Part shown: positions 1 to 64,000 of the stretch, in pieces
Numbering within the stretch: the stretch's first letter is position 1
Layout: each line of letters opens with the position of its first letter
Assembly (NCBI GenBank): GCA_018389105.1
Contig: JACATO010002132.1
Location: 62,001 to 126,000, forward strand
Direction of reading: 5' to 3'
Origin: Nautilus pompilius
Taxonomy: Eukaryota; Mollusca; Cephalopoda; Nautilida; Nautilidae
Length of the DNA stretch: 64,000 nt
Translations under genes and position numbers: made by a program
The notes under the pieces: model-generated
The model's database searches: none
What the model was told of the DNA's origin: nothing
The model's input: only the letters and a program-made list of their open reading frames with translations

Positions 1-1478
1 TGATCTCTGGATATAAGAGAATATTTAATTAACTACTTCTACAAGTTGTCAGATTCAGGACCAGCAAATTCTTTCATCAGCTTTGTTAACGAAGAAAGGG
101 AAGTAACTTGTAAAGGATGAAGGAATATGCTGGAAGGGAAGTGACAAAGTTCCAGACTGCAGACTCATCTAAATAAATGAACATAATAAATACATACAGA
201 CACATTTTATACAAGACTCTCATTTGACTATTTACAGTTGCGATGGCCAATGTAGAAAATGTCAACCAAAGGTTTGAGTTGCATGATAACTATAACACTT
301 CAAGTTAGGTATGCAACTAAGTCTCTGGATAAATGATACGCACAAAAGTCACACCAATGTCAAATGATTCTCAATTTGCATAAAATTAGTCAAATTAAAT
401 ATAAAATTCCATTACACATTTACATAACGAAGTTACCAAACAGAGAGTATGGTGCTTCACTGACTGCTTACTGATGAGCAGCAATACCTAGCCACAGCTA
501 GACTATGGACAAGTAGGCACACGACATTGGGCTGCTGAACTCGAGTACCATGATTTTACTTGGCAGGGAGAACAGCAGTAGTGCAACGCAGTCTAGCGCT
601 TCTGAGGGTCATCCTTAGGCGCCTTGGGTAACTAACAACAACACAACAACAGCAGTAGTGCTGACCATCACAATAGCCATTACATCACTTATCTAGCTTG
701 ACATAACCATCTGACTGCAACTTGTTAGGAGGCAGCCATTTCAGAGTGTTTATCTAAGGTGCTATGTCATGTGACCATTTTTGATGGAACTGGTAAAGGT
801 CGGTGTCACCTGGATGAGGTCACTGAAATAAGTATATAGTTCGTACAACATCAACAGATTCACTTTCATAGACTATTGCAAAGAAGCATCAGGCAAAAAT
901 ATAGTCGTACACCACCTACAAAGGAGGAAAATATCCAACACAACATCTTCCATCGCCTGCTCATTCTGCTGACCTAAGGCCCATGGAATACGTCGATTAG
1001 CCCTCTCTCTTGGTACATTTGGCAATGACCACATGCTCCCGGGACCATTACAAAACTGCGTCAAGCACTGACAAAAATAAAGCGCACCGCCATAACTACA
1101 TCAGATGTCTGGTAAACAATACAGAAGACAGATGCAGTGCAAGCTGGAGGTGGCTGCTCATGCTACTACATCTGATGTGACTTTAGAGTGTGCATGTGTC
1201 AATTATCCCATATCATTATGATGACACTCAATGCATCAGTAGATTTTGCTAACTAAATAGTGTCAAACTTTATGGACTACTCTGGATTGTGGGTGTGTTT
1301 AATCCTTAATAAATTCATTACAATTTTTTTTAAATCCCAATATCCCTATATTGCTTTGATCGGTGTGGTTAACTAGAAGTTGTACTGCAGCCCAATAATG
1401 GAAAACTTGTGTTTTTACTTGGCTGGGTAAAGTTTGTGTGAGAATCTTTTACTAAGTAAAAGGAACGACAGCACTTAC
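1..1478 (-). other. Mondo intron 10 (partial), no feature
   Basis: AT-rich, CpG-poor intron sequence. I searched the minus strand for a further Mondo exon, in particular the bHLH region, and found none. No transposon remnant is clear here. Confidence 0.7.
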
Positions 1479-1648
1479 TGGTGTTAGGTTGATGGCAATG
1501 CTGCTTGGAGCCTGCAGTGTTACTGACGGGGAGACAGCAACGTGGGGCTCAGCTGGGCGGATTGGCTGATAAGGTGGTGTTGCTGAAATGACACACTGCT
1601 TTAACGATGATGGCTCCTTCTTCACATCCACTGCCCCGGGGTACTTTC
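1479..1648 (-). CDS. Mondo: Mondo exon 10 (residues 576-632), last exon in window
   Basis: The acceptor is TTGATTTTAG|GAAAGT and the donor CACCA|GTAAGT. It encodes KYPGAVDVKKEPSS, where VKKEP resembles a sumoylation consensus (hydrophobic-K-x-E), then a Pro/Val-rich stretch ending in INLTP. The exit phase is 0. The next exon, expected to lead toward the bHLH region, is not within bases 1-1478. Confidence 0.85.
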
Positions 1649-4600
1649 CTAAAATCAAGACACACACACACACTATTTATCAAAAACTTGCTTTAAAACT
1701 ACATAACAGCAAAATATTTTTTTTAAAAAACACACATCAACTCGTTATTTTTCTAGATTAGCAGAATTTTGAGCTAAAAACAACCACTCCTAGTGAAGGG
1801 GTTGACTTCCAGAGGTCTGCATCAGTTGCTCTTTGTCTAGTCTGACAAGTCCACAAAAATGGAGGAAAAAGATTTACGCTATTTTCAAATATTATACGCA
1901 GAGTTACGACACCTTTCTGAACTAGTATTTTACTCATAATTATGACATTACACCACATAAGTACCTACACAAGTTTCTGCAAATACTGTTTAGGTGAGTC
2001 CTTGCTTTGTTCCTGAAGACTACAGCATGCGGCATAGTCCACATTTCTCCGACCTTATTGTAACCATTTTTCCCCTGTATTGAGTGGGGGTCAAACAGGT
2101 GGTCCATTACAACCTTGTGGGTGGGGGTGGGGGGGGGGAGAATCTCCAGTAGAGAAGCTCAAAAGATCTCTTCCCTGAGAGAGCTAAAGACGATGACTGT
2201 CTCTCTCTCCAGTCGGCTCCATCAGCACGGACGGCTTCACGTGCAGAAATTGATACTACTATCCCTACCTGACCAAGACAATTTCTAACTGGAAAAAAAT
2301 ATATATAAATAATGAAACATAATAAACTATACTCCATCCAACTCATGCTCTAAACAAAGGATACTATTCCAACAAACATTTTCCCATATTGTAATTATTA
2401 TAGTCCTGGAACAGTGTTCCGATCCATTTTCACCACTGCATAACAGTCAGTAGTAATGTGCGGCTAGGCACTAATTCCACTCAAATCCGAAACAGGATAC
2501 CTACTTCAATCACTCTGCAAACAGGGAAGTTGTGTAAGTAACCCAAACACACAGAAAAAAAGAATTTTTTTTAACCCTTCAACTACAAAACATTTGGGTT
2601 TTGTATTCAATCTCTCTCTCTCTCAACCAGAATTTTGGTAATCCGCTGATAGGAAATAAAGCTATCACAGCCGTATTTTACTCGCATTTATAACGTAATT
2701 CGTAATGGCTAGTTTACGTGGTAAAGTAGCTTTTCTCAACGTTGGTGTTTTTTTTAATTTTTGCATCAAAAGCTGGTAAGAGGAGGAATAAACCGCCACC
2801 ATCAGAGTTGTTGCCTGCCTTACAGAAGCATCCATTCTTGGCCAGCCAACCTGACCCCAACCCTCGGTAATTTTTAGTATCTTTGCCTTTATGACAGACA
2901 CACAGCCTTTTGACTGAATGCACACACAACTGTCCCACAATAAAATTTAGGTGAAACTTGCATCAAACAGAACATTCTGGAAGTTTACATTGTTTCAGAG
3001 GATTCCCAATCTTTCTGTTATGTTCTGAAAACTGTCACAACTTTCCCGTATAGAAATATCCAACCATGCATCAGCAGCTTCAATGTTGAAGTGAATTTTC
3101 AAATATACATTTAAGTCCTGAATTGCGAAGATGTGTGTGAAAAGTGTGTAAGCGGTCATGACAGACAGAGGACCGCTACACGTGTCGGAGTGGGACTGAC
3201 GTGTTTAAAAATTGTCTTCCGGTAAGAAGTGTTGGAAGGGTTATCGCGTGAACTGGACATTTTTCTTCTGAGGGAACAACGGTAAAACCGGTCACCAAGG
3301 CGAGAATGAGTTTTGGGCAACGCTTCAAGAAGATTTGCCTCAGGTGGTACAATGGCTAGAGAATTGGAGGGAAAACATCCCGAGGAGTCAGATAGATCTG
3401 AAAGATGTTTGTAAAGAATGAGCCTTACATCAGATGTCAGCTAAAATAAATCAGGCCTTTCTGCCGTACAAAACAAAAGGAGCTTCAGCCTCGAGAAGTG
3501 CCTACAACGGCAAGCAGAAGATTGGGGGAAGGTGGTATTTGCAGATTAAAGTTCATTTAATCTTTTTTGATAATGGTGGCACTTTGAAAGCCAGAAGAAA
3601 ATTAGGGGAAAGATTTAAATCAAAGTGTGAAGAGTCCACATCTGGGTGAGTTTCCCTGCTAATGGTAAAGTTAATTCAGTAATTCTAACAAAAGGGATCA
3701 TCAATGAATAAAAAAACTGATATAAACAGGTTTTATAGGAACTCTATCCCAAAGGTAACTTTTGGTTTTTACAAGGAACCAAGTCACACAGCAAAGCAAG
3801 GAAATTCCTGTCTAGGTTCAAGAACAATAAGATTCATTGGTTTGAAGATCTCCTGGGATCCAGTTCTCCTGATTTAAATCCAATTGAGAACATAAAGGTA
3901 GTGATGGGGGAATACATTACAAAAGGAAAGGAGAAGGATTAAGGAGACTTGGGGGAAGATTTCATCATTCAAGACATTCAATGAAATAATGTCAGCAATA
4001 CATAAAAGACTGAAAACTACTAAGTGGGACAAACTGATTGGTCATGGCTGTGTGTACAAAATATCTAAGGATAAATAAGCAAAATTAAAATAGTGATGTG
4101 TTCAAGTTGCTTAAATTGGTTCAAATAATGAGAAAAAAGATTCTGTAATCTCTCATTTCCTCAGGTGGAAGCTACATAGCATAATGTATTTCATGCAGGC
4201 CAGGTCTTCAAATCCTTGAGGATACGCAACTTTACCCGATGATGGAAAGCTCCATTCCAACAACCAGTTTCAGAAATCATGGGGAGATCTATCTAGAGCA
4301 GCAGTCTAGCAGCTAAATGGGAATAAATTACCATAACTAGCTAACTGGGAATGAGAGAATTCTGCATACCAGACAAAAGCCTTGCGAAAATAAAGCGTTT
4401 GAAATTGTTCGTTTGTTATCAGTGAGAGGTCATTTAAACTTTTCAGTAACACTTTAAAATCACTCCAAGAAAGCTGTAAAAAAGAAAGAACCAGCAGTCA
4501 AGTCTGTAGAGTGAAATGGCAGACATTTTTTTTTAAGAATTGTTTTTGTTGTTATATAATATATATTTTTTTTAATGTAGCTGTTGACAGTACAGGGCAG

Positions 4601-7600
4601 AACAGATATTTTCCTTGACTTTGATAAAAAAAGAAACAATTGGAGATTATATCATCAAGGCTGTTAATTAAGCAAACAGAGGTAATACCTACCAGTAGTA
4701 AGAAGCTGGGCCAAAAATGTGTGCTGTGATGACGATGATGATGATGAAGGATTTGATGATTGAGAATTTGGTGATGGTGCAGGTGTGATAGGCCGATGTT
4801 TGTTTCGAGCAATGGGAGTCCCCTGAAATCAGAAAAACAATAAAATTTGTTAATACTTGGTATCTTAAAAAAAACAATAGTGTCATTCATGGACATTGCA
4901 TATTCCCAAACTTTGTAGTGTTTCTCCTAAGTCACGTAAGACTTATAAGGTTTGTTTTTGATCATTTGTGACATAAACCATAGTTGTGCTATAGAAAAAG
5001 ATAAGTTCAAAGACAGTATGTCAAGTTAAAAAAATATAGTCGCCCCCGCGTAATCGCGGTTCGGCGTTCGCGGAATTTTCCTTAGAACCTAACTAATAAT
5101 CGTTCGTGGAAACCCCCGCATATTCGCAAATATCTTCCACAATTTTTTATGGCAATATATTTTTTTTTCACGATTTTAACGCTAAATTATTAATAACAAT
5201 ATAATTTACTAATATAAATACTAACGTAAATTCAGCAAAATATCAATATAAAATAAACGCTATTGGCTGGAGGTTTGGAAGTAGCCAATCCGAGAGCGTT
5301 ATTCATTTCTCCTCGCTGCTGATTGGCTGCTGCCCATGAGGTGCTGTCTCAGGCAGATGCAGCCCAGCATCATCCCAGTTTACCGCGTGTGTAGCTATCT
5401 CGAGTGTTTCTCTGAGTGTTGTATTTTTTATTAAATTATTATTATATATTTACTTATATTTTTTTATGATATTTAACGTTATATTTTGATGTCTATAGGC
5501 ATTTTTATGGACCACGTCCAATATTCGCGGGTGCTCAAGGAACGTAACCCCCGCGAATACCAGGGGACAACTGTGTATATATAAAGGATATTGAACATAA
5601 AAAAGTTTAAATGCCAAACAGTTTGATTTTAGAATTCATTGTAGTTATTAAGTGTATATTTATTGGCTCATCAGGAAAAAAAATTGGTAGCACCTAAAGT
5701 TTTTGTCCAGTCACATGATCTCATAAGGGTCTAATAACCAAAACCACTCACTTTAGTAGCATTTTGAACCCCTTATGTAGACAGATGAGCTTTTGATGGT
5801 ATCCTGATCTGGCTCTCATTAACATTCAACTATAATGGCACAATGATCACTTTCAATAACAGCACATACTAGCTGTATACAGAATAGCCATGAGAGAAAA
5901 CATTTACATAATTGTGATGTGTTCATTTTTATTTTATGCTGAAAAAGTCCAATATCCATTTTTCTTTTTCGCATCATATAATACAAGCTACAAAGATATC
6001 ATTAAAACTGATACTCCGTGCTGCACTTGTTTAGAAGAGTTTGTGCTTAAAGACTTTAAAAAATATATTGTCTATATTATCTCAGAGGTTACTCTACAAT
6101 CAAGCCAATCGATCTGAATCTAATAACCCAAAATGCCACTGTTCCAATAGTTTTTTATTGTATCTAAATTATTTATTTTTTTTTACCAGTCCTTCAGATA
6201 CTTCAGTTGCTACATCATGGCGTATACAAAGCTCTCAAAGTCCATGAGCCAGTTAACCCCCTTGGGAATTTAGACTAGTGTTTTTTAAAGAAGCTGGTAA
6301 CACAAATAAATATAAAATTCATTTGTTTGCCTCATGGAAATTTTTGCTTCTAATTTTATGAGACTTAATATAATCAGTATCATTAACAATGCTTGAAAGT
6401 AAAGATGTGGATAAGAATAGATAGAAGTCCAGTTTATCAACACAATTCTGTCAAATTATATCATGTGGTTTCCATGGAGACATCTTTGAATACTCTACTG
6501 TGCTGTTACTGTTTGCATGTAATTACGTAGAAATAACATCCTGAATCCATGAAGCAAGCATGCCTGTCAAACTTCTACTACCAGGTTTTCTATCAAGCCG
6601 AACTACATGATGGGAAACAGTCAGGTTCCACACTAGGCAGGGTAGGTATCTGCCACTGAGAACACTTCATCGTTAAATTGAGAAAGTCAATCCACATAGT
6701 ACCTGTCAACTCATCTATTATAGAGAAAGTTACACAGTTCATCGTGTGCCATGAGTATCTGAGAGAGTTACTAGATCTGTTGGTCAACAATACATGATTG
6801 TAACATTTGACCTTGCAGTTTCCAAGAAAGTGTATGGCACTGTACGACACCATTCACTCCAGTTCAAGGATATCGTTGTGCAGTTTGTTGTTTTCCACAT
6901 AATCTCCTTTCATTTTACAGCTCTTCAGAAGCTACTACAAGGCACTGGTTTATCTGCCATAGTAACTGTGTGAAGCATTACAACAGGGTAGTGAGTGTGC
7001 ACAAACATGCCCTAGAAAGATTTATCTGACACATCCAACAAATTGACGAAAGTGCAATCCCTAGTCGATGAAGTCAGAGCAGAGATTAGTCCATTGATGG
7101 GGGGAAATGTAAGAGCGAATAACCAATGTCAACATCTTCATGAATACTAGACGCAAAATGGTGAACTAAGGCAAACTGCACAGTTCAGGATTCAGTACAT
7201 GGACAGAAGCTGGTCGGAGATGAGATTTCTTCAAGCCACAAAGGGAACTTTGATCTGCATCTGGCACATGTTCAAAAGTTGTACCCTTTTGCTGTTCAAA
7301 ATGGACCACTGCTTGTACCTGTTTGTCTACTTTGACACTTGTCACCCTGTCACATACTCACCCAGAAGCAAACAATTCAGAGAAACTGTAGGTTCAGCGT
7401 ATCTACTATATCAGATATCTCTGATATTCCATGTACCTCTTCCAAGGCTATCCATCAAAATGTTTGGTTTACTTTAAAAGAGCAAAAAACTAATGTCTGA
7501 AAAAATAAAAGGTCATCCAAGCAATAGCACACAATTTCTTTTGACAACTGGTCATTCTCTTTGAAGAGAGCCACCTCAATCTGCAGAAGATACTGTTTCC

Positions 7601-10600
7601 ACTAGGTCTGGTTCTGTTTAGCTACACTAGATGGCCTTTTAGTGAAAACAGAAAACCATACTTATGCATCAGCTTGAAGATGACACTGCACTGATTGAGC
7701 ATCCTGGCCTTGATGACTTGGCAGCATACGCTGTTGATGGAAATGCTCTGTCTCGGACATTTGGAGTTAGCTGAAAAAGTCCTCAGTGTTTTGCCCAAGG
7801 TAGAGAGACTAAACTTTATCACAATACCTACAAGAACAATTCCATTAAGTCAGCTGAGAGGAGATAACGAGCACGCATGCCAGTAAAAGGCCCATCAACC
7901 AAGATGCCAAAAGAAAGAAATTGTAAATCCTTTCGCTCCAATAATGAAGGGGCTGACTTGATCGAGCCGCTTCTGCCAGAGTAGCAAAAGCAGAAGTGTG
8001 CGGCACAACTCCAAATTTGCCAATCTTCTTTCTCCGTAAGGATAGCTATGCCTTCTTGATATCAATGGATGGAATCAAAGTAGAAAACTCTCTCATCTCA
8101 GCCCTCTCCTCGTCTCAGGAAGAAGTTGATACACGAATCCTGTTGCACTGTTTCGTCATCTCCCACTTGCCCAACCTTAATGTGTTCATGCTGTTCTTAA
8201 ATTATGGTAACCAACTATAGTAGAATGTGTACTTTGAAACAGTTGTTGGACATAAAATCTTCATCAGTAAAGATGGTTCAGCAATGCTTGCACTGCAAGT
8301 CTTTTCTGGGTGTGACTCAACCAAGGCTTCATTTGCAAGGAAAAGATCAGACATGAGAAGCATAGAAAAGCATCCATGGTTTATGGACATTTTCTAGATA
8401 CTTAGTGGCATGGACAGTGTTACTGGCGATAGTCAGACCGAGCTGGAGAAGTTTGTTTGCTCTCTGTACGGTAAACCATCATACACAGGTATGAACAAAT
8501 AGTCCCATGACTTGACCAGGCAGGAATTATTCACAGGATCTGGTTCACCACCTACCAGCTATGATGGAATCAACCTAGTCTTTTGCCACCACAATGATCA
8601 TCACTGAAGCAGCAAATCTTACATATCCAGACATCTCCACTCCAGCTATATGTGGATAGAAAGTCAACAAGAATGGAGATCTTGGGCATAACTGGATTGA
8701 AGGTGACATGCTGCCAAAGTCGTTTGTAGAGATTCCACTCAAGATTGTCCTTGACAATGACAACAATGAGTGGCCAACTTAGCTGACATCATCTACGATA
8801 ACACAACTGTACTAGCCTACTGACTGATAGAAACTGCTACCAATACTGCTGACAAAAACTGAGCCTAGTGTAAATATTTCAGAAAATTAATATTAAGCTG
8901 TATCTGTATGTTTATCTATTCTTTTTACTTATGTTAATATAAGCTAATTATGTTTAAATTTATATTAAATATAAACATTGTATTATATTGCTTTTATATT
9001 ACATAAACTAATTATAAAGTCATCTTGACATACACGTTTATGCTATACTGTGGCAATATATCTATTGGGAATTCAAATACCTTTCCATTTATACCCAACT
9101 TCATATGAACTGCTTGTTTACAAAGGTATTACTAGAAAATATCTATCCCTGTCCAAATGTTCAGTTTTAAGCTTATTGGACATACGATGGTCTTACTTCA
9201 AGATGTTCCCTGTAGAATAAGAAACATTTGCCAAGTGGCAAAAAGTTAGATTTCAAATTGTTATGATGTAAAACTATTAAGAAAAACACTATACTGCAAA
9301 TTATCTAGGCATAGGATGGAGGGGAGATGTATACCTGACCCATTGACTATCAAGGAAAATAAATGGCTACTAATTTTTAAACTGTCTAATATCTCCACTT
9401 TACAATCACCACTTGTAATGTTTTCCATTCATTCACTATTCTGTTATTAAAAATGTCCCTTTAGTTTCGATCCCTAGTTTTTTTTCAAACAGTAGATATT
9501 TCCACAAAATTACATTTCCATCCATTTAATTGTTTTCAAAATCTTTATCAAATCTGATCATTCTGCATATTTTATATTCTTCAGTCCTGGAAACATTCTT
9601 AAAGAATATATGTATATGCTAAATGCTTTCTAAAGAAAGAAAAGAAGTCAGCATGTTTTAAAACCAGTAGAGTATTTTCCTTTTAAATATACATTTAACA
9701 GCCTGAATGTCATTTTATTTGGCAGGCCAGGATACCTTATCAGGTCCAAAGAACTGACATCTGACTGACTGACCCACCCTGTCTAATGTCATGGCTAAGC
9801 TGTAGAAACTCTGAAAAATCCTTCTGTCAGCAGCTCAGATGACATTTGTGCCCAGAAGATGGGATTCCCTTGTCAGACAAGTGACATGTATTAGCTGCTA
9901 AAGTAAAATCTGATCTGTGCCCTGCTGATAACAACATCAGCAAGCTGGCTAGGAAAAACTAGGGAAAAGGCCACCAGAATAAGAAAAAAAAAGGTCATTA
10001 GATGTGGATTACATCTAACCTAACAAGAGATTACAAACCCATATAGCAAAAGCAGTGTTTTCAGTGGTATTGCTTCTAAAAAACACAAAGATAGAGAAGA
10101 AGAAAAAAACTAAAACTGAAAGGATGTTTGTTCATTCACAAATACAGTATTATCATTGTACTGGATTACACAGCAGCAGCTGGAACCAACTTACCCAAGA
10201 GCTACATCAAGTTTTTGAAAAATTAAAATAAATAACTGAAACATCAGAGAAAATCTAGAATACTGCAGAAGAACATGGTCAGGGCTGATAATGTAGATCC
10301 TGGATGCTATAACTGCAATAATATTTACAAACTGAGATATATCTTATCTATCTATGAATACATGTTCAGTTCAAGAAGGTCCACTTTCATAGAATGTGCT
10401 GTGGAAAAGTTTCCTTAATTAGCAGGCTTTTGAAGTAACTGTTTTAAGAAAATAACATCAAAAAAATTAAAATTACATATCATTTTAGATGTGCATCCAA
10501 AACACCAGCAACAACATAAATGTAAAAGTATGCCGGCATTCCTATAATCAACTTTTAACTATGATAGTTTTTCTACAATAAATGTGCATGGATAACCCAA

Positions 10601-13600
10601 AGACCAAGATGATATGACCCAAAACTTTCCAAAGCTGTAATTAAATGTTATTTAAAAAATTTCTTCTTTAGTTTACTGTAAATTTTTAATTAATCTAATC
10701 TCAGTGGTTTTGAACTCATGGCTGTAGCTTAGCCCCTCGCCACAGCTATGAAGACTGGCTGAGAGGTTGGTGGCTGGTTGCTGCCTTATTAACTGCAAGG
10801 TAGCAGGTGTTGTAATTACAAATTTAACCAAAACAAACGGAGTCAACGAGTTCTACAAACGAAAAAAAAACTAGTTTCAAAGCCATGCATAGTTGTAAAG
10901 AGATGTTCCTAAACTGAACAAAGTTTACTGGTGGTGTGATGAAGATGATTCTGACTATAAATTCACTTTGACTGGTTATGAGTTACCTCTTCATGGATTT
11001 TTGAAAACATTCCCACCAGTTTAGGAAAGGTCAGAATCGTTTACCAATCAAAGAACTTCTCCCACAAGCACCGTCACCTACAACTGTAGGCGCAGTTGGT
11101 GAGACAGCATAGTGCCAGGGTTACTGCTAATAAACAGTGTCTCGCCTGCAACCTCAGTGGGCTTGGCACTTCAGTCTTCAGCAACAAGCAGAAAGTTCCT
11201 AAAAATCCATGGAAGAAAACTGGTGGTGGTACCTGGAGGAAACCCATACTGGTAGACTGGTACAAAAAAAGCAAAAACAAACTGTTGAGAATGTTAGTCA
11301 GAACAAGATCTCCAACAGGAAAAGAACTCGGGAGCACCCACAGCCCAAAGTACACGTTATTAGCACACCAGTCTCCATTATTTCAGTGCTAAGTAGAAAA
11401 CTCAAACATGCAGTGTAGCCTTTAAAGAACATCATTTCTGAATTAACCTATAGACAATTATGCCCTGTTGGCTGGCAACCTAGCATTCGTTATGAACTAC
11501 TCAGGGTGCATAGAAATCGGTTGCCCAGTTCATCAAATTACATCTTTAACTGCAATCCACCACTACAGTTTATCTTTATTCAAATCTTATTAGCATATTC
11601 TCTCTACAAATCTTAAAATAAAAGTCAGTTATGATTTTATGTTGAACAATCAAATTTTCAAAATAAAATATTATACAGCTTTAATGTTACATCATCATTT
11701 ATGACTGATAAATTGAAGAGGAACAGTCTCCTCTCCACAAACTTTATCACGACTTAAACAATTTACCACCTAATAAACCCAGAGAGTTTCTAAGTTGTTA
11801 ATGTCAGCAACTATCACTTCACATTTTCTATTTCAATATTAAATTTATTCACAAACAGATGGTGTTGCTATCAGCTCACTCACCCCAGTCTCAAACAATT
11901 TTCTGTGCGCCACTGAAGCAGCATTTCCCGCTTACAGCCACAACTTATCCAATTTCTATTCCAACTACGTCAAGGACATTTGTTGTTTCCATTTCATTCA
12001 GCAGCGATGCTAGTAGGTTCTCAAAAAAAGTTTACTTTTACAATAAAACCAAAACTGATGGAAAACCTCCGGCGTACTTAATGTATAGCATCATTAATAT
12101 CAAATTTGCATTGTAAACCTATATTCACTTGCTTACTTATTAAACGGTATTCTTTTGTTTCACCAACCATGTAAAATTTGCTCTCCATACAGCCTGACAC
12201 CGAATACAAAATTGTCAAAACATCTGAAGAACAGTTTCAATTTATAGACCTTTATGTACATAAAGCACTCAAGTTCTGCTCCAAAACCATTACGGATACT
12301 GTTTCTAAAAGATTTTCTTTTAAAGTTAAGATACTAATAACCTTACCCTATAGAGAATTAATTAGAACCACTTCAAAATAATTTCTACATATAACGTTAA
12401 GAGTACATTTCGCTTTCGACACGAGTGCTAGTTCGGAGCATTTGTTTCCGCATAGTTTACCCAGTCAAATGTTTCGAAACTACTCAAGTTTTTTTCCCAA
12501 TGGCATACTAAGCCACACCGTGGAATCCCTGCTCCATTATTCTCGTTCTAAATTTTTTTAGAGGTTTTTTTACCACTACATCTGTGTTTATGACTATATT
12601 TATATATATAATAGTGATTTCAGTTTAGAATTGATTCTTTGTTTTGATGAGTTTTCCTTAGTTGAAAAGAACCATCATACCGCTAAAAGTTCTTAAACTG
12701 CGTCTTGGATAACATCCAGCTGTTTCCTTACTTCTGTTGAGTCAGCTTTCCTACTATCCAGGAGGAAAGAGCTGTGACAATCCCCAACCAAAAAAACTGA
12801 AATAACCTATTGTACCTGACAAATGTGTTTGACTTACCATTGGTACAGCAAAACTAGCATTCTTTTTCTGGGATGAAGCTACTAATGAAGACTTTTTGTT
12901 GGAGGCACTGACTGAGAAAGTCTGAGCAGTTCCTAATGCTGCCATTGGATTATTTAGCAATGTTTTCTGAGGTAGAGTCTGATTATGCAACTGAGGCAGT
13001 AGATTCTTTCTCGGCTGAATTTTTGACATGTTATTATTGCGATTTATGGACCCTGTCAGAGCATCCGTGGCTTTTCTCGGCAACAGGTTTGTCCCTCCAG
13101 CAGTAATCTTTTTATTTACAGATGTGGAGGAAAAGTTCTGGCCTGGACTGGCTGTGGATTGCGACATATGGCTAACTGAAAATCGCGACTGGTCTCCCAC
13201 AATCGAAGAATCCATGTTTGTAGTAGGCTCAAAGGAAGGAAGAAAACTAAAATTTGAAAGTGTGTTGAACACATTTGAAGTTGTGGAAACTGGTGTTGAG
13301 GCTGCAGATGAGAACACTGCTGTGTTTATCAGCTGATGGTCTTGAGGCAACAAGTTCTGCGAACCTGGATGGTCTGTCTGAGAAAGAGCTATGTCTGTGT
13401 CCATTGGTAAAATCAATCCAGTATTCTCAGACTATAAAGACGACAAAAAACAAAACACTAAATTTTAAAGACTGACAATGTTAATCAGAAAAATAGGCAA
13501 GAATTAAAGCCCTGTTTTCACCTAACTGGAGTCAAATGAAATATTATATATCATTCAAGCTGTAGTCTAAAGATGCATCCTTATACATTTTTCTATTCTT

Positions 13601-16600
13601 ATTAAACATTAGCTTTCACTTGCTATACCTATTTACAAGATATTTATTAAATAAATGATTTTTGCAAGTTTATTTTTAAGTTTTATTGCTGTGTTCATAA
13701 GCATTTCCACATTTCATTGCATACACCACACATGAACATATAAACACAGAAAAACAAATATATCTACTGCAAACATACACACAAATATTAAAAAACAAAT
13801 ATAAGTACATAAAAAAAAAATAAAAGATTAATTACCTGAAAAGATGAAGTTGATTCTAATACTGGTGACAAAGCAGTGTTTCCTCCAAATGATGACTTTG
13901 AATTATTCAGGATTTCTTTAAATAAATTTTTTTTAAAATTGGTTACACTATTCAAGCTGTAAATTGGATGACAGCTGAACTTACAATAATCCATTTATAT
14001 ACAATTTAACTATTAAAATTATGACTATTCTATAGAAAAGAAAAATGTATAAAGGAATTTATAACATTATCCCAGGAATTTCATAATACATGATTACATT
14101 AAGGTGGTAAATAATTCTCACTTCCATAGAGTCTAAAGACAGGTAAAAAAAATAGTTAATCAAGAGATAAAAACAGAAAGAAATTTACAGAAGTTAAAAA
14201 GTTATAATAAAGATACATCAAAGTCATTCACAAGAGTACTGTAGCATTAAGAAATTGCTTAAAGCCCAAACTAACTCTGTCTGTCTGTGTGCGCATGCGC
14301 ATTTGTTTGTTTGTTTCAAACATCCAGAATATTATGAGTTTACACAGGAACCACCATTTATTTTAGTTATCTGTAGGACTGACTGCAGAGGCTGGGTCTA
14401 ACAAATTACTTTTACCTTGCAGAGGATCCAAGGTATCCATAAAATCATCCAAGTTTGGCTGCAGCTGGACCAAACCAGGTTGGATAAGATCAGCATATCC
14501 AGATTGGCCTAAAACATTTTTATTTTTAAATTTACATATTTTATAAACTGTGTTATCGTATGTAAAAATCCATTAATAAGTCTGGCATTTAAAAAATAAC
14601 TTTTATACACACTACTCCGCAAAAGTTAAAATATAAAGTTAGTACTCGTTCACTTACAAAAAACAACTTCTAAAATTTGTTAATTTGCTATAATATCCAG
14701 ATCAAAATTTTTGAGTGGTAGTGTACAAGAAAATTTTAGTTATCATAGTTAATTCAGTCCTTTGTGGACAATTATTCTTCCTTCACTTTAAAACAAAACT
14801 CAGGAAATTCCTTTAAAATAAACGGGGACGTTTTCAGCCAACATGAGATTTTATATTAGATTGGCCTTATTCATAAATAAAGACATAACATAGAACTACC
14901 ATCAAATAAAATCTGAGACTAACAAGAGTGATCTTATTGGTAGGCATAGACAAACTCTAAACTGTAAATCCTTGGAAAAGCCAGTGTGATTTTATTTAAT
15001 TTTTTGTGCCTGTACTGATTGGAATTAATGTTGGTAATGATAGTGGTGTATTAAATAGAAGTTAATCTGGATAATGAAATAATAAGCCAGCATGTAAATC
15101 CACTTAATTATTTTTACAAATCGTTTAACATTTTTTTGTAAGTTTCTTTATACCATGGTTAAAATCTTTCTTTTTACCTTATTTTAATAAACACGCATAC
15201 ATATTTACATATTTTGGTTATTAATACAACTTTGTACCACTTTAAACATTCTATTATTATACATTTCAGATTAAAATGTATGGCATTCATAAAATATAAT
15301 TAATTTTCGGCATTTACTTACTTAACTCCCTTGGATTTGGAAATGCAAATGGCTGATTCAGAGAAAATATGGCATCAGAAAAATCCATGAAGTCTTCCCC
15401 CAACCCTTGGTCTGATGACATGAAAGGGACTGGTAACATGGGAACATTGGTGTCCCTGAACCATTCAATGAATTCTGCTTGCGACGTGTTCTGTTGAAAA
15501 ATGAACATTTTTACGGTAGCTTAAAAAAAATTTCATACTGTTCTTTTTTTTTATCTTTTTGTGGTGAATGCGTAAGTGGTGTGTGTGAAAGTTCGCGTAT
15601 GCGTGTGCATCTCCAAGGATAATGGAATGGAGGTTGGTGGCTGAAGTCATGTAGGGGCTAAAGTTCGGTGGGGAATCAAGCTCCTGTTAAGGCCTAAAAG
15701 GCTGGGTTGAGGCGCCGAAGCACCACCTCGTGTAAGAGTGACCGCTTCCCCAGCCAAAAACCAATCTTGGGAAAAAAGGCCTCAGCACGTCAAGTCCGAA
15801 ACCGGTCTCGACACACCTAATCTTCCCAGCCAGTTAGGCAGGCCAAACGCACCCTCGCCTCCACTCTTTTCGAGTAGAGGACTTTCTGACTGCCCAACCC
15901 CTAAACAGAGTACTCGCCTCCCCACCCACATAAAGTTGACCCCAAGTGACCTCGCCCAGAGGGCATGGTTATGATAGCCATTATTCCCATATTTATTTAA
16001 AAACAATATGATTGTGGGGTTAAAGGAACCAAAAATTAAACAAAAAAAAAAAACACTAACTAGTTTTTCAAACCGTTGGAAGCAGTAATAGACTATATTC
16101 TTCTTTAAAGATTTTATATGCAAAATTTTTTAAATACTGCAAATTCTCCCCTATTCCCAACATGACCAAGATTATAGAAACATTCCCTTATGTTGTGAAA
16201 GGCAAAAAAAACAAACAAAGCCTTTTACCTTATTTTAAACTGATTTTCTTAAATAAAAAATAAAAAAAAGACATACTGCTGCACAAATAAAGAATTTACA
16301 ATACCCGAAATATCAGCTGACTTACCTCTGAAGAGTTCCGACGACTTCTTGCATGCTGACTTTTGAAGTATTTCCGCCATCTTTTGTACTCTGCTGTGAC
16401 AGTATCCAACCGGCGTTTCCAATACTTTCCTTCCAAAACAACTGCCTGGAATGTATTTCATGGAGGGAAAAGTATATAGTTAATTATTCTAGGTCCTACT
16501 AGTTTTTCTCTGAGTAGACAAAATATTTGTACTGAAGCGCCTGTCAAACTAGAAAATAACCACGATAGGCAGTCATTAACTTTAACATGGCAAAAAAAAA

Positions 16601-19600
16601 AAAAAAAAAACTGACCAAAGCAGAAAATAAACATGTTGAATAACGCTGCTGATGCAAGCTGATTATTAGATTTTACTTCCAGCAAACTAATCTAAATGCC
16701 AAAATTAACATTTAGAAAAACAGTCTTCCTGAATACACACGTCAGAACAGACGTTTGCTCATGTTCAACAATACCAAGAACCTCAACAAATTCCTACATT
16801 ATTTGTGCATGAATCCTAATGCAGTTAGCAATCCAGGTCATGTCGACTTCAAAAAGCAGCATGACTCCCTTTTCAGCTTAACTAAAGATTCCATTCCATT
16901 GTTTCCCTTGCAGCCCTTTTACTTAACATTTCTCACACTTCGACAATTAAAGATATGAATGGAGAACACAAGATTGTAAGAAATACAATTTTGTTTAAAA
17001 TTTAAATTTAAAAAACTTCCATTCAAGTCTTTAAAATGCATTAATAACTTTTTCAGAAAGAACTATATCAAATACTCTTTTAAATGCTTAAGCCTAATTA
17101 CATAGATTTCTTTTTTTTAAAATATTTGTAATACAAAATCTATACTAATGTGGATATTAGTAGAACATTCTGGTACCAAATGCAACCAGAAACAGATCCA
17201 AAAGAATGAATGACAATAATTCCATAACCACCATCTGTCTGTCCCAGTTAGCCAACTTTTAGTTGCTTCTGTTCTCTTTTTTTAAAATTGTTTAAGACAA
17301 CTTCATGATTTGCTACTTTCAGGAATGTTATTTTAACCCCTCCCCCTGAAAGTTCACCCATCATATTATCACAGTATAAGCAGTGTGTGTGTACGTGTTA
17401 CCTCTGGCTTAGTGTGGACATCATCTGAAAGAGGCGTGGCAAACTGGCACACAATGGGCTTCTTGTTTTGAATGTCTGAAGAAAGAAATGCATCTGAATG
17501 AACAGCAACAGAGACAAAGCAACAAGTTGTTGTGACTAAAGCCTTATTGTGGAAAAACAGTTAAACATCTTTTATTCTTGGTCAATGAAGACCGGCTGAT
17601 TATAAGTGAAGATACTTGGTACTTACTAAGCCAAAGATTTATTTAGAAAAAAATTGGCAGAGAAAAATTATTTATTGCCTGACAAGTGACAATGCCATCT
17701 GATTATTACTATGCAGTTAAAGATAAGAGCAGGTTTCTTTCAAAACAGTGTGTTCTCAGGGTCTGGGTGGGTGTTAACCAATTTTGGCATTAAATCAATC
17801 ATTATCCTAATGAAACTTCCAACACAATGACAAATTATTTAATTTTAAAAAATCTTTAAAAAAAAAAAAAAGAAATTTAAGTTTCACATGAAATAAGACT
17901 CTGATGTCACTATCAGAAAGCCTTTACTTTTACCATAAAGCAGTGCACAGCCCTTTAAAATGCGTAAATTATATTTGACAGTTGACAGATTTATATTTTT
18001 AAAAAGAATTACCATGTGATACCAGATAAAATTGCAAAGGCCAGATACTGGGAGAAGAATGATACAGTCAGGGCCCTGTGCATTAATGGCAGGAATCTAC
18101 TTTCAATGTTCATTCAGCCAGTTTTCTTCATAAAATGAGATCATTATAATTATGGCCAGCATTTCAGAAAATCAGAAAAATTTCTCAATCAACTGGATTT
18201 GTTATTATGGCCAACAATAGCACATGTAACGGCTATCAAAGCTATTTCTCTTAGATATTTAGTCATTCTACATGAATCTATCTGGGATGAACAGCAGAGC
18301 GCTGTGGGGTGGCTGGAAAATTCTGAAGTTTTCTAAGCTTCAATCAACCCAGCATTTTAAATTTTGTAAAACAGTTTCCACTGATGAAGATGTTCCCTGT
18401 TTTAAGAGGAGTTTACCAAAAAAGAATGATTCAGTAAAATACCAAAACCAGATTGAGATGGAAAAAGAATGCTAAAATTGCTTTCAAGAGATAATAAGCA
18501 CATGCTATATTGCACTCAAATACCAGAAGATTAGAAAAACAATTTTCCATCTCAGCTTGTATCACGCCTGCCAAATTCAGTCCAAGAGCAAAGAACGTTT
18601 AAAAAAGCAACAATGTCACATTACCAGAAAGTCAGCCAAATTCTTGGCCTCATTTCTTGAGGTACTAGACTTTTACATTAGCAGGTGTACCTAGCTCTAA
18701 ACGATGTATATAAGCAACTCGACTTACATTGCATATGCCACTCCCGCCAAATGATATTGTTAAGCCGGACCTTCTCTTTGCCACTCATGGGCATACCTTT
18801 GAATGGTTTCCATTTCGGGGATGTTATTTTCCCACTAAGAAAAATTTAAAAAAAAAAGTATGGCATTGTCATGCTGGAGTTAATCCAAGTTATACAAAAA
18901 AAAGAAAAGAAGAAACAATACCAGACTTTATTGAAAAACAAACAAATTCTCCAATACCAGATTTACTTCTGTTTACCACTGAGAGAAGTAAATAGCAAAA
19001 TGATTCAGCTCGCAGTCACTTAATCCGGACAGCTTCATGTTGACCTCCTTAAAATAAGTCTGTTTATCCAGAACAATGGTTACGGCTGTAATTACAAAAC
19101 TAACTTAAATTGAATAATTTTTTAAACCTCATTATCACCAAATAAAACTATGATATAATGCATTAACAATTGCTGCCTGGCTAAATGACAATAAACTTTT
19201 ATCTATTTCATAAAACAAATACTTGTTCGTACTGCGGCACATCTTCCCCATCCCCAGACCATTAGACAAATGAGAAAGCCTTGCCCAGCTATCTTGTTAT
19301 ACTGTAAAAGCGAACAAGTTGGGTTGTTTGTGTTTTGTCGGTGGGATTAGTCGTAATATCCCACAAATTAGAAAAAAGATTCATTAGAAAAGAAAAAAAA
19401 TGCATATATTGTAAGTTATGAAAGTATCAGAAGATACGGCCTCAAACTTTGAAAATGGCTTGATTCCACACAAAATACAATTGGGAAAACAACAACAAAA
19501 TTAAATGTCACTGATGTCTATCCAACTGCTATTGATAAATTTCAAAATCATCATCTTGGAAGAATTCAGCCATCTACCAAGTACCATTCTTTGCCCAGGA

Positions 19601-22600
19601 CACAATGCTGGGACCATTCATGTCTCTTTATTGTTACAAACCAACCATTAAACTGAAATTTTGTGAATGCCAAATTAAATATATTTTCAAACATTTAGAT
19701 ACTGACATAATATAGTAATTTTCCGTGTATTAATTTTTAATTTTTTTAAATATTTCTTAAACCATAGAAGATTAAAGAAAAATGGAAGGTTATGTATGTC
19801 TCAATTGCTATACTATGTTGCTTTTGAGTTCAGTGACTATTTTTTTTCTTTCCTTCGGTCATCCCCATTTTCAATTTTTATTGCAGTTTTCAGTAGCAAC
19901 AGACTTCTAAAAACACGTCAGCTAATAGATGAGATGGTGCCCCTATTACAGTAATGGCAGACAGTAACACTGGATAAATTTCACCACATACTCAGGACAA
20001 AATCAGAATCTCTTTACTTTCTTTTTGTAATGTAGTATTATAAGCGCCAAATTCAACTGAGATATAATTAGCAAACAGAAATGTCAGCAAAACCATCTGA
20101 ACATTTGGAAATTTTTTTTTTTTTTAAAGTAAATAAATTTTAAAAATTGTATTGTATTGTCAGAGATTTGGTTTTAATTCCTTCCCATCGTAGAACTTGA
20201 TAAGAGAATACAGTTTCTTTGACAAAGTTTATTTATATTCTTGTGCCTAAGTACACTGCCATCAAACCTGCCATTTTATTTTTCCTAAAATTCAGCAGTA
20301 GACACAAATTTCATCAACTAATATAATCATTTAGTTCTTGGCTTTGCTAATGCATTTTGCTGAAGATATGCAAAACAAGAATGAGATCTATTTAACAAAA
20401 AAAAGAAAGTTATGTCAGTCAAAAGCACTGCTATCTCAAAGATGTAACCAAACATTTTTCTATAGCTTAATAAACAAAGAGCTATTATAGGCAGCATTTT
20501 TGCTTCATATACCAAATAACTGAAATGCACACGATTCACTACAGGTGGTGTTCATAATATCCATCATTTGCATCCATACAGGCATACTGAAGTGTCTAAC
20601 AACAGTGACATGCAGCAGTACGTTTTCTCAGGAAAAGCTATTGAAGAATCAACTCTCTGCTGGAGTTTGCAGATACTAGTTGATTTTGCACCTTTATCTT
20701 ATCTTTCAACACGCACACACTCCACAGGAAAAAATTGAGTGGCGAGAGGTCTAAAGAGCTCAGTGGGTATTTGACTAGTCCATACTGTCCATCCACTTCC
20801 TAGTAAAGCATTCATCCAAAAATGCCAGGACATCAAGAAAATGCAAGGAAGTGCCGTTGTGCAGATGAAACACTGTTTCATTGCCATAGTTTCAATGCTA
20901 AGCACATTGCTGCTTATAAAGAAAATTGAAATACTAGTCACCTGTCACTGTCTCATTAAAATAGAATGGCTCAACAACACCAAGCAAGAAAAAGACAGCT
21001 ATCCACACTGTGACCCCCTCCCCTGGCCATTTGACCCCTTTAAAGTTCTCATTAGCCTGGTACATAGTAGTATCTGTTTTCATTCAATTTAAAGCCTGCC
21101 TCTTCTCACCACACAATCATATCAACAAAGGCTGAATCCTAATAAATAAAGCCTCTGGTCTGTCTATATTTTCATTCAACCTTCTGTGACAGCTGAGAAA
21201 GGTAGAGTCTCCAATTTGCATTCTTCAGAGTTCGGTAGATGCAGATTTTCAAATTTCCTATACCCACTTGTGCTGATCAAACAACAACTTTACGCTAATC
21301 ATTTTTGCCACACACTATGTCATCAGTATGCTGTTGCATTGCACAGTAATCTGAGAGCTTCCAAATGAAATGTCTTAATGGAGATACACAAAATTGTAGC
21401 ATACAAAAGCACACGCTCATCTTTATGGTACACCCCGTATTACTCTTTTTAATCTTTCAAATAAATACGGCACAAATGTAGAAATGAAACTCCTTGCATT
21501 GGCTCTGCTGAGTCTGGTGGTTTTACAATTTAAAAAACATTTCTTCAGAGAACATTTAGAGTTTATCTGGTAAATGTATGTAAAGAACACTTAACAACAC
21601 TACTGTTGATTGTAGCAATACAGTACTGCATAAGGAAATAATAAATGGACTGGACACCTAAAGAATTTACTTTTTCCCATTTAGTTTCATAGGTTCATTT
21701 GTTGTTGCTTCAGAAAAATATTTTATAGGATATCTTTTTCCAAACTAGCAGACATAATACAATAAATATGATCCATTTTTATAAATCTCTGAATGTGTTG
21801 TGCACGCAAGCACAGAAACCTTATTTGAGAAGATGAAAACATTGGAAATATTCTAGAGAATCTATGCTGAGTATTTGGAGTATGCATAAAAATATTCTAA
21901 AAAATATTAGATTTATCCAGTTTGCCTTTTAGAGGCTAAAGGAGAGAGACAAAGATTTTCAGAACAGTTAGTTCTGAACATGAAGACAGTAACAGAAACC
22001 TTTTGACTATTTATAGCCAACAATACTAGAGGTCATAGAATTTTTTTAAATGTAACAATTGGAAATAAGCCGAATAAACTACTGGCATTTAGAGGTTAAT
22101 ACAAACTAAAATTAATTTCTAAATTGTGTTCATGAGAATTTCTTTCACTGAAGCATTGTGTAACCTATGATATCTTTTGCCTGCTTGTAATAACAAGTAT
22201 TTTAATTGATCTGATGCTCAAGCATGCCTACAATGGCAGGGTGGGAGGCAACATAATGAGCAAACTGGATTCTTAAAATAAAATGGTCAGGTCAGGTCAC
22301 CTTACAGCAGAATAACTGACTGACCTTTAGTCTTGAGGAAGGGGGCCTAGCTAGTACAAACTCTGGCTCAGCTGAAAACAGAACAAACAAACTACATCTT
22401 AGCACTGACTACACCATCAGATATAGAAGAACAGGGCTGAATGGAATAAAGAAAATATTCCCCAGTAGGATGTTACGAAAGTCGAGAAACTGCTCTCATC
22501 ACATAGAACTTGGCTGAATGTCCACAAACCACCATCAACAAAAGTGCCAGAGTATTTTGTGTAAAGCCTAGATGTCTTGCAATTATTTCGAGAAGGGACC

Positions 22601-25600
22601 AGTTCTTGTTGCATTGTATTGAGAGTTTTTTTTTTAAGTTATCAGCAAATATAAATTTCTTTCAGATTCTACAAAACCCCATTTTAAGCTCCGCCAGCAT
22701 AGAGATCAGTAGTGCTTAACTTTGGTCTTCACCTGAACCTTTTCTGGTTCCTTCAGAGCAAACAATGGTTTAATTATGACTAATTATAAGCAGCTGCATT
22801 TACACTTCAGATGGTTGAAGACAGACAGGTAAGTGTGTTGGTCTGGATATTAGACAACAGGTTTTCTAAATCTCTTTAATATCAAAAGTTATTCAGTGTC
22901 TTATTTTGATTTTAATTGTTGTTGGCGTTTTATTTATAAAATACAGTAATTGATTGTTGGGCACTTTGAAAACGCATAAGTGCTTAGTGAAAAATCTCTT
23001 CCAACCAATCATCAGCTATTTCAGACTGATCAGAACAACAAGACGTAGATCGTCAGTGAAGCCTTACTGACTGCAGGAGGCAATCTGAAGTGGAGCTAGG
23101 AGACATCATAAGGAAGCTTAAAGGTCAAGGTTAGGAAGAATCCTTGGTCTGGCAGCCAGGAACAAGTAAAATAGCCACCAAACAACTGGAAACCTGGTTG
23201 GGCTCAGAAATCTTTTTGCTAACTCGTTCAGAGATTAGTTCCTTAAAAAACAAACAAACAAAAAAGTCTTCCCATCCAATAATAAAACTGACCTGTCTCA
23301 AACTTGTTCGCCTTCAAAATATTTCTAAATTAAAATCAAAACTGTCAGCCTAACTTCAACAGCCAATCTCCAGACTGAAACAGTGTAATGTTTCACAGCT
23401 AATTGCAATAGTCTTAAAAATAGGGTAACCCTTAAAAAGTGCCCTTTCTTTTTCATACGCAAGTATAATGAAGCCCTCCAGTCTAAGTATACTAAGCAAG
23501 ATCCGTCTAACACTTGCCCTACAAGTAAGTAGGCTGCCAACCAATAAGAATAAACTTCAAATTATATACAAGTCTCATGTAAATATTCTTTATGTTCACT
23601 AATGGCCATGGGTAAGATCACTGCATTAACAACTGTTTTAAATATGTATGCTGTCTTTTTAAATAGAAAGAATCACCAACGTTAATGTGATACATAAATA
23701 AGCCATTTAAAATTTAACAAGCGCAGTAATTGCATATTTATTGTGTATTTCTAGTCCAAAGATGGCCAGGGGGTTAAATCAAAGAAAGAATCTGAATGGA
23801 GCAAAGCAGGCAAGCAGCACTGTATATCAGTTTGAGATGCTGCCAAAAAAAAGCTGCTGTTCCTGTTCTATTATTGTGTCAGCTCTATTTCCAGCATTCA
23901 TATGGAAATACCTCAACCAGATTTCAAGATTGTATGGAATTAATAAAAATAGGTATTAAAATTAGTCGCCACCAAACCTATGCATGCAGATAATATGATT
24001 TAGTAGAAAACAGAATAATGGCATGCTCGTGCTTTAGATCCGATGATTTAAATTACCATATATCCTGTTGTGGTGAGTGATACCTTAAGGGAAAATTTAC
24101 AGATAAAGTAGTACTTTCTAAAAGCTGTATCATTAAAACTAGGAGGGGATGCCATGTTTCATAACCCAAAAAGTTTGGTATGAGAGAGAAATTTGCAAAA
24201 TTTGTGAAATGGGAACTGATCTTATCGTTTACAGATGCAACAATCCCTACCAAACTGTCAGAACTACCCAGCTTGTGTGTTTTGTTCGTTTTTTTTTTCA
24301 AACTTCAAATACTTGAGAAAGGAAAAACCTTCTAATAAAGTTTTAAATAGAAAACTAACTAATATCTCTGGATTTAACTCAAAATCAGCCTCAGTTTTTT
24401 TTTTTTTTAATTTATGAAATCAAGTTATTAGTTAGTCAGTCAGCGAGGCACTAAATCCTTATCTTTATCTTCCTGAGGAATTCAGTCAACGGCACCTTAA
24501 ACCAATAAAATTTGTGCTTGAAGACTCAAAAAGCAACTCTTTCTTTCTTACTCTCACCGTAGTTACCGGCAAATAAAGAATTTGTTTGTCAAACAATTAG
24601 CAGACCAATTAGATCATATTCAGGAACTATTCTTATATTAATAGCAAAGATAGATTTTCTGCCAATCTTTACAAGAAAATAATTTGATTGCATCTAAAAC
24701 ATGACAGATTTTAACTAGGGCCATAAACTAAGCTCATTAGCATACCCCGCTATTTGCTTCCCAACAAACAACCCAAGAACTACGATAGTTAATTCAAATT
24801 GAAATTTACCTTCATTTATTCATGCGAGAAAATTGTTGTTCTACTATTTTATTCCAAATTTGAAAATCTTTAAATGTCTACAATATTCTGAAGAATTATT
24901 CCATCCATCATGCTAGTTTTTTTTATAGGATGAGAATTTTAGCTAAATGTTAATCCTGTAGATAAATGTATAAAGTCATAATTTTCTTTTTTTTTTTTTC
25001 TACCTTCAATATTATCAAAACCTTCAAAATTAGAGTTTTAATGGTGAAGGAATGCATGCAGACTCAAATGATCATCTCTTCATGAAATACGGTAAACCCC
25101 CGTCATATTGCAGTTCAGTTTTCGCAATTTTGCAGCATTCTGTAGCATTGTTTATGAGTTTAAATCTACGCTGATTGGCTGTTCTGTTTTAGAAGCATCT
25201 CGCTGCTTCACATCTCGCAGGGAGAGAAGCTGTTCGCCTTGCTGTTTTATTGATAACCCCAAAGATGCCACAACAAACACCCATCATCTAAGGCTTCTGG
25301 TGAGCCAAAGAAGAGGAGAAAGTTCTTGACGATTCAGGAAAAGGCGGAACTTCTCGATATGATAAAGGAAGGACAGAGTTACGCTGCCATAGCCCGCCAT
25401 TACAGTATGAGTCAGCGGTTCACTATATCAATAAAGATGAGAAGAATATCAGGGCAACCGCTTCGCTGTGCATCAATGAAGGTGCAAAACGAGTTTCTAT
25501 CCGCAATAAAAACATCGTCAGGATGGAAACTGCCTTGGCTTTTTGGATCCAAGATTGCCGAAAGAAAAACATCACTTTGGATGGTAACACCATCAGGACC

Positions 25601-28600
25601 AAGGCAAAGAAGCTGTACGACACTTTTGCCAATCAAAGAGGTTCTGAAGGCGCTTCCGAAGCCGAACTGTCAGACAGCAACAATCCTGATGACCCTCAGC
25701 CTTCTACATTTTCATCAGGAGGCTTTTCTGCCAGCAAGGGATGATTTGACCGCTTCCAGAAGCACGTTTCATTGCAAGGTGAAGCTGCATCTGCCAACAA
25801 AGCTGCTGCTGCAAGGTGTTTTCCATTGCTCTTGCTTTCTCTAAATATCTTTTATGTGTTTAAATGTGTTTCTATTGTTTTAAAAGTATGTTTGAAGACC
25901 TTAAAATGCATTTAAAAGTACTGTAAAAGTTATAAAAACATGCCTAGGGTGTATTTAAATAGGGTATTTCTATTTTGTGGATTTTCACTTATTGTGGGTG
26001 GGTCTGGAACGTAACCCCCGCGATGGAGGAGGGACTACTGTATATTGTTTGGTTAATTTGTGCATTGTGAGTTGAAAACTGTGTCCCATAATAAATGTAA
26101 TGGTTACAATTCAAAAATTGAAAATTCCACTTTGGTCAGCAATTGTTGCAAATCAATAATAATGCATGTTGTTAAATTATAGATAAGTCAAGATTATTAT
26201 TATATTATATAGTGCATGAACATCGCCATAATTCAGACAGTATGCAAACTAGTAGTTGTACGCTTCTTATACCGGATGCCATCTTGAAAAATAGATTTTC
26301 CAAAAATAAGCAACTAAGTGTTTTTAAAATATTGTTTATTAATCTTACACTGTGCAAGTATCAACTTACAAAACATTTTGCTAATCAACTATTTCTAATC
26401 ATTTTGATCACCTGGTCAGCAACAGTTACTAGCAATTGTTTAAATAATAGTGACTCAACCCAAATATGACTGACACCTGCAACAAAGAACACTAATCATT
26501 TTTCTTTTTTCCCTAATTTTTATAAAAATATGCATATACTCTGAGATAGTGAACAAAAAGAGACTACTTTTTAACATTCCAATAGTAAAGATTAAAAGTT
26601 GTAACAGTTATCACATTTTCTTAAAATTGTAAATAAATTCTAACCCAGGAAACGTTTAACATAAAGGAAAATAATCCAGAATAATGCTAGCAGAAATGGA
26701 AAATAATTTTCTCAATAAAGGATTTGAATAAATTCACTCCTAACATTTTAAGTAGATTTAAACTGAAATATTCTTTGTAACTAGCAAAATTATTTAAATG
26801 GTCAAAAAACTGCTTTTCAAAGAAATTCTAAAGGCCTAACTTTGAAAAGGAAGGGACAGGACCTTATAAAAATGTTGTTAGGTTTGCACTCAAACTATCT
26901 GATATGTGAATTTTGAGGAAAAAAATGGGCTAGCAATCTTTTCATTCAAAGAAACTTAGGAGAGGAAATAAATTGGCAAAATTAGGCCAATTAAAAATCT
27001 AAATGGTGCAATGGGAAATTCATTAGAGAAAGAAAAGTAAACTTTTAAATTGTCACTGTTTGTTTAATGATTTTACTGGGTGGCGCAGTGGCAGATAACT
27101 ACTGACTGCCGAGGCTGAGAACCCAGTTCAAGTCCTGGTCTAGACTAGCTGTTTGGGTAGTACCTGTCCCCCCCCCCTCCAGCACAGTTTATTAAGCTTT
27201 TCTTTACCAGCTGGCCACCTAAACTTCCTCTAGGCTTTCCAATTTCCTCAAGTTTAAAACAAAAAAACGAAGGGTTCTAGCAGAAAAATGCTGCTGTAGG
27301 TGTGTTGCTAACCTTCCCTTGGATTAGAAAACTAAGAGCTTGTAGATGTCAGGACGATTTCCCCAGTCGTGGACCAGCAAGTCAGTACATAAGCCAAACT
27401 GAAATCACTTAAATCCTGCAGAACCTGACTCAATTTATCTATAAACATTTAGCTGTTTTCTTTAATTTATCAATTAAAAAAAGGGGATGGTTCTTCCAAA
27501 TGAATGGAAAGTAACAAATTTGTGTGTGTTATAAGAAAGGTGGTAAAAATGATTCTGATAGCTATAAGTCAATTAGTTTCACCACAATAGCATGGGTGTT
27601 GTTGGATTTAGGGTCCATCTACAGTAACTATAAATGATAATCCAAAAAAAAAAACTCTCAACAAAAAAATATCTTACCAAACAAATAATCTTATTAGACA
27701 ATTAATCTGTGCAAGAAATAAGTCAGTCCAATGATGAAAATCTAATGGACTTTGATTGATTATTCAGACTTTGATAAAGTTCAGCATAAAAACAGAGGAA
27801 ATTTAGGGAATCAGGTGTGTGTTGGGTAATGCTTTTGCTATGGATTAAAAACCAGACTACAACAGTTTTAAATGGAATATCATCATTATACCAACAAGTT
27901 CTAACAATAGAATTAGGCTTTCTCATTCTTCATTTATTTACACAATACAGAAATGGGAGAGATACTAACTAAAGGGATTTGCAGGTGAGACCCAGATTCA
28001 CAAAGTTAATCCCAAAAAAAAAAAAAAATGTAAACATCAGTTTTCAGATAAACCTGTAAACTTTGATTGGATAACACTAAAAACTGTAACATTATGAAAT
28101 AACTGAAAAAAATACCCTGCATATTTTCATGAAGTGTTTATAAAGATTTAAAATCTAATTAAAGTGCTGATCGTTCTTATCTGAATATTTGTTTTCTCTA
28201 TTGAGCTACATTACTGTTTGATCCACAAATTTGTTTCTTTTTTACAAAAAGTGAAAATCTAAAAAAAAAAAAAAAAGTATAATACACAATTTATTGTATG
28301 TAAATAATCAATTGGCAAATAAATTTAGACCCATTTCTTAATATTTACTTTGTTCAATATATTATTATCTGAAGCCCCATGGAGTTATTAAAACATTGTC
28401 ATTTTATCTCTCTCTCTCTCTCTCTCTTTTGAAATATGAAAGTCTCATGGGTTTTTTTCTTCCTGCATACAAAAGCATTTGCCATTTTGAAAAACAGCTT
28501 GCACAAAATGAAACTGGTTTTCCACTAAGAAAGTAAATAATTTCACTGCTATCACAATTCTTAAGTGTATTATCATGCTAATACAAATCACTGCTGCACC

Positions 28601-31600
28601 AAAAAATCCAACATTTCCTCTCCCCAAGAAAGATTTTAGTAAACAAAACCTTGAACACAAAAATCACTATTATAAAAGTTTATAGTGCAATTCATGGACT
28701 TTAATAAATATCAACATTCCACAGCCATTTATTAAGTACTAAATGGCTGACTCTTCAGGTCCCTGGTATAGTGAAAATTTGCATTTCAGTGAGTTTCTTT
28801 TTATGCTGCCAAATTTTCCTACCACAACAAAATCTCGATTCCAACCACCCATGCACTCAATCAACATCATGCGGTAAATACCAAGTCTGTCCAGTCCAGA
28901 CACACCTGGCATTCTAACAGGTTCATTAGACTCTTCTTCTAGGATACTATTTTATCTGTAACAAGGTTCCTCATCAAAATGTGATAGATTCTGTGTGACA
29001 AAGATCTAAGAAATTTGTGGAAATCATTTGATTTGCCAGCTCCATCTGTAATTTGTGTTCCTTGTCTTGCATAGCTTAGAGAGTTATTCAGCAAATGGAA
29101 AAGGTCTTTTTCACCAAAACCAGAAACAGACAAACATCTCTCAAAAAGCCACTAAGCACTAAAAAAAAAAAGGACTGGCTATCTCATTTTATCTTATGAA
29201 AGCAAACTACATCTTGTTGAGGTTTTTTTATTCAGCACATTTAGAAGCAGTGATCTGCTACTTTTACATGATAAGCAGCAATATCTGTAGCCACACCAAT
29301 GATGTAGCAGCAGCATCTGGAACTGTGCAGATGTAGCTGTGTTAAGAAATAAAAAAATTCTGCAAATGCAATGCTCAGTAAAGTGAGTGATTTATCAAGC
29401 ATTAATTTATTATTACATTTTCCATCTAATGCTCAGAAAGGAATAACATATGTACTGTACTGTAAAATTAGAACTGAACCTTTGATGGGATGTCTATAGA
29501 ATTAAAAATTAACAGATTAATACAAGTATAAAAAGACAGAAAATAGAGTAGAATCAGTTATACCATTACCTACTCTGACTTCACAAATAGTAGATTATAT
29601 GATAGTGGACAGTGGAATCTAGTAAGTGTAACCAGCAGGAATTCTAATTCACCAGGTGACTCTTCAGTTCAAGAGAAATTCAAGTCATTTTTTTTCCACA
29701 GAGTAGAGAACTTAACATTTCTCAAACTGTTGTTGCGTGTGTATACGGATGTCATACCATCCAGCATAGCAATTTAATGAACCATCTGCTGCAAGCTATG
29801 ACAAAATATGGTAGTCTGTCTGTCATGAGTAAAGCTGGTGGTCAGCAAAGAAACTAACTTCTGCACAATACATCAACTTCCTCTGAAAGAGACTTCTGCT
29901 TATCTAAGCCAAAGGTAATCCATCCAAAGAAGGCAGTATCTTTAGAATATGGTGCCCCAGCTATAACTATTTATGCAGTGCAAAGATTGAAAAACAGACA
30001 AGCCACAACTATAACCAGACACTAAACAAGAAAGCTATCCTCTACCAATCCCTGAGAAAGTATCCCTACATCCTACTACCCAGGAATCTCTAGTACAGAT
30101 TCTGTGCCAGAAATGCTGCTGTATTACTACAAGGACTACTGATCTTGTCCACAAAATGAGTTAGCGTGTTTCTGCTTTGCACGACACAACTCCATTCACA
30201 TCTTGTCTCGCCAGTGCGATGAGTGGTTCAAGAATAACCAACGTACTTTTAAACTATTTTTCAAGTTTCCACACATACAGCAACTACATTGCTTTCCGTC
30301 TTACTTAGGGGTTGTTTGTTTGTTGTTTTTTTTTCACACGAGTCTACAGAGCTGCATTCTCACAAGATCTTGCTTCCATGGAGAATTCCACATCAGCAAG
30401 CAGCCGGGGACGGGCCCTAGCGGCAGCCTTTCTGGGGGTGCTCCACCCCACCCCACCTCCGGGTACTCAGATTCTTCCCGTCCTCCCAACCGAACCTAAT
30501 CCACAATAACTCCCCCCCCCCCGGGGCAGGTTCGTGGCCGGTAAATCGTAGTGCACCAGTGTCGGGCGCGCTCCCCTTTCTCCCCCCCCCTTTTCAAGCT
30601 AGTGTTTCGTCGGTCGGACAGCGGACACAACAACAATGCATAGAAAACCAGCAACCAAGTTAAAACAAACAAACAAACCCCGAGCTAAGAACAGAGTTCC
30701 TTCTTGGGAAACCCAAATGCGTACCGCAGGCGGAAGTTCGCGCCGGGCTGATCAGCTGTTACCGTTAACCGGAACGACCCCCACCCGTGCTGAACAATTC
30801 CGACACCTACGGCCGAATAAGCAACACCTTTAGCTTTAACCCAAAGCGAAACTTCCAACTTGGCCTGTATTTACTTAAAGGTAAAGAAGGAAAACTATTT
30901 CGGGGTGGGGTGGGGTAAGGTAAGGTAAGGTAAGGGTCTGGTTCCCGTAAACAAGGTTTGAGCAGACGAACACAAACCGGGGTCCGCCATTTTTTATTCT
31001 TTGTTTTAATCGGATTTGTGAAACGCGCAGGTTTTAGTGTTGGGGGGGGTGTCTTTTTTTGTTTGTTTTTGTTTTTTAATAATAGTTTTCGTCCACCGCA
31101 GGGGTGGGGCAGGGCCTGGGTGGTGGTGGTGGTGGTGGGGAGACATTTGTCAAATACCGAGATAAGGGGGTTTGGTTTCCAGGCTGAACGTGGCCTCTCC
31201 AGACCCTGATCAGCTGGGGCCAGGTTAATGATCCAGCCAGACCCGCGCAAGCCCCACCCCCCCGGAAAAGAACAGTTTGGGGTGGGGTGGGGTGGGGGGA
31301 TTCGATCAGAGAGAGAGAGAGCGTGGGGGGGGTGACCCACCTGTAGGCCAACGTCATGCACTGGAACAGCTTGGAGAGAGACGCGTCGATGGCCAGCGTC
31401 TGGGTGCTCCGCGGGCCGAACTTGTACGTCTGCGACAGCTCCGTGTTGGCCGAGAGGAAGTCGAAGCCCGACTCGTCGTCATGATGCTTGTCCTCCTGCT
31501 TGATGGCTGCCCCGTCGTCGTCGTTGCTCTCGTCGTGGACGCGGCTCAGCATGAAGTGGCCGCTGTGGATGTACGGCGCGTCGCTGCTGCTGCTGCTGCT

Positions 31601-31699
31601 GCTGTTGACGCCGGACGAGCTCCGCGCGGCGGCCGCAGTCCTCCTGGCTTCCAGCATGCTGCTTCCTGGCGATGACAGCGCCTTATCATCTATTGCCAT
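1479..31699 (-). CDS. Mondo: Mondo (MondoA/ChREBP-like) transcription factor, N-terminal 632 residues, spliced
   Basis: Mondo proteins are bHLH-leucine-zipper activators that pair with Mlx, bind carbohydrate response elements and are switched on by glucose-6-phosphate. Ten exons (31699-31341, 18834-18728, 17475-17402, 16445-16326, 15490-15322, 14508-14416, 13915-13836, 13431-12838, 4822-4693, 1648-1479) join in consistent phases to 1,896 nt, exactly 632 codons without a stop. Seen blocks: SGHFM (residues 46-50), YKFGPR and a leucine-rich export-like segment (92-119), SGKITSPKWK and LNNIIWREWHMQY (120-156; 14-3-3-binding region in vertebrate family members), GKYWKRR (186-192; nuclear-localisation region), PNPRELS (271-277) and DLIQPGLVQLQPNLDDF (283-299). 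Residues 335-575 are Ser/Thr/Gln/Pro-rich, as expected of an activation region. Human relatives have about 850-920 residues, so roughly the last third, with the bHLHZip and C-terminal dimerisation domain, lies left of base 1. No break is seen. Identification is by family knowledge of these motifs; exon borders were inferred by hand. Confidence 0.95.
1649..4692 (-). other. Mondo intron 9
   Basis: The intron is 3,044 bp. It holds a decayed Tc1-like transposase (about 3400-4078) and a GC-richer, CpG-bearing tract at about 2110-2290 beside a run of G that may be a young repeat of unknown kind. The rest is AT-rich and without visible features. Confidence 0.75.
3400..4078 (+). mobile_element. Decayed Tc1-family DNA transposase
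   Basis: Tc1 elements move by a DDE transposase that cuts at TA. The plus strand reads LIFFDNGG...RRKLGERFKSKC, matching the Tc1 catalytic context (NLFGSDG, RRKPGE). Next come NGKVNSVILTKGIIN and TKSHSKARKFL (equivalent of DNATSHTAK, with the usual Asp not preserved), then the hallmark SSPDLNPIEN (SPDLNPIE at 3865-3888), and finally FNEIMSAIHKRLKTTKW, the usual C-terminal helix. The pieces fall in different frames with stops, so the copy is dead. Terminal inverted repeats were not found. It lies antisense to Mondo, inside intron 9. Confidence 0.8.
4693..4822 (-). CDS. Mondo: Mondo exon 9 (residues 533-575 plus one base)
   Basis: The acceptor is CTGATTTCAG|GGGACT. Two overlapping donors exist four bases apart (ACTG|GTAGGT and GTAG|GTATTA); only the first keeps the frame into exon 10, making Gly from G|GA. 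It encodes a basic start (GTPIARNKHRP), a serine run written in TCA repeats, and HTFLAQLLTTG, a hydrophobic patch of a type also present in the Mondo middle region. Confidence 0.85.
5037..5573. mobile_element. Tigger/pogo-type MITE
   Basis: A 537-bp non-coding element with imperfect inverted ends. The left end reads TAGTCGCCCCCGCGTAATCG; the right end, reverse-complemented, reads CAGTTGTCCCCTGGTATTCG, both followed by CGCGG or GCGGGGG text. CAGT(T/C)GTCCCC with a CpG-rich continuation is the typical pogo/Tigger terminus, and the longer Tigger copy at 25090-26040 shares it. Insertion is next to TA. It is locally far richer in CpG than its intron, suggesting a younger insertion. Confidence 0.75.
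6600..8830 (+). mobile_element. Fossil of an unnamed multicopy invertebrate element
   Basis: Separated plus-strand peptides match, in order, a protein I have seen as hundreds of uncharacterised copies in invertebrate genomes. They are GQQYMIVTFDLAV (near 6780; family form GQQFTVVTFDQA), SSQEEVDTRILLHC (near 8110; family form EEADTRLLLHA), LALQVFSGCDSTKASF (near 8290; family form HAFTGCDSTSAF), ELEKFVCSLYGKPSYTG (near 8450), and an ISTPAICG... tail (near 8630; family form PEIPSPVGHGW). The copy is thoroughly decayed and cannot be active. Whether the family is a transposon in its own right or cargo of a larger virus-like element is unknown to me. Confidence 0.65.
12838..13431 (-). CDS. Mondo: Mondo exon 8, long Ser/Thr/Gln-rich exon (residues 335-532)
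   Basis: The acceptor is CTTTATAG|TCTGAG and the donor CCAATG|GTAAGTC. The exon is exactly 198 codons with no stop, both ends phase 0. Its composition is rich in Ser, Thr, Asn and Gln, with short hydrophobic islets such as NTLSNFSFLPSF and MAALGTAQTF and basic patches (SASNKKSS, SSQKKNAS). This fits the fast-evolving proline/serine-rich middle of Mondo proteins between the glucose-response region and the bHLHZip. I see no recognisable domain within it. Confidence 0.88.
13836..13915 (-). CDS. Mondo: Mondo exon 7 (residues 308-334)
   Basis: The acceptor ATTTAAAG|AAATCC is weak, with few pyrimidines before it, but it is the one that keeps phase 1 and completes the Glu codon G|AA. The donor is TTTTCAG|GTAATT. 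It encodes ILNNSKSSFGG and then a Ser/Thr-rich tail; the short SKSSFGG motif resembles the SSRSIFG segment after the conserved block in vertebrates. Confidence 0.78.
14416..14508 (-). CDS. Mondo: Mondo exon 6 (residues 277-307 plus one base)
   Basis: The acceptor is ATGTTTTAG|GCCAAT and the donor CTGCAAG|GTAAAA. The 93-bp exon encodes YADLIQPGLVQLQPNLDDF followed by MDTLDPLQ, nearly the same as the vertebrate NADMIQPGLIPLQPNLDFMD stretch at the border of the glucose-response region. The sequence similarity alone is diagnostic of Mondo. Confidence 0.95.
15322..15490 (-). CDS. Mondo: Mondo exon 5 (residues 221-276 plus one base)
   Basis: The acceptor is TTTTCAACAG|AACACG and the donor GAGTTAA|GTAAGT. 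It encodes an aromatic and acidic stretch (EFIEWFRDT, DFMDFSDAIFSL) that ends in PNPREL, a conserved landmark of the region after the basic block in MondoA and ChREBP. The split Ser codon A|GC is completed by exon 6. Confidence 0.92.
15600..15980. repeat. GC-rich tract in intron 4, probable young repeat of unknown class
   Basis: About 380 bp rich in CpG (GAGGCGCCGAAGCACC, AAACCGGTCTCGACAC) stand out sharply from the AT-rich, CpG-poor intron. The borders are abrupt, near a GTGTGTGAAAG run on the left and ATTTATTTAAAAAC on the right. I find no coding motif, no clear A/B box and no terminal inverted repeat, so the class is open (SINE, truncated LINE end or other). Confidence 0.4.
16326..16445 (-). 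CDS. Mondo: Mondo exon 4 (residues 181-220)
   Basis: The acceptor is ATTCCAG|GCAGTT and the donor CAGAG|GTAAG. Exactly 40 codons encode VVLEGKYWKRRLDTV and then a basic stretch ending in HARSRRNSSE. GKYWKRR is the most conserved motif of Mondo conserved region 4, where vertebrate members carry a bipartite nuclear-localisation signal. Both ends are phase 0, so the exon could be skipped without a frame change. Confidence 0.94.
17402..17475 (-). CDS. Mondo: Mondo exon 3 (residues 156-180)
   Basis: The acceptor is TTTCTTCAG|ACATTC and the donor CCAGAG|GTAAC. The 74-bp exon encodes IQNKKPIVCQFATPLSDD and then VHTKPE, matching the family's RKNPVCHFVTPLD linker. It ends on a codon border (phase 0). 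Confidence 0.93.
18728..18834 (-). CDS. Mondo: Mondo exon 2 (residues 120-156)
   Basis: The acceptor is TTTTTCTTAG|TGGG and the donor GCAAT|GTAAGT. The 107-bp exon encodes GKITSPKWKPFKG and VRLNNIIWREWHMQ, directly comparable with the GKLVSPKWKNFKG and RLNNAIWRAW stretch of vertebrate MondoA. In vertebrates this helix-rich region binds 14-3-3 and helps hold the protein in the cytoplasm. Phase 2 in, phase 1 out; the split Tyr codon T|AC completes WHMQY with exon 3. Confidence 0.95.
20536..20900 (-). mobile_element. IS630/mariner-superfamily transposase, C-terminal fragment
   Basis: The minus strand reads HNGTSLHFLDVLAFLDECF then TRKW, the counterpart of the QQDGAPPHF...VRAFLDEHFPGRW block of a common arthropod/mollusc DDE transposase lineage. 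It is followed in another frame by SSLDLSPLNFFLWSV (family SPDLTPLDFFLWG) and LKDKV, and at the end by YACMDANDGYYEHHL (family YYCMEVNGGHFEHLL). At least one frameshift and several stops are present and the N-terminal half is absent. It is a dead fragment in Mondo intron 1. Confidence 0.72.
25090..26040 (+). mobile_element. Tigger/pogo DNA transposon, internally deleted
   Basis: A 951-bp element flanked by TA on both sides, with related ends (CGGTAAACCCCCGTCATATT left; CAGTAGTCCCTCCTCCATCG right, reverse-complemented). It encodes the N-terminal DNA-binding part of a Tigger/Jerky (CENP-B-like) transposase: RRKFLTIQEKAELLDMIKEG and SYAAIARHYSM (25317-25410), then after a frameshift near 25410-25430 INKDEKNIRATAS, KRVSIRNKNIVRMETALAFW and IQDCRKKNITLDGNTIR (to about 25600), and the linker FSASKG. 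A TGA replaces the Trp of the usual SKGWFDRF motif, followed by FDRFQKHVSLQGEAASANKA. The whole DDE catalytic domain is missing, so it depends on other copies or is dead. Confidence 0.85.
27075..27420 (+). mobile_element. tRNA-derived SINE
   Basis: The head reads GGGTGGCGCAGTGGC (A-box-like, 27078-27092) and, about 45 bp further, CAGTTCAAGTCC (B-box-like, 27124-27135), the split pol III promoter of a tRNA-derived SINE. A C8 run follows, then a non-tRNA body of about 250 bp. The 3' border is uncertain. Confidence 0.6.
27465..28010 (+). mobile_element. LINE reverse-transcriptase fragment (CR1/Jockey/L2-like)
   Basis: Plus-strand peptides follow the order of a non-LTR reverse transcriptase: MVLPNEWKVTNL, then VCYKKGGKNDSDSYKSISFT (family VxPIYKKGDKNDPxNYRPISLT), YSDFDKVQHK (family DFSKAFDKVPHK), LKTRLQQF, and GFAGETQIHKV (family LFADDTKIYK, where the catalytic ADD appears as AGE). 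Several frameshifts and stops occur and endonuclease and 3' end are absent, so this is an old dead fragment. It sits about 50 bp after the SINE above. Confidence 0.78.
28011..30300. other. AT-rich intron sequence, nothing recognised
   Basis: Poly-A runs, a CT microsatellite (28408-28428) and otherwise unique-looking AT-rich sequence. A minus-strand open stretch at 28939-29133 reads like part of a protein (GFGEKDLFHLLNNSL) but matches nothing I can name. Confidence 0.5.
31341..31699 (-). CDS. Mondo: Mondo exon 1 (residues 1-119 plus two bases)
   Basis: The start is the first in-frame ATG (31699-31697), with G at -3 and G at +4, a good Kozak context; the frame stays open for about 100 nt upstream but without ATG. 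The exon encodes an Ala/Ser-rich leader with a run of seven serines written largely in AGC repeats, then IHSGHFM, an acidic Asp/Glu/His stretch, and the YKFGPR block that ends in CMTLAY. The donor is TACAG|GTGGGT. The split Ser codon AG|T joins exon 2 and recreates the family's conserved AYSGK junction. Met15 is an alternative start but would also keep the conserved blocks. Confidence 0.93.
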
Positions 31700-31748
31700 C
31701 CCAGTGACGAGAGGAAGGGGTAAATCCGAGGCCGGCCTGCCGCGGTTT

Positions 31749-31823
31749 CTACGGCAAATTCGGGTGCGAATCTCCGCACGGAGAACCGGCAGCAACAAAC
31801 TCCGCCATACCGGAGGAGTTCAT
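31749..31823 (-). promoter_or_regulatory. Upstream ORF in the Mondo 5' leader (24 codons)
   Basis: ATG at 31823-31821, a second in-frame ATG at 31808, and TAG at 31751-31749. It encodes MNSSGMAEFVAAGSPCGDSH then PNLP. It ends 49 nt before the Mondo start and is in a different frame. If the transcript starts further upstream, scanning ribosomes would meet this ORF first, so it could damp Mondo translation. Whether it lies within the mRNA is inferred, not shown. Confidence 0.5.
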
Positions 31824-31960
31824 GTCGGTGGAGGGGGGGGGAGGCAGACGAGAAGTAGCGAGATCACGAATCCGGCGCGTGAACGACGGATTCCACCAAT
31901 CAAAACGAAGTCTGCCAAGGTCAAGGTTACGAGGCTGGTGTGTTCGTTCACACGTTGGTT
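31824..31960 (-). promoter_or_regulatory. Putative Mondo promoter region
   Basis: CpG-rich DNA directly upstream of the leader. It has an NF-Y-type CCAAT box (ACCAATCA, CCAAT at 31896-31900, inverted relative to the gene) and an overlapping pair of nuclear-receptor half sites CCAAGGTCAAGGTTA (31915-31929), close to the ERR/SF-1 consensus TCAAGGTCA. No TATA box is seen, in keeping with a CpG-type promoter. The transcription start is not known. Confidence 0.4.
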
Positions 31961-34900
31961 ATTGTTTTTGTTTTTGTTTTCTGAAATGAGTTTAAAAAAA
32001 AAACAAAAAAAAACAACGAGTCTTCAGCCATCGCAACAGTTGAAGGATGTTGTTGCTAATGGAAAAGGAGTTCCGTCCTACTTCATTGTTCTCTGCTTCG
32101 TTACCTACCCTCCCTAAATCCTTTATATATGGAGTCAGTTTCTATTATTACCCGTGACCGTTTGCGGTATCCCTCAAAGCTGGAGGAGCATCCTGGACGC
32201 AGATACCCATTCACCTTCTCCTCCTTTCATCGTTTCGGAGAAAATTCAGCCAGGGAAGGGTTACTGAGAGAAAATACATCAACAACTCTTCTCTTTCTTG
32301 TTTTTTTTTTTTTTTAAATAAAATCATAATATCCTTTATTATTTTTTTATTTTCCTTTCTTGTTCTCAATTCTGTACAGGTGATGCATTATGCTTTTATT
32401 CCGTATCTATTCCGAATGCATTTCCTTCTTCCACATATTATTATTATTATTATTATTATTATATTATTATTATTATTATTATTATTATTGAACTATATGG
32501 GATTGTCCGATAAACTTGTAAGTGTAATCCCTTCATATAAAGTTGCTCGTGTTAATTATAGATTTTCCAGATTTTTTTTTTTTTTAAATAAAGTTTTGTT
32601 CTTTTGCTGTTGTTGTTGTTGTTTTTCCTTTAGTTTTCTCAATTACAGCATCAATAAGCATTTGTTCGGATAAGCGGATTTAGCTTTAGCATTAGTTTCG
32701 TTTACACTTGTATGAATCATTATGGCCTGAACTAATGCCCCCCCCCCACCTTATCTGCTTGTTCGGCATTTGTTAGTGTCTTCTGTTGTTCCGGCTCTGA
32801 TGGAAAACTGGACAAGATAGATTACGTGAGGGTCTGCAGGGTTTTGTATAGCCAGCTTACCTTCGTCGTCGTCGCCAGTTATCTGCCCGTGGACAAGTCC
32901 GGTCCTGATTCGACGAGGGCAGTTCCGGTATCTCCTCTACTTCGGATGGTTTTCGTCTTATTACATCCACGAAACGAACCGAAAATTTTTTTTTTGTTTT
33001 CTTCTTCTAATAATAAGATTAAAGAATTCCACTTCCGAGCGAATCGACGACGGCTTATCGCTATGGTGATAGGTTATTTCGATCAAACATAATAAGAGTT
33101 TCCGAATTCTCGCGACGCCCGGTGAGAACAAATTATTTAAAACTCCACGTGTACTTCCGGACACTTTAGCACCACAAGTTTCTTTTCTAATTCCTTTCTT
33201 CTAGACCGATTCCACACTAGATTACGGATTATTCTGACTTGTTATCTTAGCCCATTCATTTTGTTGTTGTTGTTCACCAATTATAGAAGAACTCCAGAAG
33301 AGTTTACCAATTTTTGGCCAGATATTTGGACAAGGTACTTGTTTATACATTGGGGTTGCACGCCTGGCTCTTTCCTAAACTGCTTTACTCTTCAAACGCA
33401 GTTGCCACAGCGGAAACAACGACACGCGTTGTGGTCTGGCATCTGACTTTGGTGGGAATTATAAGCAGCAATCGGGCGATTTGAGGGTGACGCAAGTAAG
33501 GAGGAGGATCTGAAAAAAAAAAAAAAACAAATTCGCTTTTCTTTACGAGTCTACAGATCTTAGAATTTTCCTACCCTTTATTCCCTTTCGTGTTTACTGC
33601 CGTGCAAAAAACGGCCTCTCGGTTCTCCGTGTTATTCGTTAAATTTGAACTAAATATTACTTTTCCCTCAGAGTTCGCTCCAGAAGCTGGCATTATTTAT
33701 TCATTCATCTATGGGAGGGACTCAGTGCGCAAGGTGCGTTGATTGGTTTGGTGATTAAGTAAATCTCCCGACCGACAGAGCGTGAAGCCCGATTTCATAA
33801 ATCGGTTCACTGACCGACAATGGTTAGCTTTGGTTACAGAAATCGACAACATTAGCTTTCGCTTCTCTCTCTCTCTCTCCTGGCTGCCAGTCCGAACGTG
33901 ACATCCATACTAATGATGGTGAGGGCAAATATTTCATCATTATGGGGAGACTACTGCGGCTGATTACAGATCGGTGAAACAAGAATTCGAATAACGTCTG
34001 ATAATTGCGAGCTCCAGATCTGAAATAATAATAATAATAATTTAAAATATGACAACAAATTTAAAACTTTGTCTACAATTTCTAAACTTAAAAAAGAATA
34101 ACCGATAACTACTGTTAGGGATGATACTGACATGTAGCGTCCGTTTGTTATCTAAAATACAGTTCGGACAAATGAAGAACACAGCTATGCAAAAATATAA
34201 TTTTTTTAAAAATTATATTTTTAAGTCATAATGTCTTTTTTTTTTGTTGTTATTAAAAAGCGAGTAAAGACCAATAGAAGCGAGAGCGTTTAGAATCCGA
34301 CACAGGATTTTATTTGACAGTTTAGCCCAGAAAATGATTTCCCAGTTTAAAGATGGCGCATCTGTCTTTCTGAGTACACCAAAGGTGCATTTCGACCGTG
34401 TAGCAAGTCAGAGGGGCTCGAAAGCTCGTGCTATGCGCCATACCTTCACCCCCTAGGATTTTGCCAGAATTACAGGAAGAACGCAACATTAACCTCTCTT
34501 CTTTTTTTTTTCTGTCTCTCTGCGAGTTTGGAACTGGCAGTTATTCTAGACCGCTGGCACGATGCGATATGAGCTCGCCACCTAGCGGACTCCAAAAAAA
34601 TTACACCTGATTTGTTCGGGGGTTTTCTCATAGTTCTTCGCCACGTTTCTCTATCTTAGGTTGGCGGGTCAACGACCGCAACGCGGGTACATTTTGTCAA
34701 AACAAAACCAGAAACTGCAGAAGATGGTTTGCGATAATTCTCCGATCGCGTCACTCTCTTCCGGTTCCGGTCAGTAATCCAAACAGCGCCGCGCTATGAC
34801 ATTCGGGTGTAAATGCCGCAAGATTTCTCTTCAGAACGTCGTCTTCGAACCCCCGTAATGCTCGAAACCTTGTCCCCTCCCCCCACACACACACACACAA

Positions 34901-36654
34901 TGGTCTCCGTGGCCTGATCTCCTGGTTCAAATCTATCTCGGGTCTGGGAATGAAGACTTCCTTCGGGGCCTCGCGTGGCGTCATCGATTATCAATAAGAA
35001 AGGAAACTTTTCCGTCATTCTCTTTAATCTCTGCACATTTCAGGCAGGGCATGGTCCGTCGTGTTTGTAGCGGTTCGCAGACCAAATCCAAGGGGGCCGC
35101 CCCCCCCACCATCCAGATCTTGTACATGGATGATAAAACCAGAATGCTCTGCTGTCTATAGCAGCCGGTTCACCTGCCTACGACCGTCGTCGCTTCGATC
35201 TCTCAGTTCGCCGTTTTGTCGGTTGCATAGTCCATCGCTTCTCGTTCGGTTTCCTCCACGAATCTCCGTAGCCGAATTACTCCTTGTCGATCCCTCGTGT
35301 TTCCACCCACCCCATTTTCTTCGGTGCCAGTCGGGCCGATCGGCCGGATCCAGAACAGCCGGGGAAAAGGCGACGTTGTTACACCAACCGAGTCCACGCT
35401 TACCACCGCGGCCCAGTATTCGTTCCGTCGCCACTCGTATAAAACCAACCGGGTACAGCACCGGGTCAGTTAGTCGCGGGTATCTCTGGGTTCTGATAAG
35501 ACGTCAACAACATCCTTTGAAAAGCTAAGCCAGGCTGTAGGTGGGCATCGCAGCGTTGTGTGGGCCTATCTGTCAGCGGGGTATCGAGGTGACACGCGTG
35601 ATTCTAGAGTACGGCCATCCTTGCGTTCTAATTAACTTGCCTTTTGGTAGCGTGGTATAACTCGCCGCCACCAGATGGCGGTGAAAGTCTGTCGCGGACC
35701 GATAGCATTGCGTGTAATTCTGAGTAAAAGGAAAAGGAAGCGAGGAGGGATCGCTCTGCCCCGTAGTGTAGTGCTACATCGCGGTGAAAAGGCACCGCGC
35801 GGGTCGTTTTAAGTGACAAAACGTTAAAATAGTACAACATACGAACTGAACGATCGGTGGAATTATTACCTGTGCTATATTTTTAAGTACTCAGAGTCTT
35901 CTTCCAGCTAAAGGATGACTTCGAACCTCTGCTAACATTGGGAAAGCTTTACACCGGCTGTTACTGCCGCCGGACTAATTCGGCTGGGCTCGGGCCGTTA
36001 CGCTGCGCGTGCGTCTGCCCTTTTAAATACCTAACTTTTCCCACTTCATCTAAATCGTCTGGATTCGTAATCTCTCCCCCCCCCCCCCGGCTGAGTTTAC
36101 AGGTGCGCAACAGCCTGTATAAGCTAATATGCGGTGAGTGAGTATTATTTCGGTTGACCAGTCACGTGGCGTAATACGCCTTTAACAAATTTTTTTAAAG
36201 AAAATATTTATATGCGTTAACAGTTCGCTAGGTTAACCACTGGACCACCGCGTCCCACGCGTTTCGGTCCATTTGTGTGGAGATTTAGATTTAGTTAATG
36301 CCCAAAGCGTGATTTGTCACGTACATCCTCCGATGGTCGTTTTGAGTATTAATCCGAATAACTGACAGCCCCCGCCCGCCCCACCAAACCCTGCCACTTG
36401 TTTTTATACACCCAAATGGGCCTCATCATCGACGAACGACTGCTATTGGGTTGTTTTCTTGGCAGTCGAAAAATGGTATCTAGACACTCATTGTCGTGCG
36501 GAAGACCGTTGTTTTCCCTTTATAACCCCCCCTGGTTACTTTTAACGGAAGATTGGGACGGCAAACGGAGGAGTTACGAACTGTCTCGGCCGCCCCAGAG
36601 AGAAGAAATGGAAAATTATTCCCTGCCTGAACTTCTTGGAAACGGAAAACTCTC
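31961..36654. other. Upstream intergenic DNA, no gene seen
   Basis: GC-intermediate, CpG-rich sequence with many short open frames on both strands, none with recognisable motifs. It contains an (ATT)n microsatellite (32436-32489), CTCF-like motifs at 34576-34588 and 35668-35680, and a TATA-plus-initiator pair at 35438-35471, discussed under findings. A 30-bp stretch at about 36225-36255 resembles a SINE A box on the minus strand. Confidence 0.6.
32436..32489. repeat. (ATT)n microsatellite
   Basis: About 54 bp of ATT repeats with one interruption. Confidence 0.95.
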
Positions 36655-36931
36655 TCTCTCTCTCTCTAGTGACGTCATCATCTTTGTGTGGTGACATCAT
36701 CTCTGTGGTGACGTCACATCTATAGTGACGTCACATCTCTCTGCTCTGTAGTGACGTCATATCTCTCTGTAGTGACATCATCTCTCTCTGTGGCGGCGTC
36801 ATCTCTCTCTCTAGTAACGTCATCATTTTGGGTAGTTACATCATCATCTTTGTGTGGTGACGTCATCTCTCTGTAGTGGCGTCACATCTCTCTGTTCTGT
36901 AGTGACGTCATCTCTCTCTGTGGTGGCGTCA

Positions 36932-36966
<35 letters not shown>
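36655..36966. repeat. CRE-bearing minisatellite, locus 1
   Basis: Irregular tandem units of CT-rich spacer plus TGTAGTGACGTCAT or variants (GTGACATCAT, GTGGCGTCAT, GTAACGTCAT). I count six perfect TGACGTCA octamers. The array ends in a pure CT run (about 36930-36966). It is the same family as the arrays at 50.2, 58.8 and 59.8 kb. Confidence 0.9.
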
Positions 36967-37372
36967 CGGGGATCCGACTAATTTCTTATCACAATTCCTC
37001 TGCGAGAGTCGGGATTTCAGTCTCCATCGCCAAAGGGCCCGGGTGGGGTGGGGGGGGAGCGGTTTGATCGGGTTGAGTAGAGCTCCTGGAATGGCCGTGC
37101 TCGGACGTGGCAACAAGGAAGCGGCTGTACCGTTCAGCTATGGAACTCTCGCAGGAGAAATAGGCGGGCTGCCCACGGAGCGCCATCTGGAGGGTTACTA
37201 CGTAAAAAGATGGCTGTGTTTTTTGTTGTTGTTGTTGTTGTTGAGGAAAGAAGCTTGAAGTGAGAACCCGGGGGGGTCACACAATCCACGTACCTCCGAG
37301 CTGCTTGCCTGGTCTTGTCATACTTCGCTTTGCTTGGATAACTCATTTTCACGAACAATAAAGTGTTGTTGT

Positions 37373-37413
<41 letters not shown>

Positions 37414-38273
37414 AAGCAGACATTTGTTTTCTGGAGGCTGATTCATGAGTATGAACGCCCGTGTGCGCGTGCACATGAATACCCATTCTTCAGTTGTTTC
37501 AGAGAAATGTACCCCCGGAGGGGTGGGGTGGGGAGACCTGCTCTTCGCCGTCAAACGGAAACAAAATACGGGTGAAGGAAATGAAAGAAGTCCTTGGCAG
37601 CTTAAATAGAAAAGCTAAAAGAAATTTAATCTAACAAATAGCACTCCAAAATGTCACAAAGCGGGGCACGGTGCTCGGGTTATCGTGAACATCAAGTGGT
37701 CCCTTCTGATAGCCGAATTTTTTTTAAAAATGTAAATAAAACGAGAACAAAACTACTGACAGGCAAATAAATACAACCCCGACATATGTAAAGTACCGCC
37801 GGGATTTTCCATTTAGAAAAAAAAAATAAATAAAGAGAAACTTACTTTGAGAAACTGTCGTTTAAAATACAACTAAGGGAGCGGCCATTTATTTATTTCA
37901 TGGTATTACACCGATCTTTGTATTTTTAAAAAAAGGGCATGAAGATTCCGATTAACGTCCCCTTGTAAAGATTTTGTTGCTGCTCAGAGATGGTCGGGCG
38001 CGTCTGTAGTATTCTCTGCTGCTGGTGGTGGTGGTGTTCTCTTCTGAGTAGCAAGATTAGACTACGGCCGCTTTGGCTGCAAAGTTTGTCTATTTGGTTC
38101 AGATCCGCACCGATAGCGAGGCGCCAAGCGAGGGGACGTATCCTTATTGCACTGGGGATAATAACATAATAAATCTTTTATTCATGGCGACGCCAGGATA
38201 GAATACAAGGCAAAAGCGGCGCGCTTACGTGCGAGGTATACAAGGAGGGAAAAGGTCTTGCCAGATTTTATAG

Positions 38274-38867
38274 ATGTTAGAGGAAACCGGGGTAGACGGA
38301 GCGGCTGTTCTTCAGGTTTTCAGAGTGGAAGGCAACAACGAGGTGGAGAATGTTCTCCTCATACCCACCGGCATTTATGGTTCCAGGCACAGAAACAACG
38401 TCAAGTCTACGTTCGTATCCCCGCCACATACAGGATTCCGCTACCACAGACGATGTTCCCTCGGTTGTGGGCTCGTAACCGCGTTTCGCCAAACTCTCCT
38501 TCGGCTATCGAAGACAGAGCTGGGGAGGATTTAAATTCCAACGGAAATGACGACTTGCCAAACTCAGTCAACGGTTGCGGTAGCCAACGTGTGTTCAGTC
38601 GCCAACTCAGTCACCGTTCTGATGGACATCCCGTTCTTGGTTCTCCGCGAGGTGCTCGCTTCAGCGGTACATTCAATAAATGACTGTCCCGCCTTCTCCA
38701 GGAGTTGTCTTACTTGGACGGCCCACCACGTGACTGTCGGCAACGAGACGAAAGATGGCCGAAAGGCTAGCATTTTTTGCTTTCTTTCCGATGATTCGCC
38801 CATTCTCTTGCCACACCTGTACACAATGGCAGTTTTGCACGCAACACCCGAAACGTGCACGGTCTGA
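38274..38867 (+). other. Long reading frame with one stop, no recognised product
   Basis: One frame runs 198 codons with a single TAA (near 38532-38536). The minus strand is also open over much of the same stretch, so base composition may explain it. The peptide has no motif, signal or domain I know. It could be a decayed repeat, or chance. Confidence 0.2.
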
Positions 38868-40679
38868 CGCGTGTATAAGGCCATGTTACCGTCCCTTTAT
38901 TTTTTTTTCCCAAAGCCAAACCTAGCCCCGATTTCGCTCAACCGTGAAAATGCCTACCCGTTGCCACATCGACTTCAGCAAAGATGGCGGCTTCCCACGA
39001 CTTTTGTTCAAAACGCAGACCAACAAATAGCTTCCGAGGTTCGTCCAGCTGCCCGATTTCGGTTGAGCGCAGAAGCTCGGCTAAATATCGCGGTTATAGA
39101 CCAGATACAGTTTCCATCAGCTAATAACCTCGATAGGGGAGCAGGGGGTTTCGGGGGGGGGGGGGATGTCCGTCCGGGTTGTCGTAAAACGCGGTTGTAG
39201 AACAGTTGTGCACCGCTGTAGACATCGTCAGCTATCTACAGAGTAACGCGATACCTTTAAGCACCGATTAAATACCGGTTAATTTCTTCTTTTTTTTTTT
39301 TTTAAATTTATTTACTGACTTAAAATTAAAATGTCAGGCGAATGGTGTTTTAAACGCTTTTGATAGAAGCAGGGAAGGGATAATCACTATTTAATGAGAA
39401 GGGGGCCGCATGAGAAATAGTCGTTAAAAACGAACTTTCTCGCATTATGTTCCCTTTTCCGACATTATCTTTACCGGGGAAACCGATAACAACAACAGTC
39501 GAACCGTATCAAGAATTAACGACATGTTTTTGGGTTTAATCGGAACCCCTCCCTCCGAACAAACAATGGCTGTCTTAATGTTTTGCCGCATAAATGTCGT
39601 TTCCTCGTAATTTTAATTGATCTGATTAACGATGAAACGCAAAGGCCGGGGGGGCTATCGACAGTTGACTCGGAAGCCAAGCTGCGGGTAGTAGTCGAGA
39701 GTTCCTGCCCTATCCCCCGCCGATGTATCAGACTTTCTAGGTCTTCGGCGGTTAAGGAGGAAGCGGGGGACAAAGAAATGAACAGAGGGGATTTCTCGAG
39801 TACGAAAGTCGATCGCCCGCTCAGATTCAGTCTGACGGCGGGGACACCCGGCTGCGAGACGCCTCCGTCTGAGCCGGGCGCTACATCCCACTCACCTCTC
39901 GAAAAATAACAATCTCAATTTGACTATTCAATTAAACGACACGCGAAAGTCCGCGCGTTCCGGCGCCATGCCACTTCGATTGGCAGCGCCACCTGGAGGA
40001 AGCTCTCCTCCAGATAAATAAGTAAGTTCGGTTTAGTTTACCGGGAAAGAAACGGGTTATCAGTCCGGCTTTTGATCTGATTCACAAAAACCACCCCCAG
40101 GGAGCGGGTGGCCGACCCTGGGTAACGGAAGCATCGATGACGTCATTTGCCCTATTGCGCCTGCGTGCGGCGGTCAAAGACTATGACTTCCAGTCGGATC
40201 TGTCCACTCAGAAAGACGTTAGCTGCGGCAGAAATTCGGATCGTTCGAGTATGGACTGCTCCCCCCCACACGTGGTCCTCGTCTACGTGATTTTCGCTCT
40301 GTTCACCGTCAAAGAGCATCGGACTTTGTATGCGCCCCCCCCTCTCCTTATTGTGTACGGGACGACGAAGGCGAGAGCGAGTCGTGAGGGGCGTCGGCAC
40401 GCGCGGAACGGCGAGAACACAGGGGGGGTCTTTGTTCGGACGAGGAAAGCGCGGATCGAGGTTACTCTTAAAGGTCGGAGTCAGCGCCGAACCCGAAACT
40501 GGGACGGCCGATCTATATCCGAACCACGTTAGCAATTGCAAACAAACCTTATCAGGTCATGCGCAGATGCTTACAAGGGGAAATACCCCCCGCTGGTAAA
40601 GGGAGGTAACCCGGGTTTTTTTTACGCCGCAAAAGCCCTAATGGAGGCTTTATTTATCTCAGACGCGGAAAGAAACCCT

Positions 40680-40775
40680 ACGCGACCGGGACTCGAACTC
40701 GGCGCCCTAAAACAACAAAAAAAACAGTAACCAGGCCCAGTAATCTACCCACCCCTGGGACACCACGCCGTTAGC
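40680..40775 (-). mobile_element. tRNA-derived SINE head
   Basis: On the minus strand GGCGTGGTGTCCCAGGGGTG (A-box-like) is followed, after about 50 bp that include a TTTTTTTTGTTG insertion, by GCGCCGAGTTCGAGTCCCGG (a clear B box, near 40688-40701). The spacing is too long and the arms do not pair as in a functional tRNA, so a SINE head is the better call. Confidence 0.55.
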
Positions 40776-41568
40776 AACAAATAAGGGATACGTACACACA
40801 CGGCGCATACATTCGCACATTTTTAAGATAACGTGATAACGGTTGTTTGTTTACTCCAAAATAATGTTCACGAGAACTTTATCTTTAAAGGCATTTACTC
40901 GCTAATTCGAAAGAAAACAACAACAACAACAAAATGTTCGGTTTACGATTACACGCTTGACGAATTCCACAGACAGAAAGCATAAACGGGCAGCTTTCTC
41001 CCCCGCCCCTAACGATTAACGACTGTGTCGGGATGTCCAGATACGGGCGAGTAGTAACCGCTCCGGAGGCTGGCCGGGGGGTCCGGCATGAACTGTTTTA
41101 TTGTTGCTCATCGTGGCTGTTAAAACGAGGAGGGAGTGGAGCCCTTTGAAACCGGGGATGGGGCGGGGGGGGGTAGGGGAGACAAATAATGCGAAGGGAT
41201 GAAAAGATTTCGTTGGTGGTTGGGTTAGTCAAGTTTACAACAGTTAGGACTCTGGAGGGCTCCGTCAAGACACTTGTCATAATTAAATACTGAACTCCCA
41301 CTTTTATCTCATCTAGTGAACACCAGAACCACCCTAAGGCGAATAAAGCAATCTGAGTTGCGTCCCTTCCTTACTACGATCATCATCTAAAGTTACTATT
41401 CAAAACTGCCATGAACGACGCGCGGGGTGGCTGTAGTGCTGGCTGTGTATCGATTTCTGGATCAGCCATTGTGTTGTGATGTATTTTTTTTTGTTATCGC
41501 CGCATATACTTATTTGTTGTTGTTGTTTTTTTTTCCTAACGTTTTTACAAAACGTTCCTCAAAGAAAT

Positions 41569-41850
41569 AACTTCTCTCTCTCTCCATCTCCATCTCTCAC
41601 TCTCTCTCTCTCCATCCTCTCCTCCATCTTTCTCGCTCCATCTCTCTCTCTCTCCATCTCTCTCTCTCTACTCCATCTCTCTCTCCAGGCTCTCTCTCTC
41701 TCCATCCTCTCTCTATCTCTCCTCCATCTCCATCTCTCCATCTCTCTCTCTCTCTCTCTCGTCTCTCTCTCGCTCTCTCTCTCTTTTTTTTTTTTTTTTT
41801 TTTCCCTCTCTCTCTCTCTTCCATCTCATCTCTCACTCTCTCTCTCTCCA

Positions 41851-41902
<52 letters not shown>

Positions 41903-42057
41903 CTCTTCTCTCTCTCTCTCTCTCCTCTCTCACCGCCTCCTCTCTCCATCTCTCTCGCTCTCCATCTCTCTCCTCTCTCTTCGTCTCTCTCCATCTCTCT
42001 CTCTCCTCTCTCTCTCTCCGCTCCTCCATGCCAGATGCTCTCCATCTATCTCCTCTC

Positions 42058-42106
<49 letters not shown>

Positions 42107-42141
42107 CTCTCCTCTCTCTCCTCCTCTCTCTCTCTCTCTGC
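41569..42141. repeat. 570-bp pyrimidine (CT) tract
   Basis: Almost pure CT on the plus strand, broken by short CCAT, G or T18 interruptions. Every frame gives Ser/Leu (or Arg/Glu) low-complexity peptides, which are artefacts of the repeat. Confidence 0.95.
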
Positions 42142-42669
42142 CCACACCCCCCCGGTAGAGTTAATCATTTCCGCCAGCTTTTAAAGCTCACGACTTTACT
42201 TTAGAATGCAATAAAAACTGCACGAAAAGATTTTTTTTCTCTCTCTCTCTCTCCAAAATTCGACTTTAATCGATTAAAAAACCGTAACCCCCCTCTTTCT
42301 TTTTTAAAAAATCGAATGCACCACACAACCTCGCCTAGAAGACGGGCTAATTAATTAATGGCAAGACTGTAAGACGATCCGAGACGTGCGAGGGGTGGGG
42401 GCAGTCTGAACGTTGTCCGATAGTTACACTGGCTTTTGGACTGACCGCCTCAGGGCTGTTTGAATATAAAAACTTGACGCTTTAAAGCTAGATAAATGGG
42501 GTCTGGACCAGTCCATTCGATGTCGCAATCCGCTCGGTACCCAACCATCCTCGGCCGAGATCAATTTGCTTGGAACTGTCCGCGGTTAGGTCTCTACCAG
42601 AGTGATGGAAATTATGCCAGTTGTTGTTGTCGTCTTTGGTAATGCTCCAGACGTCGAGTTGTGACGCCA
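42142..42669. other. No feature recognised
   Basis: Mixed-composition DNA between the CT tract and the Helitron remnant, with a second short CT run near 42236-42254. Some of it could be upstream Helitron sequence too decayed to recognise. Confidence 0.5.
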
Positions 42670-43045
42670 TTTTGTATGTTTAATGACGTCAGATCTGTGT
42701 GTGTACGAGGAGAGTGCAGTGTCTCCTGAGGCTAATCGTGAGAGGATTATTCCGTAATCTCATGGACGCTGAGATTGTAACATGCAATGACAAAGGTGCC
42801 CAAGTACTTTATTCCAGAAACAAAGTTTCCTTTCACGTCGAAAAGAGACGACGGTTTCCGTTAATTCCAGTTTCCGTTGCAACGGTGAATAAATCTCGAG
42901 GGGAGACTTTTGATCGGGCAAGAGTAGTTTTACCGGAAGCAGTACTTTTCTCACGGACAGCTCAGCTGTGTGTGTCGTATTGACACGAATAAGATCAGAA
43001 GACAATCAATCTCCAGATTGTTTTCTGTTGAAGATTAGAACCAAG
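42670..43045 (+). mobile_element. Helitron helicase remnant
   Basis: Helitrons are rolling-circle DNA transposons coding a Rep nuclease fused to a Pif1-like helicase. The plus strand reads VRGLFRNLMDAEIVTCNDKG and then RRRFPLIPVSVATVNKSRGE followed by TFDRARVVLPEAVLFS, matching the helicase C-terminal block (family RNCIDAEILTGxxKG, RRQFPIRLAFAMTINKAQGQTFD, PVFSHGQLYVALSRV). A frameshift near 42970 leads to LTRIRSEDN, the counterpart of SRVRSxDN. Only this last helicase part remains; Rep and the 3' CTRR end were not found. Confidence 0.82.
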
Positions 43046-45164
43046 GAAAATTATTTAAATATGAAAAAGTGCAGCCTGTTTGGCTGGATGGTAATAATTA
43101 TATATTTGAATTTCAGTTTCCTTATATGGCCCGTCTCATATCGATGCCTTTTCAAATATTGCTATCATTCCCTGTCATCTCTGACGGGCAAGCAGACTAA
43201 TAATAATGATAAGCACTGGTTAATTGACACTAAATAGAAATTTGATGATTCTTCTGTTAGCATCCGAAAGCAAATAAGCACCGATGGAAAAACTAGTCTG
43301 TATTTTAGCTACAGAGTTAGGGTTATTCGTTTATATTCTAGAAACAGATTTTCCAGGTAAGACCTTCACTTCTTTGAAAGGCCTTTTTTTTTTAAATTAA
43401 ACGATAACCTTACAACACACAGGGCTAGGTGCAAGATTTAGAAGAGAATTTGCTCTTAATCTGCTACATTCATCAACTAGGATAAGAGCCTCTCTCGTTG
43501 TTCGATAGAGGGCGCAGTTTTTAAACCCACTAACCGGGTCAGCATTTGCGTAGCGTACGGATGATAGACATCTGGTATAAACTCTAGAATGGAGCACGAC
43601 TGATTATTCAGGCGCAGACAGACTGCAGTCTATGCATCATTCATGTTCATCGTATCGTGTTTTTAGTTTTAAAAATTAAATTATCAAATTTATTGCTATT
43701 GCTTTTTTTTTTTTTGTTACTTTATCGTCTGGAGTTTCAGGTCGAAAGTGGGTCAAACGCTGAATCTGTGACCCAGAAATTTTGAAATCTTAGATGCAAC
43801 AGATGTCTCACCTGTCATATAAATCACCACACCTCAAGATTAATTTTGTCCGTAATGGACTTCCGCCTGATGTAAGTTGGCTTGCATAATAAAAACACGT
43901 AGCAAATATAGAAATTTCCCTATCCACCACTTCATAGTTGCTGTAATAACCAATTTAAAAAAAAAACAAACAATTAATTGATAATAACTTAAAATAAATA
44001 AATGGAATAACCAAAAACACGTCTCGAAATCTGTGTCAAAGCCCGTAGACACAACCCGCCTGCAGGGGGCGCCAAACGCTGCATTCGGCGAGGTTGCCAA
44101 AAAAACGTTCATTGCCGAAATAGTATCGCGAAGCAGATAATAACAGCTCGGCTAATTTTAGATAACTTAGTCAGTGGATGTTCTCTTATTGGCCTGACCC
44201 AACCGTGCAGAATCATCTAGACTCCGATGTTACTATCCCTGCTTCCTTTTCACACATCCTTGACATTTAACTGGGGTTTTTTTGTTGTTTTTTTATGTCA
44301 TACGTCACAAAATCGCATTCCTGAACTCCGCCATTTTAAAGTAAAATCGTCACAATTTGGTTCATGTTGCTAAAAGCCATTTTTTTTTTAAAAAAATAAA
44401 AACTGACGAATTTTATGGCTTTATTTTAGCGGGCTATATATTATACATAGTTAATTTCGTTTAAAAAATCATCTTTTGTTAGATAATTGTAAAAAGAAAA
44501 AGGAAAGAAGAGTAAACCAAAGTGATGACGCTATTGGCTGTTGGGAGGTATTTGTGACGTCATCGGATGAGGAGACAAGAAAAAGTGACGCAATTTTATA
44601 ACTACGCCCCCCGGACAGGTACTGCACCAACCAAAGGAGTCCGCTAGCGACTCCCGACTGGTCGAGCAACCTTTTTTCTTCAGCAGGAAGCTGGAAGGGG
44701 AGGGAACCACGAGTGTTCTCTCGTCACCGGACGAGACTAATCCGGATTCCGGCTGCTTGGCCCCCTCCTCTTACTGTTTGTTGTCTGCCGACCGTTTCTA
44801 TGCGACGAGACGATCGAGGAGATGGAAAGGAAAATGTAAAAACCTCCAGGCAAAAAAAATAAATAAATAAAAAGGCGTAGATTTATTTCCCATTTACCCC
44901 TACGGCTCTTCGGCGTGGCCACTGGCTAGCTAGCCGTGTCAGCGTGACGTCAGCTTGGCTCGGTTACAGGTAAATCAATCATTCCAGCGTGACACGGTTC
45001 GCTCAGGTGAGTTCCACTTCTAGTCGGATACTGTCAGCTTTGACGGGGCTGGGAATACGATAATGAATGCTTTTTCACTACCTTATTTCTTTTTTTTCTT
45101 TAAACGGATTTACATTAAAGCGCAACCTTCCACTAAAAGGAGCGAACAATAATCTAAAAGTTAA

Positions 45165-45290
45165 GGTTTTACCTGTTGCCAGGAAGGTACGCCAAAGCCA
45201 GAAAGGCCAGGATTGGAACTCGCGTCCTCCATCTCGTCAGGGTACCGCCAGGCCATCGCGCTGCCCATACAAAATTAAACAAAATAGTGA
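45165..45290 (-). mobile_element. tRNA-derived SINE head
   Basis: The minus strand reads GCAGCGCGATGGCCTGGCGG (A-box-like) and about 35 bp on ACGCGAGTTCCAATCCTGGC (B-box-like). The body after the head is short or lost. The head differs from those at 40.7, 47.3 and 57.8 kb. Confidence 0.5.
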
Positions 45291-45305
45291 GTGTCCATTG
45301 AAAGG

Positions 45306-45320
45306 TAAAAAAAAAAAAAA

Positions 45321-45376
<56 letters not shown>

Positions 45377-45378
45377 GA
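45306..45378. repeat. Poly-A then (AAT)n microsatellite
   Basis: A run of A followed by about 16 AAT units, possibly the tail of the adjacent SINE or another retroposon. Confidence 0.9.
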
Positions 45379-46799
45379 AAATACCAGTTGGGTTTTCTGT
45401 ACCAAAACATCCTCACTGTAGTAGTTCCGTGTGGAGCCGTAACTATACAGTAATAAAGCAGTCAGCTTTAATAGACGATTACTTTGCGATATCGTTTTGG
45501 CCGAAGAATGTTATTTGAACACTGCTAAACAACACGAGTACCTGAACATTACAGAAGTTGCGGAATAATCATGCATGCTGAAGAATCAGAATTATGTTCG
45601 GGTAAAGCAATGACTTTGGGCCCCTACTCTGCGAACACTTCTTATCTTTAAATATTAATGATCATAAGACGCCCTTTAACTCACGTGATTGTTTGCACGT
45701 GTTAAGGAAAGTGGCCTGGAAATGGATTTCTAAATTCTAGGGCCAGAACTCGATATATATATTTTTTTTTATTTTTCCCTGTAATAGTTAGTACAATCAA
45801 TTTAATATTTGTCAAGATTTTAGATTGTCTGTCAACTGCTGGTCTGTAGTTAACATCTCAGTCCGACAGAGGGCTGTTGTATTTTTTTTTTTGTTTGTTT
45901 TTCTTTTAGAGCTTGGAAACCTGTGCACTTCACTTCGTTCTCCTGTCACTGAAGCCAGAAATCTAACGGGTGGTCACGCGTTGCGTTACGTTACTTCAAT
46001 CTCGCGGCGAGGTGGAGTGGGGGGGTGCGCGACGACGCCAGGGCGAGGAACACGTGACACTACACGTGCAGTAAGAGTGAGTTAGTTAGCTCCCCACTCT
46101 GCCTACCTCTCTACTACGTGTCAAAGGCGTCGCTGTGTTTTTATCTGGGTGTTTCTCGTGTCACTGTTATCACATAGTTTCTGCCTCACGCTCGCTCTAC
46201 CCCCCCCCAAAAAGACTAAAAGAGAATTACAATAGCAGTCTGTGACGGTGCCGGACTGTCTCATCGGGAAGATTCCCAGACCCCCCCTCTCTCTCTCTCT
46301 CTCCATCTCCATCTCTCTCTATATCTCTCCATCAACCCTCTCTCTCTCTCTCTCTCTCTCCTAAATTCTCTCTTTTTAAAAAAAAAAATCTACTCTATAA
46401 CATTATATCGAGCACAGTCAGGGATCAGATTGTAACCCCTACTAAGTGTTTCCCAGGAATTCTTTTAGTTATGGAGAAGTTTTTAAGCATCAGAAAAATT
46501 TGATATAATTCCATTTATTATTTACTCTAAGTAATAAATTCTGGATTGCAAGTGTACATCTGATAAAAGGGGTCAAATAATTCTTCAATTATCCTGATCT
46601 TAAATTTTTAACGTCGTATGCAAATAAGCTGCATATTTAAACTCAAGCATTCTTTAATTGATCGAATTGAATACCGTATTCTCTCGAAAGTTCAAGATGG
46701 AATCACCATACAAACAAAAGGAAAAAATTACGATAGTTTAAATTTTAAAGAATGTAAGGTTTTCCATTATCCGATCTCTTACCTGCTTGTCGGGGGGGA

Positions 46800-48001
46800 T
46801 TACCGCAACAATGAGACTTCATATCTCTGCTGAACGTGAAGTTCATTAATCAAAGTTCCATTACAATCGATACACTTCTGCCAACGAGTTACAAGCGCAT
46901 TTATGCCATTTTGAAAAAAATCTGGATTTCTGGAGTCGATAAACTGTTGGAAGGCAGTTTCAGTTGCTGCTTGATTGGAGAAGGATTCCATACGGAGGAA
47001 GTTGTCGAGATGTTTCTTTCCTCTTCTTCTTCGATCCCTCATCTCATAAGAGTGGGATGCGTTGCACCATCATTATGCGCACTCTGGCCCAGTGCATCCG
47101 TCTTCAGCAGCGGTTTATTCTTCTGACTTTTCCTTGTCATAGGAGACTCGCCTCTGTCATGGCTATAGAGCATCCCCCGCCTTTGGTTCCTCTGTCGGAG
47201 TGCCTACGCAGGCCACTCCTCAGCAGCAACTGGAGTAATGCCAGTAAAGTACCTCGCTCAAGGGTCACAACAATGTGCCAGCAGCGGGAATTGAACCCAG
47301 GACCCTTAGGTCCTGAAGCCAACACGCTCACCACGTTGCCTAGCGTCGAGGTGTTTGAAAAGGTGGTAATCTGTGGGACAAAGGTCTGGTGATAAGGAGG
47401 GAGAACTTCGTATCCCAATGTATTCAGTTTCTGAAGAGTCACTTTTGCAACGTGTGGACGAGCATTGTCGTGGAGCAGGATTGGGCCTCTTCGATTCACA
47501 ATGCTGGCTGTTGTTGGGAGAGTTTTTGATGAATGACGTTTAATTCACGATGATACCTTTCAACTGTGATGGTTTTGCCAGGTTTTGTTTCTGATAACAA
47601 ACGAAGAGCAGATCTCCAATCGACGATTTTGTTGTTGTACATTCAATTCGTGGAGGCACCCACCTGTCAAGCTGTTTCACCTGGCCGATTGCGTCAAGAT
47701 GCTGGGAAACAGTTGCAGTGCTTACGTCAAGCTCTCCAGCAATTTCTCGCACTGTTTTTCTTGGAACGACTTCAACTGAGGCTTTAAGATGGTCGTCATC
47801 ACAGCTGGAAGAATGTCCGCCACATTCCTCATCTTCGAGGCTCTCATCTCCTGATCGAAACTTTCCAAACCATCGTTGTACTGTGCGCTCACTTGCTGTG
47901 TCCTCGCCCAATGCTCGCCTAATGTTACGAGTTACCTCGCTCGCTTTGTGGCCTGGTTTGAAATGGTGAAGCAGAATGGCACGAAGAACTTTTCTATCTA
48001 T
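46800..48001 (-). mobile_element. mariner transposon, internally deleted and interrupted by a SINE
   Basis: The minus strand encodes most of a mariner transposase close to the Hsmar1/SETMAR type. From 48001: VLRAILLHHFKPGHKASE, then ALGEDTASERTVQRWFGKF and RSGDESLEDEE (paired helix-turn-helix region), and HLDAIGQVKQLDRWVP. A frame change then leads to a short NRRLEICSS piece that jumps straight to RYHRELNVIHQKL, so the part with the first catalytic Asp (TCDEKW in the family) is deleted. GPILLHDNARPHVAKVTLQK (second Asp, near 47450) and DYHLFKHLD follow. A SINE (47016-47344) splits the copy; beyond it come NFLRMESFSNQAATE and RWQKCIDCNGTL. A possible terminal repeat starts TTAGGCCGTTACAAAAGTTT near 48190 on the minus strand. 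The copy is inactive. Confidence 0.9.
47016..47344 (-). mobile_element. tRNA-derived SINE inserted in the mariner copy
   Basis: It is flanked by a target-site duplication in mariner sequence, GTCGAGATGTTT (47004-47015) and GTCGAGGTGTTT (47345-47356), one mismatch in twelve. Read on the minus strand, the head is GGCAACGTGGTGAGCGTGTT (A box) and GGGTCCTGGGTTCAATTCCC (B box), the body about 230 bp, and the tail GAAGAAGAAGAGGAAAG. Length, split pol III promoter and duplication agree with LINE-driven retroposition. Confidence 0.82.
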
Positions 48002-48944
48002 GCTTCATTCAGGATCCTGAAACAAATATCCATTTGATGATTTTTAAAACAGTAGGTTCTGCACTATGTATGCCACAGCACACGCTACAAAACGATATAC
48101 AACTTATCTACATACACCTTCACAAGCATGCGAGAATGAATCCTAAATTAACATAATACAAAAACCGACAAAACTTTTGTAACGGCCTAATAAACGATTT
48201 TTACGTTTGTTTTCCATTTAACCCCTGCCAGTCAGCCGTTCCACCGCTGAGTTTCTGTAGTGACAATTTTAGGAACCGATGATGGGCCAGACAGAAAAGC
48301 ATTCTACGTTCTTATCTAAATTTTTCTTCACATCAAGTAATCGACAAAATTGGCCAAACCTATTCCATTTTCTTTAAAAAAATGCACTGTTAGATCAAAG
48401 ATCCTGTTTACACACACATCTTGAAGACGAAGAGTTCTAGTTGGTTATCTTGCTGCTTGGAATATGATGGATTCTTCGGAAAGAAAGACTTCTAATGAAT
48501 AACTTTGATGATGTTTACCAAAAGGGCTTTTCATTTTTGTGAACTAAGTTAATGAAATTTTTTTTGAAAGTGAAGTGGACATAACGATGGAAGCGGAGGT
48601 GACAGGGAAAGGTGTCCAAGACGAACGGCTGGAGAACTATCCAAAGATCCAGGCACTAGGAGATCTGGTTCTATTCAGAACGGATGTACTGCGGTGCTAC
48701 TGATCAGACCATAAACAAAGAACTAATTAGAAATACTGCATGCTTGGATCCGCAAACGTTTAAGAGAGTTTGCTGCTGCTGCTGCTGCTGGTATTCATGA
48801 AAACAGTCTTCGGAAGACTGCTGAACTAACAGGTCTGTTGTTTTCTTATACACCCGGGGGGGGCGTGGTTGGATCGACGAGCCTCGCACTAGATTTTAAA
48901 GAACGTTCAAATGCGCTCCAAGACGAATATCGGTCGGCCTGCCC

Positions 48945-48986
<42 letters not shown>

Positions 48987-50214
48987 AGGAGAGAGAGAGA
49001 GATGGAGAGAAGGAGAGAGAGAGAGAGTCGAAAAGGAAGGATCGGGGAAAGAGTTCGACAAGGAGGATGAAGACAGACCAACTACGAAGCATTTTTGAAC
49101 GACCTTGCAAAGGATCGTCCCTGAACTGCCTTTCACGCTGCTACGGGATTTTTTTGTACAAGTTCTCTCTGAATGCATCGGGTTATTTAAAACTGTCCCA
49201 GGCATGCGGATGGTTGCCGACACGCTGAACAGAACCTGGTGACACGACCAAGGCACACCCTGACTAAAGCGAAACCTGAAACTTGATGCGTGTAGGAAAA
49301 GGCATCCTTAGCGTCAACGAAACTATAAGCACACTTTGAAAAGATTCATTAGTATGTATTAGAATGTTGTTTGTTGTTGTTGTTGTTTTTCATTATTTAC
49401 ATAAGCCTTACACATCCCGCCCCTTAAGGCTCTGAACGTTAGATGTCCGCCAGCTAGCCTTGGCGCTCCACCCATTCTCTGGTCTGCGACATCTCCAGCT
49501 CTAACTCTTCCCGACAGATATTGAGTATTCTTCTGGTTAGATGATCACGCGGGTCTATATCGTAGTCTGATGGTAATACCGGATCGAATCAGGATCCACA
49601 GAATTATCTGTAATGAATAAATTAATTAATACAGGTGTGTGTGTGTGTGTTGTGTGTGTGCGTGCAAGAGCCCTCGGAGACCTTCTTCTATCGCCGTGAC
49701 CGACATTACAGACTTTCTAGTCCGCTCACATTTGCGGTCCATTATAAGCCTGACATTATAAGCGAGGAATGCTTCTGTTGGAGTTATCTCAGGTGTGTTT
49801 GAGCGCAGTTGTGGGTGGGAGGGGAGGGGTTGTCGCTATTTATACGTAAAATGGCGGGCAGAAATTAGAACTTCCAGGTGCTGGTTGAAGCGAGTTAGCG
49901 GTAAACGTGGGCTGTCGATGGGAGGAATCCCGGTAAGTGGGTCACGCGTCGGGTGAAAAACAAACGAGGTGGGGACGGAAGGCGGGGAGATAAGAGAATA
50001 CAGAAGGGGAGAGAATCGGAATGAACTCCCGCCGGGCCTCGCGAGCCGGAGAGATTTCCGATATTTCACACATTAAAAACGAGAGCGACTTTGCCGTGCG
50101 GAGAAGTCCGTAGAACGGTCTTTCATCTGACGAGCTCTGGCCGTCGTCAGGTTTCGGCTCTTACTGTTTTTTTTTTTTTTTCTTTCTTCCAATGACTTTC
50201 CGTGAATCCGTTCC
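48002..50214. other. Intergenic DNA, no gene seen
   Basis: Contains a (CTG)n run (48771-48790), a GA tract (48944-49028), (TG)n (49635-49660) and poly-T. Frames opened by the GA tract give Glu/Arg or Ser/Leu peptides only. A stretch at 49430-49610 looks like part of a dispersed repeat but I cannot classify it. Confidence 0.5.
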
Positions 50215-50775
50215 TTAGAGAGAGGAGAGAGGAGAGAGAGAGAGAGAGAGAGAGATGACGTCATTAGAGAGAGATGGAGAGAGATGACGTCATTACAGAG
50301 AGATGACATCATTACATAGAGAGATGACGTCATTACAGAGAGATGGAGAGATGACATCATTACAGAGAGAGATGACGTCATTAGAGAGAGATAGAGAGAG
50401 ATGACATCATTACAGAGAGAGATGACGTCATTACAGAGAGATGGAGAGAAGATGACATCATTACAGAGAGAGATGACGTCATTAGAGAGAGATAGAGAGA
50501 TGACATCATTACAGAGAGAGATGACGTCATTACAGAGAGAGATGACGTCATTAGAGAGAGATAGAGAGATGACATCATTACATAGAGAGATGACGTCATT
50601 ACAGAGAGATGGAGAGATGACATCATTACAGAGAGAGATGACGTCATTAGAGAGAGAGATAGAGAGATGACATCATTACAGAGAGAGATGACGTCATTAC
50701 AGAGAGATGGAGAGAAGATGACATCATTACAGAGAGAGAGAGAGAGAGAGAGAAGGAGAGAGAGAGAGAGAGAGA
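50215..50775. repeat. CRE-bearing minisatellite, locus 2 (inverted orientation)
   Basis: Tandem units GAGAGATGACGTCATTACAG and GAGATGACATCATTAGAG in alternation, ending in pure GA (50730-50775). By my count there are 11 perfect TGACGTCA octamers and about 9 TGACATCA variants. Reverse-complemented, the unit reads CTCTCTGTAATGACGTCATC, so it is the same family as the other loci on the opposite strand. Confidence 0.92.
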
Positions 50776-51002
50776 GACGAGTAGAGAAACGCGTTTTGAA
50801 TACTCGACATCGAGCAAGTGGCGAACATGCCCGACCGTTTTGGAACGGAGGGAGCCTCGTTCCCCCGCCATATCGTGCCTCTCTGAAGGGGAGGTAATCC
50901 GATTTATCCGTCTGATTAATTCTACGCACAACTTCACCTTTTAACTATGTATAATTTTAATGATAAAGATAACACACTAGTATGGTAACTTTATAAGCTG
51001 TC

Positions 51003-51060
<58 letters not shown>

Positions 51061-51417
51061 GGTTCTCACTCATTTTAACCGAATATCTGCAACAAAGGAC
51101 GCATATGGTTTCTTCAGATGTTGCTGGAGTATTTTCACTCGCAGTCTGTTCTGCCGGCCTGAAATCGTTTTAAATAAGCTGTCGTCAGCGCGTCTCTCCC
51201 CCTCCCTACCCCACCCCTTCCCGAACTTACATGTGGTTTTTGACCCCCCCTACTCACCTAGTTTATCGGATCCCCACCACACCCCCACTTAACACAAGAG
51301 TCGACACTTTCCTTCAGTCCTTTTCATAAATGCCAGAGAGAGAAATAGGTGACTGCGACACATGAACACAGCGATATGCAGGCTGTAAACATAACAACAA
51401 CAACAACAACAATAATA

Positions 51418-51458
<41 letters not shown>

Positions 51459-52849
51459 GAAATAGAATTTAAAATAATATTAATAATAATAATAATAATT
51501 CGAAATAAACAAGTTTTTTTTAAAAAAATTAAATAATACTTTCCATAAATTACCCATAAGGCTCAGCGAGATACGTCCGGAAAGAAAGTGGCGTCGTTGG
51601 TTCCTTCCCGGTTCTTTCACGTGATTCCACCCCCTCCCCCCCCCAAGAAAAAGTACAACGAACCGGGAGCTATTAGAGCTTATCTCCCAGCAAACGAACG
51701 ATGGCGAAGTGACAGGACTTCAACTCGCAGTGATATACGATAGCAAACTCCGGCCGGTCGCGACGAAGATCCAGCAGTAATAAACGTGTCGGCGTATCCC
51801 GCCATTAGCGCGGGGGCAGCCATCAGCCCTGACGGTTTAACCGCACGGAGAGAGAGAGAGGAGGCCGATTGAGCGACAAGATCGGATCGGGTCGCTTTAC
51901 GGAGATCTAAGTCACGCTCCGGTGAATTTTATTGCTTGAGGGGGGGGGGAGGAAAATAAAGAGGTTGTAGGCGGTATTAAACAAACCTGTAATTCTGTTG
52001 ACAAATGCTACTCAGGAACGAACTTATACGTTGTCCTGTTTTTCTTTCCTATTATTTATTTTGCAGGTTTGCTCTCGGCACTTAAATACTCTCTCCCGTC
52101 GCCGCACATTGAAAATAGTTTTTGCCATTTCGTTAAATGGAGACATTTAGACTCCCTCCCACCCCAGCTCTGCTGTACGCCGAAGCAGAGTTCTACTGAC
52201 GGTGTCGGAGGACGGAATGTAAAGCTTCCTGTCGAAACGAAAACTAAAATCACAAGACACTTTAGGAACAGCGACAACAAATCAACGTTAAACGTATTTC
52301 CACCTTCGTTTGCTCTGTTTTGTTTTAACCGTACATTTAACAGCGAATCTAGTAGACTGAAGCGAATTCATCGCCTGGCAGCATCTTGGTGGGAAGGATA
52401 ATCATGGACGTCCATGGCTCGTAACTGTTTTCTTCTTTTCTTACCACTAAGATGACGGGAGACTACGACTGCCCAAGCCTGAATAAGCCCCATAACATTG
52501 GACAACAAAATGAAACTTCTTGTCTGCCACCGAGTCATATGTGGGTGATCTTAGCTAAATTTTGGGTGCTGGTTTTAAATCTGAAGTCAGAATTTGCTAG
52601 GACGTCAGGTTTTTCAGATTTGCATAAGGAGGAATTCCACCAGTAACGCTATATTATGAGTTATGTTATATGAACTATATAAAGCTTGAACAATAATATT
52701 TGGTATTCATATGTTTAATGTGAAACATATTTGCCATGATCAGGCAACAGATGCATGCATGAGAAAGACTGATAAAAGCAGTATGGAAGATATGGAACGC
52801 GTTTAACTTACAGAGTAGGTACATTCCAAAGTTCAAAAATGTTTCAAAC
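50776..52849. other. Intergenic DNA, no gene seen
   Basis: Holds (ATT)n at 51006-51060, a back-to-back (AAC)n(AAT)n and (ATT)n pair at 51388-51460, and C and G runs. CpG-rich to about 52400, then AT-richer towards the fossil element at 52850. No family motif in any frame. Confidence 0.55.
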
Positions 52850-53770
52850 ACTTGTTCTTGCGCTTATGTGAGGTATCAGTCTCCCTCTGGAGGAACCAAC
52901 AGTAATCACCCATCATGTTGAGATTGAATTTGCCCTGATATCTACTTTACATCACCTTTGTGTCTTGGTGGAATCTTTTACCATGCTCATCACTGACAAC
53001 CCCTAGATTGGTTGGAGAAAAAAAATCAGATGCGAATGCAGAAAATGCATCTTCAGAGACATCCTGGCCCCATTCGCTGATACGCCATTAGCATGTTTTA
53101 CACATACTCAGCATAGTGCTCAGCTCTATATTTGCCAAGAAAGTTTTGTACAACTAGAATAAATGCTTCTCATGCTGCAGACTCCTGTGGGTTCAGCTTA
53201 TTTTTTGAATCTGTCATCACGCATGAGTTCTCGAATTTCGGGCCCCATAAAAATTCCTTCTTTGAGTTTAGCTTCACCTTTATCAGCACCAAACTTCTCT
53301 CTTAGGTACTTGAAGCCATCATCGTCTTTATCCACGGCTTTGACAAAGTTTTTCATAAGGCCGAGTTTGGTATGAAGTGGGGGAAGGCAGATATTCTGAG
53401 GGTCTACCAATGGCAAATGTTGCACATTGTAGTACCTGCTAACTATAGGTTCCTATCGCATAGACAAGTCTTTTCGAGTGTAATGGTTGGCATCATCACG
53501 GCTGTTCCAAAGACACAAGAAACATGCGTGTTTTATGTACTCTAGCTGCAATCCGAGGAGAGAGATAACTTTGAGATCACCACAAATTTTTCCATTTATG
53601 ATCCGAATAACTCGTCACTTTCAAAAGGAGTTCCTTCGACTCGTATGTCTCTCCCAAGCCTACTGCATGAGCTATAGGAACCGAAGGGTTTTGGCTACCA
53701 TGATGTAACAGCACAGCTTTAAGGCTTAGTTTGCTACAGTCTACGAATAACCTCCATTCATCAGTCACGT
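52850..53770 (-). mobile_element. Fossil of a second unnamed multicopy invertebrate gene/element
   Basis: The minus strand carries, in order, TDEWRLFVDCSKLSLKAVLL, HAVGLGETYESKELLLK, LPPLHTKLGLMKNFVKAV, then KYLREKFGADKGEAKLKEGI and FMGPEIRELM, and lastly RFHQDTKV and GDYCWFLQRE. These match a protein present in large copy number in arthropod, cnidarian and other invertebrate assemblies and annotated only as uncharacterised. The copy is decayed at several points. Left and right borders coincide with a change from CpG-poor to CpG-rich sequence. The family's mobility mechanism is unknown to me. Confidence 0.7.
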
Positions 53771-56700
53771 GCCATAACTAAAAAAAAACGTGACGTCCAA
53801 GAGCAAAACGGTTTTCAGAAGCAAGCATGACGGTGTCCCGGTGGCAGAATCATTGTTGTCCTGTGTTGTCAGCCTAAACACGAGCTGCGTCACCGACGAC
53901 GACTTTCTCGAGGAATCGGTCAGCACGAGTTCCTGGATCAGCCGACGCTGGTTCAGTGTGACACTATCCGCGGATCTTTTCTTTGAGGTGCACCGAAGGA
54001 GAACGGACACCGGTCGGAATTAAAAACGAAATGAACACCCGGTGCGTCCATCGTAGTATATTATGGTCGTCGTCTCAGATCTACGGGACAGACGAACTGA
54101 CGATTTCTTAGAAAACGCCGCCTATTGTTCGCGTTAAGTTGGGTAGTTTTTCTTTGCCTTTTTTTTCCCCCTTAAAATACCTGCCACCGTTTCGTAGACG
54201 CGAAGACCGGCCGGTGATATCTGGAGCGATTTTCCTTCGTCTTGATATCTGATTGAGTTGGTTTTTTTTTTCTCGTATCGATGTGTATCGCCGATTTTTA
54301 GATATATTTTTTTTTTTAGTGGATAAGGCATCTTCAAAGAGACGAACACGATCGGGTCCCGTCGAGCCGACATCCTGCTACCCCGCCAGACTATCCGCCG
54401 GCCCCACTCAATTCTGCATAATTCAGCTGCTTGTTCCCCATCCCTCCCAGCCTCTGTTTTCCTTTTATGGTGTTCCGAGATGTAAGCCGCCGAGCACCCC
54501 CACCTATTTTGGATTTATTCTGATGTTTGCTGTTCACTGAGCGAACAAACAAGCTCCCTCAGAGGTAATGGTTTCCAGGAAGGCCCGCTCTGCAAGGAGC
54601 CTCTGTCTCAGTCCGATACTGTTGATCCCCGTCCAGGGTCTCACACGATGGCACTTCCCGAAGTACGGCCCACTTATGCGCAGTCTGCAACTCATCCAAT
54701 TGATCTCCAGTCACGGTCTGCTCCGCTGTGGCCCGACTCGGGTATCTCATCCCATCTGGGCCTGATGCTTAATTCTTCTTAATCGTCTTAAGCGTGGCCT
54801 ATAGCCTTCCTAGTGTCACCGGCTTCCTCCTCCCCCCCCCGCTCGCTTTTTCTACCTCTCCCAGCGATTTTATACTGTTGTCCAGGTAGCAGCTGTCATC
54901 TCGTTGCCATTGGCTGTAACTGGCTCCGGTTTTATTTCGGCCTGGTGTTTTGACCTGATCTTGGCCTCACGCTGCTGCCTCTTCAAATCCTCAAAATCTT
55001 CAAGCCCTGGGATCCATGGGCTGCCTGATTGAACTGCCCCCCCCCACACACTAATCTCAGCATCAGCCTTTTTCTTCTATCCTGGCGCTAGTGTAGTCTC
55101 TATCTCCCCACTAATCTCTTTCCCTTAATCTTATATCAAAACCCGGGGGTTTTCTTGCTTAATGCTGTCTCCTTGATTGTGCTGCCCATCAGCGGAAGGA
55201 GCAGTTCCCACTTGACGTCCAGCAGTGCTGTAAAAGACCCCCAGATGTTTAATTAGGAATTACTACCGATGCGACAACTTACTCTTGTAACAGCTGACCC
55301 GGGTGGTCTCCCTTACCTTCATAAATTCCTCCAGTCTCAACTCAAACAAAGGTGTTGGTGGTTGTATTATCTGCTAATTGGTCCTGACTTTTCCCTTCGC
55401 CTTATCAACGGCATTACGATTAATTACCGAACCCCCGCTTCGATTATCTATCCTATTGTCACCATCGGGGTTTAATGGGTTGTTTTCTGTTTTTTTTGGA
55501 GATATCAGGTGGCTTGACTTGGTCTCGAGCCTATCACTGACCAAGCTTTTACGCTATTTCATAATATCGTATCCGTAAGCAGTAGCGGATTGACGGACGA
55601 GTCCATGGGGGCCCGGACATTTAGGGGGCGCAGGGGGGGGGATTAGTCTAGCACTGCTATGGCGGAAGGAAAAGCAATACATTAAATACATATATATTTA
55701 ACATATTAATGACAGAATGCAATTTCTAAGTGTTTCAAGTGCCTCGTACATTTCATAACGGTTTCGTTACTTAAAAAGGCAAATATTTAAATATGTAAAA
55801 TTAACTGAAAATCCCCGACATAGGCCGTCTACGTTGAACCACGATTGGCGCTTTTATCACATGTCGTATTCCAATATGCAAATGAGTTCCTGTGCAGTTA
55901 GTCCGATGCGATCGTTGCGCGTCAGAACTCTCAGACGGTTTTTAAAAAGTCCCGCAGCGATGGGTCGGCGGTACTTGGTCCGGAGCGCTGAGAGGAAAGA
56001 GGGAAAGGAGGTTAGAGATGCTTCTCCGCCACAAATAATAGTGAACCAATATTTCGAGGAGAGATTGAGTAGGTCCTCGTCGGATGCGCAACGGGGAATC
56101 TGTTATGCGGAGCTGACTTATTTACTCACCATCTTTTTTTGAAATGTTAACGCTTTGCCCACAGACTTCTTTCGACTTGCCCTCCTCCCCCAAAACGAGG
56201 GATTCTTATCGGATGATTCGGCAACTGGAGAACAGCCCCCCTCCTCCTCCCAAACGCCTTTCCGAGCGTGAGAAAAGTTCAGAAACACCGAAAATGTGCC
56301 TCCATGGATGCGGAAGGATAAAGGCAGTCCATGTCCCGTCGTCGAGTATTTGTGAAGAATTTGCTGGGAGCCAGGAAAACGCAAACACAGCAGCAGCAAA
56401 ACCGCAACAATCCAAGTAATTATCGGTGATTGTGGATTAAGCGACTTCCGTCGACCTCTCTAATTGCCACGGCCACACACCAGGTGGAGCTGTGGCGCAG
56501 ATTCCATTTGAAGGCTCTGGGTCAGGACTTACAGTAAAATTTGGCCGACTGCCAGAAGATCTATCGAAAGACACGAACCAGTCACATGACCGGAACTGTG
56601 GGACATCCAGTTTAAAACGGCCGGTTTGCAGTTACAGAAAAGTGGCACCGGCCCGAATACAGCAGATCGGTTATTGCGGTGACCTGAAACATCAATTCTG

Positions 56701-57794
56701 TAATTTTGAAAATGCTGCTGAAAACACACGCAAGACTCACAAAATCATCAAACCGATCTAACCGGTGCCCGAAAAACGAGAGCAGTTTGCAGAGAATTGG
56801 GAGGACAATTTGAGATCTTACTTGAGGGAAGCCAGAAGATTCGTACTACATCATAACTGGCCCAGCTATTTGCTTGTCTTTATCGTCGACTGGATGCCTG
56901 CAGAATGATAAAGCGATCATCGCTTTGGAGTACCGTTGTATCCACGACTTGTTGGGCATCAATGAAATTCGAAAGCTTGCCGCAGTTTACCCCCAAATGA
57001 CTTCAAACGGAACTTTCCTGATGAACTCGTACAGTTCAGATTCTTTGTATGGGATGAACCAGCCAGACAATTCTCCAGCCAAACTGTTGCAAGTCAAAAG
57101 ACCAAAAAAAAAAAAAAAAAAAAATGGCTTTCAGTCGACATCCCCCATTGCTTTCAAAATTCTCCCGATTCTGCCAGTTACAGGCAGCGGGAGGACGACG
57201 CAAGTTCTCGACGGTGGCAGAAATTAAGTGAATCGAGGGATCAGCGATGCTTCGGGATGATAAGGAACTGCCATGTACTCATAATAGGGATGACAACTGC
57301 ATCTTATAAATAGTTCTTAACAAACGAGTCGACGAGATGACTAAGGTCTCGGGTTATTTTACGTTTATGGCGACTCAGCCAGTTTCCTGTGGTAAAATAG
57401 AGCACTTAATTCAGACGGGTCGTTTCGGTTTGAATTATTAGCAGTGCGGTGGGTAACCATCCAACAAGGTCAACTTATTACCGCATCTTGGATACATCCG
57501 TGTTTTTAATAAGGTGCGGGGAGACTCCCGACGTTCTTCGCTCTCCTCAGGGCCCCAATATAATTCTTAGTCCTCTTCTGGGCGTACAAGCAAAACTTTT
57601 GTATTATAATGATGCCTTGTCGCATCAGTAGACGCGGGGGGGTGGGGGGGTAGGGGGGTGGGAAGAAATTTCTGACCCTTCTGTCAGTGTAGATTTAATA
57701 GCGTTTTGGAAAAAAAAACAAACATGTTCCGCCCGGCTGCAACTTTCACGCGGTAACTTAAAACTAAATATGGTAGATAGTGAACGGCGAAATA
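53771..57794. other. Intergenic DNA, no gene recognised
   Basis: CpG-rich with many unconvincing frames. The stretch 54560-55030 is open on the minus strand over short segments (GLEDFEDLKRQQREAKI near 54970) and may be retroelement-derived, but no diagnostic motif is present. At 55580-55640 a G-rich stretch (GGATTGACGGACGAGTCC) resembles the terminus of a dispersed element. An A21 run lies at about 57103-57124. Confidence 0.45.
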
Positions 57795-57900
57795 AAGATG
57801 GCGCGTCAGTCTAGTAGCAGAGGCCGCTAGACTGTTAAAGTCGTGGGCCTGAGTTCGAATCTCCGTCGGGGTTTGGCTCACCCTCTCCCTCCCTCGTAGG
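57795..57900 (+). mobile_element. tRNA-derived SINE head
   Basis: GATGGCGCGTCAGTCTAGTA (A-box-like) followed by CCTGAGTTCGAATCTCCGTC (strong B box). The 80-bp distance is long for a tRNA and there is no clean acceptor stem, so this is a SINE head. A CCCTC-rich body follows, ending before the GAT repeat at about 57938. Confidence 0.55.
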
Positions 57901-58789
57901 GGCCCTCTTCTCCAGTCATTTAGAAAAAGAGAGAGAGATGATGATGATGATGATTTCTAGCGCTGGGTTCGAGGCCTCGCAGGGTTTCTTCCCAGAATTC
58001 ACAGCGTCAAATGGCAGGTAGCGGAAGAGATAGTATAAACAGTAAGAAAATACATGAACACGTCGATTCGACCCGAGTTGCCTAATAATTCATCGGGAAA
58101 TGCTAAACACAGTAGTAAGTCGTATTGTGCGTTAATTTCCAGAGTGAGCACATTAAAAAGAAAAAAGAAAATTCCTTGCCCTATTTATTTCAGAATTTTG
58201 GCTTTAAATGATAGATTATTTTACGATAAACACTTGGAAACAGCCTCCGGGGAGCGCGCGACTGTCAACGTAAGCAGAGCTGTGCCCCCTGTTCACGGCA
58301 TCAACTCAACCAACACCTCCGTCCGGCACGGTTCGAGTCTCAGAACTAGAGCTGAACGATAATGTATTTTTTTTATTTTTTTTTTAAAGCCAGTCACAGA
58401 TTTGATTCTGAATAATTATGCGGCCGCGAGTGAGTGGCTGCGAACATTCTAAAATATGTTAACCAGAGAAGGTGAAGGGTTAGACCCGGTTGGTAGTGGT
58501 TACAGCAACCGTTGATTTCCTAATCGTACAGGAGATAGCCTTCAAACCACGTGCGACGCCGTTTAATTAGAAATTATGTACTTAACCCTGTAACGACGAG
58601 CTCCGGTCTTTCTCTGCGATCACAAGGTTAACCACACCAGTGAAACATATGGAGCTGATTACACAACACACATCCCGCCAGTAGCGGGATGGAGACGGCA
58701 GCCCCAAATCCACCCCGGACAGGCGGAGGATGTATCATTTTCGTACGTTGACTTTGAATACATATAATGTTCTTTCTCTATATATATAT
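57901..58789. other. No feature recognised
   Basis: Unique-looking sequence with a short (GAT)n at 57938-57952 and poly-T near 58365-58385. Confidence 0.5.
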
Positions 58790-58978
58790 ATGAACTGACG
58801 TCATTTGTTTCTCTCTGTACCGACGTCATATCTCTCTGTACTGACGTCATATCTCTCTCTGTACTGACGTCATATCTCTCTGTACTGACGTCATATCTCT
58901 CTCTGTACCGACGTCATATCTCTCTCTCTCTGTACCGACGTCATATCTCTCTCTCTGTACTAACGTCATCTCTCTCTC
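58790..58978. repeat. CRE-bearing minisatellite, locus 3
   Basis: Eight units of CTCTCTGTA(C/T)(T/C)GACGTCATAT, four of them with perfect TGACGTCA, the others CGACGTCA or TAACGTCA. It ends in CTCTCTCGCGCGCGCACACAC. Confidence 0.92.
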
Positions 58979-59829
58979 GCGCGCGCACACACCTAGAAAT
59001 TTGGGGGATCAGATTCAGTTTCTCAGCCGTTTCCCCCCCCCAGTGTTTTCACTTTTGTCAGTAATAACCTGATGCCTTTGTACTAATTAATCACCAGCTA
59101 ATACAAAATACTTTTTTTTTCTGAAGTAAACACGGTTTTTCATTTATTTATTACGGTTTCCTTGTTAAAAGCCAGCCATTAATCAATCCGCCAGCCGGTA
59201 GTTCAACACGATACCTTAGAACCAGCCTAACCCCTTTCCGCCTCCCTGTACAAGTGCCGTTGTGGTAGTCTTTCCGGTTAGTAGCCCGACCACTTCCTCC
59301 CACCGCAAATTCTCTTTTTTTGATAATGGCGGATCTGTCGGTTACGACTTCACGAGCCGCCACAAAGCCACACTGACATTATTCGTGACTGGGTGGATGG
59401 CGAACCTATACTATTTATAGAGAAAGATGCGATCTACATTCTGGACCGTGTGTTGTTTTTGCGAAGTTATCTTCGTCAGTTTTCCGTCGTTAGCAGCTCA
59501 TTTGAAAATACTGCTTAACTAGCTTGGCCACCACGCCATCCTCTTCTGGCTTACGTCTCTGAGATGCTTTCAGACCTCGAAAGTCAGAGACTTTTTTTTT
59601 TTAAATGTAAATTGAATAAAAACGAATACGTAGATCACGGACGATTTTTTTCTTTTACATTCATCTCCGGAAGTTGCCAGACCTCCCTTCCTCCGCCTTG
59701 GTCCACCCTGTCGATTATTTCAGCCCGTGGCGTGACCAGAAACCCTATCCGGGTGGGGTTAGAGTTGCGCTGCACCGGAAGCAATCTCCGGGGTAAAAAA
59801 TGCCTGGCGCTCTCTCCCTCCCTCCCTCT
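58979..59829. other. Spacer between two CRE arrays, nothing recognised
   Basis: An 850-bp non-repetitive, CpG-containing stretch with poly-C and poly-T runs. No gene motif. Confidence 0.5.
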
Positions 59830-61036
59830 CTCTCTGTACTTTCGTCATATGTTTCTCTCTGTACCGACGTCATATCTCTCTCTGTACTGACGTCACATGT
59901 TTCTCTCTGTACTGACGTCATATGTTTCTTTCTGTACTGACGTCATATGTTTCTCTCTCTTGTACTGACGTCATATCTCTCTGTCCTGACGTCATATGTT
60001 TCTCTCTATACCGACGATATATCTCTCTCTGTACTGACGTCATATCTCTCTGTACTGACGTCATATCTCTGTCCTGACGTCATATGTTTCTCTCTGTACC
60101 GACGTCATATGTTTCTCTCTGTACTGACGTCATATGTTTCTCTCTATACTGACGTCATATCTCTCTGTCCTGACGTCATATGTTTCTCTCTGTACCGACG
60201 TCATATGTTTCTCTCTGTACCGACGTCATATCTCTCTCTGTACTGACGTCATATCTCTCTCTGTACTGACGTCATATGTTTCTCTCTGTACCGACGTCAT
60301 ATGTTTCTCTCTGTACTGACGTCATATGTTTCTCTCTATACCGACGTCATATCTCTCTCTGTACTGACGTCATATCTCTCTGTCCTGACGTCATATGTTT
60401 CTCTCTCTTTGTACTGACGTCATATGTTTCTCTCTTACCGACGTCATATCTCTCTCTGTACTGACGTCACATGTTTCTCTCTGTACTGACGTCATATCTC
60501 TCTCTGTACTGACGTCATATCTCTGTCCTGACGTCATATGTTTCTCTCTATACCGACGATATATCTCTCTCTGTACTGACGTCATATCTCTCTGTACTGA
60601 CGTCATATCTCTGTCCTGACGTCATATGTTTCTCTCTGTACCGACGTCATATGTTTCTCTCTGTACTGACGTCATATGTTTCTCTCTATACTGACGTCAT
60701 ATCTCTCTGTCCTGACGTCATATGTTTCTCTCTGTACCGACGTCATATGTTTCTCTCTGTACCGACGTCATATCTCTCTCTGTACTGACGTCATATCTCT
60801 CTCTGTACTGACGTCATATGTTTCTCTCTGTACCGACGTCATATGTTTCTCTCTGTACTGACGTCATATGTTTCTCTCTATACCGACGTCATATCTCTCT
60901 CTGTACTGACGTCATATCTCTCTGTCCTGACGTCATATGTTTCTCTCTCTTTGTACTGACGTCATATGTTTCTCTCTATACCGACGTCATATCTCTCTCT
61001 GTACTGACGTCATGTCTCTCTCTCTTTGAACTAACT

Positions 61037-61080
<44 letters not shown>
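59830..61080. repeat. CRE-bearing minisatellite, locus 4 (main array)
   Basis: About 50 units of 21, 23 or 25 bp: a (G)TTTCTCTCTGTA or CTCTCTGTA spacer and CTGACGTCAT, CCGACGTCAT or CCTGACGTCAT. I count about 47 GACGTCA cores, some 34 of them perfect TGACGTCA palindromes. A 542-bp higher-order unit is present twice in tandem. The array ends in a pure CT run (61035-61080). Open frames here (for example TDVISLSVLTSYVSL) only reflect unit length and lack of stops. Confidence 0.96.
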
Positions 61081-61081
<1 letters not shown>

Positions 61082-61930
61082 ACGTCATTAGTGGACTTTA
61101 TCGACCATCAGTAATTATTCCACCATTTAGACAAAATAAATTGCAATCACACAATTAATGCGCTATTTATTAACCCTAATTGCTGGCAACTAACAGCGTT
61201 AAGAGTTTTTTTTTTTTAAAACAACAACAAAAAACAACCCCGCATAACCAGATTTTGCTTTACCCAGTTTTCTCTCGTAACCTTCCGTCGGAAACGAACG
61301 TTCACGGAGGTAGTTCTCGTGTTTGGCTCGTGACGACATCCAGGCAGCAGGAGACACTCCACCGGCGGAATAGGAGAAATGGATGGTATGGAAGAAAATG
61401 GATCATCAGCCTGCCGCCGTACTGTTTATTCTGAGGTTATTCGTAAGCCTGACTTCTGCTGTCATCGGCCGACACAGAGCGACGTCCAAACAAAGTCTAA
61501 TACGTTTCTTGCTCATTTTTGAAAAAAAAAAAAAAAAAAAAACTGCATTACTGATTTAAAAATCTTTATTTTACATTGTTATTTTAAATATCACCTAACA
61601 AGAACACGCCGCGCGACGTTGTATATAATCGTTTTTGTTAACAGATTTGGGCGGACAGGGTGTTTATAGACGATCACGTGTGTGTGCGCGCGCGTGTGTG
61701 TTTCCACCACCTAGCGCCCCGGCTCTAGTTTAAAGCGAAACTTTATAGACGATCACGTGCGCGCGTGTGTGATAACTCTGGGCTCCATTAATTTGAGCTC
61801 TCGCGACTGCATTCTACGACGCTAGAAATCTAAAAAAAAAAAAAAAAAAAGTCATTCACTGTATCTGCAAGTTTAAGTGAAGCGAAAGATTTAATTACAT
61901 CGGACGGCGTCAACCCTTTCCTCCTCCTCC

Positions 61931-61980
61931 AACACACACGCACACACACACACACACACACACCACACACACACACACAC
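61931..61980. repeat. (CA)n microsatellite
   Basis: About 50 bp of CA with one interruption. Confidence 0.95.
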
Positions 61981-62670
61981 TTCTGGTTCATAGTTTTTGA
62001 CTGACCTTTAAAATACTTCATCAAGCATGTAAAAAGAAAGCAAACAAAAAAAACGACCCGTGACAAATGTTCGAGAGCAAACATTTAAAGATTTTTCTAC
62101 ACATACAGGTGACTATATATAATAATACATATGTTTGTGTACGAAATGTGGGACATCTTGTTACTGTCTCCACGATTGTGGCTGAAAGTATATGCACCTC
62201 CCCTCTATCGGTGATATATTTAACAATTAGGTATCAACTGATAAAAACTAGGAATTTTTAGGGAAAAAAAACACTTTACAGATTAAGGGGGCAGCATTCT
62301 TTCGTCTTTAATCTCGAAAGCTTAATAAAATTCGAGAATCATCTTCCCAGACTAAGTTTATCTTCGTTAATTGCAGGTAAGGTCATCACGCTTGCACCGC
62401 ATATTTTTATATGACGTAATTACTTTGCACGTCTATAACACGATATTATTATACACGGGGAGGACGGCCGAGCGGCGGCTTTGTCGGTCTGCGGTAGAGT
62501 AACCTCCCCTCCCTTTCCCAGCTCTGTCCGTATTGAAGTTCAAGGACCAGTGGCTCCCTCTACGTAAAAAGATATCCCGTAGAATGTGTCGCCCTGGGTG
62601 TGTGCCGGAATGGTTGGCCTGATTTAGAGAAGAAAAGAAAGAAGAAAGAATCTATATAAAAAAAAAAACA

Positions 62671-62727
<57 letters not shown>
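62671..62727. repeat. (GA)n microsatellite
   Basis: About 57 bp of GA with one ACAG interruption. Confidence 0.95.
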
Positions 62728-62728
<1 letters not shown>

Positions 62729-64000
62729 GTTAATTTTGTTATACAAAAGTACCAGATCCCTGGTTACCGGGTAATCTCGTGTATCCACCACCGTGCCTTC
62801 TAATAGACCCCTAGAGCTCTGACTCACGCCGACCTCGAGCTTCACCTTTCCCCAGTTCATTATGGGGCATTTTATTTCCTACCTCATATGCATTTATTCG
62901 TTTCTTTCCATCCGCGCCGATCCAGTTACTGCCTGAAACCCGTCACCCGCCGATTCTGGTTTCCACACCCACCCCTCCTCCTCCTCCTCCTCCGTCCGGG
63001 GGCAGGAAAAAAAAGTTGGGCCCCTATCTGTTTGTAGCTGTCTTCAGCGTACTCCTTGTTCATATATATATATTTAATATCGCCGCCGTGATTAGGCTTA
63101 ACCCTTTAAACTTAGATACACACCTATTCTTAAAGAGAATACTTCCGCTACTACTAATAATATTAACGCAGGTGATAAGTATGGTTTTTAATCTTTAGAT
63201 GTAGGTAAATCGGCATAAATTAGCCCGGACTCCTGCGAACTGGGTCAGGCCGCCGATCGATGCGCTTGACTCGAGTGGCCATTTACGACCTGTTATAGAT
63301 TTTAAATATACGAGAGAGAAAAAAAAAAACAACAACGAAGAATTAAAAGAAAATAATAAAAAAACAGAGTGAAAAAGCAGTTTCACCAAAAGGCTTCGAT
63401 GTGTGGAATAGTTAAAGCCAAGTAATAGGGTGAGTAGTATAACGCGGACCTTACGGTGCTGTTGTTAGGTGGATGTGAAGAATCAGGTCGTCATATCCGG
63501 TAAGAGAGAATACCGGCAGCAGTCAGGGATGGGACCACTGTCCTCCAGCTCAGCAGAACCATTGGCCGCGAGTTTGTTTGACCGGGATGTGATGGCGAGT
63601 GGACAATGGGAAGTAGACTGAGCGTGACATATTTGATTAGAGAAAAACCCTCGGCGATACTCCCTACTACGCCTGTATCACGTCCGCCCCATCGTATAAA
63701 GCGAGGCTGAGGTGTACATCGTTTACACCGGTACCGTTCGGACATCCTCTTGCCATGTTGTGGGCAGGACAGTCAGGAGAACACCGAGGTCGTACCGGTC
63801 CACCTCATTTTTCGAGTCATCCCCGAGAAACACCACCCACAGTAACCATTCGACCGCTTTTTCCTCTCGTCTGTCTGTCTTTGACTCCTTACGACCTCAC
63901 CCAAAAGTAGATTTAGAAGCCTTTACCATTCGCCACCATTAGACTGACAAAACATTACAGTCTGTACTTTTTCAGACAGCAGGCAACCTACTCATCTGAA

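What the first reader, a model, noticed from the sequence alone, without database searches (positions are those of the whole stretch)
36655..61080. A minisatellite family built on the cAMP-response-element palindrome TGACGTCA
Four separate arrays (36655-36966, 50215-50775, 58790-58978, 59830-61080) share one design: a CT-rich spacer and a TGACGTCA core. By hand I count roughly 55 perfect octamers. TGACGTCA is the consensus site for CREB/ATF bZIP factors, and CpG methylation at its centre is known to block CREB binding. The spacer drifts by lengths of two bases while the core is retained or changes mostly at the first base (T to C) or at the CpG (CG to CA). Such an array could act as an enhancer, a CREB/ATF sink, or may be neutral DNA that happens to expand; nothing here tells these apart. 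I do not know a described satellite of this design.
Basis: partly seen in the sequence, partly recalled or inferred. Interest (0 to 1): 0.72.

Follow-up and report, generated by a model that had tools for sequence, protein, structure and literature searches.

The report
Genome-wide repeat family carrying CREB sites
An animal genome carries a large scattered family of short tandem repeats, each unit a CT-rich spacer plus the TGACGTCA site that CREB/ATF proteins bind, and the sequence evidence so far fits DNA that multiplies without a job better than a conserved control element.

Summary
The four arrays hold 55 of the window's 59 perfect TGACGTCA octamers; shuffles give 0.7. The window's genome (727.6 Mb, animal) holds 93,914 octamers; one exact 26-base unit occurs 1,649 times.

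The unit is (CT)n-GTAn-TGACGTCA-T(AT)-(CT)n. Flanks of 27 array places share nothing consistent beside the array, so no carrier transposon was seen. Of 39 array rows, 1 lies in CpG-depleted DNA, against 9 of 20 random stretches from the same contigs. Loci amplify their own variants.

Core constraint: mixed. Genome-wide, the core's TGAC is intact in 77% of otherwise perfect units, the neighbouring GTAC in 53%. But the excess sits in two of the four GTAC bases; T and A beside the core are about as stable as the core; and broken-core units are not significantly less duplicated in longer haplotypes.

Best reading: a non-adapted minisatellite spreading between CT tracts, probably bound passively by ATF/CREB. 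Binding, methylation and function are untested. A yeast-M26-like recombination-hotspot role is possible; its one test here (GC rise) was negative.

The parts
36655..36966 (+). Array 1: 13 recognised units, 6 perfect octamers, mostly GTAG/GTGG before the core; ends in a CT tract
50215..50787 (-). Array 2: 20 units, 11 perfect octamers and 9 TGATGTCA (CT strand), GTAA or CTAA before the core; 266-bp higher-order period; CT tracts at both ends
58790..58978 (+). Array 3: 8 units, 4 perfect octamers, 3 CGACGTCA, GTAC before the core
59815..61090 (+). Array 4: 50 recognised units, 34 perfect octamers; 458 bp perfectly repeated at a shift of 542; TATGTTT spacer variant almost private to this array
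16317..31567 (-). Neighbouring Mondo/ChREBP-like gene (four coding pieces found, 31567-31328, 18884-18729, 17491-17396, 16448-16317); array 1 begins about 5 kb upstream of the first piece. Context only
   Evidence: tblastn with a recalled Mondo-like fragment; for the CpG boundary near 30 kb

Best explanation
These are four members of a dispersed minisatellite family with probably thousands of arrays in this animal genome. A short block, GTAn-TGACGTCA-T(AT), sits in CT tracts. Shown: the block is shared across many contigs while the flanking DNA is not; sampled arrays lie in CpG-normal DNA; loci have their own amplified variants and higher-order repeats; one dimeric subtype is regionally clustered. 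Inferred: blocks reach new places by DNA-repair copying (template switching or conversion) between CT tracts and then expand by slippage and unequal exchange; the core persists mainly because it is ancestral and lies in DNA that is not methylated in the germ line. ATF/CREB proteins probably bind the arrays, since the site is perfect and the genome encodes a CREB-type pKID domain, but mostly without consequence.
For: Genome-wide copies of the unit: 620, 1,649, 2,690 with the core free against 31 in the control. No flank shared consistently beside arrays at 27 places. A one-block copy between two CT runs at L047. CT run of at least 8 bases at one end in 34 of 40 arrays. Private amplification: 12 of the 13 genome copies of array 4's 24-mer are in array 4; 458-bp perfect repeat. 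1 of 39 array rows in CpG-depleted flanks against 9 of 20 random stretches. Broken-core units share in longer duplications about as often as intact ones. pKID domain present, DNA methyltransferase present.
Against: The core is better kept than GTAC genome-wide (77% of 2,148 against 53% of 3,128 for four bases), which selection or biased copying would also give. CT runs at array ends are not longer than inner ones (p 0.20) and 6 of 40 arrays have none of 8 bases at either end. Copying between CT tracts was not observed. A similarity test by contig was null (941 of 2000 permutations). The random control came from 17 contigs that hold arrays, not from the whole assembly.
Confidence: 0.6

Rival explanations
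1. Regulatory arrays: the cores are kept by selection, as CREB/ATF enhancers or as a genome-wide sink that buffers free ATF/CREB protein.
For: Core retention above GTAC genome-wide. CpG-normal, presumably accessible DNA. CREB-type pKID present. 93,914 octamers in the genome against 19,528 of the reversed word. Precedent: CREB/ATF-binding 19-bp repeats in the cytomegalovirus enhancer (PMC6116278, passages).
Against: T and A outside the core are about as stable as the core; C and G of the CpG are the most changed core sites in the larger samples (not in the small second set); broken cores are amplified within many arrays; little helical phasing of spacings (vector strength 0.22); presence at a great many places without common neighbours argues against locus-specific use (inference).
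Confidence: 0.15
2. Recombination hotspot: ATF/CREB-type proteins bound at the core promote meiotic breaks, as at the yeast M26 site, and repair expands and spreads the units.
For: 458 of 696 units contain ATGACGT on one strand, 34 the full ATGACGTCAT. M26 is ATGACGT and needs Atf1 in fission yeast (PMC2677671, passages); ATGACGTCAT makes hotspots in budding yeast (PMC3534124, passages). Intact-core units looked more often duplicated over short haplotypes (282 of 497 against 124 of 296, paired p 0.0017).
Against: That excess loses significance with longer haplotypes or with the core left out (p 0.11-0.87). No GC rise near arrays: about 0.39-0.41 within 500 bp, 0.42 at 2-3.3 kb, higher near in 7 of 22, p 0.15. 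In budding yeast natural M26 sites do not correlate with breaks. No recombination data for this animal.
Confidence: 0.1
3. Transposon-borne arrays: a mobile element carried the arrays to their places.
For: Transposons are a known route for dispersing short satellite arrays (PMC5615363, passages). The window holds a mariner-type relic.
Against: No common flank beside arrays at 27 places; the few matches between flanks of different loci lie at unrelated distances from the arrays. Masked self-comparison of the window printed no dispersed repeat. A carrier of a few tens of bases, or one with CT ends, is not excluded.
Confidence: 0.1

Closest known systems
Dispersed minisatellites / short euchromatic satellite arrays (review PMC5615363, passages read)
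   Same: Units of 10-100 bp in short arrays scattered over the genome, with higher-order repeats and private variants
   Different: Here the unit holds a perfect transcription-factor site, lies in CT tracts, and the arrays are nearly confined to CpG-normal DNA in the sample
CREB/ATF-binding 19-bp repeats of the cytomegalovirus major immediate-early enhancer (PMC6116278, passages)
   Same: Repeated short units carrying a CREB/ATF site
   Different: A few repeats in one viral enhancer with shown function; here very many arrays in an animal genome and no shown function
M26/CRE meiotic recombination hotspot of yeasts (PMC2677671 and PMC3534124, passages)
   Same: The motif ATGACGT / ATGACGTCAT
   Different: Single sites with measured hotspot activity; here arrays, in an animal, without recombination data

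Membership tests
Minisatellite family | Tandem units of about 10-100 bp in short arrays | tested here: met
   Commonest spacings 21, 23, 17, 25, 19 bp; arrays 63-1,248 bp in 40 sampled arrays
Minisatellite family | Scattered over many loci | tested here: met
   Copies on many contigs
Heterochromatic satellite DNA | Long arrays of many kilobases | tested here: not met
   Longest of 40 sampled arrays 1,248 bp; longer arrays elsewhere in the assembly or in gaps not excluded
Transposon-borne repeat | Common element sequence beside the arrays | tested here: not met
   27 array places, flanks up to 2.5 kb
cAMP response element (CREB/ATF site) | Consensus octamer TGACGTCA | tested here: met
   55 perfect copies in the four arrays
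cAMP response element (CREB/ATF site) | Binding by CREB/ATF in the cell and response to cAMP | not testable with these tools
   No chromatin or reporter data; pKID domain is encoded
cAMP response element (CREB/ATF site) | Core kept better than neighbouring bases | tested here: inconclusive
   Better than GTAC as a whole, not better than T and A of GTAC or the following T; count for the second core half not answered
M26-type recombination hotspot | Motif ATGACGT | tested here: met
   458 of 696 units on either strand
M26-type recombination hotspot | GC rise around the site, as biased conversion would leave | tested here: not met
   Higher near in 7 of 22 arrays, p 0.15; such bias is unknown in this species
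M26-type recombination hotspot | Raised meiotic breaks or crossovers | not testable with these tools
   No recombination data

The most novel reading that the evidence does not exclude
The unit is a self-spreading, transcription-factor-primed minisatellite: ATF/CREB binding at the core in germ cells opens unmethylated intergenic DNA for meiotic breaks, as at the yeast M26 site, and repair between CT tracts copies the core to new tracts, so that a block of about 15 bases has multiplied into a large share of some 94,000 CREB sites without any transposase.
Probability: 0.07. Interest if true: 0.85.

Novelty: new variant of a known kind. Interest (0 to 1): 0.5.

Why it matters
If the arrays bind ATF/CREB in the cell, this animal carries several times the expected number of perfect CREB sites, and cAMP signalling must work against a large reservoir of decoy sites; that can be tested directly. 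The family is also a natural series, with very many copies of one site, intact or broken, mostly in CpG-normal and now and then in CpG-depleted DNA, to measure whether a transcription-factor site is selected, ignored or used to start recombination. If it is only neutral DNA, it still suggests that a block of about 15 bases can multiply through a genome inside microsatellites without a visible carrier.

Tried and rejected
Taken as an animal from the Mondo-like gene, the pKID hit and the mosaic CpG pattern.

Other origins: an exact pattern of the unit found nothing in viral contigs; none of the 23 viral contigs with three clustered octamers shows CT spacers in the printed stretch. In bacterial and archaeal contigs two single matches, no arrays. 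No tRNA and no Rfam match at gathering score in the window.

Core retention: my first tests found no difference between core and GTAC (p 0.77; p 0.59), but the loci had been picked with GTAC in the pattern. The genome-wide counts went the other way for GTAC as a whole. I report both. In one search the bases after the core were changed less than the core (p 0.0006), though that model leaves changed ones out more easily. The count with the second core half free did not complete.

Core-driven amplification: intact units looked more often duplicated (282 of 497 against 124 of 296, p 0.0017; GTAC control p 0.84). With longer haplotypes or with the core left out the difference is not significant, although intact is slightly ahead in each pairing. 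I treat the short-haplotype result as a matching artefact.

Regional similarity: arrays of one contig are not more alike in general (941 of 2000 permutations; without contig C1 the tendency is reversed, 1920 of 2000); within C1 similarity falls with distance (rho -0.29, p 0.005). Only the dimeric subtype is clearly regional.

Dropped rows: one search uses 40 of 44 regions (L045, L047, L051, L057 gave no usable cluster). One search gives 39 rows; 6 of its 40 loci (L033, L040, L045, L047, L057, L067) gave none. A count of solo octamers (47) contains degenerate arrays and is not used.

In print: searches with the octamer and minisatellite, satellite DNA or tandem repeat, six strings of the unit (no paper), decoy/satellite terms, cAMP response element with minisatellite and minisatellite dispersal terms listed no family of this design. 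I saw listings and abstract starts there, and passages of four papers. Most subscription papers are not held.
Full report
WHAT IS THERE. The window has 59 perfect TGACGTCA octamers, against a mean of 0.71 and a maximum of 3 in 100 dinucleotide-preserving shuffles. Fifty-five lie in four arrays: 6, 11, 4 and 34. Read on the CT strand, the arrays share one unit: a CT tract, GTA plus one variable base (mostly G, A, C, C in arrays 1-4), the octamer, T or TAT, and the next CT tract. Array 2 is on the minus strand. Higher-order periods of 151, 266 and 542 occur in arrays 1, 2 and 4; in array 4, 458 bp are perfectly repeated. The end units of arrays 3 and 4 are among the most degenerate.

SURROUNDINGS. 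Positions 1-30,000 are CpG-depleted (observed/expected 0.07-0.62 in all but one of 30 kilobase bins) and carry a Mondo/ChREBP-like gene on the minus strand: four pieces match a recalled Mondo-like fragment in the right order, at 31,567-31,328, 18,884-18,729, 17,491-17,396 and 16,448-16,317. From 30,001 on, CpG observed/expected is 0.70-1.40. All four arrays lie in this upstream part. Such mosaic CpG depletion is known from invertebrates with gene-body methylation (general knowledge); a DNA methyltransferase is encoded.

GENOME-WIDE. The window is part of a 727.6-Mb assembly. It holds 93,914 octamers; the same word read backwards occurs 19,528 times, an imperfect control because it has no CpG. 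Exact unit forms: 620 copies of a 23-mer, 1,649 of a 26-mer with none in the control, 2,690 with the core left free and 31 in the control, 3,128 with GTAC left free and none in the control. Forty sampled arrays have on average 10 perfect octamers, so thousands of arrays are likely; they were not counted. Elsewhere: nothing in viral contigs, two chance singles in bacterial contigs.

HOW IT SPREADS. I fetched 20 loci of 7-10 kb and 40 of 1.2-1.6 kb around arrays, and 20 random stretches of 2.5 kb from 17 contigs already seen. The flanks of 27 array places share no sequence consistently beside the array. As unit bases differ by about 1-18% per site, a carrier of the same age should still be recognisable (inference). 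L047 shows a minimal form, one block between two CT runs. Of 40 arrays, 34 have a CT run of at least 8 bases at one end, 13 at both, 6 at neither; end runs are not longer than inner ones (p 0.20). Copying between CT tracts during repair is therefore inference. One dimeric subtype has 97 exact copies, 25 on contig C1 (1.05 Mb) and 16 on C356, while C1 holds 46 of the 2,690 copies of the general form; in the fetched sample it is in 10 of 14 C1 arrays and 0 of 29 others. So some spread is regional, although a general similarity test by contig was null. The exact 24-mer with array 4's TATGTTT spacer has 13 copies in the genome, 12 in array 4: amplification after arrival is private.

COMPARTMENT. 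Of 39 array rows, 1 has CpG-depleted flanks (below 0.6); of the 20 random stretches, 9 do (Fisher p 1e-4). With only the 26 rows from loci listed by the free-core pattern it is 1 of 26 (p 0.001). The exception, L044, has 2 perfect cores in 25 units, most others having lost the CpG (8 of 11 anchored units TG/CA); one locus is an anecdote. Flank CpG and the share of cores with CpG correlate weakly (rho 0.35, p 0.03); with the share of TG/CA cores there is no significant correlation (p 0.39).

IS THE CORE CONSERVED? With everything else fixed, TGAC is intact in 1,649 of 2,148 units (77%), GTAC in 1,649 of 3,128 (53%), and the whole core in 1,649 of 2,690 (61% over eight sites); per site about 0.94 for the core and 0.85 for GTAC. 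Against plain selection on the octamer: in the combined sample the mismatch per site in GTAC is 0.17, 0.01, 0.07, 0.18 (299 units, 58 loci), so the excess sits in the G next to the CT tract and in the base beside the core; the core ranges from 0.02 to 0.13 (314 units, 54 loci), highest at its CpG. In the small set picked with GTAC free (42 units), however, other core sites are highest. The T after the core changes in 2.3% of 261 units. What is stable is TAnTGACGTCAT, not the CREB octamer alone. In the loci picked with GTAC in the pattern there was no core/GTAC difference. In haplotypes of 40 bases and more, intact units are duplicated slightly but not significantly more often than broken ones. 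Spacings show little helical phasing (vector strength 0.22).

FUNCTION. The genome encodes a CREB-type pKID domain, so binding is plausible. Passages read: CREB/ATF-binding 19-bp repeats in the cytomegalovirus enhancer (PMC6116278); the CRE-like M26 site as an Atf1-dependent meiotic hotspot in fission yeast (PMC2677671) and ATGACGTCAT active in budding yeast, where natural sites do not correlate with breaks (PMC3534124); minisatellites as short scattered arrays, and transposons as one route of dispersal (PMC5615363). A hotspot might leave a GC rise near arrays; none was seen (higher near in 7 of 22, p 0.15).

VERDICT. A real, large minisatellite family that my searches did not find described, of a known general kind but unusual in being built on perfect CREB sites in CpG-normal DNA. 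Most likely it is non-adapted DNA that multiplies within CT tracts and binds ATF/CREB proteins passively. Enhancer, sink and recombination-hotspot readings remain open at lower probability.

Noticed in passing
window 40138-44952: Four perfect TGACGTCA octamers outside arrays and outside CT tracts; with arrays masked, the octamer is the most over-represented 8-base palindrome of 32-64 kb (8 on both strands against 0.72 expected).
   Followed up: partly
window 32001-64000, arrays masked: CACGTG (E-box, the motif class of Mondo/Mlx proteins by recall) is the most over-represented 6-base palindrome, 26 on both strands against 7.9 expected, upstream of a Mondo-like gene.
   Followed up: no
window about 30000: Sharp CpG boundary: gene body strongly CpG-depleted, upstream DNA CpG-normal.
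   Followed up: partly
window 47140-48004 (-) and 25257-25841 (+): Transposase relics: a Mos1/mariner-type HTH (E 5e-18) and a weak CENP-B/pogo-type HTH match below the curated cut-off.
   Followed up: no
window 41573-42139: Long degenerate CT tract with CCATCTCTC-type units and no CREB octamer, a possible second CT-based repeat type.
   Followed up: no
contig C1 of the genome (L032-L044, L108): Array-dense contig and main home of a dimeric subtype (25 of 97 genome copies).
   Followed up: partly
L060: An array of 22 units with only 4-base pyrimidine runs at its borders, awkward for the CT-tract copying model.
   Followed up: no
L044: The one sampled array in CpG-depleted DNA; its cores have mostly lost the CpG.
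   Followed up: partly
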